Below, one piece after another: positions 1 through 64,000 of a stretch of 64,000 nucleotides of DNA. A program made the translations under genes and the position numbers. A model generated the notes under the pieces. The model ran no database searches and was not told the DNA's origin. It saw only the letters and a program-made list of their open reading frames with translations. Origin of the DNA: Siphonodentalium dalli. Its lineage: Eukaryota; Mollusca; Scaphopoda; Gadilida; Siphonodentaliidae. The stretch covers positions 149,173,819 through 149,237,818 of the forward strand of contig CP136064.1 in assembly GCA_032622095.1 (NCBI GenBank). The letters are read 5' to 3'. Position 1 is the first letter of the stretch, and each line of letters starts with the position of its first letter.

Positions 1-1862
1 CCTACTTGAATCAACCAGTTAATAATCTAATAAAATTGCACATTTCCCACAAGAGCCAGCGCATGGTAAGTTTCTGTGCATTGGAAATTTTCCCAGCAAA
101 TATGAGACCGAACATATTAGTAGCTTTGCAAGATATTGAGTAAAATTTTATTTTTAGCAGGTTTTGAATTGTTGTCGGAAGGATCATCAAATATAAAGAG
201 CGTTTGTCTTTCAATGCCCATTTACTAATACGATGAATATTAAACAGCGGTTTGAAAACATGCTTTATTATTGAACTCAGAATTTGTCTGTGCAGCTGTC
301 AAATCGGATTGGATATGCAGAACGGGGGTTTGAGAACGGTGGGGGGGGGGGGGGGTAATATATCAGATATTGGGACATACAGCCTTCGTTGGTTAAGGGG
401 ATGCATTGCAACCGCCCGTGAACCAATCAGTTTATCAAACTTGACTAAGTTTCATTTGCTCTCCCTTCGATACTGAGTTTGAAATCCAGCACACGACCAT
501 TTAAATAGCTATAATATGTAGAAAATAATACAATGTACTCAAAATATCACATATCTGTTGAGAACCTAAACTATCCAGACGATCTCAACAAGATTTTGCC
601 TGAAATATATTCAACTTATGTTATTGTAAATTCGAAATCTTGAAATTAGCTCACCCCATAATAATGACAAAAACTTCAACAGTTAGGCATTCCATGGCTG
701 CCACTATATTCATTAGATATTTGAAAATGTAAACTATCGAAATCATCTCAAAACAGTTTTTGCCGTACTGGTTAAACAACAAACTATTTTAATTGATAGC
801 TTGGTGAGCCCCAAGCCAAGTAATTAATTGATAGGAATACCTCAGACAAAGTATGGGATGGGTAATATATGTATATTGGTTAAAAATGCCAAAAGTTGTG
901 CATGTCGCCAAAGAGTTAATTACCCCCACCCAATAATTAATAATCATGTCTATTATTGGAGGCATGTTAAATTTTATATTTTAGGAACAAGTGGCATTTA
1001 ATACAGTGGCAACGTCCCTGTAGTCATTTGATGGGGAGGCATCAATACAAAAATTTACCCCAACCAAATACACAAATCCTAATATTGCTCAACAGTATTT
1101 GACTACATTCCAGCTGAAATAATTATTGTGACAACGTAATAACTTCCTTCCAACAGCTCCAGTCATTTGAACATTGACACAACATATCAATGTGACGTGC
1201 TTCTTAGGCCTAAACAATGCAAAAAGATACGCACGTAATTTTGTAAAATGAAATTATTTTTTGCAACTATGGGTGCATGCCCAATGCAGCGGAGCCCGTT
1301 ACAAACTCCCATGTGACGGGACTCCAGAGATTGTCAGTGTATAAAAGGAGGAACTTGGCGACAGGGATGGCGATTGGTTCTCAACTTGCCAAATTTGGTC
1401 AAAAACAGTTGCAAATGTCATGCCTGACACATCGTTACTTGGTAACTTTATGTACGTATAGGTTGAATATGTTTTCATTGTCTGATATTCCAACAATCAG
1501 TAGGAATATATTAACATATTTTTTCAACTTTTAGACTTTAGTAAAAATTGTTGTCTGAAATGAACACACATTTGGAAATGTTCCAGTTTTATTCAATTTG
1601 GAAATTGCCAACAGTTGGAAAGCCTGGGTGCCGGTGGTAAATTTCAATCCAAAAAGCGGAGGTGCAAATGGAAACTCGCGAAGCAAGGAGTTTGGTGTCT
1701 GGTTCAAGAGGATGCAGTTGGGAAATTCAAGGTTGACACCCCCCACATCAAAATATCCTGTAGATATGTCACTGATTCTGAGACCATAAATAGGTAGGCC
1801 TACATGTACATATTTCAGAACTAAAAGACCCTTTCCTTCACCCCTCAATATACCCCCTGCTA
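1..1862. other. no gene recognised
   Basis: AT-rich sequence with only short ORFs. A G15 tract lies at 341-355. Nothing else is supported. Confidence 0.6.
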
Positions 1863-1866
1863 TTAA

Positions 1867-2346
1867 AGGTACTCAATCCGATAAAACTCCTCTCAATTAC
1901 AATTTCAATGGCTTCGGGGGTCAAAAATATTTGATTCGAGTCGAGGAAGTCACCCATCAAAGCTCAGATTTGTTAGATATCGATTTTAGAAATCTATTAT
2001 TTTTCATTATCGGGAATACTTTCTGGCCCAGAAAACAGTCAAAATTGCGTTATTATTACCACTTGATTTTAGAGTTATCCATCCTTGTCTGTTTGAATAG
2101 TGTTTTGGTGTACACATCTCGAGCAGGTTACGAAATTGATGGCAATTATTAGTACTCATCTCGAGCAAATAACAAATTTAAAAAATCAATATATAATAAC
2201 TCTGAGCTTTGTTTGATGGGTTCCTCGACTCGAATCATATATTTTTTACCCCCAAAGCCAAAGAAATAGTAATATAGGACCCTCTGATCGGATTGTTGTT
2301 GTTGGAATCTGTTGAGATGGGGATCCTCTGTTCGGATTGAGTACCT
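1867..2346. mobile_element. TTAA-flanked long-TIR MITE, 480 bp
   Basis: TTAA (1863-1866 and 2347-2350) flanks AGGTACTCAATCCGA...TCGGATTGAGTACCT. The arms stay homologous for about 100-150 bp, sharing for example ATTCGAGTCGAGGAA and CATCAAA-type blocks in inverted order. No coding capacity was recognised. Confidence 0.75.
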
Positions 2347-2350
2347 TTAA

Positions 2351-3445
2351 GTATGTGCTGGTAAACATACACGAATTGCCTGGATGACAAATACACGAAA
2401 TATTGATACATTAGCGTCAAACTCTGGTCAATAATTTACATGGCCATTTTCCAGCTGTGTTAAATTTTTCGCACAGAAGTGAAAGGAACGCTCTTTATTT
2501 ATGAGATTTCAGGAATATATAGACTAACACGGAACGCTCTGTGTACATAGCTGCTTTTTGGTTGGAAACCAAACATCTTGTTCAATGTTGTTTTTTGCTA
2601 TGACTTCAATGCATCTTTTTGTGACATGTATTTATCGACCTATATCGATATGGGGAAAAAATCACAAATTGCCCGACCAGGAGAGGAACGGAATACACTG
2701 AGAACATTTTGAGATCCGAACCTGAAAATTGCAAACTCCTAACATCTAGACTGACCTCAAGATTTCCAATTATTGGAAATTTCCAACCTGAGACCCCCCC
2801 CCCCCCCCCACCATAAGGTCGGAAAATTTCCTTCTGATGTCATTTCAGTCAAAAATGTTACCTAAAGCAGGACTATATGCAAATGTTGTTCTAAAAACAA
2901 TTAAAAATTGTTGGAAAATCAAACTACGATAATAATCTCAACTTATAATATTGTTGGTATAACCGTGTGAAAGTTCCTACTAATGTTGTGTCATGTATGA
3001 AATATCCAACTGTTGACAATTTTGATCAAAGTTTGGCCGGGTGGGGATGTGAGATACCCGTGCAACACCCTGCCGCCATATCCCTAAATCCATGAATTAT
3101 TACACTTGGATCGTGAAATTTAGGTAGTAATTAGGATGCCATCACACGAAACAGACATGATTTTGGTTTAATTTCTAAGAATTAAAGAGTTAAACTTCAA
3201 ATTCAAACTTTAAGTTGTTTGTGGAGGAAATCAATCCGACGACGCGTGCTTATCATTGAAATTCCAAGTTATTCGGCATGATATTCTCAACTAAAGTATT
3301 ACGATTGTTATCAATAGTACGGTTATCCGGTTGTGGGCTTCTCCAACCGATTGACACTCTTAACCGAATCATAACCGGACAACCGTCCCAGCACTAGTTA
3401 CAGCTTAATACCATTGATTCACTCACTTGAATTGCCCCATGCTAA
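2351..3445. other. no gene recognised; C16 tract and family B-like relics
   Basis: A C16 run lies at 2794-2809. Segments TTGGAAAATCAAACTAC and CAACTGTTGACAATTTTGAT,CAAAG resemble the 53820-53945 family B 5' region, so this is probably an old repeat copy. Confidence 0.5.
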
Positions 3446-3676
3446 ACATGTCTTTCACTACCACTGAGCGGTGTTCCCATTGATATGTGGTTCTGTCCAA
3501 ACTGCTCATCCAGCCAGTCAGAACAGGAAAATGCTGAAGAATTGTCCACTAGGCCAAGAAGCATTCAGGATCAGGATAGCCGAGTGGAGAGAGACTGGCT
3601 GTGTCCGAGCCAGCAACAGAGGGAAGAAGGCCGGCAAAAAGAAGGTCGGCAAACAAACTCTTCAAAGAAAAAGGTC
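3446..3676 (+). pseudogene. possible remnant of a PHD finger
   Basis: The frame reads TCLSLPLSGVPIDMWFCPNC, then SSSQSEQENAEEL and a Lys/Arg/Gln-rich tail to a stop at 3677. 'TCL...VP...WFCPNC' is the usual second half of a PHD zinc finger. An in-frame TAA lies two codons upstream (3443) with no obvious AG acceptor in between. It may be a broken exon or a transposon-encoded PHD. The first half of the finger was not found. Confidence 0.3.
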
Positions 3677-3748
3677 TGAAAAAGAAAGAAGGACTCGTAA
3701 GTTATTGTTGACAAGTTCATGCACGTGTGGTGGGCATATATGGTGCGC

Positions 3749-3857
3749 CTGAAATTGGAGTATTTACAATTTACAGATAATGGTCGAGAGTTCAACTTTC
3801 AAAATTTGGGAGTTGAACTCTCCACCATTATCTGTGAATACTCCACGAAATTTTCAG
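3749..3857. repeat. foldback hairpin, about 109 bp
   Basis: CTGAAATTGGAGTATT...ACAGATAATGGTCGAGAGTT on the left pairs with AACTCTCCACCATTATCTGT...AATTTTCAG on the right, with a short CAAAATTTGGG centre. Confidence 0.7.
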
Positions 3858-4016
3858 AGTTATGTCTGAAAATCTTAACATGTCTGTAAAAACGTCAGCG
3901 GCCTACAATCCGTGGTTTGAATGATGTGGTTGAAAGACATAATGCAACATTAACTGCAACCATTTTCAAAGTTAAGCAAAAAGTTTATCTTGGGAAACAG
4001 CTTTAAATGGGTACTG

Positions 4017-4641
4017 TACACAGAGATGGGCAATTGTTTTATTTACTCCCATTGACATAACGTTCAAGTTAGATTGTGTTCGTGTTATATGAGTTTTGTA
4101 TAAACCAAATTTAGCGACGAAAATATTGATCTTGGAAATAAAAATATTACAATTTCAAACTACACGCCATGTTTTTGACCTTCACCGGAGAAGACGCAGG
4201 TTGCAGGATGAACCGGAAGTTCAATTGATGCCTGCAATCTCTTCCATCGAACAATCTAACCCCTATAAAAATACTTGACGCTTTATAATGAATCTTGTTT
4301 CTACTCTTTTTTTCCCAAATTGGTTATAGCAGGACTTCCTTTTGCATGTAACATGTTTTGTTCGCAACTCAATAATGTTCGTCGTAAACGGCCGTCGATA
4401 AAAGACACCCAACATATGCGATTTCAAGAACGGTAACTCGTAATGGCATAATTCACCATTTTATGACTCCAGCCATAAATTCATTTATATTAAATAATTC
4501 AATTTGACTTTTATGATAGCCTGTTAACCGGAACGTTTTCAGTAGACAGCGTTGACTCAAATACGTTATTTTAAAATATAACATTGATATTAGATCGCAA
4601 TTGTTACCGGGAATTTATTGAAATTGGCGTACAGTACCCCT
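4017..4641. mobile_element. TTAA-flanked TIR element, 625 bp
   Basis: TTAA (4013-4016 and 4642-4645) flanks ATGGGTACTGTAC...GTACAGTACCCCT. The TIR is about 13 bp with one or two mismatches, followed by weaker matches (CAATTG near both ends). No transposase was recognised. Confidence 0.6.
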
Positions 4642-5149
4642 TTAAGCTGGGCGGTCAGTGCCAAAAATTCTTTGCTTAATGTGTACATTGTATGGGGGTC
4701 ATTTCACAATCAGGTTGAGCATTTAAGTTTTCTCACTCCAATGAAAGTTGTTGCCATGCCTGTAGATTTATAGGACAGCTACTGTCGTCTTACCGATGTG
4801 TACATTTAGCTTAATATTTTAAATGGTCATGTTATAGATAATAAATAGAACATGGCCATATAAATGTGGGCTGCACATTGGCCATATATCAATGGGCTTC
4901 GATGACTGTTATTTGTGGGGTGTGAGGTTATGCGTAAAATTGGATATTTAGATAGATAAGTTCCCTGGCCCATTGGTCATGCATCACTAAGTGGGGTGCG
5001 ATGGCTGTTATATGTGGGCTGCACATTGGCCATATATCAATTGGCTTTGATGACTATTATTTGTGGGGTGTGAGTTTATGTGTAAAATTGGATATTCAGT
5101 TAGATAAGTTCCCCGGACCACTAGCCATCGAGGCTGCAAATAAGGGGCC

Positions 5150-5560
5150 TGATAAGGATAATGTCAGGCTAAAAATTATTTCATGTCAGACACCAGTATA
5201 TGTCAGACACAAATCAAATTTCACTCGTCCTTGACATGATGAAAATCATTCATGTTAATTTGATATTCTACTGCACAAGATACTATTGAATAATATGAAT
5301 CAATATCTTTTAAAGTTTTGGTGAGTAAACAAATTTACTATTTATTGATACCAGTATCAGTGAGAAATGTCAGACTCAATGCACATAAATTGCAATGGGT
5401 CGAAACCTTCAATCAATTCATCAGCAAAATCGCTCTCCAAGACATTTAAGTAGAGTGAATTTTAGCGCTCCATGATTTTTCAGAATGCCAGGCCTGCGTA
5501 ATGTCAGACACAACATTATATGTGACTGACATATGTCAGGCACACAATTTTAAATTATTC
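5150..5560. repeat. spacer with dispersed ATGTCAGACAC motifs
   Basis: ATGTCAGGC or ATGTCAGACAC occurs at about 5161, 5183, 5199, 5367, 5498 and 5535, irregularly spaced. No gene was recognised. Confidence 0.5.
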
Positions 5561-5832
5561 GCAGGCATGTTGGCCATACATCAGTGAGGTGCGATGGCTG
5601 TTATATGTGGGCTGCATAGGGCGTCGATGACTGTTTTTTGTGCGGTGTGAGATTCTGTGTAAAATTGGATATTTAGATAGATAAGTTCCCTGGCCCATTG
5701 GCCATGCATCAGTGAGGTGATATGGCTGTTATATGTGAGCTGCACATTGGCCATACCGTTATGTCAATGGGCTTCGATGACTTAATTGTGGGGTGTGAGT
5801 TAATGTGTAGAAGCAGCTTTTTAGATAGATAA

Positions 5833-7625
5833 GGCCTAAAAAAATATATACATTTGTTTCCGCTAACGAGCTGAAAAAAATTACGGTAGATAGGTAGGCT
5901 TAACTTTTTTTTTTTTTAACTTTGTTTTTTCAGTATCTTTAAAAATAATTGTATAATACTTGTCAATAACCCAAACTATGCACTTCTTAGCCCCAATCAG
6001 GTTAACCCAGATGACAGAGGAACTAGAAACTCCAATTCAATCTTACGTATGCTTTAATATTTACATATATACCAGTCTATATACTAATATAGTCTTTGAT
6101 AATCCTAATATTTCCCATATGGTCTGGCGACAACTGGAGTCAGTCCAGCGCCACTGCACTGTTCACATATTGGAGTGACCATCTTGTACCGATCTTTTAA
6201 TGATGGCGTCACAACACTACCTTCTCCTCCGCATTCAGTGAAGGATCTAGGTATTTTTTGGGGACACCTGTTTTTGGGCAATGATATGCCGAAGGCATAA
6301 CCTGAATGCCTGAGCGGAGGAAGGTTTGGGAGGGATGACCCCCCTGCTGATGATGGAGGTTCTCCCTTGGAAAATTTTTGAAAATCCATTGCATTTAGAG
6401 CTAATCTAGGACACTTTGAGTCAGTATTTTGAATTTTACTGAGAGGTCAATTTGAGCAAGTTTCTCAAGTATAACTTTGGAATTTTTTTATATATGTATG
6501 GATTGGAAATGCTTATAAGTCATTGTCAGATATCTTTTGGTTCAATGGATTATGCTTATCCTGCTTGAAATGAGACTTAGGCCAAACAAAAAAGATTGTA
6601 TGTTTCCGATAACAGAGCGAAAAAATTAGGGTAGGCAGGTAGGGAAATATTTTTATTTTATTTTATTTTGATATTTTCTATCCAGCTTCAGAAATATTGA
6701 ACTACCTCGACCGAAATGACAACTCGGGTTGAGGGGAAAGTATTACTTGATCAACACGGTGGAAATATACATTAAGATTGATAAAAGATCAAACTTACAT
6801 GTACTTCATGCTTATAAAGTATGTTTTTTATTATTCACATTCCATATTTTCATAAATTTGGCTATAAACTTGGTACGAAATTCATGTCGCTAACTTTTTA
6901 TAAGAATTTTACACATAATACCGTACCGTACTTGTATTGTGACGACTACATCCCATTGTCTGGAGGTAGTCATGAGTACACCCAACCTAGCATGCCTGGT
7001 TTTTGGAAACAGTAGCTATACATGTACACCTAACATGTGGTGATAACCTCTATAAATGTACATGTATATATACAGATAAACACCCACCATGTCTGTTGAT
7101 AGTGTTCCTATGTTCCATAAGACCCAAACAAGGCATAAAGCAGGCATGAGATCCACTCTCAGGAAATTAAAATGCATGCCCATTAGTCAACAACCCATCA
7201 CACACCTGGGGGCATTTGAGACAGCAGTCACTTCATGGTCACTTTTCACAGGGATATGTTTTTTTTTTTTAAAAGAAAATTTTGACTTTTTCTCAAAATA
7301 TAAATAAAAAGATTAGGGTCGGCGGGTTATTGTTAGAGTCGGTCGATGTACGGAAACATAGCATCTTTTTTTTTTGGCCTTACCATTATCACTCTAATTC
7401 ATATAATTGGCTATTTTATAAATTCAAGTAAGACACATACATAATATACTACATGTAGTACAGAAACAATGTCTATTAAGTTAGTAATTACTATTTATAG
7501 TACTAATCTCTATATTAATTATTCACTTGGTATTATGAGATCCCATCTGATAACCAGGTTGATTCGATCAAATTGTTAAAATAGGGTCGGTCGGGTTAGT
7601 GGAAACAAGCGTCTTTTTTTAGGCT
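5833..7625. mobile_element. Harbinger-like TIR element (outer), 1793 bp with insert
   Basis: TAA (5830-5832 and 7626-7628) flanks GGCCTAAAAAAA...TTTTTTTAGGCT. The TIR continues as TTTGTTTCCGCTAAC against GTTAGTGGAAACAAG on the right. Removing it rejoins the tandem-array unit AGATAA|GTTCCCTG, confirming the insertion. A 3-bp TAA duplication and GGCC ends fit PIF/Harbinger. About 990 bp remains after removing the inner 800-bp element. Confidence 0.75.
6580..7379. mobile_element. Harbinger-like TIR element (inner, nested), 800 bp
   Basis: TTA (6577-6579 and 7380-7382) flanks GGCCAAACAAAAAAGAT...TTTTTTTTTGGCC. Its ends are related to the outer element (TGTTTCCGATAAC...ATTAGGGTCGG), so a family member inserted into another member of the same family. 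The ORFs inside are short and unrecognised. Confidence 0.75.
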
Positions 7626-8997
7626 TAAGTTCCCTGTTCCATTGGCCATGCATCAGTGAGGTGATATGGCTGCTATATGTGAGCTGCACATTGCCCATAT
7701 ATCAATGAGCTTCGATGGCTGTTATTTGTGGGGTGTGAGTTAATGTGTACAAGCAGCTTTTTAGATAGATAAGTTCCCTCTTCTATTGACCATGCATCAG
7801 TGAGGTGATATGGCTGTTATATGTGAGCTGCACATTGGCCATATATCAATTAGTGATGCGGACCGGTCCACTGCCAAGGCGGTCCAGTCCGGTCCAGGCC
7901 ATTAAAATTTACATTGTTTGCCGATTGTATGCATCATTATCTGTCTCTGGTGGGATATACTGGGAACGATGCACGATACTAGTACCGGTATTTCTAGTAA
8001 AGCGAACATTCACTGTTAAATGTATTGGACAGATATCTAGGTAGCTATAGGGCCAGAATGTGTTATAACCAATCTAACATGGCACTCAACTGATCGTATG
8101 GGGCTATTTTGGCAATCAAAATATGTAATTACTAGACCTGAAACAATCATTGGATACGCCCCTGTATTCTATATACCTTAATTTTGACCTTTGACATTGA
8201 TACTAGTGTCAAAGGTCATAATTAAATAGTACTCAAGATTCATGAATATTTCCCACAATACCTTGATCCATATAAATGCGTTTCGCGCCCAAATCTAATT
8301 CATATCGACTCGACATTTCGAACTGTCAACATTGGCAAATTTTTTTCCCCACCCTCCCATCCCTATATATATATTAAACTGCGGGAGGCATTATTATTCC
8401 TTATATAAATGGTAATAGGCTTACATATAAGATTAATGTTGAGATAATTTCGTTTGTATAAAGCCTTAGACTAACATGTAAAAGCTTAAAGTGGGTCTGA
8501 ATGAAACATAATGATATCTAGTATATGGCTATGAATTGAATAATTTATTTTATAATTTATTATTGTATAGTCAGATAGCTATCTGTGATAGCGAATAACT
8601 TGATGTTTTGTAAAGCGGTTGAGAATCACAATCATTACCATAATTCATGGGTATATGGATGAGTGTATGTGCAACAGTGAGAGTAAGGAGAGTGTAAGTA
8701 TTCATATTTATTCATATGTTATTATTGGAGATTTTATCTCAATAAATAATATTATTGCCAAAGTAGTCTTTGTTATCACACACCTGAAGTCCTATAATAT
8801 CTTAAGTGAAGGGTGTGGTAATTCATGATTCGTATCATACTTATTTTCATTAAATTGAAATTTAAATGAAATAACTTTACTATTACCGGTATACAAATGT
8901 GTGCTAATATGACAACTAAATTAATATTTGAGTCTTGGAGATTGTGATGTACATGTATTTACCTAAGTACAACTACTATATATAATATATACGATAC

Positions 8998-9130
8998 TAG
9001 CATAGTGTGTTTTGAGATGTGTTTTATCTTAATGAGTTAGAAGTATGATTTTTCGCGAAGGCTTTGCCGAGCGAAAAATCATACTTCTAACGAGTTGAGA
9101 TCAAACACATCTCAAAACACACTATATGCT
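8998..9130. repeat. foldback hairpin, about 130 bp
   Basis: AGCATAGTGTGTTTTGAGAT... pairs with ...ATCTCAAAACACACTATATG. The loop centre is TTTCGCGAAGGCTTTGCCGA with AAGTATGATTTTTCGC arms. It lies inside the 7851-12001 element and is likely a small MITE. Confidence 0.75.
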
Positions 9131-9997
9131 ATTGTTGTATTTATCTTATGCCAACTGACACTGTCATTTTTTGTCAAATTAGGCCTAATTTATGACAGTT
9201 TTCAGACAAAAACAACATACATTTTGGTCATTTCGAAGAGCAATTCCCGTTACGCATGAATACGCAGTTACAGTACATGTGATGAGGTCGCAAATTTATG
9301 GAACATTGGGGTGATTTGTCAGCAACAAACAAGATATAAGTCCTGATTTAATATGAATCCATGTACAGAAATCGGAACAGTGAAATTCTTTCAATAACAT
9401 ATCAATGTTCTCAGACAAAAAGCAAAGACATTCAAACTGTTACAGTTCAGAATTCGTTAGATTGAAAATAACCATGCAAGTTCTGAGAAAAGTGTACATC
9501 GTACATTTTGCAAATTTTGTGCAGTGCAAGCTGTTAAAAATGACGGGAATAGAATAGTGAAAGTTTAAAATTTAGTCCTATTTAAAGGGACATGTGATCA
9601 CGTTTCATCGAATGTATAGCTACATTACTATTTTATTCCACTTGTATGCATAAATTTATTCGTTTAAACCATTCGAAACGCTGGAGTAAATGTGACCCAA
9701 TTTCGAGGCGAGAGTTTTTGTTGATACATATATGTAGTTATTTTACGTATACCGAGAACTTGAAACGTCGCCGCCATGTTCTCGGCTGGCGGTAACACAA
9801 AGGCGTGAGTCGTGCCTAAGTGTTAATTAACGGGACCTGGGTCGGTTTGGTGATTAGAATTAATTGAGTTGTGTACACTAATATGTGTTACTGTTAGTTA
9901 ATCACTGCGATGTGTGAGTGCATAACATTGTAGGTGAGAAATATATTAAAGAAATAATTACAACTGATGCAAAAAAACACCTTCTGTAATCTGTCAC

Positions 9998-10995
9998 TTG
10001 GATGAACAAATCCTACTTCTCAAATCAGCAATTGAAACTGGATCTATAATTGATATCGACGGAACATTTAATCTTGCATCTTGCTATGTAACAACTATTA
10101 TTTTTAAAAACCCTAATATTATAAGGAAATCAACTTCAGATCCACCAATACTTTTAGGACCTTTATTGTTGCATTGGGATGGTACTTTTTAATCTTACCA
10201 TCGGTTTTTATCTTATTTATCAAGTAAATTAGCAGGCATTTCACAAGATAAAGTAACATTTGGAACTGGTGATGAATTGTAACTTGTGAATGCCATAACA
10301 TCTTGTTTTCCAAACAGCACGCATACACTATGCAGTATGCACACGCCATCTTAAGGACAATCTTCTCCATAATATAAAAAGACCGACAATGACGAGACTG
10401 TGCAAAAAGTAATCAATAAGGTTTTCAATACAAAGACTGGACTTCTGACGACAATTGACAATGGCAGACATACGACGAGACAGAAGCTGACATACTTACG
10501 CAAAACAGACGATATTTGACAAATTCATTCATGCCGAGATTACGAACTAAAATATTTGACGTTCGAAAGCAAACTGAAAACATTCCTAAATTTTGGACTA
10601 ATAACAATTGTGAATCAATGAATAAAATTATAAAATTATCAACCGATTGGAAAATATTAAAACTCCCAGACTTAACAGACAGACTTTATGAAATTGTAAA
10701 TGATCAACTCAGGGATAATAGAAGTGCGCTGCACTCAACTGGTGACTTTCAGTTAGCGGACAAATTCAAAGTAAGACATCAAATTTGGGTAAACTTGCCA
10801 CCGGAACGAAGAGATAGACGTCTAAAACAAATTCTACAATTCGTATCAGCTCCTTTGACTGTTTTGCTATCAACAGACGAAAAAAAAAGTCCCAAAGGGC
10901 AATGTCACACACTCCCCTTAGATGGGGTAAATGTGCCGAGTCTCAAATGGTGGAGCTCGAGTGCTGTAATAAGTGAAACAGCACAAGTACTTTAA
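9998..10995 (+). pseudogene. broken MULE-like DDE transposase
   Basis: The first segment (9998-10192) reads IIDIDGTFNLASCYVTTIIF and LGPLLLHWD, the region around the first catalytic Asp of a MULE-related family common in marine invertebrates. It continues out of frame as LSSKLAGISQDKVTFGTGDE with a stop, then CTRHLKDNLLHNIK in another frame (about 10325-10375). The C-terminal segment (10516-10995) is open: FWTNNNCESMNKIIKL, then IPDL-like 'LPDLTDRLYEIV' and a long basic helix. Several frameshifts and stops interrupt it, so it is not functional. It lies wholly inside the 7851-12001 element and could be that element's own remnant or a nested insertion. Confidence 0.7.
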
Positions 10996-11065
10996 ACAAA
11001 ACATAGGGGCACGTTGTCTGCCGGTCCAAAGCCCGGATAAAAGCTGATGGAAGTTTAAATTCGTG

Positions 11066-11149
11066 TCAAACCGAGAAGACACTACAAACCGAGAACAAGC
11101 TTAATTATCAAACCGAGAAGACACTACAAACCGAGAACAAGCTTAATTA
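11066..11149. repeat. tandem duplication, about 42 bp, with CCGAGAAC motifs
   Basis: CAAACCGAGAAGACACTACA, AACCGAGAACAAGCTTAATT occurs twice. Related CCGAGAAC motifs lie at 9750 and, inverted, at 11297-11320. They may mark ends of the MULE-related sequence inside the 7851-12001 element. Confidence 0.6.
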
Positions 11150-12421
11150 ATTAAGCCGATACGCTGTGTGTTAAACGAGATCGTCGCTCGGTGGCGCTTA
11201 CAATTTGTTAACAATTTTAATGAAAATATTGATGTCTACTGTAGATATTTCAAATAAAACACTATATTTAATGTATATAAGGCATTTTAAACCTTGTTCT
11301 CGGTTGTTCTCGGTAAATAGGGTGACCCGTCGCCAAGGCAGCAACGTCGTGAGGTGAAAGGTCACATTGTGCATAGTCCTTTCTTGGAGTTTAATACACA
11401 TATTTAAGATATAGCTAAAATTTAATACACAGTATAACATCAAACCGGTATAAGAATAAGATAAAATACTATTGGATTAATGTGACTGTCCTGTGTAACA
11501 TGTGTGTACCCTGGTACTATGTAATGTGGTTTGCATGTTTCTTCGATAATTATAAATGTGAAAAACAATAGAATACTCCATTCGATATCTATCAAAATTG
11601 ATTAGTTGATGCCATGGTACACTGTTTATAACAAATAATTTCATACTCATTCAGAAATCGGCGACATCAAAGCAGGCGGCCGTCCGCACTGGCACTTTCA
11701 TTATAAGGAAAGTGACATGTACAAAGTACACCTATACATTGTTTTCGTGCCATCAAACGTTTAATAGATATTAACCACTTGAATGCGTCAATACATCGTT
11801 TACTAATTGATATGACGGCAAATACGCAATCATATTCGCGATAGTTTATTATAACTGAAGTAAAATAGTGGACCGGACCGGAGAGTACCGGACCGGCGGC
11901 AAAAAGCGGTCCGGTCCGGTGACACCCGGTCCGGACCGGACCGCGGTCCACCCCTGGACCGCGGACCGGACCGGTCCAAAGCGGTCCGGTCTGCATCACT
12001 AATATCAATGGGCTTTGATCACTGTTACACTGTTATATTCCAGAATGTAAATACCGATACCAATACTAAACTTTTAAAATGACTCAATCAGCCAATGGAA
12101 GTTTTACAAAATCATGTGACGATTGGTCAAAAGAGTACAAATGAAGTCGACCACCTGTGAAGTCGACCCCATATAAGATGACCCAATACGAAGACGACCC
12201 AACGCGAAATTGAACTGAAAGATGTCGGCCCCGATGATTAGATAGGCATTGAATATTGTTAATATTAATTTAAATGAGCGCGGCGGACAATTACACTTTG
12301 AACGAGGTCATTATTATTACAATGTGTGTATATAAGGAGGGACTTTCCTCAGTCATGTTGCACAATCAAACAATTTGAACATATTGTTGGTGTGAAATTT
12401 CCAACCAATCTAGTGTAAGGT

Positions 12422-12805
12422 ATGCAATTTGTAACTATTGAACAATTTGACCAAGCCCCCCTCCCCCACCATCCAGCAAGGCCATCACCTATCAATGATT
12501 CAGTTGAACTTGATTTCATAAGATGTGTTCATGTCTGGGCGACAAACATGCGTAAATGTCCCTTAGGCGGGACTTTCGAGGAGGAAATATGTTGGTGCTG
12601 GCATCGAAACATTGTCCCACCTGGATCTTTCAACGATGGCTACTCTTCCAAATTATCAACCCCTACCGGGATATTTTCTCAGCTATTTTACAGAAGAATA
12701 ACACGAGTATACTTTATACTCAGTGTTCGTCTTCGGACTGCATTTCATGTTTTATACGTTACCAAAAACAAAAGAATTGCGTTCACGTGGCTTGATTTTC
12801 AGTGA
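12422..12805 (+). other. unrecognised 127-codon ORF downstream of a TATA-like box
   Basis: The ORF starts MQFVTIEQFDQAPLPHHPAR and ends at TGA 12803-12805. A TATATAAG box lies at 12330 and a possible donor (AAG|GTATGC) at 12419. A second frame (12620-12690) also reads plausibly as MATLPNYQPLPGYFLSYFTE. No known domain is seen and it may be chance. Confidence 0.2.
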
Positions 12806-13469
12806 TAACATATTGATATGTACGCGATAACTCGATAATTCCGAGTTAATTGTGATCTGCAGTGCTGGTTTCGACAAAGTGGCACTTCTGCAGCCTATGT
12901 TCATTCAGGAAAGTATAAAATACATTCAAGATTTCTATAATTAGGCGTTATTTTGTCCGGAAAACAATTATTTTTAATCACAAGGATCCGTCACAAATGA
13001 GTCAAGAACCATCACATTACAGGCGATAGAACGACTTCCGATGTAACAGTTCCTACACACTAGTACACAGTGCAGATTTCATAACACTTGGTATGATTCA
13101 GGGGATAACAATATTCATACCCGTCTACATTACCTCAGTCTGAGTTTCCAGAGATTGTTAATTTTGATTCTGATTTGTTTAACAGTCTTAAGTGAAAAGT
13201 GTTGGGAGGGGGGGGGGGGAAGTCTGCATCTTCCCTGGCTCTGACAACCTGGGATATCGGACAGACTGTTGTCGTTATAGCCCGTGTTCCATCCAATATA
13301 CTCTCTATAGTACGTTGTGTGCCAAGGATTCTGGGCGCGAACGGTGCATGTTTACACACTAACTGTTTTGCATATATGTATGTTCTGGTCTAACCGATGT
13401 CCGATGATGGAATTAGAAATGACATCTCCCTGTTAGAATGATACCAATCTCATATATATTTTTAAGACC

Positions 13470-14243
13470 TCTGTCTATCTGTCTGTCTGTATGTATGTCA
13501 TTTATACAAATCTACGATTCTCGACCGATCGGGACGAAACTTGGTACGTGTGTGTAGTTTGACCAGGCGGTCGTCGTTGTCGTGTTGGCGAGCCCGTGCG
13601 GCGCCCGCTTCGCGCATGCGTAGACGAGATCTCGGAAACGGGTGGAGCTATCGACTTGAAATTTGCTATGTGAATGTATCTTGCCCCGGATACGAATTTT
13701 ATCGGGTCGCCGAGCCCGTGCAACACCAGCTTCGCGCATGCGCAGACGAGATCTCGGAAACGGGTGGAGCTATCGACTTGAAATTTGCTATGTGAATGTA
13801 TCTTGCCCCGGATACGAATTTTATCGGGTCGCCGAGCCCGTGCGATGCCAGCTTCGCGCAGACGAGATCTCGGAAACGGGTGGAGCTATCGACTTGAAAT
13901 TTGTTATGTGAATGTATCTTGCCCCGGATACGAATTTTATCGGGTCGCCGAGCCCGTGCGACACCAGCTTCGCGCATGCGCAGACGAGATCTCGGAAACG
14001 GGTAGAGCTATCGACTTGAAATTTGCTATGTGAATGTATCTTGCCCCGGATACGAATTTTATCGGGTTGCCGAGCCCGTGCGACGCCAGCTTCGCGCATG
14101 CGCAGACCAGATCTCGGAAACGGGTAGAGCTATCAACTTGAAATTTTGTTTTTTAATAGCCCGGACAACGTCGGGCTGGGTAGAGCTATCGACTTGAAAT
14201 TTGGTTTTTGAATAGCCCGGACAACGTCGGGCTCATCGACTAG
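13470..14243 (+). mobile_element. Helitron-like non-autonomous element (copy 1)
   Basis: The 3' end has a GC-rich hairpin (14214-14233, AGCCCGGACAACGTCGGGCT), six bases, then CTAG followed by T, the classical Helitron terminus. The 5' end TCTGTCTATCTGTCTG is inferred by analogy with copy 2 and is less certain, because the base before it is C rather than A. The interior is a 122-bp minisatellite. No Rep/helicase is present. Confidence 0.65.
13624..14130 (+). repeat. 122-bp minisatellite inside Helitron copy 1
   Basis: Units begin ACGAGATCTCGGAAACGGGT at 13624, 13746, 13862, 13984 and (variant ACCAG) 14106. Spacings are 122, 116, 122 and 122; the short one lacks CATGCG. Units are nearly identical and keep overlapping reading frames open on both strands, which explains several spurious ORFs here. 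The same unit occurs at 37030-37280. Confidence 0.9.
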
Positions 14244-14645
14244 TATTATATATTTCCTTTCCATTAAATCGGCGAATGAGCAATTTGAAAAAAATAAACA
14301 CGCATTTATTTACGTTTCATTTTAGTAAATTTTATCGCCGTTGAAGCAGTAAAAATTGTGCATAAACAAGTGTTTGTTTTTATTTTGAAACTGTTCTTTT
14401 ATCAATTGAATTTGGAAGAAAATATACATTATTGGTATCATTGTAACAGTGAGATATCGTTCTTTCGGATTCCATCACCGTTTAGACCATAAACAGTTAG
14501 TGTGTAAACATGCACCTGTCGAGCCCTGAATCCTGTTATGCTATAGAGAATGTAGGGATGGAACGCGATCTCTGTATGGCAAATATCTCGACCAAGTCAC
14601 CAGAGTCTGGCAAGACGCGGGCTGGGAAGGGGGGGGGGGGGGAGG

Positions 14646-16081
14646 CGCAAAAACCGATTTGACCCTATAACTCCTCTCCGTCGTCCAGCCGATTATCAAG
14701 TTCACTGAACGACCTATAGAAAGCTGTCAACTATATATATGCATGTGCGTTCATACCGATGCACTGATAGCATTTTCACGTATGCTTGCGCAACACCCGC
14801 AAGTTCGCGTAAAAATGTAAACAAACTGAGGGTAGTCATGTTTTGAGCTCTGGTGTGACAAGGGGAAATATTTTTTATTTTTCCATAGATGATTTCGGAT
14901 TTCTCCTTGGTTGGGTCGAGGGAAAAAAGGTTTTATTCAGGAAACCCGAGCGACATCTAAATAATTCCAGTGCTACCCAAAATTATTTTTTGGATTTCAT
15001 GAGGTTGGTGAACGCGCAACCACAATTTCATATTGTGCTAATTGAATACAGGCAAACAAAATGATGTGAAATAGTGAAATTATCACAATCAGGTGTTTCC
15101 CCGACAATATCAATATATAATGCTGTATCGCTCGGGCAGTTGTGCGAAAAATAACTGTTTCTATTGCGATGGCCAGTTGGAACAATACATCAATGGTTGC
15201 CCCCATGAAAAATATCTTCTGCACACATGCGTCGGGGGACAAATTGTCGCTTTCTTGAGGGACAACAAAGGTGTCAACGCTTGGCGAGTGCACTGTGAAG
15301 CAGAGCGCAATCAATTCCACCCAAACAAATCACATCAGTTTCGAAACCCCGTTCTTGGATACTCACAAATCATTCCTGTCGAAAGCATTTAGTGGAGTAC
15401 GCATTTTTTAAATATTGAAAGTACATTATTTTATCTACAATGAAGACTAATCTTAGTCATTAAATTTTTGTTCAATCTAGTGCTAGGGCCAAGTCTAAGT
15501 GGATTGTGAGTCTGACAAGCGCATACTGAATTAGTAAAATAAAATTCTAGACATTAAATGCACACTTTTAACACCACTAACGACGGAATACTTCTTCTGA
15601 GTCTCCATCCGTTGGCATACTTAGGTCGCGAATGGCGTGTTAACTCGGTACTGCACATTACCGCTATAAACATAAATACCACGATATGACGTTGATGTCT
15701 GTCGAATATAACGTGTTTCACAATGCTCAGATTGCAGTCAGAAATAAAAAAACAGAATTTCCGACAGACACTATTTTTTCAGCACGTTCCCGGAATAAAA
15801 CCCTTTTCTTTCCTCAGCCTTACGGGAGACAGAACCACCCAATCAGGTGACCCCACCCCCAAATAAGCTCTTGGCATTTAGACTGGTATTAGTGTTAACC
15901 AAATAAGAATCAATGTTAACAATCAGCGGAATCTCAGATTACCATTACCTATAGACTATACTGGGAAACTCTTTTTCAAGTTTTTGCATTGTATCACTTG
16001 CTTGAGTCTTCATACCTTCACTATTTGTATTATCATCAACATAAATAGTCATAAACAAACATAATAAAAATTTGAGACCAC
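14646..16081. other. no gene recognised apart from two short ORFs
   Basis: AT-rich sequence between the foldback/Helitron block and the TTAA element. Only the unrecognised ORFs at 14843-15392 stand out. Confidence 0.5.
14843..15392 (+). other. two adjacent unrecognised ORFs (73 and 99 codons)
   Basis: 14843-15064 reads MSSGVTRGNIFYFSIDDFGF and onward. 15093-15392 reads a Cys-rich peptide (GSCAKNNCFYCDG, INGCPHEKYLLHTCVGGQIV, ...VHCEAERNQ). They are in different frames 28 bp apart. The Cys/His spacing could suggest a degenerate zinc-binding segment, as in some transposon N-termini, but I recognise no family. Confidence 0.2.
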
Positions 16082-17481
16082 TTAAGAGGGAGGTAAAGTG
16101 GCACAATTCCAGAAATGGGGACCGGTTGAAATTCATGTATTTTTGTTTTAAAAGACCAAAAAATTAAAAATATATTTGTTCATAGACATACTACAATAAT
16201 CCAAGATTAAGTATATCTGATAAGCAATAAATTTGTCAATCCAAAAAAGATGAATTTGAACGTCAAATCAACAAAATAATTTTGAGATGAAAATACTCAC
16301 TGGTAAGAATATCAAATAGCCAACAGGAGGTATCAACATGTAGCTAATACTCCCTTGCAGTGACAACGCGTAGCGGATTTCCTAGTTTCAAACCTAAACT
16401 CCAGAAATTTTAACTTAATATATGTAAACAAACCGCCCAAAAAGACAGCCAATTGCAAGAACTATTTCAGAAAACTATGGAGCACCACTTTACTATCAAA
16501 AATAAATGTATGCAAAAATGTACAGTCCCAAATACCATGCACAGCGAAATAGCTTTTCATACTTCCTGTTTACGTATCTTCGTGAGTTTCGATTTCGGCT
16601 GAAAATAAACAAGAAATTCCCTTTGCAATCTTCAGCTGTACGTGTCGATCAATAAAGCGATCGTCAATAACTTTTTGATGTATCTAACACACACGTATAT
16701 ACTATGTTGTATCAATATATTGATTCCTTACCGGTCAAACGTTGACAATTTATTAGATTGATGTTTATTTCGCGGGGAGAATTTACCAGGAAGGCGGAAG
16801 TCGCCCAACAACCACGTTATATGTAACTACGCCAAATTTCAATCACGCGGTCGGTATTTTAAACCATACAAGAAAGATGATATCAACATTTAATAATAGC
16901 CAGGTGTAACTTTTCTGCCATACGGTGTAAGTATTTGACATTAACATTACGTATTATGTGATATTATTACTTAATATCGTATATATATATTCCGAACTAT
17001 TTCGGCGGAGTGATATGTTTATTGCATAGTTTGTTATGTTACGTCGAAATTCCTGCGAGATTTTTCGTAAAACTTGATGCCGACTGTAAGTAATCGATGG
17101 CGCGATCGCTTATGAAAACAATACAGTGTTACGCAACAAACGATTATCCAATTGTGTTATGGACCATGTGTTGTCACAACAGTCAGTTCGTTTTATTTTC
17201 AACATTGTAAAATAAGCACATTTCTCAACACAGGAACGATAACTCCAATGGTGGACATAATTTCCCCAATTTCTGTTGTTCGTAAAGTTTTTTGAAGTGT
17301 GATATTTAGATAATGGGTACGTTTTTCGAAAATCGACGACGCCTTGTCACTAGATGGAATCAGGAATTACATGAAGGTACATTCATATATTCTGTAGTAA
17401 AATTTATGAAGTCAGGATTTTGTCTAAAATTTTTAACATGGAAACCCTATGGGAGAAAAATAATAAATTTTCCACTTTACC

Positions 17482-19047
17482 CAGGGGGGGAGGGGGGGGG
17501 GGGGGGGGGGGGGTGTCGGAAAAAATTTCCAGGCACGTATGATGATTTTTATTTTTTCCGGCCTCGGACCACCCACCCACCCAATTTCTTCCGTTTCCGG
17601 TCTTTTTTTCCAGGCAATTTTGGACACCCACCCTTTTTTTTCCGTTTCAGGAAGTTTTTTCCAGTCAGTTTTGGACACCCACCCCCCTAAATTTGAGAAA
17701 ATTATCAATTGAGCAACCAAATAGCTGATTATCCTGCATTATCATAATTTATTGCGCGATATTTGAATAGAACAGTGCATAATGAGATAACGATACTATT
17801 TGAATTTATTATATAAGTGTCATTAATCAAGAAATGTGTCAACATAATCACATTTCAAGGGATATCTAGACAGAATGCCAAAGTTTTTATTAACATTCAT
17901 TTTCATAATATATAGTCACATGATCTAGTCACATAATCACATTTGAGTATTCTACATAATACATGGTACCGGTACAACAAATTTCAGATTATTTGATATT
18001 TTGATATTTGCAATGTGATATACAGTAATGCCCTAATTAATCGACTCCATAAACACAGCAGAATAATAGGTAATTTTTCAGGATTTAGTCGGAAATATGG
18101 CTTGTTGTCATTCATCGGAAAGCTCTCAGTGAGAGCTTTCCAATGAATGACAACAAGCCATATTTCCGACTAAATTGTGAAAAATTACTCATTATTCTGC
18201 TGTGGTTATGGAGTCGTTTAATTAGGGCATTACTGTATTGCTGGAATCAAATTGTTTATCAAAACATGTGGAAATACAACTGTTCATCCCAGTTCATCCC
18301 AGTTTGAAGAATAATGCTAATACCAAACATAACCATGATATAACCGCGCTACTCTTCTTGGGGCATCACAGAAACCAGAACTGAGGAAACATGTTATAGC
18401 GTGTAATGGCAGGCTGGTAGCCACTGCCTGAAGTAATAGGCTTCGTAATAATTGGGAATAATATGGATGGATAGCCCAATTTCACTTCTTTTTTTGCTCA
18501 CGATATCAGTGACGATAAAATCTTCGTTACTGTGATTAACATTACAAGCTGATCCACATTAACATGGAAAACAATGTGAAATTGTTCAAGCTGGCCTGGC
18601 TGGCCTTCAATTTATTTGTTAAGATTTTATGTTTTACGTTGTCAAAAGTCTATTTTATTCCATTATTTATTATATCTTTATTTCCATGTCACATATGGTC
18701 AAGTGTGCTTTCATTTTATTACTTATTTTCAGCTGAGTTCTGCATAGTTATTCTTATTTTGTTGTATCAGTAGATGGAATCCTGATTAAATTCTAGTTCT
18801 ATCAAGTTGAATTTGGGTTATTGTTGGCCATTGTGCAACTGATCCAACTTCTGATAACCTCTATATGTAGCATAGCATTACAATTAACTATATATGACCC
18901 GTTTCTGTTCAAAACACATCAAAATAAGACTCAATAGCAGGAATGGAAATTTTTTTTGGCATATGGAAAAAACTGCTTTTTGGACCCAAGAGACACCCAC
19001 CCACCCCATCATACGTGCCTGGAAAAATTTTCCGACCCCCTCCCCTG
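17482..19047. mobile_element. CAGGGG-ended TIR element nested in a TTAA element
   Basis: Ends CAGGGG...CCCCTG continue into long inverted arms (TCGGAAAA...TTCCAGGCACGTATGATG versus its complement near 19005-19035). CTTTACC occurs on both sides (17475-17481 and 19048-19054), a 7-bp or imperfect 8-bp duplication. CAGGGGTCGG-like ends recall hAT elements. A G22 tract follows the left end. A TA-flanked MITE sits inside at 18021-18238. Confidence 0.65.
18021..18238. mobile_element. foldback MITE, 218 bp, TA ends
   Basis: This is a nearly perfect inverted repeat from end to end, starting TACAGTAATGCCC and ending GGGCATTACTGTA. The centre is an AGCTCTCACTGAGAGCT-type palindrome. TA-flanked CAGTAATGCCC ends fit a Tc1/mariner-derived MITE. 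Confidence 0.8.
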
Positions 19048-19854
19048 CTTTACCTCCCTCTTAAAAATCACAGCTAAATAAATAATTCAAATGACTCATG
19101 GGTAAAACAATTTAAATTATTTGCGTAATTTATCCGTAGAAACGCTGAGAAATGATCGATAACCGGTTGCAACGAAAATAGGATACATTTCAAAACGCAA
19201 CTGATCGTGCTAGTATAACAATTTTTTAACCAAGCCTGGATTCTTATCAGGCACGCCACATGAGCAGTCGTCATGGAACATCTGTATTTTACCTGGTATA
19301 TTAAGCGTTCAATTGATTTATTATGGCTATAGTCTTTCAATTGATTTATTATGACTATACCGTTGAGTATACCTCACAAGTCTTCCGTGTACGCCCGAAA
19401 TCACAAAATGGCTACCGAAATTTTACTTCACACGGCCATGTGCGCTTTTTTTAAGATCGCGTTTTCAGTAATCCGTCTGGAATCATCGTGGTCTAAGTAA
19501 ACAAAGTAAGCATCGCTAAATGCATCATGTTGTTGGCGCGCCACATTGCGATATAAATCCAGGAAACATTCAGACGACAAATAAACTTGGAAAAAATAAA
19601 ACATATTTACCTTTGACAATCAGATCCAGAAAATTCGTTGTGGCTTGCATGGCGCATGCGCAAACATAAGCGTTTTGATTGGTTGAAGTCCCAAGATTCA
19701 ACAATCGACATAAGGGGAGTTACTCTATTAGCTGTTTGTCCGTCTCAGCAATTTGTCCATGTAAAAAACGGACGCCCTTTCAACTGTGGGTTGCAAAACA
19801 AAAATGATTCTGAAGCTCACAAATACCGTTTAAACGTGTTCCCGTATGGTGACT

Positions 19855-20043
19855 TGTGGGGTGCATCCCCACAAAACGCAAATCACCTCACAAGTCTTCC
19901 CTGGACGCCCGAAATAACCAAATTCATCCCACAAGTACCATCTCGGGCACACGGACGGACGGACGGATGGATGGATGGACGGACGATGGACGAGGAGTGA
20001 TGACTAAAGCTCCACCGGAGACTTCGTCTCAGGTGAGCTAAAA
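19855..20043 (+). repeat. family B 3' end fragment with (GACG)n
   Basis: CACAAGTCTTCCCTGGACGC leads into (GACG)n and (GATG)n (19963-19995), then GCTCCACCGGAGAC-TTC-GTCTCAGGTGAGCTAAAA. Only the tail of the family is present. An inverted-looking GTCTTCCGTGTACGCC relative lies at 19380. Confidence 0.6.
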
Positions 20044-20185
20044 ATGGCCACCATGATGGACGCCATCTTGTCTGGAGTCTCTGCGGCCAATTTGTTTTCT
20101 TGTTAACAACCGAAAAAAATTAGAGGAGACATTAAGAAAGTAAATTAGTGGGATGAAGTTAAGTTCTGTGGGGGTGCAGAGGTCC

Positions 20186-20275
20186 ACCAATATCTCCTGG
20201 ACTATTAGTGCCGCAGCGTGAAACCTGGTTACCAATATCTCCTGGACTATTAGTGCCGCAGCGTGAAACCTGGTT
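20186..20275. repeat. exact 45-bp tandem duplication
   Basis: ACCAATATCTCCTGGACTAT, TAGTGCCGCAGCGTGAAACC, TGGTT occurs twice head to tail at 20186-20230 and 20231-20275 with no visible differences, so it is recent. Confidence 0.9.
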
Positions 20276-20308
20276 GTGACAGTTCACATTTCAAACACTC
20301 ACTTAAAC

Positions 20309-23300
20309 AAGACAGTCAATGACTGTGGGGTCGCTCACCAGACTGCAAAGACTGATAAGACTGGGACTCTGGAGACCAAAACAGTCAGCACTTTTCATAA
20401 TCACTTTAAAAGAAGTAGATTTAAACAGGATATGTGGCTAGAGAGACTTAGCTTGGTAAAAAACCACCTTGAAATTGCCAACTGTACACTACTGATCACC
20501 CCCCTCCTCCAGCTCAACAAGTCCCCTCCCAACCGGGATCCAGACTCCCAAGTCTTAGGTTGGAATTTCACAACCGACACCTCAAACTTTCTCAATTGTT
20601 GGAAATTTACAATCTCACAAGCGCCTTTTTCTAAAACCATTTAAACATGTTTGAAGCCCAATTATCCATGGACCCAAAACACAATACATGTATGTCAGAC
20701 CAATCAGTCAGGTGGTTCCAAGGTAGATGTTTTAATGAATTTGGTATTTCTATGATTTTATTGGACACAAAAGTGTTAACTCCCCATAGACTGCCATTTC
20801 TTGACAGGTTGACCTCATTTTAACAAATCTGTATCTCAGTCACTAAAGGATCTTCCTGATTCCTCCATACTATATGTAAGCTAAATAGTCCAAAATCCCT
20901 TGAGAAGACATTTTAAGAATTACTATAGAGACATATAGTTATGTCCCTGGTCCCACCCTATTTAACCGGGTGACCCCATCTGAATAAATTTGAATCCCAG
21001 ACACCAAAGAACCCTTCATACAAATCATAAATATCAGTCAAATAGACCTGATGGTCCTTGTGAAGGAAGCATATTAAGAGGGAAACTGTCCTTCGCTTGG
21101 CCCCTATTTGACCAGGTGACCCCATTAAAAAAATCTGAATTGCAGTCAAGGAAGAACATTCCATTCTATATAAGCCAACTAGTTCTTGCAAACATATTTT
21201 AAGAATTACTATGTAGTGAAATAGTTAAGTCTCTTGCTCTGCCCTTATTTGACTTTGTGATCCCATTTTCACAAATCTGATAAGGATAAAAATTAAGTTC
21301 CCCAGTTGAAGTTGGTGATATTCACCCATTGGGCACCTCATTTATGAATTTTATTTTCTGCAAATTAGGGGATATAGAAACTTCCTAGAAGGGAAATTTA
21401 ACTAACAACAATGTAAATTTGATACTACAGATACTTCCCAGAAGATGAGGCCTAAGCAGAATGAGGACGCCAGAGGGTGAATTTGGTGATGCTAGCCTGC
21501 TGTGCCGGATAGCATCACAAAAAGCGTGTCTGTTCCTACATTGTGTATGCCTGGCCTCAAGCAACACAATGTATTATACAACAAGCCTTGAAATAGTGTG
21601 ATAGTGTGTCTGTCATTTGCGGAGTGAGGTCCCCAGAGGGTGAATTTAGTGATGCTAAATTCACCCTCTGGGGACCTCATTCTGATAAAGTCCTCAACTG
21701 CTATGGAAGACCTAGAATAAAATTGAATTTCCCCAGTTGAAGTTGGTGATGTTCACCCATTGGGCCCCTCAATTATGAATTTTATCTTCTGCAAATTAGG
21801 GGATATAGAAACTTCCTAGAAGGGAAATTTAACTAACAACAATGTATATTTGATACTATAGATACTTCCCAGAAGATGAGGCCTAAGCAGAATGAGGTCC
21901 CCAAATGGTGAATTTGGTGATGCTAGCCTTGAATCAAGCTTTGAAATAGTCTGTCTGTTATTTGCAGAATGAGGTACCCAGAGGGTGAATTTAGTGAGGC
22001 TATCCTGCACAGCGGGCTAGTATCACTAAATTCACCCTCTGGGGACCTCATTCTGATAAGGCCCTCAACTGCTATGGAAGACCTAGAATAAGATTGAAGT
22101 TCCCCAGTTGAAATTGGTGATGTTCACCCATTGGGCACCTCAATCATGAATTTTATCTTCTGCAAATTAAGGGATACAGAAACTTCCTAGAAGGGAAATT
22201 TAACTAACAACAATGTAAATTTGATACTATAGATACTTCCCAGAAGATGAGGCCTAAGCAGAATGAGATCTTGAGACTCTAGATACTTCCCAGAAGATGA
22301 GGCCTAAGCGGAATAAGGTTCTCAGAGGGTGTATTTGGTTATGCTAGCCTGCTGTGTAGGATAGCGTCACTAAATTCACCCTCTGTGAACCTCATTCAAC
22401 AAATGCCAGGCACTCTGAGAAAATGAAATTAATCTGATTTTAATGACCACTGAGTGATAATGTAAACAACAAGGGTGCTTCATTGATAACACCATTAATC
22501 TCATTTAAATTATGGATGACATGAATACACTCCCTGGGGACTCTATCTGTCATGTCTATCAGTTCATATGAGAGTTGCCTTGTAATGGGAATTTAAAAAA
22601 AAACTTTATTTACCTGTGAGTTAGGATATGAGATAGGGTGGAATGCTGTTGGTTGGGGGCAGGGTGGGGTTCTGGGTCATGTGGGGGGGGGGGGGGGTGA
22701 TATTTTTTTTTGTATGTTAAATTGATCAAGGAGTTCCTGAATTTTTTATTATTTTTTGGGGAATTATGGCCCTGGCTCCACCACTATTTGACCCAGTGAC
22801 CCCATTTGAACAAATTTGAACCCCAGTCATTCAATGACCCCACATACCAAATATAAACTAAATCGGCATAATGCTTGTTGACAAGAAGTCGTTATAAGAA
22901 TTACCAAGGAGGAATATAGTTATGGTCCTGGTTTCGCAACTGTTTGATACAGTGACCTCATTTGTACAAATCTTAATGACAGTCACCTAGGGAACATCCA
23001 CACCAAATATGATCAAAATGCAATTTTTTGGTTTTTAGAGTTATGTCCCTGGCTCTGCCCCTAATTGACCCAGTGACCCAATTTGAACATATCTGATTCC
23101 CAGTCATCCAAGGTCTCTCAGTACCAAATATAAGCTAATTCGGCCAAATATTTTTGTAGAAGAAGTCATTGTAAGAATTACTATGAGTTATGGCACTGGT
23201 TTCTCAACTAATTGACCGGGTGACCTCATTTGAACAAATCTGAACACCAGTCACCCAAGGACCCTCCATACCAAATATTAGCTAAATCGGCACAATGGTT

Positions 23301-23604
23301 ATGGACAAGAAGTCGTTGTAAGAATTACTGTGGAGGAATAGAGTTATGGCCCTGGTTTCGCAACTATTTGACCCAGTGACCTCATTTGAACAAATCTGAA
23401 TGAGAGTCACCTAGGGAACATCCACACCAAATATGAACCAATTCGGTCTTCCGGTTTCAGAGGAGAAGATGTTCAAAGAATTGTTGACGGACGGACGGAC
23501 GGATGGACGGACGGACGGATGGATGGACGGATGGACGGACGGACGACGGACGAGGAGTGATGACTATAGCTCCACCGGAGACTTCGTCTCAGGTGAGCTA
23601 AAAA
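20309..23604 (+). mobile_element. family B tandem-core element, complete, 3.3 kb
   Basis: The 5' end has a CAGTCAATGACTG hairpin followed by TCGCTCACC. The core has many diverged units, around GTTATGGCCCTGG, TTTGACCCAGTGACC, CATTTGAACAAATCTGAA and CCAAATATAAGCTAAATCGG, plus a separate three-copy block at 21300-22400. A (GACG)n tract follows (23485-23555). The 3' end is the hairpin AGCTCCACCGGAGAC-TTC-GTCTCAGGTGAGCT, then AAAA. This core-array, ACGG-microsatellite layout is that described for 'pearl' elements of bivalves. Confidence 0.7.
21295..22400 (+). repeat. three-copy block inside family B element
   Basis: Units start CCCCAGTTGAAGTTGGTGAT at about 21301, 21731 and 22102 and contain ACTTCCTAGAAGGGAAATTT and CTTCCCAGAAGATGAGGCCT. 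They also carry palindromes such as CCAGAGGGTGAATTTAGTGA followed by its complement (21634-21680; 21978-22045). Confidence 0.75.
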
Positions 23605-26600
23605 CATGAGCATAAAGTCATGTTCTGTGGCGTAATGCAAGGGTTAATTTATCGACAAAACATTCTTTATAGAGATCTTCCAAATCAGCATTTACTTTTA
23701 TTTATTGAGATTGCTCAACACCCTGTGCGTGTGCACAAAGTTGGATTTCAATTGGGAAGAAAGTATCACATGTTTCCAATTTCCAGTTAGTGTGCTATTT
23801 ACTGTACATAATGCGTGCATAGTTATTTTTAGCAACTCCTGTAAAATTTGTGCCATTTTTTTCTATTTTAAAATTTATACAAATTGTTCTCGGACTCCAT
23901 GTTTGACTTGGTTAAACCTTTAATACACTTTATTGACGCGAACTAAAGTTGCGAGTTGCACATACTTCTGAGTGTGACTTAATTGGTGTGGTATTGGAAA
24001 CAACAGGTATTTATCTGCAAAATTTGTTAATTAATTTTTAACTAGAGCACCTGCCAGTTAAATATTATGACTGTTCAATGTACAATATGCCTACTTAAGT
24101 TTCCGGACAACTGCAATGGGAGGCCCTTTTCACATTTATTAAATAATTGGACTTAAGTTCCCATTTATTTGAAGCAACTTGAAGTATCTGAAATCACTCT
24201 CACAGGATGGGCCTGGTCACAAGTCAACCGGAAACGACTCCCAAATGCTTAAAGCTTGTCGAATTACTTTCATATCATCAATGTTTATACTTGTTTTGTG
24301 ATATGTTAAAATTTAATAATATGGACTAAATACTGCTTGCACCAAGAGTAGGGATGGAACTAAATATTTAAACAGTGTAATACATACATTTTATTTATAA
24401 CATTAATCAATATATGACTATTGATATGATGCTGTTTTTTTTATTTACATAACTAGAACCTTGATGAACACAATGTTTGAACATTCTTTAAAATGACAGA
24501 TTTGAAATAGTCATGAAGTAAGATCTCAATGGAAAACGCTATAAAATCAAAGTGCATTTCTACTGCTAACATTGCTTCAGTAGCTGACTAAGGACAGCAG
24601 AAGAAAAGGTGAAATTGAGAATATTTGTATTGCAAAACTAAACAAATCAAATCAAAGCAGAACAGAATGACAGAGATTTTATATCATGCCTCCTGTTCTT
24701 TAACTTCTATAGTTCCCACAATCAAAATCTTGAATCTGAGAACCAAGATTTGGGTTTATTTTCAGGCAAGGGGGTGGTTGCTGCCACATAAATAAAATGT
24801 TGCTGCCACTATTACTTTGACCATAGCAACAACAATGAGCTTATGAAAATATGATAAAAAATTGTGCAATTGTGCACCTTTTTGAGCCATTCCATATTAG
24901 CTGTATTATTTTAGTCAAGCAAAATTACCTGTGATTTTACATGGCTAAGTTACAATATTGTTTAACAGAACAGATTCATCACCCCCAGAAATGTTGAAAC
25001 ATTGCAACATGTTCAAATAATCTGTATAAAGAAAATATTTGAAATTTTAATGGAACCTCACCTAAAAAGGGGACCATTTATAAACCTTTAAGTTGAGGTA
25101 TGCTCCAGAAATATACATGTATCAGCATGTATTTTTAAAAATAATTATGCCATTATTTTTTTGGAATGTAATTTGCTAACATGATCACTGCCAGGTGTTG
25201 ATCCAGGTCTATTTTGAAAACATATAAATGCTGGTCATATTTTATCAAGGATAGACACACTTTATTTTTATAAATTTGGTAATGTCTTTAAAGGGGGAAT
25301 GTACACTAAATCCGGCATCTCCTTTTATGCTCATCAGAATATATGCAACTAATGAATAAATTTGAGCCATGCATTAATGAAAAATACACTTGTGTGCAAA
25401 CAACATGGTAATTAAAATGAAAATGAGTTTATTGACTCGAGTCATAAACTCATTTTCATTATAATTACCATTTCATTCTAATTATTCACTGGTTATATTA
25501 GGTATCCAAAATTTAAGCCCGGTGTTATTGTTTGAAGTCTCAAAGGACATTATAAACATAACATTCTATACTATATACCACTGTAAGAAGCTCTCAAACA
25601 GAATAAATAAAATGCCAATAAAAAAGTAATCTAGTCATAATTTTTTATCAATACACATGGGCAGGATACATATTGTTGCCATCAAGGATGCAGAATTGGA
25701 AACCGCCTTGTCATTTCTGCTTGTATATGTGGAAAAAGAAGCTAATTATAAGATAAAATGTTTTATTGTAGAAGTACCAAGGATTGTTTAGAGAGTTTCT
25801 GTATGTGTTTTATCGGAACTGTAATCATTGATTTACTGCATAGGAGAACACTATCTTGTAGTCAGCATTCCAGTGACACACAATGTATTTGTGGGGCAAA
25901 TTAAATATTATTGCTCCTATGTTATCATACGGATCATACAGAATCATTGGCAAACCTGTATATTAAACCTTTCTACAATAGATGGATTCTCCCACTCAGT
26001 TTAATATAAATTATATGTTGGAATTATTTATTATTCATTTTTGAGGCAGTTCAGGAAAAATATACAGACGAGAGATATTAAAATTGTAGAAGGAGTCCTA
26101 TTTAATGTTCAGATAATAGGTCATTTGTTGAACATTTTATCTGAACATTTATCAATGAGTATTTAGTATAGAAATAGTTAATGGTATACATTGTGTATAG
26201 GGGACCAAAACTTTATTTGGGCCTTAAATTGAAGCCTGAGCTTCATCTCTAGATCAACACCTGATTCTGCCAACCATACCACATAAAACAGCATCTGTCA
26301 TGATTTTAATTAAAACACAATCAATTAACTGAAGGAGCCTAATTTGGCACTTTGATACATCTTGATCAGTGACATAAAACAAAAACAATTTAAAAATCCA
26401 AATTGTGAGTATGAAACAAGTGATGTGATGATAAAAACCTACATTGACGTGAGATGATGGTAAACGAATGTGGGATTTGTATCCACAATATTCCACAAAT
26501 GACAATGAGAGAAACTTCCTCCAACAAGAGATGGATTGTCGTCAGGTGCATACCCCCTTGTGGCATACCACCTAGTGTGAGCATATCTATAACCTATGAC

Positions 26601-26639
26601 TGATATACTCAAAGAGCTGGACCCCAAAATCAGCATTAT
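23605..26639. other. 3-kb stretch without recognised genes
   Basis: Mostly AT-rich and single-copy-looking, with short ORFs only. The palindrome at 25400-25480 is the single clear feature. Confidence 0.5.
25400..25480. repeat. palindrome, about 80 bp
   Basis: Arms ATGGTAATTAAAATGAAAAT and GAGTTTATTGACTCGAG pair with TCATAAACTCATTTTCAT and TATAATTACCAT. The centre is GACTCGAGTC. Homology does not extend further out. Confidence 0.7.
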
Positions 26640-27023
26640 CATATAAACAAAGATGAATAACTATAGAACAAAAAACCTAAACAAAACAATTGAAAACGCC
26701 ATTGAATGTCCTCATAGTGGCGAACATCCATACCAAATTTCATTGAGATCTGAGCATTACTGTTCAAGTTATGGCCTGAACAGACATCGGACAGACCAAA
26801 GAACCAACATTTCCAGATAAACAAAGATGAATAACTCTAGAATGGAAAACCCATATAAAACAATTGAACCCACTATTGAATGGCCTCATAGTTGTGAACA
26901 TCCATACACCATTTGATTGGGATCTGAGTATTACTGTTCAAGTTATGACATGAACAGATATCAGATGCACAGACGCCCGGGTGCAAAACAGTGTACCCCA
27001 TTTTTTGTTAAAAGGGGATATAA
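26640..27023 (+). repeat. family C-like element, degenerate
   Basis: Two units share AACAAAGATGAATAACT, CATTGAATG-CCTCATAG and CCATACCAAATTTCATTG. The end is GTGTACCCCATTTTTTGTTA...AAGGGGATATAA, a diverged version of the family's 3' hairpin. The (GACG)n tract is reduced to GCACAGACGCCC. Confidence 0.55.
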
Positions 27024-27399
27024 TAACAGCAACAATAGGAATGATGCTGACAGGGAATACCTTTGTATGTTTTGAAAGATCAGATTATGAAAAGACCCTG
27101 AATGAAAAAATATGAATTAAGTAGGCGGCTTGCCATCATCACATGGATACATGGATGTGTAGATTACATATATAGAATAACAGTCATAAGATTGAGTTGA
27201 AGGAATCTACGACAGAACTCTAACCCTCAGTTCATACTGGTGTTTATATGGGAATCACCAGTCTTCATTTTATATACCATATATATGTGCTTTAAATCCA
27301 TCTTTTAATATAATGATCATTTATCAATATCTATATATTTATTTTGGCTCAAAGAATAGAAGAGATATAATAGAACAATCGAGTAACTTAGTTAATTGG

Positions 27400-27646
27400 G
27401 GTTTAACCCTTTCATGCTGAAGCTTCCTGAAATTTTGCAAAAAACCTGGTGCCAATGCATTCTCTTATATATGCGAGTCTCCCATAGGGAGCCTCACATA
27501 AATAAGAGAATACATTGGCCAAACAATATTTACCTTGACCTTGTAAGCCATTGTATTCTCTTATATATGCGAGACTCCCTATGGGAGACTCCCTACAAGA
27601 TCTTTAATGCTGCACCAGCGCAACTTCCATCATGAAAGTGTTAATG
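27400..27646. repeat. foldback MITE with ACCCTTTCATG ends
   Basis: ACCCTTTCATGCTGAAG at the left pairs loosely with CATCATGAAAGTGTTAA at the right. Inside are two inverted CATTCTCTTATATATGCGAG-type segments. A diverged relative lies at 62995-63150, sharing the CATTCTCTTNTATATG and TAAGAGAATGCA blocks. Confidence 0.55.
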
Positions 27647-27649
27647 TAA

Positions 27650-28514
27650 CTTTCAACAGTTATGGTCATATTGTGACATAATAGGAGACCGAGACCTAAA
27701 TTCAGACTATGGCGTTTATCACTCCTCCCAATTTTACAAGACTACAGTCTGTCACAACTGTGGTCCTATTCTTTACTCCATGCTGGAACATGTTTCAAGT
27801 CTGGACTATAAACATGTGCCACCATGCTCACCCGGGAACCAGACAGGGGTAGCACAAAAGTACCCATGCTAGCAATGAGAACTGATAGAATGTAAAATGA
27901 AAGAAACAAAAGTTCTGTGGACAAATACAATGTAAATTCTATTAAAATATATTGATACCTCTGAAATTATCCAATTTTGATAGTGAGAAACTCAAAAATA
28001 AAATGTTTTATCTACTGACTACTAACATCAAAGTCGCAAATGAATATCAGAAGTTGAAGAGACTTTATTACTATTGTTGATTCCAAGTTCAGGAAGTGGT
28101 GTACATTTTGATTTAGTTTCAATAAATACCATTATATAAACACAGTACTCCTCAATTAATAATGAAGAAAAGCAAATAATACCACTGTGATAACAATCTA
28201 CACACTACCTCAGAGAGAGCACTGTCATTGCCATACACTGTTATGGACTTGAAAAGCACAATGCACATGTCAATTCCATGGCACAGACTTGACATAAGTA
28301 AGCAAATGTGGGGTACTGCTATTGAACTCCATTTTCATCAACTTTTAGAACTTTTTTTCATACAGGTTGCAGTTCAAGCAAATAATAAAGCTGTGAATAG
28401 TTAATTATAAACATCAACGGCCATTTCTGTTTGGTGAGTCAGTCAAACACCTGGACCCCAGATAAAGTAATAACTTGGTAGCATAAGAAGAATGTCTAAA
28501 TTAAAATATTAATG
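27650..28514. other. repeat relic shared with 37360-37810
   Basis: CAACAGTTATGGTCATATTG, TTTACTCCATGCTGG and ACTATAAACATGT-CATGCTCACC blocks recur at 37366-37810 in the same order, so a dispersed repeat lies in both places. No gene was recognised. Confidence 0.5.
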
Positions 28515-28517
28515 TAA

Positions 28518-29394
28518 GGCCAAACAAAAAAACATATTTGATTCTCAGGCTATGTGGGAGCGATATAAACTAGATATAAACTAATTTTAATCTGATATCA
28601 AGAACGACAAATAATGACCTTATACTACCCATACATCATATAGGGATTACCTAGAATGATATATATATTGATATGATTTTAGTATTGGCACAATAATTTT
28701 TATCAACCCGCAGAACTACATATCCGATTCATATAAAAATATGGAACATAAATACAGTCAAAATGAAAAGATAAAGTGATCTTCCAAACTATCATAGAAC
28801 ATCTTGATTCACTTATTCCGCTGACTAATTAGACACTGTATATGTACTGCAATGGACCATAAAACTTCAAATAACCATCATAAACATGGCCAATATCCAC
28901 CGGTTGTCAAACTATATTATTCTAGCAGTTTGTGAACCTTCGATCGATTCTATATATTCCCTGTTTCGATCCAATAGTGTAGATCCAAGGGGGGGGGGGG
29001 GAACTCTATCTTGCAAGGTTACTTACTTACTGTGCAAAGGTCACAAAGGTCAGATTGACGGATGACTCATTCAATATCCAACTTCTTGCTTTTATCAAAA
29101 TATTTCAACACATTTGACCAATAAACTTAGGGGTTTTGACAGCCTGTTGTGACAATATACCTGATAGTTATTGTTGCCTATGATCATTTGTTGAAAACCC
29201 ACACATATACCGTTGTATTTATCTCCTATTCGATATTTGAAACATAACTAATTTCCATGTGACAGTTTCCTATTTTCGTGTTACCAGTTTACAACTATGG
29301 TGAAATCCAAAATCCAAAATAAAATGTTCCAATGCAGGCCATTTTTTTTCGATGCGGCGATGCCTGAGAATAAAAACCTTTTTTTTTTTTGGCC
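28518..29394. mobile_element. Harbinger-like MITE, 877 bp (copy 1)
   Basis: TAA (28515-28517 and 29395-29397) flanks GGCCAAACAAAAAAACATA...TTTTTTTTTTGGCC. The TIR includes ATTCTCAGGC on both arms. It is collinear with 55890-56738, sharing for example CATACATCATATAGGGATTA, TTGGCACAATAATTTTTA-like and CAATATCCAACTTC blocks. It lies just beyond the 3' end of the MORC2-like gene. Confidence 0.8.
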
Positions 29395-29397
29395 TAA

Positions 29398-30227
29398 ATA
29401 TGCTGTATGTGTACCAATGGCATCTATTTATTATTTGGCATGACAGATATGCAAAAATGTTTCAAATCCTTGGTAAGGCACACATTTTAGAGCAACCAGT
29501 TATCGGTTATATCATGAATTTAAGATGTCATATATTTCCGGCTGCAATTTATTTTGAAAAGAGATAATGAGAGTCGAGAAAATTCACATGATTTTTGGAT
29601 GGCTGAAGAAAAGGTTATGTCACCAAATATGCATGAACAAAATGAAAGTTGGCGCTATTTTTCAAGGACTGTGTATATTATGAGTAAAAGGGTCAAATAC
29701 ATTACTAAACATACTGTTCAATGGAATGAGAAAAGTGGCTTGTATGAATTGAAAAGAGAGAAGTACGCAAATAGTTGATATGATTTGATGAAAAGTATCT
29801 CCTAGTCTCAAAAGCAGTGACAAGACAAAAATAAAACAACATTACTAATGTTTTCATATTTACACAATGTCATAGATTGGTGGCTGAAGAGCATGAGTTT
29901 TGGATACCTTGAGTTAAGATAAGGTGCATTGTCAGAAGATTCTGATGCTACAAGACTAATGGTACTTGGCAACAAATTGTGTTTCCAGTCAGTTCCATTT
30001 CTCAACTAAACATGAAAAACTCTTTCCTTGTGTTCACACAGACATAAGTTTGAACTTTCTTAAAATGAATCCTTCTTTGGCAATAAATATCATACAATTT
30101 TGCTCTATTCTATGTCAAACAAAATTGTCGTATCATCATGTCTAAATCTCTCAATTTAAGTGAGTCCCAGTAGAATAAACAATACAGCGACTCATAACTT
30201 TGTGATCAGAGGTCCCAAAACTTGTCA
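29398..30227. other. 3' flank of the MORC2-like gene
   Basis: Contains an unrecognised plus-strand frame (29554-29778, MKRDNESRENSHDFWMAEEK). No splice or domain evidence supports it. Confidence 0.4.
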
Positions 30228-30233
30228 TTTATT
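30228..30233 (-). terminator. candidate polyadenylation signal of the MORC2-like gene
   Basis: AATAAA on the minus strand lies about 210 nt beyond the stop codon and is the nearest canonical hexamer found there. AT-rich DNA gives such hexamers by chance, so the assignment is tentative. Confidence 0.35.
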
Positions 30234-30440
30234 CCTCATATATATAAAAAGAGTTAATTACGACCCAACTCGGATATTCAAATCAGACCTACCCATTTAA
30301 ATATAAAATAAAAATGAGATATGTCTACTGACATATAAGCATTAACCATCTTTTCAGAAAACCTCATAACAATGCACCCTTCAGTGGAAGTGAGAACAAT
30401 ATCGGGATAACAATGACTTGGTCTAGAAAATGAACTAGCG

Positions 30441-30533
30441 TTATTGTTGTGATGATTGGACAGCCTGACGGACGCACGCCTCTAACAGCTCGTCAACCTG
30501 GTCACCATCTGCCTCTGGGTCTATATCAAACTC
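30441..30533 (-). CDS. MORC2: MORC2-like last coding exon with stop
   Basis: This 93-nt exon has acceptor TTTGCAG and encodes EFDIDPEADGDQVDELLEAC, ten more residues and a TAA stop at 30443-30441. The FDID...DELLE pattern parallels the acidic tail that ends vertebrate MORC2. The extension after it (VRQAVQSSQQ) appears lineage-specific. Confidence 0.87.
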   Translation of the reverse strand, partial: EFDIDPEADGDQVDELLEACVRQAVQSSQQ

Positions 30534-33500
30534 CTGCAAATTATTAAAAAAAAATGATTTTGTTTGTTACATTGGCGTAAACATATTATTATGCAAACGC
30601 ATTTTGAGCACAAATTCATAAATAAAGCAATACATGTAGTGCATAAACGTAAATGAAATCAACAAAAATGGGGATTAAACAATCTAGACTATTATTAAGT
30701 TTGTTACCCTTCTGTTTCATGCCCTCTCTACATTTAGTGACGGTGAGGAGATTCAGAAGACAGGAAAGACAGGAAACAGTATGAATATCAGAGATAGTTT
30801 TTTGGGGACTGACGTCTAAGTTAAACAGACAATTGGTGAAACAGGGAGTGTTGGAGAAAGCAGAAGAGGGAAATGTGGAGAAAGTGAGAGCAGTAAATGA
30901 AAATGAGTAAAATTTTAAAATTTTAGAGTTACAGTACAGCCAAACAATAACATTACACTAGCAAGTGCAATTCCAGGTGGGGCCCAATGTCCTGAGCCAT
31001 AACCCTTAGAATACGAGTATAGCTATCAGAAATATTTGAAGAATTAAAATGTAATTCGATTGGATTCATGTTTATAATTATTTAATATAATCTATATATA
31101 TATAGTAGGATCTGTCTATCTGGTCATCGGGTAACCCAAAATGCATAAATATATGTATAGAAAAATGCACGCTTTGTCTACGTTATCTCTAAAATATATA
31201 GAGCACCTGTCCACACAATACTGACAGCCAAAGGGATGTATAGATTCAAGAGGGGTATCAGAATTGACTGAGAAGAATTGTCAGCATTATTCTGAGATAT
31301 TGAAATTGTTTTATTGTCGCTGTACATTGAAGGTCACTCAGTGGTTCCAGTTTACTTCCGTGTTGTGAGAGTGACAAATAGCCAATCTTGGCATCAAGGG
31401 ACTGAGGCGACCTAAAGACAAGTTGCAGTTTTAAAGATTTGAAATGATGTCTGACTGCTATTTTGGCGTGAATTATGTTGGAATACTACGCAATTACTTT
31501 TATGGTCAATTTTATGGGACATTACTCGCTCATCTTGGAATTTATAAAGCCGATTTAGCTGGTTAATAGGGAACGTGGTTAAATGAAAGTGTCAATGACA
31601 CTGTAGCTTAACTTGGAAAGGGAATAATTTCATGTGTTACAGTCAATGGAGTGATTAGGAATGTGGAAAGTTGAAAGGCCTAGTTATGCAAAGAGTAAAA
31701 TCCAATATGGCCACTGGCAGCCATGTTTTTTTGCCAAATGACCCAAAAAAGATTCTTTCCCATTTACATGTCAATATCAACAGCTATGACAAATCTCATA
31801 ATGATCCGACCAAATGTATGACCTGTCGCCCGTACCAAAGGATTTATACATGCAAAGAGTGAAATCAAAGATGGCTGCTGGTGGCCATGTTTTTTGGCCG
31901 AATGACCCTAAATGACTCGTTCCCATCTACATGTCATTATTAACATACATGACAAATTTCATGATGATCAGACGAACAGTACGATCTGTAGCCAGTGCTA
32001 ATGGATTGAATTTTTAAATCCAAGATGGCCGCTGGCAGCCATGTTTTTTTGCTGAATGACCTCAAAATGACTCGTTCCCATCTATATGTCATTGTTAACA
32101 TCCATGACAAATTTCATGAAGATACGACCAAAGCTACGACCTGTAGCCCATGACAAAGAATTTAGTCATGCAAAGAGTAAAATCCAAGATGGCTGCTGGC
32201 GGCCATGTTTTTTGGCCCAACGACCCGAAAATGACTCGTTCCCTTCTACATGTCAATATTAACATCCTTGACAAATTTCATGATGATCAGATGAACAGTA
32301 CAACCTGTAGCCCGTGCTAATGGATTGAATTTTGAAATCCAAGATGGCTGCTGGTGGCCATGTTTTTTTGCTGAATGACCCCAAAATGACTCGTTCCCAT
32401 CTACATGTCAATGTCAAAGGCCATGACAAATTTTATAATGATCCGACCAAAGGTACGACCTGTAGCCCGTGCTAAAGGAAATTGTTGACGAGTCACGCAC
32501 ACATACACCCTCACGCACACATGGATGACGGATACCAAGCCATGGTAATAGCTCAAACTTTACAAAGTAAAACCTTGCTTTTCTACGCAGATTTGTCAAC
32601 AGTTTTTTCCCAATTTGTCATTTTAAACACCAGTTGCATCTAGTTATTGTATCAACACATGATTAATTATTGTCAATATTCTCCCAAAGTCACATTGTTG
32701 ATAAAAAAAGAGCGTTTTCCAGATGCTTTGTGTGATTTTGATGACTGATCACCAAAATAATGCATATATTGAAGCGAAATAACAATGTGATTACCAATAT
32801 TGTCAGTTCGTTTGAAGACGGGGTAGTTTCCAAGCAACAATTTCTAAGCGCAGTGATTGCTTGACGATACCTACCTATCTCTTAGCTCTGCCAGGAACAT
32901 TCATGTGGAGTTTCAGGTAAATAGTGCATTTACAATATTACTAACATCAGTCATATTAATATTGGTGTCTATAAAATAGTAGAAAACATCATGTGAGGTC
33001 TGGGCATATGGCCCATTCCATGCATGGGAGTCAGTGTTGAAAGGGTTAAATTGAGCAAGGAGTTCAATCTAAAACATTTTTTTTAATTAATTAAAAAATA
33101 TTTCAATTGCAATTTCAATTTTTTTTAAACTCAAAATGTTTAAACAATCAAAATGTGCACTTTGCGCATAACATGGCCGCCTCTGTCTAAGATGTTCATG
33201 CACAAAGGGGGCACATGGCCCAACCGATGCTAAATTAAAGTCTCCTGAAGGGTGTATCAGCTAGTTATTATTATAATTATAGACACTAACCTCGTTGATG
33301 GATTTCAGAAGTTTGGCGATAAGTTTTCTAACTGATGAGAGTTTGTTCGTGGCTGTGTCTGCTTCGGTTTTCCTTGCATTTGCTTCTGCCTGGAAGTTAC
33401 TCACAAGCTGAAAAATATCAAAGTTAATGTGAATATGTGTCTACTTTATTCTGAGATAATATCAAAATATAATTAATTTTATCTGCTTTTTTACCTGCTA

Positions 33501-36500
33501 GATGCAAAATATGGAAATTGAATGCTAAATGAGCACACCACATAATTATAATTAACAGGTTGTCATTGGATGACCGCTCTTGCGTGCTCGGTTTTAAAAC
33601 TGACATGACTACTTCAGTGAGTAACATGTTGGTCATCAGAGCTGTTAAGTTCCACGGATTCTCCGTGAGACTCACGGAATTCCACGGCAATTCCGCAAAC
33701 ACGGATAACCCCCAATTTCTCACGGATTCGTCAAAACACCACATTGAAAATCCCAAAACAAATTTTTTTTTATTTTTTAAATTCATGCATTTGCGGGAAT
33801 TCCCCAAATGACAGTGACTTCCTTATTTCCGGTACCGTAAATACCCACACATTAACATTCACAGAATGTACCGTCGGTAACTTTTGATTGAAGACTCAAG
33901 TTGTGGTGAACTGTGACTGATATTAATTGATTTTCACACTCTGGTGAAGCCACACGTATAAAGGGTGTTGTTTTAGTATCACAAGTGTGCAAAGTTCTGT
34001 ATTGTTAGGCCTCATTGATGAACACTTCTTAGTAAGTCGGATTAGTAGCATGAATTGCAGACGAAATAAAACAATACGTTTAATCACAAGTGTGCAGCTG
34101 TATTGTGAGGCCCCATTGATGAACATAAGTAATGGATACTTTATGATTTAAGTTCACTGATAGTGGTATGCATTGAGAACGGAATGTGTCTTTTATTTTG
34201 CGGGTAAAACTTTTAAGACGGGTCATTTTGTACTTTCGGTTTCACGCATACATGTCCGGTTGCAACCTGTGTAACTCGGGTTCGTTTTGACTAACTTTAA
34301 ACAAAGTTTCTGCTTCTTAAAATTTGTTAATAAATGGTGGAATGTCTGCATTTCTTTTGTGGGTTAAACCGTAAGACGAGTCCATTTTGTCGTTTATTAC
34401 GATGTTGTACTTTCGGTTCCGCGCATATCCGGCTGTATCCGCTGGAATTCTGAGTATTTTTACGAAGTGTGATCTGCTTCTTTATTTTCAATAAATGGTG
34501 GTATCTCCCACAGAGCAGCTCTATTACAATTACCAACAGGACATTCATTGCCATTATTTAGTTCTATATATTTCTAAAATAGAAACTCATAAAAACTATG
34601 CAATCTTCATCATAAAAATAATTTTTGGAACATGAATATTTTTGGGCATACCTCCCGCAAAAATCTCACGGATTGACATTTTCAAAACTTAACAGGTCTG
34701 TTGGTCATAGACAAGACTACTCAGGCTCTTCATAAATCCTAGATACAAAAAGTTAAAATTATATAAATGAAAGTGTCAAGGACACTGTAGCTCAACTTGG
34801 GAAGAAGTTATTTTTTTGCAGAGTAATAATAAAGGTCTTGTGTTGTGTTGTGTAGATGAATTATTTTCATTTCTAAGGGTGTGTCGATGTAGTCAAATTT
34901 GAAAGCCATGTTTTATAACGAATTTCGGAAATAATCAATGGCTCCAATCTAGAGGTCACCCCGAAGGTCCATGAAGGACTATGAAGTTTGGTGACGATTG
35001 AATGAGGGATGTGGCCTGAAGAGCGTGCCGAATGATTTAGTCATGCAAAGAGTAAAATTATTTGACAGTTCCTATCTAGAGGTGATCCTAAACATGCCTG
35101 TAAATTTTCAAAACATTTCTCTCGATAAATGCGGATTAAAATTTGAAACTTTTTAAAATTAAATTTTTTTTAATTTATGGCTCCCATTTAAAAGTCGCCC
35201 CGAAGATCCATATGAAGTTTGGCGATGATTGGATGAGGGATTAGCCCTGTAGGTTGAGCCAAAGGAAATTGATGGTGGATGCACAGACAGATGACGGATG
35301 CCAACCCATGGCAATAGCTCAAGCTTGACTTCGTCAAGTTGAGCTAAAAAATAGGAAACTCACCTTCCGCAAACCTTTCTCATACTGATCAAAGAAATCA
35401 TCCAATGGGAATGATGCTAGTTCTGTGAAATCCATCTTTGATATGGAATCTTTATCCATGACCCACTGAGGTGGCAAGAAGTACCGCAGACAAGTTCTAG
35501 AACAAAATTTAATAAATTTTTCAATCCTGGCTAAGATGGTGAACCCAAGAGACTGGAATACCGGTCCAATCCTTATATTCCTATATCCCGGGAGACCGGA
35601 ATACAGGTCCGGAAATCATAGGATGTTTGAAACAAAATTACGGCACAATAAATGGACATATGAACTAGAGTTGTAATTCTACATTGCACACATGCATCAC
35701 ATGTTTACCTATGTGACTTTGACTGACAAACTGATGACAGAGGGTCTGTCGGAAAAGGGGAAGTATTTCATTAGAAATTTCATGATCAAAGAACAAATTA
35801 ACTAGAATTGTGCATCTGCTTTGCACGAATGAGTCACATGTTTTGTCGCACATGCACATGGGTCATTTTGAGAAATGCCTTTTATCGTAGACAAAGAATA
35901 AGAATTTTGTTATAAACATATAGCGCAACCAACGGGAGCCGCAATATAATCTACATGGAATAGAATGTCTCGTTGAAATACCTTGTGTGACAAATTTCAC
36001 CACACACTAGTTTGGTTAGCATAGTAAATTGCCATATAGTTGAGCATGTATACATATATATACATCCCAGTTAAGAGCATTACGAGTTACATCGTCAGAA
36101 ACACTATATAACATCAGGCGCCTCGGGTGGGGACAATTTAACGTTCAGGAAGTCAGGGTTCAATGGGTTAAGCATTCACAGAAATTGTGTTTTCAGACTT
36201 TTTCTCAATGTCACATATAGATTTTGAAATTATTTATTTATCAGTAATTAATCAGACCGAAATATTCTGTTGCTCAGGAAATATTTTTTTGGTCAAATCC
36301 ATAAGATCATCGACTTGAGCCATAGATTCTCAATGTGAAATAAAGAAAAATAATGTTATGCCTGTTGCTGAGAAACACCCCGATTATGCATCCAAAACCA
36401 TTCGGAAATACATTGGGAACATGTGACATAAATAAGATTTGACCCGACAATGCAACTTTAAAAAGAAATAATCTATTATATATTTTGAAAGATCTGTGTG

Positions 36501-39500
36501 TGTATGTGTTTGTTTGTGTGTGTGTTTGTTTGTGTGTTTGAAATCGATGGACTCCAAAACGACTAAGCCAATTTCGATGAAATTTGGTATTTGGATGTGT
36601 TTTCGGCCGGAGACGAACATAGGCATATTTATTTGTCCGTGCGAGGTCAACTTTTCACGTGCGGAGGTCAAATCTATTTTTACGCCGTTTTTGCGCTAAT
36701 ATATTTCAGTTCGGTGCTCACAAATCGATTCGATATAGCGCGAATAATAAATTGCCAGTCATATAATTTGCACGGTTAGAATCTGTGTGGTTTCATCTTT
36801 CCAACGATATATAATATGTATGTATCCGTTTTAGTTATCTGCCTCAATTATTAGGTACAAGTGGTACGATGCTTTTATCGGGATAAAATCAATGCGTAAT
36901 TTCTATGACGTCGTCAGAGGTCATAAAGTTAGATTACGTTAACTCTCACCCTGCCGATGCATTTGACTGTGTCGCGTTAACTCATCACCGGCCGAGGTAT
37001 CCGCAAATGACATTGGGCTATATATCTCGAAAACGGGTGTAGCTATCGACTTGAAATTTGGTATGTGAATGTATCTTGCCCCGGATACGAATTTTATCGG
37101 GTCGCCGAGCACGTGCGACGCCAGCTTCGCGCATGCGCAGACGAGATCTCGGAAACGGGTTGAGATATTGACTTTAAATTTGGTATGTGAATGTATCTTG
37201 CCCCGGATACGAATTTTATCGGGTCGCCGAGCACGTGCGACACCAGCTTCGCGCATGCGCAGACGAGATCTAGGAAACGGGTGGAGCAATCGACTTGAAA
37301 TTTGGTTTTTTAATAGCCCGGACGAAGTCGGGTCACCTTCTAGTGTTATATATAATTTCAACAGCTATGGTCATATCGTGACAAAAGAGCAGACATACAG
37401 GCGTTCATTTATTACTCCTTCCACTTTTAGACTTCTACTTCAAGCAGTGACTACTGTGGCCATATTCATGGATGTATTCAAATCCGTGTTTTTCTATATT
37501 CGTGAATAGTAGACTGCCAAGATGTGAAGCGGGTGTCATGATTGAATACCCGAGAACAGACCAGGAACGTGTTCACGTGTCTGGATTCCCACTCGCCAAA
37601 TTCGGGGAGTGAGGATCCAGACCCAGATATGACATCAGTGTTCCCAGCCCGAATTCTCAGGTGATCAAATCGCCAAGAACCTGTTCACGGCAGTTGGTCT
37701 TGATAACCTGTCAATAGTGAAAATAGAAGAACACAGATTCAAATACTCCTCTTTACTCCATGCTGGTACTAAGTCATAGACTATAAACATGTATCGTCAT
37801 GCTCACCGGGGACCACATGGGGAAATAATCTACTATATACATCAGATGTTGGTCAGTCTTGTCATTTATACAGAACCTCAGGGCATGCAAAACACACATC
37901 ACCTATGCAGGGACCAGCCGAGAGGGCGATGTGGGGAAAGAAGTCTCCCTATTCTTGCTCACTTTGCCCTAATTTTGCAGCCGGGCGAAGTTTAAGTCGC
38001 CCTGAAATTTCCAAAGTTGACCAACGAAATTGGGCAAAATATTCATTCTAATTTACTGCCAACATTGATTGAACCCAGTTATCCATTGCCACTGTCATAG
38101 ATAACACCATAGTTACTATTGACATCTGTATTAATCCGATTTGGGAGCACATTCACACCTGAGTGATGATTGCAGACAGCTGTAAATACATCATCAGGTG
38201 TCCGGTAACTTGTGATTTTGAGATTATCACACCTGAATATTACAACTCTACACCTTACATCAGATCATCACCCCTTTGTTAAATTATGTAAAGGCCAGAA
38301 TAACTTTAAAAACAAATTCATTTTTGCAACATAGTAATATCTGTACCAGGCTGGTCCCTGCACCTATGTGCAGACAATTTATATCACTCTTGTGTGATCG
38401 CTGATATGACAACAAAGGATGTAATTATTGACAAAGCCAACATAAATGCTTCATTCCACTATAGCAGTCCATGCGAATCATTATTCAATGATGGGAATAT
38501 CCAGCTTTATTTCATGATAAAGGGAGCAGAATAATTCTAAGAAATACTGCATACCGGTAGCCATTGGCTATATCTTCTGTTGCCTGACTAGACACAGAGG
38601 TGGGTGTGGTGGTGGATGATGGAGCCTCGACTGAGGAGTCAGCACCAGCAGGAGATTCAGTGATGGACTTTCCACTCTGAAAAATATATACATAATTTAG
38701 GCCATTAAAAATAAAACCTGTGTTCTAAGACAATTATATGTAGATAAAAGGCCGCTAGGCCACACATCACCCATATAAGGTGCCTTTATTAAACGAGTGG
38801 CTTTTTTAGAAATGAAAAATTTGATTTTGGGAACAACCATTCAATCAAACTTTGCTTCCAACTGGTTATGTTTTTAATACATTTGAATAGATACCAGAAT
38901 AATTGGCAAATTGTAAGTCGAAAATGGGGCATAACTCCATCAGAAATGGTCGGACCTAACCCAAATTCGAAACTTAATCTTTATTTTCATGTGATTAATC
39001 CACATACTAAATTTGAAAGCTATCGGATAATCATAATTTGAGTTATCATCCGGACAACAAAATAATCAGCAAATTCTAAGTTGATAAGGGGCATAACTCT
39101 GCCAGAAATAGTTGGATCGCTTCCAAATTCGAATTTGATCTGGACTATCTCATATGAAGGCCACATACCAAGTTTCATCATCTCTTGCTGTTGAATAATA
39201 TTCAAATTAACATCCGGACAACGAAATAATCAGAAAATTCAAGTCAAATATGGAACAACTCCATTAGAAATGGACAGACCAAACCCAAATTCATACTTTA
39301 CCTGTTTTTTCATATGATTAATCCACATACTAAATTTGAAAACTATCGGATAATCATAACTTGAGTTACCATCCGGACAACAAAATAATCAACAAATTCT
39401 AGGTCAAACGCAAACCAGTTTCATAAAATTCTGTTGAATACTATTCAAGTTATCATCTGGACAACAAACGTTTCAGACGACAGACAGACATGCAGATAGA

Positions 39501-42500
39501 TGGAAGGATGGATGGGGCTAAAAAACCTATCAACACTGTTAATCTACTTCTGTCCTATTACCATGGGCTCCTAAGGTACAGTGGCATGTTTTTAACACTT
39601 TAGTCCCATATTAAAGTTTAAGCATTTCCAAATAATAACTAGCTGTCAACGTATTGCATTAATATTGTTTAGTTTTCCTCATGTATGTGGAATCTTTCTT
39701 GGAATACTACGTTGTAAGATATAATTCTAATCCTGTAACATTATGTAATAGTATCATGATGTAGTAGTATCATTGTAGATTATATTTTTAAACAAAACAA
39801 ACAAATTCCCAGTTAATATAATTATGAGCCAATTTACAAAATCCATTATTGATTATTCTATGATTATAAATTCAAAAATAAGTTTTGTCCAGATTGTACA
39901 AAATGATATACTTGACTCTAACTATCAATGAACCAGTTAAAAGGAAAAAAACTGTTACTATTGGACAACCTTCCTTCATTAGTAAAATGAACTTTTCATA
40001 ATGCTTGACATATATTTATATGTTTATTTAATTTTTGTTTCAATCACATTATCAATTTTTGTTTCTTCTCTGTCTTGTAGAATGCCTATATTCAGTGCCT
40101 ATGTTCAGTGCTAATTAATTAATTGGTTGATTAGTAATAATTAATTAATTGATTTATAAAACATTGTCTATTTAACCAATCTTAGGTGGTTTCACATCAT
40201 GATTTATAAATCTATTTGTCCTTTTATTAGTTTTTAGTAATGATCAAGGATTATAGCATACTTAATTCAGCTCGCACATGTCATATGACTGGTTATATTA
40301 TAAATTAAACCTAGAATCAGCCAAATTTGTTTGTTATTGATGGTGGCAACAGGAAGACTACCTGGATAGCTCATGTTGCCTCCACATGACATCTCACTTA
40401 TGTTTCTTATTATGTCTATGTTTATATTTGATATACTATGTCATGTCATGAAGTAAAGTATTCTGATTCTGATTCAACCATGTACTGATGAAGAACATGA
40501 GGTCAAATATTTTGATGTTACCGGGTTGGGTCATATGACAATAATACACAAACATTTTGGCGTTATTGTTTCAAAGGGTTGTTAATATTGATATACTGTG
40601 TGTAATCAAGTAATGGTATACTTTATCATGATGGAATTGACCTGTTAAACAGCTGCAGTGTGTGCTTAGTTGAAAGTTATCATTCCATTCCATCAAAATT
40701 TTAACAAGCATTCCCAGCTAATTGTTCTAGCATGCTGAGAAATGACTGAATCAAATCTTAGAGATATTTCTATCATCACAGTGAACAATTAGCACTCATA
40801 TTGAACAAAAACAAAATAAAGCAACTCACCTTTAGTCTAATGTCATTGCTTGATTTATCAAACCTGAAAAATACAAGTAGATTTCAATAACCGAAAGGGC
40901 TATTTAGTCAAATACAATGAAGTGGTTAGATCTACTTATAAGCTTCCATGGTTTTGTCCTAAATTGTTGCTAGCTGTTCAGTGGGCACTTTGGCTATGAG
41001 AGGGTTTTAGATCAATTTGTATCTTTCAAGTAATTTGTTCTTAAAGATGGTCTATCTCTTCCTATAACAAGTTTTATATAGTTTCCTGGATATAAAATAA
41101 TAAATATGAATCTAGACCTCTGTCCTGCTTCTATCAATTAATATAGGTTTTATTTAGAATTTTCAGGTATAATATACATACAATCAATTTGGAAAATTTT
41201 ACGGCTCGTGTTCGTTCGGAGCATAGCATGTGGGATAACTCTATCTAATGAAAGTGTCTGACACTGTAGCTCAACTAGGAGAGGGGATAATTTCATGTGT
41301 TACAGTCAATGGAGCGATTAGCTGGCAGCCATGTTTTCCAATGAAATTAAAAAAAAAATTATAGCTCCCATCTAGTGGTTACCCCGAATATCAATATGAA
41401 GTTTGGTGACGTTCGGATGACATCTCACTTCTTTTTCTTATTATGTCTATGGGTGTGCTAAAGGATTTAGTCATTTGATGGCTCCCATCTTGTGGTCACC
41501 CAAAGATCCACATGAAATTTGGTGATGATCGGATCAGGGATGTGGTTTGTAGGGTGTGCCAAAGGATTTAGTCATGTTTTTCATTTGATAGCTCCTATCT
41601 ATAGGTGATCCTAAACATGCTTAAATCAAAGACGGCTGCTGGTGGCAGTGTTATTTTTAACAATTGGCAAACAATTGATGACTCGTTCCCATCTACATGT
41701 CAATGTTAACATCCAGTACAAATTTCATGATGATCAGACAAACAGTATGACCTGTAGCCATGCTAATGGAATCACTGAACTAAATGGTTTCCCATAGGCG
41801 ACAGTGTTAACCTTTCGGCCAAATTCACTGAATTGAAGCCTGCAGGCCATACCAGTGATGTTTACCCAGCTAGATTGACACCAGTTGATCATGAAAATAC
41901 AAAAAAAATCATAGGTTATGTGTTTAGTTTTTAAAATAAATCCCCAAGTGTACGACAGGGCTATCCTACAGCTAAATTTGATCTGGAAAAACACAGAACT
42001 ACAGCAGCTAGTTAAATAAATTTCCCGCTCACAAAAATCCATTCCCCCATAATTCACCAGTTTAAATTATTTAGATATTATGTACAAATCAAATCAACGC
42101 GATGTCATCCTTTAATAACATGTCACATGTATCAGGTGAAGGTCATTCTTCAGTTACCTTCACCTTTAGCAGTCCACGGTGTACTCGCTCCCGATCTGGA
42201 ACACATTTAGCTCCCTGATTCCTAATGGATTGACTTTTTAAATCAAAGATGGCCACTGGCGGCCATGTTTTTTTTTGCCAAATGACCCCAAATTGACTCG
42301 TTGCCATATGTCAATATCAACAGCCATGATAAATTTCATAATCATCAGATCAATGGTACGGACTGTAGCCCATGCTAATGAATTTATATTGTTTAATACT
42401 GAAAACCAAGTCAACAACAAATACAAATTTCATTATCATCAGACAAACGGTACAGCCTGTAGCCCATGCTAACTGACTGAATTGTAAAATCAAAGATGGC

Positions 42501-45500
42501 CACCGGTGGCAATTATTTTTTGCCGAATGACTCCAAAATGACTCGTTCCCATCTCAATGTCAATGTCAACAGCCAAGACAAATTTCATAATGATTAGACC
42601 AAAGGTACGACATGTAGCCCATGCTAATGGAAATTGCTGACAGACACATGCACACACACACACAGACCACCGATACAAACACATGGCAATAGCTCAAACT
42701 TGACAAATCAAGTTGAACTAAAAATAGTAATGAAAATATGTCCCAATTGATTATTGTATTATATCAGAAAATATCCATATAAAATCACTATGATAGAAGC
42801 ACTTCCGGACAAACGGCTTCAACTCATATTTATTAAAAACTATTTAAAACATATTATGAAGAGAGAGACCATCGTCAAGTCTGAACAGTTTCAGATATTC
42901 AGGAGTTTAAATCCCATCTGATTCCATGAGAATACCATGAATTATTAAGAAATTCCAACTCAAGTCAAGTCAAACAAATGAGTTAATATAATAAAGTGAT
43001 TACAACAAACTTAACCAGTTCAATTCAATAGGTAATAATTGTTATTATGTTAGCCTACATCACTAAACACATTGGGTTGGAGAAATTATTTACTTACCAT
43101 TTGTCGTATTTGGCTTTTGGGTTGTAATCAAATTTGATTTTCCATTTCTTTTCACTGCTGTTTACTTTTACTACTAATCCACTATACCTGAAAATGAAAG
43201 AAGTGGGATTTGATTGCTTTCAGTGCATTCGATACATGCGCCAACAGGATTTCCAACAACTTGATTAGAATAGTTTTATTGAAGCTGATATTTGATCACA
43301 ACATGTTGTTATGTATATGTTCAGTAGTGCCTGTAGGCTTGATGAATAAAATTTTTATTTTTATATTACAGTTTTTAACTTAGTTACAAAACACACATAA
43401 TTTAAAAGCACACACCCGACATGCACATGTCAATTATTCCGCAACTTCGATTTTGGAAAATCACCGGTGCTCATTTTGAACATCACGCGTGCTTTTCTCG
43501 TAAGCACTTTCCCGAAAATACTTTCAGTTTTGAGTGGGCTGCACATTGTCATTTGTTAAATAGTGACAATAAACGAAAGTTTAACAATAGAATGTTATAA
43601 TAAAGTGTATTAAACAGATGTTTACGCCCTGTAACACCTGAAATAAACTGACCCAAAATTCAATTGTCAACGAGAGGGTATTTCCAGTCGTAAATTGGAG
43701 ATCTAGTTGAAAATACCTTGGGGTCGCCATGCATTTCTCTATGCAGTCACGTGACAGTCATGTGTCATGATATGACTGGTTATTCAAATGTCAGAAATTG
43801 TCGGAATCGGAGTCGGACAAGGAGGTTTATTCACCGGATCCAGAACTCGCAAGAAATAATAACTCGGTCTGACATTCAGATTCCATCTTGTCGATATTAG
43901 TATTGTAATTTGACTGTTAAAAAAAAGCGAAGGACAGTCTCAGACAAAGTGAGATCAAAGATGCCGCAGCTGACATGAGCAGCACTATGGGCACAAGCAA
44001 GTCAGGCAACCACGGCGTCAGCATTTCTATTACTTTGAAGTTTCAATTACAATGTTGAAATCTTGGAAAAAGTATTCACACTGTTTAACCCACGTATTGC
44101 GTTGTGTGGTTTATCATATTTAACCCTTTTCAGTGTAATTGCATGATCGCTTCAGTTATCGCCGATGCACGCACACAATAGAGCACCATTTTTTAATTTA
44201 GCTAAAGCGCACGCCAAAATTGAAGGTCTGAATTATTCATTTTAGTCTTCATTTCAAATTAACCAATTCAGTTGCAGGTTTCTTGTGGGTAAAAGTATGC
44301 CATCCCAAATGTGGGAGGGGAGCAGAACTCTTAAGTGAAAGAATGATACACATTGGGCAAAATCTTTATCAATTCTTATGAATAACACATACTATGTTGT
44401 ACATCACTGTAAATTAAATGTATCTGCGTTAGTTTAAACTCTGTCAAATTGAAGGCCACTGCACTTTCGTGTAGAGTGGCTGGGGTGCTGTGGTGTATCA
44501 TTTTGTTAACACCACACATCTGAAGCTGCAGTTAGCCCACAATAGTTTTTTTAAACTGATATTTGATCACAACATATTGTTCAATAGCTACAAGTGTTTT
44601 GGATAAACATTCTGGTTTACTGTGAACAGCCATAGATATTCAGTATACTGAAAGCACTGGACACTAAAATATGGAAATAGATAGATATCTATAGAAAATA
44701 GTTACTCCTGAATAACATACAATACATTAATATTACATAGTGATCCAAGGTAATGTCAAATCCATTAGTGGCTATACGACGTTAACAGTACCATTTCTAT
44801 TTATAAATAATTTCCTTGTAAAATGTAAACATATATTGACTACTTACCATTCGTTATTTACATATGCTTCAACCTTTGTCCCAATCTCATCTGAAGATAA
44901 TACAAGCAAAAACAATGATAAAGATTCAAGTCTCCGTTACATGTTTGACATCTGCTGAGATGAAGCAGAGATCATTCGGACATTAGTTAATAACAAGGGC
45001 AATTAATATGCCCAGATATGAATATCTAAACCTTGAACATGACTTATCAAACCTTTGATTCCTGAATATACAACCAAAATCATGAATTATTTCAAGCAGA
45101 ATTAAAATTATTGTCTTGACAATACTATACAATTCATTTCTATATAAATAGAAATGAAATAGGCCACACGTCGCCCGATTAAGGTGGCTATATTAGACCG
45201 GCAGCTTTTTTAAGAAATGAAAAATTTGATTCTGGGAACAATCATTGAATCAAACTTTGCTTCCAACTGTCTATGTTGTTAACATATTTGATTAGATACC
45301 AGAATAAATGAAAGTGTCAATGACACTGTAGCTCAACTTGGAAAGGGAATAATTTAATGTGTTACTGTCGATGGAGTGATTAGGAATGTGGAAAGTTGAA
45401 TGTCTAATACTAGTTTATCAACATGAAGAGATATATATATACATGTATATAAAAGTAAAATCTAAGATGGTTGCTGGCGGCTATGTTTTCCAACAATTCA

Positions 45501-48500
45501 AAAACATTTGATAGCTTTAGTCATACAAAGAGAAGAATCCAAAATGGCCACTGGCAGCCATGTTTTAATGCCGAATAACCCCAAAATGACTCGTTCCCAT
45601 CTACATGTCAATTTCAACAGCCATGACAAATTTTATGATGATCAGACTAAAGGTACGACCTGTAGCCCAGGCTAAAGGATTGTCATACAAAGAGTAAAAT
45701 CTAAGAAGGCTGCCGGTGGCCATGTTTTTTGGCCAAATGACCCCAAAATAACTCGTTCCCATCTACAAGTCAATATTAACACCCACGACAAATGTCATGA
45801 TGATCAGATGAACAGTACGACCTGTAGCCCGTGCTAATGGATTGAATTATTTCCGAATGACCCCAAAATGACTCGTTCCCATCTACATGTCATTGTTAAC
45901 ATCCATGAATTTTTTTATGACGATCAGACTAAAGGTACGACCTGTAGCCCATGCTAAAGGATTTAGTCATAAAAAGAGTAAAATCCAAGATGGCTGCTGC
46001 GGCCATGTTTTTTGGCTGAATGACCCCAAAATGAATCGTTCCCATCTACATGTCAATATTAACATCCATGCCAAATTTCATGATGATCAGACTAAAGGTA
46101 TGACCTGTAGCCCGGGCTAAAGAATTTAGGAATCAGGGAGCTAAATGTGTTCTAGAGTCGGGGAGCGAGTACACCGTGGAATGCTAAAGGTGAAGGTAAC
46201 TGAAGAATGACCTTCACCTGATACATGCGACACATTATTAAAGGATGACATCGCGTTTATTTGATTTGTACATAATATCTAAATAATTTAAACTGGTGAA
46301 TGAATGGGGGAATGGATTTTTGTGAGCGGGAAATGTATTTAACTAGCTGCTGTAGATCTGAGTTTTTCCAGATCAAATTTGGCTGTGGGATAGCCCTGTC
46401 GTACACTTGGGGATTTATTTTTAAAAGTAAACACATGACCTATGATTTTTCTTGCATTTTCGTGATCAACTGGTGTCAATCTAGCTGGGTAAACATCACT
46501 GGTATGGCCTGCAGGCTTCAATTCAGTGAATTTGGACGAAACGTTAACACTGTCGCCTATGGGAAACCATTTAGTTCAGTGATTCCTTTAGTCATACAAA
46601 GAGTAAAATCCAAGATGGCTGCTGGCGCCCATGTTTTTTGGCCGAATGACCCCAAAATTACTCGTTCCCATCTACATGTCAATATTAACATCCATGACAA
46701 ATTTCATGATGATCAGGCAAATAGTACGACCTGTGGCCCGTGCTAATGGATTAAATTTTGAAGCTGGCGGCCATGTTTTTTGTCCTAATGACCCCAAAAT
46801 GACTCGTTCCCATCTACATTCGAATTTCAACAGCCATGAAAAATTTCATGATGATCAGACTCAAGGTACGACCTGTAGTCTGTGCTAAAGGATTTAGTCA
46901 TACAAAGAGTAAAATCCAAGATGGCTGCTGGTGGCCATGTTTTTTGGCCGAATGACCCCAAAATGACTCGTTCCCATCTACATGTCATTATTAACATTCA
47001 TGACAAATTTTATGATGATCAGACTAAAGGTACGACATGTAGCCCGTGCTAAAGGATTTAGTCATACAAAGAGTAAAATCCAAGATGGCTGCTGGCGGCC
47101 ATGTTTTTCGACCAAATGAGCCCAAAATGACTCGTTCCCATCTACATGTCATTGTTAACATCCATGACAAATTTCATGATGATCAGGTGAAGAGTACGAC
47201 CTGTGGCCCGTACTAATGGATTAAATTTTGAAATCAAAGATGGCCGCTGGCGGCCATGTTTTTTGTCCTAATGACCCCAAAATGACTCGTTCCCATCTAC
47301 ATTCCAATTTCAACAGCCATGACAAATTTTATGATGATCAGACAAAAGGTACGACCTGTAGCCCGTGCTAAAGGATTTAGTCATACAAAGAGTAAAATCC
47401 AAGATGGCAGCTGGCGGTCATGTTTTTTGGCCGAATGACCCAAAAATGACTCGTTCCCATCTACATTTCATTGTTAACATCCATGACCGTTACCAAGGAG
47501 TTGCCGCGATGGCAAAGTCTCGCGATCTTGTAATGATCGCTGATCCATGGGGGACAAACCTGTAAAGTTTCAGACCGGTGTCGCAATTTGAACATAATCA
47601 ACACCATGCTACTAGACACTGTCTAATTTAAGCGGACATACCACTGGGAGCCCCGGGTCAGGGTGTCAATCACTGTGGGGCGCCAGGGTTCAAAGGGTTA
47701 ACATCCATGACAAATTTCATGACGATCTGACCAAAGCTACGACCTGTAGCCCATGCCAAAGGATTTAGTCATGCAAAGAGTAAAATCTAAGATGGCTGCC
47801 GGCGGCCATGTTTTTTGGCTGAATGACCTCAAAATTACTCGTTCCCATCTACATGTCAATATTAACATTCATGACAAATTTCATGACAATAACAGTACGA
47901 ACAGTACGGCCTGTAGCCCGTGCTAATGGATTGAATTTTGAAATCCAAGATGGCCACCATGTTTTTTTTCCGAATGACCCCAAAATGATTCGTTCCCATC
48001 TACATGTCAATGTCAACATCCATGACAAATTTCATAATAATCGGACCAAAGGTACGAACTGTAGCCCGTGCTAAAGGAAATTGTTGACGAATCACGCACA
48101 CACGCAAGACGGATACCAAGCCATGGCAATAGCTCAAACTTTACAAAGTAAAGTTGAGCTAAAAAAGGTGTTTTTGGGGCATTGGCTTTTTTTAAGAACA
48201 AAGAAGTCGAAATTTCTGGTCATGAAGAAAATATATCTGCTACAAAAAAACTTCCTCCTTGGTGAAAAGGGGCATAACTCTTGTCAGAAAAGGTCAATAC
48301 AGGCACCAATATTCATCAAATTCTATATTCAAGTTATTTTCCGGACAAGAAAATAATCAGCAAATTCTAATTCGAAAAGGGGCATTACTCCAACAGAAAT
48401 GGTTGGACCAGATCCATATTCAAACTTGATCGGGCCTCTCTCATATGAAGCAGACATACCAAGTTTAATAAAAATTCTGTCAAATACTATTATGAAACAA

Positions 48501-51500
48501 TGGTTGAAATATGGAATCTTGATTTTCACATCATGACCCTAATAACTATGAATAATCCCTAATAATAATTGTGAGAGAATGGCAGCATGTTATATCATAA
48601 TTTTGGGAGAATGGCAGCATTTATTTAGTATATGTTTTTATCAGCGGTTGTTCATATAAACAAAGATTAATAACTGTAAAACGGAAAACATGATCAAAAC
48701 GATTGAACACTCAATTGATTGCTATCATAATATTGAACATCCTTACCAAATTTCATTGATATCCGACAACTGGTGGTGCAGTTTCGGACAAAAAACCAAC
48801 ACTTCCGAATCTACAAAGATGAAATAACTCTAGAAAGGAAAAAAACGATTGAATTCTCTATTGATTGCCCTCATTGTAGCGAAAATAACAATTGAACACT
48901 TAGTTGAATGTCCTGATAGCACTGAACATCCATACCAAATTGCATTCAGATGCAACAACTGGTGTTTTAGATATCTGCCCAGACGGACAGACAGACGGAC
49001 GGATAGATGTCCAGACAGAAGGACGGACAAGGTAAATCCAGTATACCCCCATTCTCTTCGAGAGTGGGGGTATAAAAAGAAACAAAATCCTGAAGGCACG
49101 CACACTTTTACTGTACTCAGATTTAATATACTTTACAAATGAATTTGTTTTCAAAGTTCTTCAACCAAACTTCCCAAGAGGGAGTGATTAATGGACATAC
49201 TGTGAGATCTCTGAGTAATCTTCATTGTAAGGTATGATAATCTCCGAATCACAATGACCTGATTAACATTTGAGGACACCTGACAATGTTTTCAAAGCTG
49301 ACAGAAATCATACTCAGTTGTAAACATGCTTCCAAATCAATACAGGTGTTAAATATGATGGTGAATCCCCATACCAAATTTTATTTAGATCCTATAACAT
49401 TGGTTGAGATATATGCATGGACGGACAAAAACCCACATTTTGAGATAAACAAGATGGTTGCAGGTGGCCATGTTTAAAAAATAATTTGGGGAAATATATT
49501 GACAGTTTCCATATAAAGGCCACCCCAAAGATCCATATGAAGTTTGGCGATGATTGAACGAGGGATGTGGCCGTTAGGGTGTGCTGAAGGATTTATTCAT
49601 GCAAAGAGTAAAATCCATTTTCACACAAAACCCATTAGTCAATAAGGTCCGTAAAAGGCCCGTAAAAATTGATGGACAAGATCCCATGTTGGTTTATCAA
49701 CATACCGTAGATCATTAAAATACAACTGACGATGACCAAGATATAGAGTTTCAAAGTTGTTGCTGACAGACGGACTCACGGACCAGCCTTACATTTCATA
49801 TGAGGCAAATAATAATAATAATGTAGACAATATGCATATATATATAAAAGTTTGGTCAATATCAATATGATCACATATCACTAAAGTTACCATCTGGACA
49901 AATACTAGCGACAAAATCTTCATTTTGATATCTGACACTCATCCAGCTACATAGTTCAAGAAAAATAAATTAAAACCACAGAACTTACTGTCAACATCTG
50001 GCTCATCCAAACTGGTATTGATATCTGCATCCATGTCCATAGATGATGCAAGACCATCTGGCATCGAAAGGTCTCCATCAAGTAGCCCACTCTCATCCTG
50101 AGAAGACTGAAAGATAATCTCTTGTTAACTAGAAGTGGGACTGTCCCAACGGGACTAAGGATATCCCCAGCAGAGCAAATGGGCTATAATAAGGACGGCC
50201 ATATTTACCATATTTGTTTTTTGAAACAACACACTAAGAATACAAACACGGACAAAATTATGCATGTTGTGAAATATTTCTAAGGCGAAAAAGGGGGATA
50301 ACTCCACTAAAAAAAAGTCAAATTGAGCTCATAATCGCAGGTGCACATGTTTACATAATGGTAAATATCTGTGCCAAGTTTAAAAACATTGACTGGAAAA
50401 TGTAGAAATAAAATTATTCATGTTGAGAAAAAGTGGGATAACTCTAAATTTTGGAAATAATTGGCTATAAAATGTTTTATCCCGGCATTGTGGTGCATCC
50501 TGTCACCAACCCCTTGGCCCCTATGACATCATCTTTAAGCCCAGACCATTAGATTCAATGCATAGATGATGATTATATAAGTTTGGTGGAAATAGGCAAC
50601 AAAATGTTGTTCACACCCTTTCGGTGCGCCGTCCCTCTCCATCGCTGACTCAAATAGGGCCACTCTGATTTCTTTAAAACACATCACTAGAATCCTCATA
50701 TCATGGATATGACAATATATAACTTTGGTGGAAATCAGCAACTAAAACATTCTTATCAATGTTAGTGGCCCTCCCCTCACCTTCAATCCCTGACCCAAGA
50801 GGACCGATTGTGGCGTCTTTAAACCAAATGATTAGATTCTGCGTATCATGGCGAAGAATATGTACCAATTTAGTGGAAATCGGCAACACAAATATTTATA
50901 TCAATTTTGGTGCAACCCCTCCCCATCCCAGACTCCAGCAGTCCCACTTTTGACATCTTTAAACAATTAGACTCCTCATATCATGATGACCTATACAAGT
51001 TTGATGGATATCGGCGACAAGGCATATTCTTATTAGATTTAGGGGTCATCTCAAAACTAAAATTGGTAAAATGGGCAAAAACACCGATTTTCCCGATTGA
51101 TAACGCTTTGTGGAAGTCATTTCTACCGATAAAATACCGATTACAACGTAGAAACGACGTATTTGAACAACGCGTCGATCGGTGAAATCGGTACCGATTT
51201 TTCCTATTACGCCAATTTGTGACAGTCACAATCGGTACCGAATCTACCGATCAGAACGTACGTTTCAAAATAACGTCGCTAATGATCGCAGCGCCTGAGT
51301 ACTTCGGTATCGCCGTAGCCTATTGGTCTAGCAACACATGTTTTTTTATGTACATATTATCAAGTTAATACCGGTGCCACGAACGCCTGTGTGATATAGG
51401 CGACCATTCATTCATTGTCAAATCTTTCGACTGGTATTTGCGATGTAATTGGTATAAATCATCACGAAATGACAGTCACAATGCTATGCCAAATGTGCAG

Positions 51501-54500
51501 TTTCAATCAATCATATCCTGATAATGAAGTATTTATATCAGCTAATTATGTATTAGGTATTTTTCGTGCGACAAAGACACGCCTATTTTAAGTTTGATCG
51601 ACAGCTGTTGTTTTAACTAATTGTCGTAGAGCCAACTCACTCACGTTTTAGTTGGGATAAAAAATAGATCCATGCACCTGTGATTTGTAAAGAAATCAAA
51701 TAGAGAAAAGATATCCTTACCCAAACTAAAACATAATTAGTGATTCAAAAGAATAAAATGGTCAATTTAAGCGAGTCACCGGAACATTTTTTAAGAAAAT
51801 GACGGGGTTCTCCGAAAACGGATACCTACTCAGTGCACGTGCCAGGTACCACGAATCTGTTTACGTTTTGACAAACACATGATTTCGAGTGTCTGTATTA
51901 CAAGATCCCGCACATTCTGTACATATGTACATTCTGTTCTGAGAGTGTTCTGTTCTTGTAGTCCCTCCTTTGCATGAGGAGCACCCCATATATAATGGGT
52001 AACAATATTGATATCGTAAAAAAAGAGTCTACTCCAGTCTGGCCCGGAAGCATGGATGCATAGACTACCTTTGCCCCCCCCCCCCCCAACCTCGACGAGA
52101 GATCGCGATCATCTAGCTATAAACCAAATTTAAAACCCACCCAGCCTGTCTGGAGACCCATTCGCATAGGCATAGAATGGCAACTTGGATTCATATATGC
52201 GAGTAATTTGGGGATATTAACATTAGATCTGTCGATACATGAAGATTATAGAAACGCGACACACACCAGGAAAACGTTTGAATCTGCCGGGTAAACATGA
52301 GTGACATGCGATGGGCTTTACGGATTCAGCCAATCACGCAACGAATAGATAAACAGTGAAGAAATATCACAATACATTCTGATACCGGTACATTGCAGAT
52401 AAAATACGTTAATATGTTAAACAATTAGTCATAATTGAATGAGTATGCAGATTATGCTAATATGGTAATTGATATGACAATCAATGATGATTAAAGTGTA
52501 ATTTGATGAGATGAAAGTGGAGTGAAAATCATACAATTTATCAATTTATGTGCATATGTAAAGTACGGATTCGGAAACGAAAAAAATATTTCCGATGAGA
52601 ATAATTGTTACTGCCAATTAATCTAATAATACCTAATACCTAAAAGAATGCAAATAAACCACTATCTGATTTTTTTTAAATGGAAAATCCACGACCATCT
52701 GGGCCCTAGATCTATGTAGGCCTATAACACAAATCGAACATAAAACGTCTCAATCGGTACCGATTTCACCGAGTGTTTTTGCAACTACGGCGTTAACTTT
52801 TTCATACATGTACAACAACAAATCGAACGTTAAAAGTTTCAATCAATCGGTACTGATTTCACCGATTGACTTACCGACTGCGATGTAATGCGTTCACTCA
52901 TGGATATTGATCGGTAAAATCGGTACCGATTTTACCGTTAATGACGCTACTAACGTGATTACGCTGTCTGACTTTACCGATTTTTTTCCGATTCAAAAGG
53001 CTTGAATACAATCGGTAAATGGCAATCGGTACCGATTGGAGTTTTGAGATGACCCTTTAGTGCCTATGATTTAGTGCCCAACCTCCAAAACAAAAGGCAC
53101 CAATTTGGCATCTTGAAACCCCACGATCAGGACACACAAATTTAATTATCTGTTTCTCGGACATTTTTTCACCGACACAACAGGCAGGTTTTTATTCTCA
53201 CTTGTACAACAAGCAGGCAGTTTTTATGTTTACTCCCAAATTTTCCTAAAAATATACTATGTATCATTAAAAGTGTTAATGCAATTTAAATGTAACAGTA
53301 AATATTCAAGTACACAGTTTAAAACAAGACAGTCAATGACCATGGGACGCTCACCAAACTGAAAAGACTGAGAAGACTGGGACTCTGAAGACTACAGCAG
53401 TCAGTACTTGACAAAATCACTTAAGACAAGTGGTTCTAAACATGGACATAGGGGGTTCTCAGATGAGCAGGGCTCTTCACCTTGAAATTTCTAATTGCAC
53501 ATCACTGACAAATCACAGACCGCTTACCCTTTTTTAAGAAGACAACCATACCACAGTACTAAGTTCACAAAAATCCTTTTGCACATACCTCTTAGGTTCA
53601 ATTTTAAAACTGGTAATGGTACTTCAAGCTCTCAAATTGGTAAATTACCAACCTGACATCCCCATAAAGTAAAAATTTGATTTTACAACTGGTACTTCAA
53701 GCTCTCAAACTTTAGAAAATTACCAACCTGACATCCCACATATAGTTAAAATTTGTGGATAATTCGGTCCAACAGTTTAACCTGAAGTAGGAACATATGA
53801 ACAGTTGGTTTAAGAACATACTGGTTGGAAAATCAAATAAAACTATGAGAACAATTCTAACCTATTTTTGATGTGAAAATCTAATCTACATGTTGTAATC
53901 AGGCATGAAATTTTCAACTGTTGAAAATTTGATCAAAGTAGGGGGTCAAAACTCCACCCTCTCTACACTCCCTCCCCATTGCCTGAAACAATTTCCCCAC
54001 CAGGCAGTGGTCAATCCATTTTCAACAAGAGGTGTGCACTCGAGTGCTAGCATACCCCACTGTGGCAAATTCAACCCGCATTATCCGTAAACCCAACAAA
54101 AAAGATTTTTAACTTTAAAGAAAATTCGGACTAATCATATCGATATGATGTCACAAGAAGCTTGTACATAAAAAATTATTCAAATTGGTTCATATTTGTT
54201 AAAGTTATTAAGTCGGACAGAATTTTCTAAGTCAAAATAAGTCGAAAATGAAGTGTAATATTACGAAAAACAGTCTAAGCCAATCCCTAGCCGCATCATG
54301 TAGAGAGGGTGAGAAGCATGTATACCAAAAATTATTGAAATCGGTTCATATTTGTTAAAGTTATTAAGTCGGACAGAATTTTCTAAGTCAAAATAAGTCG
54401 AAAATGAGGTGTAACTTAAAAAAAAAGTCGGACCAAACCACAATTAGCATCATGCGGAGAGGCAGTCCTAAGGAGATTGCATACAAAAAATTATTGAAAT

Positions 54501-55784
54501 CGGTTCATAGTTGTTCGAGTTATGAGGTCGGACGGACGGACGGACGGAAGGACGGACGGAAGCACGGATGGAGAAAGCGTGACGGACGGATGGACGCAGT
54601 CAATCCAGTATACCCCCCATTTTTCTTCGAAAGTGGGGGTATAATAATAATCAATATTATTATAACAGTACCAAACAGCATAGATACAGGTAGGGAGGGT
54701 CAGGTAGAGTTAAATCTCTTATCTCTGCCCCTATTTGAACAAATGTTCAACTGTTGAAAATTTGATCAAAGTAGGGAGTCAAAACTCCACCCTCTCTACA
54801 CTCCCTCCCCATTGCCTGAAACATTTCCCCCACCAGGCAGTGGTCAATCCATTTTCAATAATAATCAATATTATTATAACAGTACCAAACAGCATAGATA
54901 CAGGTAGGAAGGGGTCGGGAGAGTTAAATCTCTTATCTCTGCCCCTATTTGAACAAATGTGAATCCCCAACCTATTGTTCAGACGTAATATTACATAGAT
55001 CTGTGATATACAAACCAATAGAGTTATCAGCAAAGTTCATGCAAAAGACTGGTCATTGCCCCAATTGAACCAGCAGTCTGATATTTATTAACCTGTCCCC
55101 ATCAACATTGCTGCTAGATTACCAACACACAGTGTTCAAGCTCCTAATTATTTCATTGTATATACCATTGGAAAAAGGAAGTGTCTGTGGTGTGACAGTT
55201 TAAAGATTTGGCACTTAATTGCGAGGTTTAACTCAAACCCTCGGTTTTCATTCTACAATCACGTGTCACAACAAACTCATGCAAAACATTGACCAATTCA
55301 CACAATTGTGTTTTTCTATAGAAATGAGGATATATTCATGATCACTGAAGCAAGCACATTTTAAGCAATGAACACCCATAATGAGTCCGTGCCTCCATAA
55401 ATCTGATATTTTTATTTTTACTCCTATATTAATATGTGGATCAAACAAAAATGTGGATGTAATCGAATCCAATCTAAAATGAAATTAATATTAATATTTA
55501 GCATGAAATTAACGAATATGCACAGCCCCCTAAATCATATTGTGTAATCTTCAATGCAGGTAATTTAAACTGTCATTTCAAATTCGATTAGAAATATAAT
55601 TAAGTTGGAGGAATATAAACACCTGTCCATTGGGAGTAGGAGTTGAAGTGACCTTGGCATTCTGTGTCCTTGACCTTTTGGCTGGGGTAGCTTCAGTCTC
55701 TTCTTCCTCTTCAGACTCCTCAGATTCAACGGTGACTTTCCGTTTTCCAGGTTCTTTTTTACTCTTTGGAGTGGCCTTTTCCAC
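30441..55784 (-). CDS. MORC2: MORC2-like protein, C-terminal 303 residues (nine exons, 5' part outside window)
   Basis: Nine exons join as 55784-55623, 50106-49989, 44890-44848, 43187-43098, 40863-40830, 38676-38555, 35496-35364, 33407-33291 and 30533-30441: 912 nt including the stop. Every intron is GT-AG and every split codon rejoins in frame. Family knowledge: MORC2 is a nuclear GHKL ATPase with a CW zinc finger, a chromo-like domain and C-terminal coiled coils; in vertebrates it works with the HUSH complex in heterochromatic silencing. Seen here: acidic/basic linker (residues 1-94), chromo-like barrel (about 94-149, with KKWKIKFDYNPKAKYDKWFD), Ser/Thr/Pro linker (150-189), a conserved block starting TCLRYFLPPQWV with FPLDDFFDQYEKGLRK (191-234), a coiled coil (about 222-275) and an acidic tail. 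The last three match my memory of the human MORC2 C-terminus. Introns are 1.7-5.5 kb and crowded with mobile elements. The ATPase and CW exons should lie beyond 64 kb. MORC2 rather than another MORC is chosen from the C-terminal block. Confidence 0.88.
30534..31581. other. intron sequence, nothing recognised
   Basis: Lies between the last two coding exons, upstream of a family A element. Includes a purine-rich patch near 30740-30910. No gene is supported. Confidence 0.5.
31582..32575 (+). repeat. family A element, tandem ~165-bp core, 3' end truncated
   Basis: The 5' end is AATGAAAGTGTCAATGACAC, TGTAGCTTAACTTGG. The core repeats AAGAGTAAAATCCAAGATGG, GCCATGTTTTTTGGCC, AAATGACTCGTTCCCATCTA, CATGACAAATTTCATGATGA and ACGACCTGTAGCCCGTGCTA about six times. 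The 3' hairpin stops at CAAAGTAAAACC and lacks GTTGAGCT. Confidence 0.75.
32576..33290. other. intron sequence with a MITE-end relic
   Basis: GTGTTGAAAGGGTTAAA near 33040 resembles ends of small dispersed repeats at 36150 and 47690. Otherwise nothing is seen. Confidence 0.4.
33291..33407 (-). CDS. MORC2: MORC2-like exon: C-terminal coiled coil
   Basis: This 117-nt exon is in phase 0 at both ends, with acceptor TTTTTCAG and donor GTTAGT. It encodes residues 235-273, a Leu/Ala/Lys/Glu-rich helix (LVSNFQAEANARK, LSSVRKLIAKLLKSINE) with heptad-like spacing. It corresponds to the last coiled coil of MORC2. A hAT-like element sits about 230 bp upstream in the preceding intron. Confidence 0.88.
33637..34700. 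mobile_element. non-autonomous hAT-like element, 1064 bp
   Basis: Termini CAGAGCTGTTAAGTT and, on the other strand, CAGACCTGTTAAGTT are flanked by the 8-bp duplication TTGGTCAT (33629-33636 and 34701-34708). CAG ends plus an 8-bp duplication are typical of hAT elements. It lies in the MORC2-like intron between the 35364-35496 and 33291-33407 exons. No transposase was recognised inside. Confidence 0.85.
34765..35350 (+). repeat. family A element, short, complete ends
   Basis: It begins AAATGAAAGTGTCAAGGACA, CTGTAGCTCAACTTGG and ends AGCTCAAGCTTGACTTCGTC, AAGTTGAGCTAAAAA, a clear 3' hairpin. The core uses the second unit type (CCATATGAAGTTTGGCGATG, GATTGGATGAGGG). The 3' end lies about 15 bp from the splice donor of the 35364-35496 exon. 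Confidence 0.75.
35364..35496 (-). CDS. MORC2: MORC2-like exon: conserved C-terminal block
   Basis: This 133-nt exon has acceptor TTGTTCTAG and donor GTGAGT. It completes Arg190 and encodes residues 191-234: TCLRYFLPPQWVMDKDSIS, then FTELASFPLDDFFDQYEKGL and RK. The LRYFLPP and FPL-x-x-(Y/F)F-x-QYE-x-GL signatures are the most diagnostic MORC2 residues in the window. In vertebrate MORC2 this block precedes the final coiled coil used for dimerisation. Confidence 0.9.
35497..36492. other. intron sequence with a MITE-end relic
   Basis: AGGTCCGG/CCGGTCC-like palindromic sequence lies near 35560-35610 (ACCGGTCC, ACAGGTCCGG). CAGGGTTCAATGGGTTAA near 36150 matches the right end of the 47488 insertion. 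Confidence 0.45.
36493..37343 (+). mobile_element. Helitron-like non-autonomous element (copy 2), 851 bp
   Basis: A|TCTGTGTGTGTATG begins the element at 36493. The 3' end has the hairpin AGCCCGGACGAAGTCGGGT (37315-37333), then CTAG at 37340-37343 followed by T, so insertion between A and T is preserved. It shares the minisatellite units with copy 1, here about two copies. It lies in the MORC2-like intron between the 38555-38676 and 35364-35496 exons. Confidence 0.7.
37344..38554. other. intron sequence with the 27650-type repeat
   Basis: 37366-37810 matches the dispersed repeat described at 27650-27840. The rest, up to the exon at 38555, shows nothing recognisable. Confidence 0.45.
38555..38676 (-). 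CDS. MORC2: MORC2-like exon: Ser/Thr/Pro-rich linker
   Basis: This 122-nt exon has acceptor TTTTTCAG and donor GTATGC. It encodes residues 150-189 plus two bases of Arg190. Composition is Ser/Thr/Pro/Ala-rich (EAPSSTTTPTSVSSQATED), so it is probably a disordered linker and a possible phosphorylation target. The end (IANGY-R) joins the conserved TCLRYFLPP block of the next exon. Confidence 0.83.
38745..39540 (+). repeat. family D tandem-core element
   Basis: It starts with GGCCACACATCACCCATATA and AGGTG. Four diverged units follow (ACAACAAAATAATCAGCAAA, GGGGCATAACTCCATCAGAA, CATACTAAATTTGAAAGCTA, TATCATCCGGACAAC). It ends in a short GATGGAAGGATGGATGGGGC tract and GCTAAAAAACC. It lies in the intron just upstream of the 38555-38676 exon. 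Confidence 0.6.
39541..40829. other. intron sequence, nothing recognised
   Basis: AT-rich with ATTAATTAATT runs near 40110-40160. No gene or bounded repeat is supported. Confidence 0.5.
40830..40863 (-). CDS. MORC2: MORC2-like exon: end of chromo-like barrel
   Basis: This 34-nt micro-exon has acceptor TTTTTCAG and donor GTGAGT. It completes Trp138 and encodes FDKSSNDIRLK, the last helix or strand of the barrel. It is identified by phase fit with both neighbours: a two-base remainder upstream and phase 0 downstream. Confidence 0.83.
41246..42724 (+). repeat. family A element with inserted 455-bp element
   Basis: It starts AATGAAAGTGTCTGACACTG, TAGCTCAACTAGG and ends AGCTCAAACTTGACAAATCA, AGTTGAACTAAAA (hairpin). 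Both core unit types are present. The insert 41768-42222 interrupts one unit. Confidence 0.75.
41768..42222 (-). mobile_element. 455-bp GGAATCA-ended element (copy 1)
   Basis: GGAATCACTGAAC...GCTCCCTGATTCC is flanked by the 4-bp duplication TAAT (41764-41767 and 42223-42226). The flanks rejoin to the family A unit GCTAATGGATTGA. It is an inverted copy of 46129-46586. A 97-codon minus-strand frame stays open in both copies, but the product is unrecognised. Confidence 0.85.
42725..43097. other. intron sequence, nothing recognised
   Basis: AT-rich sequence between a family A element and the 43098-43187 exon. No repeat or gene signal is seen. Confidence 0.5.
43098..43187 (-). CDS. MORC2: MORC2-like exon: core of chromo-like barrel
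   Basis: This 90-nt exon has acceptor TTTTCAG and donor GTAAGTA. It encodes residues 109-137 with split Trp codons on both sides. It contains YSGLVVKVNSSEKKWKIKFD and then the Tyr-Asp-Lys-Trp ending typical of this fold. The aromatic residues (Tyr109, Trp123, Phe127, Tyr129, Tyr135, Trp138) would line the barrel. In vertebrate MORC2 this domain is thought to bind chromatin. Whether a full methyl-lysine cage is present cannot be judged from sequence alone. Confidence 0.88.
43188..44847. other. intron sequence, nothing recognised
   Basis: Part of the 43.4-44.6-kb stretch is GC-richer and may be an unrecognised element (TTTAACCCTTTTCAGTG at 44118 resembles MITE ends near 33040). No TIR pair could be matched. 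Confidence 0.4.
44848..44890 (-). CDS. MORC2: MORC2-like exon: start of chromo-like barrel
   Basis: This 43-nt micro-exon has acceptor TCTTCAG and donor GTAAGT. It encodes EIGTKVEAYVNNE plus two bases of Trp108. The pattern 'G-T-K-V-x-A-Y-x-x-N-E-W-Y' is the usual first strand of Tudor/chromo-barrel folds. It is too short to be found as an ORF and was recognised from splice sites and phase continuity with the next exon. Confidence 0.85.
45160..45304 (+). repeat. family D 5' fragment, cut by family A
   Basis: GGCCACACGTCGCCCGATTA and AAATTTGATTCTGGGAACAA match the start of 38745-39540. It breaks at CCAGAATAA where family A begins. Confidence 0.6.
46129..46586 (+). mobile_element. 458-bp GGAATCA-ended element (copy 2)
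   Basis: GGAATCAGGGAGC...GTTCAGTGATTCC is flanked by TTTA (46125-46128 and 46587-46590). The flanks rejoin to a family A unit (GATTTAGTCAT). It is the same element as 41768-42222 in the opposite orientation, and both copies landed in family A arrays. The TIR is only about 7 bp (GGAATCA). An internal GGTGAAGGTAACTG...GACCTTCACC hairpin is present. Confidence 0.85.
47488..47697. mobile_element. 210-bp insertion with 14-bp target duplication
   Basis: TTAACATCCATGAC occurs at 47474-47487 and 47698-47711, on either side of GC-richer foreign sequence that interrupts a family A unit. A 14-bp duplication suggests target-primed retroposition (SINE-like). The right end CCAGGGTTCAAAGGG resembles ends seen near 36150 and 33045. 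No A/B-box pair or poly-A tail was recognised. Confidence 0.6.
48215..48530 (+). repeat. family D units after a family A insertion
   Basis: CCGGACAAGAAAATAATCAG and GGGGCATTACTCCAACAGAA match family D units. They resume after the family A element 45305-48166, which probably interrupted one family D copy. Confidence 0.5.
48655..49075 (+). repeat. family C-like element with (GACG)n and 3' hairpin
   Basis: Units contain CATATAAACAAAGATTAATA and GAACATCC-TACCAAATTTCATT, then GACGGACAGACAGACGGACG, then the hairpin GTATACCCCCATTCTC-TTCG-AGAGTGGGGGTATA (49041-49074). Confidence 0.65.
49440..49625 (+). repeat. family A core fragment
   Basis: AACAAGATGGTTGCAGGTGG, CCATATGAAGTTTGGCGATG and TTCATGCAAAGAGTAAAATC match the second unit type of family A. 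No ends are visible. Confidence 0.5.
49626..49988. other. intron sequence, nothing recognised
   Basis: AT-rich, containing a TATATATATA run near 49837. No gene or bounded element is seen. Confidence 0.45.
49989..50106 (-). CDS. MORC2: MORC2-like exon: acidic Ser/Asp/Met linker
   Basis: This 118-nt exon starts in phase 0 after TTTCAG and ends one base into a codon at GTAAGT. It encodes residues 55-93 plus the first base of Asn94. The peptide is acidic (SSQDESGLLDGD, MDMDADINTSLDEPDVD) and leads directly into the chromo-like domain of the next exon. No enzymatic motif is present. Confidence 0.85.
50480..51041 (+). repeat. family E tandem units, about 140-175 bp
   Basis: Three to four diverged units share CTCCCCATCCCAGACTC-like, GGGCCACTCTGATTTCTTTA, TAGAATCCTCATATCATGGA and GTTTGGTGGAAATCGGCAAC. 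Sequence resumes at 53056-53150 (GCACCAATTTGGCATCTTGA), so the 2-kb element 51042-53055 inserted into this array. Confidence 0.6.
51042..53055. mobile_element. 2.0-kb TIR element with GGTACC-centred palindromes
   Basis: GGGGTCATCTCAAAACT on the left and GGGTCATCTCAAAACT on the complement of the right are flanked by TTTA (51038-51041 and 53056-53059). Both ends carry repeated AATCGGTACCGATT and ACCGATT motifs (51085-51250; 52748-53040), in both orientations. The centre (about 51300-52740) has no recognised coding sequence. The superfamily is unknown to me. Confidence 0.75.
53323..54036 (+). repeat. family B 5' fragment
   Basis: It starts with ACAAGACAGTCAATGACCAT and CGCTCACCA, then ACTGAGAAGACTGGGACTCT, as at 20309 and 61937. 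It continues to CACCAGGCAGTGGTCAATCC, where family C sequence takes over. The segment 53905-54036 is repeated at 54735-54856. Confidence 0.55.
54037..54646 (+). repeat. family C tandem-core element with 3' hairpin
   Basis: Three diverged units share ATTGGTTCATATTTGTTAAA, GTTATTAAGTCGGACAGAAT and GTCAAAATAAGTCGAAAATG. A (GACG)n tract follows (54531-54598), then the hairpin GTATACCCCCCATTTTTCTT...AAGTGGGGGTATA (54608-54643). Confidence 0.65.
54643..54966. repeat. 214-bp direct duplication
   Basis: TAATAATCAATATTATTATA through ATCTCTGCCCCTATTTGAAC occurs at about 54645-54745 and again at 54859-54960. A copy of the 53905-54036 segment lies between them. The arrangement implies a local duplication after family C inserted. 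Confidence 0.7.
54967..55622. other. intron sequence, nothing recognised
   Basis: Lies directly downstream of the first visible MORC2-like exon. No repeat boundary or extra exon was found. Confidence 0.45.
55623..55784 (-). CDS. MORC2: MORC2-like exon: charged linker (residues 1-54 of the visible part)
   Basis: This 162-nt exon is in phase 0 at both ends. The acceptor TAG sits just above 55784 and the donor GTGTTT just below 55623. It encodes a Lys-rich stretch, then an acidic run (SEESEEEEETE), then a basic patch (PAKRSRTQ) and a Thr/Pro tail. Such charged, probably disordered sequence with a possible nuclear-localisation patch fits the region between the CW domain and chromo-like domain of MORC2. 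It is the most upstream exon I can identify; the next one 5' was not found in the window. A Harbinger-like MITE starts only about 100 bp upstream of the acceptor. Confidence 0.8.
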
Positions 55785-55889
55785 CTACGATAGAGACAAG
55801 AAACTGAAATGCTACTTGGCTAGCTACAAGTGACAAGAATCATGTAGAAACAATATTTAAAACACATTTCATGAAAACAGTTATAATAA

Positions 55890-56738
55890 GGCCAAACAAA
55901 AAAAGATATTTGATTCTCAGGCAATTATTTTTTTCTTCCCAGGTCCAGAAAATATAGGGAGAACTTTGTAATGGATATAAACTAATTTAAGAATTAGAAT
56001 GACAAATTATGACATTGTACAACCCATACATCATATAGGGATTACCCAGAATGATATTTATATTGGTATGATTTTAATATCGGCACAATAATTTTTAACA
56101 CACAGAACTACATGTATCCGATTCATAAAAAAATTCGGAATGTAAATAGTCGAAATGAAAACATAAAGTGATCTTCCAAACTATCATAGAAAGTCTTGTT
56201 TCACTTATTCCAGTGACTAATTAAAGACTGTATATGTACCGCAATGGATGATAGACAATAAAACTTAAAATAAACATGGCCAATATACATGTACACCACT
56301 TTTCACCACCTGCGCTGTTTTCGTACCTTCGATTATAATAGCGTAGCAAGGGGAAAAACTCTATCTTGCACTTACTGTGCACAAGGCGCCAAGGTCAGGT
56401 TGGCGGACGACTCATTCAATATCCAACTTCCTGCTTTTGTCGAAATATTTCAACACATTTGACCAATAAACTTGGGGGTTGGACAGCATGTGGTGAAATA
56501 TACCTGATAGTTATTGTTGCCTCTGGTCTTTTGTTGAATACCCACACATACACCATTGTATTTAGCTCCTATTCGATATTTGAAACATAACTAATTTCTG
56601 TATGACAGTTTCCTATTTTCATATTACCGATTTTAGATTTACAACTTCGGGGAAATCCAAAATCGGAATAAAATGGTCCAACGTGGGCCATTTTTTTGAT
56701 ACGGTGATCTGAGAATCAAAACTGTTTTTTTTTTGGCC
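55890..56738. mobile_element. Harbinger-like MITE, 849 bp (copy 2)
   Basis: Same family and orientation as 28518-29394. The left flank is TAA (55887-55889); the right flank is TGA, probably a mutated duplication. It lies in the intron about 100 bp upstream of the first visible MORC2-like exon. Confidence 0.78.
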
Positions 56739-56818
56739 TGACAAGTTATAAATGGAATAATGAAACAAAACAAAATATTGATATGTTAGTTGGTTCGCAT
56801 CGACAGTGTACATAAAAA

Positions 56819-57461
56819 GAAAAGTGTCAATGACACTGTAGCTCAACTTAGACAGGGGAAAATGTCATATATTACGGTCAATGGAGAATGGAGAATGTTT
56901 AAGTGACCAGAGATCAATTGGATAATGTGATTATTTAGTGATACAAAAAGTAAAATCCAAGAATGCTGCCATGATTTTGATCGAATATCGTTCAAATTTG
57001 ATAGCTCCCATCTAGAAGTGATCCTGAACATGCCTGTAAATTTCAAAACATTTCTCCAATAACTGTTGGCTGCAGGGTCATGAAGTAATGAACTGACAGG
57101 TAAGTATATAGGTTTCATTAATCCACCCAAGCTGGGCTATTGCCATGCCAAAGCACAAACAAACCTGATGAGTCACAAGGGAGGGTACACAATGTATTTA
57201 ATTGATTTTCAATAGTGGTACTGGCATCAAATAAAAAAATTCTTCCAGGTCGAATTTCTTTTTTTTAGTGGACCATGACCATACTATGGGTGGATGGCCT
57301 TGGTTGGGTGTGGGTTATTGGAAAACAGAACCCGAGGTCACCAGTCCGAATATCCGTACGAAGTTTGGTGACGATTGGATGAGATATTGAACTGTAGGGT
57401 GTGCTAAAGGAAATTGTTGTCAGACGTAAAATTATCTCATTTTCGTCAAGTTGGGCTAAAT
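56819..57461 (+). repeat. family A element, short
   Basis: The 5' end is AAAAGTGTCAATGACACTGT, AGCTCAACTT and the 3' end ATCTCATTTTCGTCAAGTTG, GGCTAAA. One or two second-type core units are present. Confidence 0.65.
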
Positions 57462-57925
57462 ATTTTCAATATTGTTTTAACTTTGAAATTGACTTAAAAT
57501 TTGGGGTATCCACAAACAGGGGGTGGAAACATACAGGCATTAGTTTTGGTGCCAAAGCTCTATTAACATCTCCTCTTTCCCAGTCGTCCAAACTTGCAGA
57601 CTACCCGGTGAAATTGTGATTCAGCCTTTAGGAAAATCCGCCATTTTAACTCTGATCACACATGATCATTTGTACTACACTACGATCTTTCCATCAAATT
57701 TTGTCCGTACCCACAACTGCGATTCAGTCACAAGTGTGGGTAACCAATGATACACCAAGATTGTCCTAGGTTGCGGACTACAATAGTCACAAGTTGGTGT
57801 GAAACTGAGGGGGTCGTCCTGTTCACCCGGCGGCTATTGTTTCGGGTAGGTGTTGGGGCAGGTGTGATAATCCTCAACATCACAGAGCTGCCGACTATAG
57901 TTTTTATCATAATTGTTACTGGGAA

Positions 57926-58117
57926 TTGGTGGCGATGGCTAATTTCGACGGCGATGAGCGGCCGGACGACGAGGATAATTGGGGTTTTTGGAAAATTCAA
58001 AACTCGAGGAATACAGCGCGTAGAGGGCTCATTTTGGTGTCTAACGAAAGGCCGATATTCGCCCTATCCACACATATTAACCCCGCCACTGAACGGACAC
58101 CGAAAGTTGCATTATGA
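57926..58117 (+). other. CpG-rich unrecognised ORF, 63 codons
   Basis: It reads MVAMANFDGDERPDDEDNWG then FWKIQNSRN, with acidic composition and a GGCGATGGC start context. CpG density is higher than in the surroundings. It lies next to the FLYWCH/MULE remnant on the opposite strand and may be transposon terminal sequence. Product unknown. Confidence 0.2.
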
Positions 58118-58217
58118 ACGAAGAAATGCACATGTGATATATTTCAACAAATTTATTAAATACTCAAGATATATATAACAAATACTATCAATATAACATA
58201 ACATGAATTATAGCACA

Positions 58218-59545
58218 TTAATGTTTGATACTGTTTGATACTGAATCCATGTATTCGAGAATATCTATTTCGCCTGCGCCGAAAACTCTCTTGAAATGTC
58301 TGATGGAATTGTCAACTTTGCGATATCGCATCTTGCATGGGCCAATCCTTCCACCCGCTCTCAATTGGATGACGGTTGCTTCCTGGTAAGCTTGCTCTTT
58401 CTTCAGGAAATCTATCAACCTGAAGATGTTCGGGTGTGAGCAAGATAACACCAACTGCAGTTTTCGGTGCCATCCTTCCACATGATTTGTCGTTCTTGGA
58501 CCAATTGTGTCGTGGTGATTCCATAGCTGGCGGCCATGGCTCCCTTCCACCCAGAACTTGTGATGTAATCCGTGAACTTGGTGACGTTTTCTTCGAGACC
58601 TGTGTTGCTTGTCGCAGGGTAATCGTCCCGCGCTTTGAACCAGGCATCACCAACCATCTTGACAGGAACCATAGGGAGGGCTAGAGCTCTTCTTATCAGG
58701 GTCTTTTGGTCGTTGCCTTCAGTGTCTTTCAGTTGCCTTCAGTGGCTTTTCTCAAACGTTCCATCACAGAAGATCGTTCCGGTAACAGCTACATTTTCTA
58801 GATTTTCTCTGGTCGCGAATATCAGTCTCTCCGTCATCGGCTAGTAGGAAGTTGTGGTTGTTGGCTGTTGTTTTGTATACATCAGGAAGGTCGACTCCTG
58901 AACGATGAATTGGTAACTTTGGCTGGTGTTCGGCTCTGGCATGATACAATGCTGTTTTGACGCTGTAATATGTCGGGATTTTCGCTATAATTTCAGGGTC
59001 GGTTTCGTCTGCTCGAAGATCTGTTGGAGAGAAAAAATAGCATGGTTAAATTATAAACATTAATAGAGTTATTACTTGCTTAGTATTCTCTATTCTTTAA
59101 TAATAATTATAATATATATAATATAACATTACACCAGTTTTACTTTAGTTATTACTTGCTTAGTTTTCTTTCTGAATACTAATATAAAGAGCGTTGCCAG
59201 ATTAATGAGAATGCGAAATTAAATTTACTCAGTACATACTTCCTATTTCTTCCTGGTATAGCGTTGTTACTTGCTTGTTACTTGTCTTAACAAGCTTTTT
59301 GAGGTCTGTAATCCAGGAATCTGCTGCTACTTGGTTGAAATCAGGTTCGTGGTTATGGTTGCCGATGTTGGATATGACCATATCGTTCTCAGTGTTGGTG
59401 GTTGCACGGCAGTCTTTCTTACAACATCGCCAATGAATTCGATCATTTCTCCTTGATTTAACGGAGAATTTGTAGTCATCATTACCAGATACTTTCCACC
59501 TCTAGTATTTGGAATATAATTTACGTACACTTGTGTGCTTGCCAT
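58218..59545 (-). pseudogene. broken FLYWCH/MULE-type transposase gene
   Basis: Exon 1 (about 59545-59240) encodes a FLYWCH-type zinc finger: IHWRCCKKDCRATTNTEND and a downstream HNH pair, after a frameshift near 'GGKYLVM'. A GTATGT donor at 59239 and an AG acceptor at 59021 remove a 219-bp intron and restore frame. Exon 2 runs through DETDPEIIAKIPTYYSVKTA to FLLADDGET, shifts frame, then gives IFATRENLENVAVTGTIFCD and GTF, which carries the first catalytic Asp of MULE transposases. The middle of the catalytic core is deleted. Sequence resumes at VPVKMVGDAWFKARDDYP, shifts frame again and ends with WNHHDTIGPRTTNHVEGWHR, a hallmark of MULE-domain proteins. The fragment lies upstream of the last recognised MORC2 exon. 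At least two frameshifts and one deletion make it inactive. Confidence 0.75.
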
Positions 59546-61202
59546 CGTGTTTATGTCAGACCAGGGAATCTAACAGTATATATATATTCAGTAGTGAACT
59601 CTACTTAAAACACTGATAATAATTCATAATACATCTTTACAAACAAATAATAAAACGTGTAAAATAAATAAACTGAATGTGGCTCACGCTATTAAACGTT
59701 ATTCACCACCAACAGTTATGGACTGTGACAACACTGGACCGCAGGTGTTTTGATATGGACTATAATCTCCGCCGGCCAAGTCGTTAATCTCTGCCTGCCG
59801 GGTAGACAGGATATACCCAAACTGAGCTACAAACATATACGATGGCAAAGTTCTCAGAAATGTGAGAGACATAATATATGCTCAATATCACTGTAGGCTT
59901 TTAAGAGTCTTACCTGTGAGTAGTCAACAAGCTTGTTATATTGGTCATTCTAAATGCTGGTTACCCATATATCACAGGCCGGTTTTGGAAAAGTCGATAG
60001 AAACTTGGACTTACCTGTGATCAGTATACTACATGTATACTGCTGTGATCAGCCAAGAGGATTGTGAAGCCAGTCTCATGGAATTTTAAATGCATGTAAA
60101 CATGTCGTAGGACAAAATAAATACACATACGTCTCGGCAGGTTCTCAGACCCATTCTCATTCTGCATTGTGCCATGTATGAATAAAGTTTTTTTCTGACA
60201 CCAGCTTTGGGGAGGCTTAATAGTTTTATGCTGAGCCATCAAAAGAATGATAAAGAAGGAAAGTCAGAAAAAGGATTGTATTGTGACAATGAAATTATTT
60301 CCATTTCAAACAATTGTCCAACAAATGTGGGCTGCACGGTGTGCCGATAGATTCAAATGTGAAATCCAAGATTGCTACAGGTGGACATGGTTTTTAAGAA
60401 ATTTCGGCCAAATTGGGCAGCTCTCATCTAGGTCAGCCCAAAGAACCATATGAAGTTTGGATGAGGGATGAGAGATGTGGCATGTAGGTTCAAAGTTACA
60501 GATGATATATTATTGCCTTGAACCACTTTTTCATTAAATTTATTAGCATACTGATAGAATTCTGAATATTATAATTCAGTGCACTTTGCCTTTGAAATTA
60601 GAAGCTTTATTTTGTTTAGAAACCTTACCATGTTTTCTAACGTTATGGCAGAGTCATGTTTTTATACATATTCTGTACATTGGACTTGTATTCAGACCTT
60701 GTTCAGCTATCAATACTCTCTCTATCACCGCAAATAAACTTGATATGGTTTATGTTGAATGCTGACAACTCATTAACTTTCATTTCAACATTTATGTCAA
60801 ACGGCGCCGATTCAGCCGATGTATGGCACCTCACTTGAACCTCACTGAAGTCAGTCTTATCTGGGTGGATTCAAAAGAAGAGTTCTTCAATTTTTGCTTT
60901 GTTTCTATCAATCTGATCTCTTTTTTGCTTCCGACGTGGACACATATGTCCAGATGGATAGCCACAACAACGTGCTGGCCTACGGAGGTAGCCATTATTG
61001 CTGTTGTTGTGGTGTGAATTCTGTTTACTTTCCAAAGTACCGGCTGTTTTCAATGGGAGATACTTTATATACTATGTGGGTATTTCCACCGAGAGCGACC
61101 GCCGTGCTTTTATCTCTGTTAAATGCGTGAAACATTCACAGATACAATTATTTTTTTTAAGTCAGTTTTTTAATCGCAATAAAAAGTTTAGACTCAGCGT
61201 TT
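59546..61202. other. no gene recognised
   Basis: The part up to about 60 kb may be terminal sequence of the FLYWCH/MULE element. The part before 61203 is probably interior of the truncated Harbinger-like element. ORFs at 60823-61130 are unrecognised. Confidence 0.4.
60325..60495 (+). repeat. family A core fragment
   Basis: GAAATCCAAGATTGCTACAG, CATATGAAGTTTGGATGAGG and GATGTGGCATGTAGG resemble family A units. It is heavily diverged and has no ends. Confidence 0.4.
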
Positions 61203-61253
61203 TTAAATAGGGTCGGTCGGGTTAGCGGAAACAAACGTCTTTTTTTTTTAGAC
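61203..61253. mobile_element. orphan right end of a Harbinger-like element
   Basis: AATAGGGTCGGTCGGGTTAG, then CGGAAACAAACGTC and a T-tract ending AGACC|TAA. This matches the right end at 7575-7625 almost exactly. The matching left end was not found, so the element is truncated or its left part has diverged. Confidence 0.6.
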
Positions 61254-61369
61254 CTAACCAAAGAATGCTGAGGTGATCAAATGATAACATACTAACATAC
61301 ATACAAAACATATCTTCCAACAAGAGCTAGCCATTTCAAATTGTACTACCGCAAAATAAAATAATAATT

Positions 61370-61826
61370 TGAGATTCCAAAGAATATCTGATATACCCCT
61401 AATTTCCATGCCAAAATGCGGTCAAATTATATGTCGAAAAATGGCCGTAACTCATGTAAAAATAATTGGACAGAACCTATATTCGAAATTGGCCTGTAGT
61501 TTTAGCTGGGAAACACACATACCAGCTTTGGTTCAGATAAAATAAACCAAACTGGAGTTATCAGTCGGAAACGGAAATGTTATGAAATCAATCATATTCT
61601 AAGTCGAAAAAGGGCCATAACTCATGTAATAACAATTGGACGGAACCCATATTCGAACTTGGCCTGTAACTTTAGCTGGGAAATACACATACCAACATTG
61701 GTTCAGATCAAATAATCCAAACTTGAGTTATCGGTCGGAAACCAAAAATGTTAATGGACGGACGGACGGATGGCTAGACAGACGACTGATTACATAATAC
61801 GACCTTTTTTCAAAAGGGCGTATAAA
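61370..61826 (+). repeat. family D-like element with (GACG)n and 3' hairpin
   Basis: Two units share AAATTATATGTCGAAAAATG-like, GGCCGTAACTCATGTAA and TTGGCCTGTA-TTTTAGCTGGGAAA. A GACGGACGGACGG tract follows (61756-61770), then the hairpin TACGACCTTTTTTCAAAAGG-GCGTATA (61799-61825). Confidence 0.55.
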
Positions 61827-61842
61827 AATGTATAAATATTAA

Positions 61843-61936
61843 AAATGAAAGTATCAATGACACTGTAGCTCAACTTTGTAAAGAAGGTAATTTTTTTGTG
61901 ATGAGCAATGAATAGAGAGATTAAAAAGGAGTGTAA
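61843..61936 (+). repeat. family A 5' end, interrupted by family B
   Basis: AATGAAAGTATCAATGACAC, TGTAGCTCAACTTTG matches the family A start. It breaks at GGAGTGTA before the family B element. Confidence 0.65.
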
Positions 61937-63808
61937 CAAGACAGTCAAAGACTGTGGGGTCGCTCACCAGACTGCAAAGACTAAAGACTGATAAGACTGG
62001 GACTCTTGAGACCATAACAGTCAGAACTTTTCATAATCACTTTAAAAGAAGTAGATCTAAACAGGATATGTGGCTAGAGAGCCTTCATGTCGATCGGTGA
62101 ATATCTATTAAATTACCAATGGAACACTACAGATCACCCCCCCCCCCCCCCCCCCCTCCAGCTCAACATATCCCACAAGCACCTTTTTATAAACTATTTA
62201 GACATATTTGAAGCCCAATTATCCATGGACCCGAAAACACCATATATATATATATGTCAGATTAATCAGTCAGGTAGTTCCAAGGTAGATGTTTTAAGTG
62301 AAGTCCCCATAGCCCCGTAATTTCTTGACAGGTTGACCTCATGTTAACAAATCTGAATCTCAGTCACTAAAGGATCCTCCATACCATATATAAGCTAAAT
62401 AGTCCAACCTCTCTTGAGAAGACATTTTAAGTATTACTATAGAGACATACAGTTATGTCCCTCAGGTCCCACTCTGTTTAATCTGGTGACCCCATCTGAA
62501 TAAATTTGAATCCCAGACACCAAAGAACCCTTCATACTAAACATCAGTAAAATAGACCTGATCATGGTCCGTGTGAAGGAAGCATATTAAGAGGAAAATT
62601 GTCCTTTGCTTGGCCCCTAGTTGACCAGGTGACCCCATTTAAAACAAATAACCCCATTTGAAAAAAATCTGAACTCCGGGTCACCCAAGGACCCTTCATA
62701 CCAAATATGAACCCATTCAACCTGATGGTACAGCAGAATAAGTAGTTTTTAAAAATTACTATGGAGGGCAAGAGTTATGGCCCTGCCTTCATAACCATTT
62801 GACAGAGTGACCTCATTTGAACAAATCTGAATGTGAGTCACCTAGGGAACATCCACACCAAATATGAACCCATTCAGTCTAGAGAAGATGTGAGCTCAAA
62901 AATTACATTTCATTGAATAATCTGTAAACCCCCCCCCCCCCAACACAGTAGGGACACCCCTGCAAGAATATGACATATATGATTTATTTGAATGCCTGAC
63001 TATATTGGCTTAACAAAATTTCCATGACCTTGAAAGCCAGTGCATTCTCTTTTATATGGGAGGCTTCCCATGGGAGCATATATAAGAGAATGCACAAGCA
63101 CAGGGTCTTCATTTCTCTCACCAGCACAACTCTGGTCATGAAATGTTGAATATTAATAGTAAAAATAAACTTTATCTGTCAAACAGGTAATTTGTATCTG
63201 AGATAAACATGGGATAAAATTCCTTCATAAAGCCACTATCAGCTACCAGAATGTCTGGGAGACCTGTTGACATGGAGATAATTAATGATGGCACAAACGT
63301 TTTGCAGAGCAATACCACTGTATTGTGTTACTCCTACAGCTGTGATCAAAACAAGGATTTTAATGGGGTGAAGTATGCAGAGATAATATGGTATGGTACA
63401 GCATGGTGTGGCAGGGACAGGAGGTGGGGTGGGGTGGGTAGCTGTGATGTGTCTAAAAAAAATCAAAGATCAAAATGCAAAAATGTTATTTTTTTAATTT
63501 AGAGTTATGTCCCTGGCTCTGCCCCTATTTGACACAGTGACCCCATTTGAACAAATCTGAACCCCAGTCACCCAAGGTCCCTACGTACCAAATATAAGCT
63601 AAATCGGCCCAATATTTTTTTTAGAAGAAGTCATTGTAAGAATTACTATGAGTTATGGCCCTGATTTCTCAACTAATTGACCGGGTGACCCAATTCGGTA
63701 TGATGGTTTCAGAGGAGAAGATGTTTAAAAAATTGTTGACGGACGGAGGGACGGACGAGGAGTGATGACTATAGCTCCACCGGAGACTTCGTTTCAGGTG
63801 AGCTAAAA
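61937..63808 (+). mobile_element. family B tandem-core element, complete, 1.9 kb, nested in family A
   Basis: The 5' CAGTCAAAGACTGTGGGG then TCGCTCACC, core units, (GACG)n at 63738-63758 and the 3' hairpin CTCCACCGGAGAC-TTC-GTTTCAGGTGAGCT match 20309-23604. Family A 5' sequence (61843-61936) precedes it and family A core (63809 onward) follows, so it inserted into a family A element. Confidence 0.7.
62995..63150. repeat. diverged copy of the 27400 foldback MITE
   Basis: It shares GCATTCTCTTTTATATGGGA, its inverted partner CATATATAAGAGAATGCA, and CCAGCACAACTCTGGTCATG. It lies inside the family B element 61937-63808. Confidence 0.5.
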
Positions 63809-64000
63809 AATGAGCAGTAAAGGATTTAGTTATACAAAGAGTAAAATCCAAGATGGCTACTGGCAGCCATGTTTTTTGGCCGAATGACCCCAAAATGACT
63901 TGTTCCCATCTACATCTCATTATTAACATCCATGACAAATTTTATGATGATCAAACTAAAGGTACGACCAATAGCCCGTGCTAAAGGATTTAGTCATACA
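63809..64000 (+). repeat. family A core, continues past the window
   Basis: AAAGGATTTAGTTATACAAA, AAATCCAAGATGGCTACTGG and following text are a standard ~165-bp family A unit. The next unit begins at the window edge. Confidence 0.7.

Follow-up and report, generated by a model that had tools for sequence, protein, structure and literature searches.

Unrelated satellite-carrying repeats with one common set of ends in a scaphopod genome: apparent non-autonomous Helentrons

Why should repeat families with different tandem cores look so alike at their ends? The question is raised by a stretch of 64,000 nucleotides from Siphonodentalium dalli (GCA_032622095.1, contig CP136064.1, positions 149,173,819 to 149,237,818; hereafter the window), in which a first-pass annotation distinguished families A, B, C, and D and proposed that satellite-like cores of various kinds are moved by a single mechanism of the rolling-circle type, citing pearl and Helentron-associated elements as relatives. 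This proposal is supported by the sharp ends of C and D, by empty sites for both, by subterminal inverted repeats (subTIRs) that follow the family, and by Helentron-type ORFs in the same genome. With a probability of about 0.9, all four families belong to the HINEs, i.e., non-autonomous Helentrons bearing short satellite-like arrays; these unrelated repeats would carry one common set of ends because they are apparently non-autonomous rolling-circle transposons of the Helentron (HINE, 'pearl') kind. The striking look-alike can thus be explained as one published transposon architecture, with the strand sense corrected. The following elements can be found in the window, all listed on the minus strand:

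19951..20044, minus: B, HINE 5' end only (subTIR/IR hairpin and microsatellite)
20305..23605, minus: B, full length; 3' palindrome/subTIR 20305-20345, microsatellite 23486-23552, 5' hairpin 23568-23600
26523..27024, minus: C, full length, two core units
31580..32567, minus: A, HINE 5' hairpin truncated
34764..35350, minus: A, short variant; core different, hairpin altered on both arms
38905..39515, minus: E, core related to D; end positions approximate
41247..42731, minus: A, carrying a MITE-like insert of 0.46 kb (~41770-42222)
45305..48166, minus: A, full length, two nested inserts (~46129-46586, ~47488-47697)
48650..49080, minus: C, microsatellite and HINE 5' hairpin 49042-49074; other end not found
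53323..53440, minus: B, HINE 3' end only
54029..54647, minus: C variant; 5' hairpin by match, 3' end by eye
56820..57450, minus: A, degraded, hairpin end partly lost
61319..61830, minus: D, without 3' subTIR; HINE 5' hairpin ~61798-61826
61843..64000, minus: A subfamily element, interrupted by B, extending beyond the window
61934..63808, minus: B, nested in the T-run of the A element 61843..64000

Layout of the elements and folding of their ends

On the minus strand, elements of families A-D run from a T-run through a subTIR with its complementary arm (the hairpin), a GTCC-type microsatellite, a tandem core, a second subTIR, and an apparent palindrome to a T-rich end, and this layout matches the published HINE layout. 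The first-pass annotation had viewed the elements on the opposite strand, so that its '3' hairpin' is the HINE 5' end and its strand sense runs opposite to that conventional for HINEs. All four families have a microsatellite, short and degenerate in A, and a tandem core with a variable number of units. Subterminal inverted repeats are present at both ends, with at least 5 bases in common in 29 of 32 elements and no common stretch of that length in the other 3.

The motifs quoted in that annotation can all be found in the window. (GACG)3 has 8 matches there against 0.01 expected, in B (19954; 23486-23545), C (54531), and D (61757). Regarding A, the hairpin arm AGCTCAAACTTTAC is exact at 32550 and 48131 and altered at 35316 and 42691, with changes on both arms, while TAGCTCAACTT lies directly inside the other end; a fifth AGCTCAAACTTTAC match, at 62893, is not an A end. 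The B hairpin AGCTCCACC is exact at 20008, 23568, and 63773, all in B ends, and has 4 further exact minus-strand matches elsewhere. TCAATGA palindromes occur near 31582 and 45307 (A) and 20312 (B), C hairpins near 49042 and 54610, and the D hairpin near 61798. Folded as single-stranded DNA against shuffles, with one sequence per family, the hairpins reach z-scores of -6.2 (A), -4.3 (B), -2.1 (C), and -3.8 (D), and 5 of 200 shuffles fold as well as the C hairpin. The ends with the small 3' palindrome fold more weakly (-1.7, -1.7, -0.8, and -3.0, respectively); the palindrome is evident by eye in A and B, and the A, B, and C palindromes alone barely beat shuffles. An Rfam scan of the window gave no match at the gathering score.

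In PMC7492417, the Cg_HINEs of Crassostrea gigas are described with a 5' subTIR and complementary IR, microsatellites often of the GTCY type, tandem cores of 140-180 bp, a 3' subTIR followed by a palindrome, a T-rich target, and no TSD; A-D resemble them in these points, the palindrome being clear by eye in A and B and the target being seen in C and D. Compared by description with A-D, some Cg_HINE families are unrelated in every module and alike in structure; a single end architecture for unrelated families is already published for these oyster elements, and A-D are further members. Pearl elements of Crassostrea virginica and Anadara, classed among the non-autonomous Helentrons in the same source, have core units of ~160 bp in short arrays and are likened to A-D by description. 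DINE-1/HINE-Mo and other Helentrons, as portrayed in PMC4067079, also have subTIRs, a 3' palindrome, a TT preference, and no target modification, together with a Rep/helicase/endonuclease partner.

The view that the core sequences are unrelated holds between A, B, and C/D, which show little or no likeness, but fails for C versus D; the cores of C, the C variant, D, and E are mutually related, weakly to clearly. Among A, B, and C/D, the comparison gives no support for a common origin of all cores, the exception being one A variant against C (z 2.5). C and D had been considered only loosely similar in architecture to A and B, which is wrong: their genome copies have end motifs at both ends and fit as well.

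Genome copies, empty sites, and target

Genome copies of C carry the end motifs ATACCCCC and GGGGGTATAA; those of D have AATACGCCCTTT inside one end and AAAGGGCGTATAA at the other, a stretch lacking from the D copy of the window. The ends are sharp at these motifs: C matches start at query positions 6-10 in 39 of 39 non-self loci listed, and D matches end at 478-484 in 36 of 39. One end of C and one of D have more than 1,400 exact genome copies each, and a single sharp end against unrelated flanks was seen in all copies read (12/12 C, 5/5 D). These junctions, together with the empty sites described below, argue against satellite arrays spread by recombination, which would have no true ends and would carry hairpins frequent by chance; the variable number of tandem core units and the presence of some copies within larger duplicated units would suit that explanation, which is nevertheless the least likely of those considered. 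For B, 37 of 40 loci match the query from position 1 or 2, ~24 bases outside the inner 5' end; many B copies thus do not start at that inner end, which counts against the HINE reading. A B array with two 5' ends and one 3' end was also observed.

Across 32 elements, the mean exact stretch shared between the two subTIRs is longest within the family in all four rows (A 10.3, B 5.9, C 7.6, D 7.6). The expected covariation of the 5' motif with the 3' hairpin arm is borne out insofar as the pairing is family-specific, apart from one A/B exception: A 3' ends share 6.6 bases with B 5' ends, slightly above B's own 5.9, because AGCTCA occurs in both.

Empty sites were sought with 17 joined flanks as queries, 3 of which matched strongly across the junction (33 loci for D at L047, 6 for D at L048, and 1 for C at L029, among 40 loci scored). 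These three paralogous empty sites, one for C and two for D, place the insertion point between two T's and show no duplicated target, and 9 of the 40 loci, read base by base, show insertion in a plus-strand A-run, again without duplication. For 13 of the 17 flanks no empty site was present among the loci scored, and L049 gave a weak one only (79%). Full empty sites are limited to C and D: A at a T|T target is seen on one side only, by homology, and also inside a C hairpin loop, and the B target is seen only as a shared T-run site. This site, TAAAAAGGAGTGTAA, occurs 504 times in the genome; among 100 listed and counted by eye, A follows in 16 and D in 1, 82 read as empty, and 1 is unclear. The window copy holds B, so that three families occupy different copies of one site, unlike Cg_HINE as described in the available part of PMC7492417.

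Foldback or MITE-like cut-and-paste elements mobilised by a DDE transposase could also display the inverted subterminal motifs present here, and pearl was initially named a MITE (PMC7492417, available part). However, target duplication is absent at the three empty sites, the outermost C and D ends are not mutual inverted repeats (TTATAC... versus ...CTCTTGTT), and an element inside a B end at c1a, which has inverted ends and apparently a short duplication, looks different; cut-and-paste movement is very improbable.

Helentron-type ORFs and the autonomous partner

A search of the same genome for Helentron Rep/helicase proteins with matching ends yielded Helentron-type ORFs, but none was found for which both ends match. 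The Helitron_like_N profile has at least 151 genome matches. A 2552-aa ORF, scanned as two halves, contains OTU, a Helitron Rep-type domain, and a PIF1 helicase, along with an endonuclease match that falls short of the curated cut-off. Helitron-type ORFs of another kind, with stronger Rep matches, are also common, which, like the rolling-circle type of layout, would agree with canonical Helitrons (5' TC, 3' CTRR, A|T target). C and D, however, run TT...TT with T|T insertion, TC/CTRR ends and A|T insertion were not seen in them, and the sole Helitron group with a visible 3' end terminates differently, so that canonical Helitrons are slightly less probable still than cut-and-paste elements.

As regards the Helentron reading, the ends, empty sites, subTIRs, and ORFs agree with movement by a rolling-circle mechanism. 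A Helentron Rep would nick at the subTIR/hairpin end, and the nicked strand would be displaced, terminated at the palindrome end, and joined into a T|T site cut by the endonuclease; as recognition would act on the ends, nearly any core could be transported.

No autonomous Helentron sharing both ends with A-D was found at the ORF loci; for the c1, c8, and c2 families, the searches did not delimit the ends of the elements. In Helentron loci, an exact 10-base end-pair search gave nothing usable, and an ungapped-arm search gave no pairs usable as evidence and missed known window elements as well, because their arms have bulges. Upstream of six ORF loci, a scan tolerating bulges produced three hits, of which none is a HINE end; as it also failed to detect the degenerate B end known from p1, it carries little weight. 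Three candidates were dropped. c8 bears B ends and was considered as partner of B, but in c8 and p1 alike the downstream B is complete with two ends of its own, and the c8/p1 likeness continues beyond the 3' end of that B; the foreign body at a B end in c1a is the inverted-end element inserted into it; and for a B 5' end fused to a D body in p1, the B hairpin is covered by its own locus only (40 loci scored). HINE families more than 95% identical to a Helentron partner are reported in the available part of PMC4067079, whereas none such was found for A-D; in that of PMC7492417, oyster HINEs could not be related to autonomous Helentrons.

Compared with that account of Cg_HINE, the present genome adds a HINE 3' end within 750 bases upstream of 8 of 10 Helentron ORF starts, these 8 including one or more copies from each of four families, the limit having been set post hoc and the ORF copies being related to each other. 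The background is 0.077 of positions in other sequence (146,679 bases); among five HINE-bearing stretches it is 0.10-0.12 in four and 0 in one (c2 downstream). HINE 3' ends are dense upstream of Helentron ORFs (18 in ~57 kb) and absent from 8 flank pieces of Helitron groups i and ii. This closeness is suggestive, and four families with Helentron-type ORFs in one chromosome-scale genome provide a setting where the partner question could be settled.

Common strand of neighboring elements

HINEs and Helentron ORFs in their vicinity tend to share a strand over ~20-60 kb; in the window 14 of 14 elements lie on the same strand, in a post hoc test covering HINEs and Helentron ORFs only. The supply of T-runs outside HINEs in the window does not account for this. 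It is conceivable, though rather unlikely, that the shared polarity of such domains, across unrelated families and autonomous ORFs, arises from insertion of single-stranded DNA into one strand of the replication fork or of a transcribed region; bacterial IS200/IS605 elements are reported to insert single-stranded into one particular replication-fork strand (PMC5371812). In that case, the orientation of HINEs in animal genomes would preserve a fossil map of fork or transcription direction, and co-orientation, if it survives a control, would link eukaryotic rolling-circle insertion to the direction of replication or transcription. Outside the window, 18 of 23 cross-family pairs less than 60 kb apart are on the same strand.

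End architecture and strand sense of families A to D

The shared end architecture that the first-pass annotation had described was confirmed, as all the end motifs that it quoted are present in the window (G000:C4:149173819-149237818, in a genome of 2.23 Gb and 9 contigs); its GACG tracts, with 8 matches against 0.01 by chance, lie far above expectation. The strand sense given there to the ends has to be reversed. In the sections consulted of two published accounts (PMC7492417, PMC4067079), the 5' module of HINEs (non-autonomous Helentrons) comprises a subterminal inverted repeat (subTIR), its complementary inverted repeat and a microsatellite, and the 3' module a second subTIR followed by a palindrome. 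Families A to D match this order when the minus strand is read:

Family A, minus strand: TTTTTTAGCTCAACTTTAC-TTT-GTAAAGTTTGAGCT ... core ... AAGTTGAGCTA-CAGTGTCATTGACACT-TTCATTT
Family B, minus strand: TTTTTAGCTCACC...GGTGGAGCT ... GGTGAGCGA-CCCCACAGTCATTGACTGT-CTTGTT
Family C, minus strand: TTATACCCCC... ... GGGGGTATGC... CTCTTGTT
Family D, minus strand: TTATACGCCCTTTT... ... AAAGGGCGTATT... CTCTTGTT

The terminal CTTGTT is common to B, C and D. The mechanism class proposed earlier, rolling-circle movement of diverse cores, is supported; the kind of element is already known, and the families found here are new members of it.

Among genome copies (L-numbers denote loci outside the window), C starts fall within five bases of one another in every one of the 39 non-self loci listed. 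Each of the 12 copies read opens with (A)ACAAGAG against unrelated flanks, the hairpin end being GTATAA in 10 of them, GTATAG in L031 and degraded in L040. D ends at query 478-484 in 36 of 39 non-self loci (474, 489 and 491 in the others) and starts with ACAAGAGCATC in all five copies read. With its own locus included in each count, the B 3' end can be found as a common stop at query 541-548 in 26 of 40 loci, matches continuing to the query end in 12 and stopping elsewhere in 2; on the other side, the match begins at query position 1 or 2 in 37 of the 40, beyond the inner 5' end. The five B copies read belong to a single larger repeat that was amplified together with the B it contains. As the eight A copies read were picked for identity to a 96-base stretch that itself contains TAA, their flanking TAA is no evidence; in three of them (L054, L055, L058) the motif used detected no hairpin end within the 3 kb fetched.

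To measure how the two subTIRs pair, one end was compared with the complement of the other and the longest exact match between them was scored, for a set of 32 elements (12 C, 5 D, 8 A, 7 B). Excluded beforehand were the C and D copies of the window itself, A elements without a found hairpin (L054, L055, L058 and those at window 31580, 56820 and 61843), and two further B copies (L044, L045) of the amplified repeat. The within-family mean (A 10.3, B 5.9, C 7.6, D 7.6) is the top of each row; in column B, A ends reach 6.6, above B's own 5.9, because AGCTCA is common to A and B. No shared stretch was found in 3 of the 32 (L040, L049 and the B element at c1a, a Helentron-type ORF locus). The short A variant (34764-35350) has GTCAAG/CTTGAC versus GTAAAG/CTTTAC in other A elements, a change on both arms.

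Cores were compared by alignment scores against 400 shuffles. Clear relationships link A with its short variant (z 9.2), the latter with the A variant at 41324 (14.6), and D with the further family E (14.0), while A versus the 41324 variant gives a z of only 3.0. Apart from D-E, the pairs formed by C, its variant, D and E show a weak relationship (z 2.0-3.4); A-E (1.4), B versus C or the C variant (1.6-1.7) and 41324 variant-C (2.5) are marginal, and no relation was detected over 400 shuffles for A versus B, C or D, or for B versus D (z below 1). For the 41324 variant versus C and E, reverse-strand scores, computed without shuffles, exceed forward ones. A separate 122-bp tandem repeat family can be found at window 13577-14233 and 37024-37332 (about 93% alike), and no HINE end matched at either place. 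Dense GC-rich inverted repeats, with units like GGTCCGGACC, occupy 11887-11991.

Insertion sites and composite elements

For 17 C and D elements, the flanks were joined and searched with 40 loci scored, which gave strong junction-spanning paralogues for three: D at L047 (33 loci), D at L048 (6) and C at L029 (1). A fourth match, D at L049, is weak (79%). In the nine junction-spanning loci read, no duplication was found at the empty sites. The C site is AAATAATGAAG when empty and AAATA[ACAAGAG...GGTATA]ATGAAG when filled, and the six A's of the empty L047 site are split two and four around D. On the HINE strand, C and D are thus inserted between T and T, with which L048 agrees within the variation of its A-run. 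Between window 38756-38905 and 45160-45304, homology stops at an A element, and base-by-base alignment of the other flank failed. In L052, a C hairpin has an A element inside its T/A-run loop.

The site TAAAAAGGAGTGTAA, near the 3' end of an A subfamily, occurs 504 times in the genome and its reversed pattern 14 times. By a count by eye of 100 places listed, an A end follows in 16 and a D end in 1, while 82 read as the empty T-run site and 1 is unclear; a single event, later copied, may account for some of the 16. In the window, B occupies this T-run site (61934). Use of the same position and boundary by different families is as expected of shared machinery.

Several composite elements were observed. 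In L013 1361-2401, a first B 5' end with an inserted inverted-end element is followed by core sequence and then by the beginning of a second B 5' end; of the 40 loci scored, 12, among them its own, match this composite over the whole length at 98-100%, which indicates that its parts were recently amplified together. L068 3985-4675 is a chimera in which a B 5' end is joined, at the microsatellite, to the core and 3' end of D, its B hairpin being covered by its own locus only among 40 scored. An element of 0.46 kb whose ends resemble inverted repeats lies in two A copies (46129-46586 and 41770-42222, 95% identical, opposite orientations), and in an A core a 0.2 kb insert (47488-47697) is bordered by a duplicated sequence, AACATCCATGAC, at least 12 bases long.

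Orientation of neighbouring elements

In the window, 22 of 23 end matches, from 14 elements, lie on one strand, the remaining one being a hairpin that matches itself; these one-strand ends extend over 44 kb (19951-64000). Around Helentron-type ORFs (L007-L020, L068-L082), the ORF orientation is shared by every one of the 25 end matches upstream and of the 6 HINE 3' ends tallied downstream (4 loci), copies of one family not being independent in these counts; two A-core stretches upstream of C1B are opposite.

Genome-wide pairs, HINEs only, were taken from exact-match or best-40 lists with the window removed. Among the matches listed, cross-family pairs share a strand in 11 of 11 cases under 20 kb and in 7 of the 12 that lie 20-60 kb apart, which makes 18 of 23 for all distances below 60 kb. 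At 60-120 kb the figure is 12 of 23, at 120-240 kb it is 15 of 26, and at 240-500 kb 39 of 58, this last excess indicating the noise level of such counts. Disjoint cross-family neighbours less than 60 kb apart, also among matches listed, do so in 17 of 20 cases, and a separate count on one chromosome gave 11 of 15 cross-family pairs under 50 kb. Some close pairs are parts of one amplified unit, and the idea of co-orientation arose post hoc, from the window itself.

Nesting could be a partial cause, given that runs of at least four inside the window's HINEs favour A (144 versus 93 for T), which those of at least five (47 versus 50) do not; outside HINEs, runs of at least five (A 137, T 153) give no surplus of the runs needed. 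Orientation linked to the replication fork is described for bacterial IS200/IS605 and Tn7 in the sections consulted of PMC4683698 and PMC5371812; in the passages reached by a limited literature search, nothing of the kind was found for Helitrons. It is this orientation signal that merits a proper test.

Helentron-type genes and neighbouring ends

Helitron_like_N has at least 151 matches in the genome. One ORF of 2552 aa, scanned as two halves, combines OTU, DUF6570, Helitron_like_N and PIF1 domains, with Exo_endo_phos at E 4e-4, below the curated cut-off. Upstream sequence was fetched for 14 loci chosen from these matches (Rep scores about 90-111 bits), 10 of which have an ORF start, MPK. By DNA or N-terminus, 10 ORF loci fall into four families: c1 (2 loci), c8/p1/p2 (3), c2/c8b/h3/h8 (4) and h8c (1). 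Their element ends could not be delimited by comparing copies, since the c1 copies are alike over more than 20 kb and the c8-p1 likeness continues beyond the downstream B 3' end.

Of the 10 ORF starts, 8, with all four families represented, have a HINE 3' end no more than 750 bases upstream. It comes from A in both c1 copies (at 15 bases) and in p2 (450), from B in h8c (190) and c8 (671), and from D in three of the four c2-family copies (677-728). None was found within that distance in p1 and h8, nor in the 3 kb fetched for the other 4 of the 14 loci. As the limit of 750 bases is post hoc, the background 0.08-0.12 and the local density of HINE 3' ends high, this nearness is a lead.

At L013/L014 (C1:169.48 Mb) and L015/L016 (C1:214.42 Mb), an A-type HINE 3' end, with a pyrimidine tract and CAG after it, can be found 15 bases before an ATG, from which a Helentron-type frame of 2.7 kaa is open, in both copies. 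The Helitron copies L001-L006, 97-99.6% identical, are a young family, whose frame, in the stretch examined, opens with a 69-base tandem repeat of about 23 residues.
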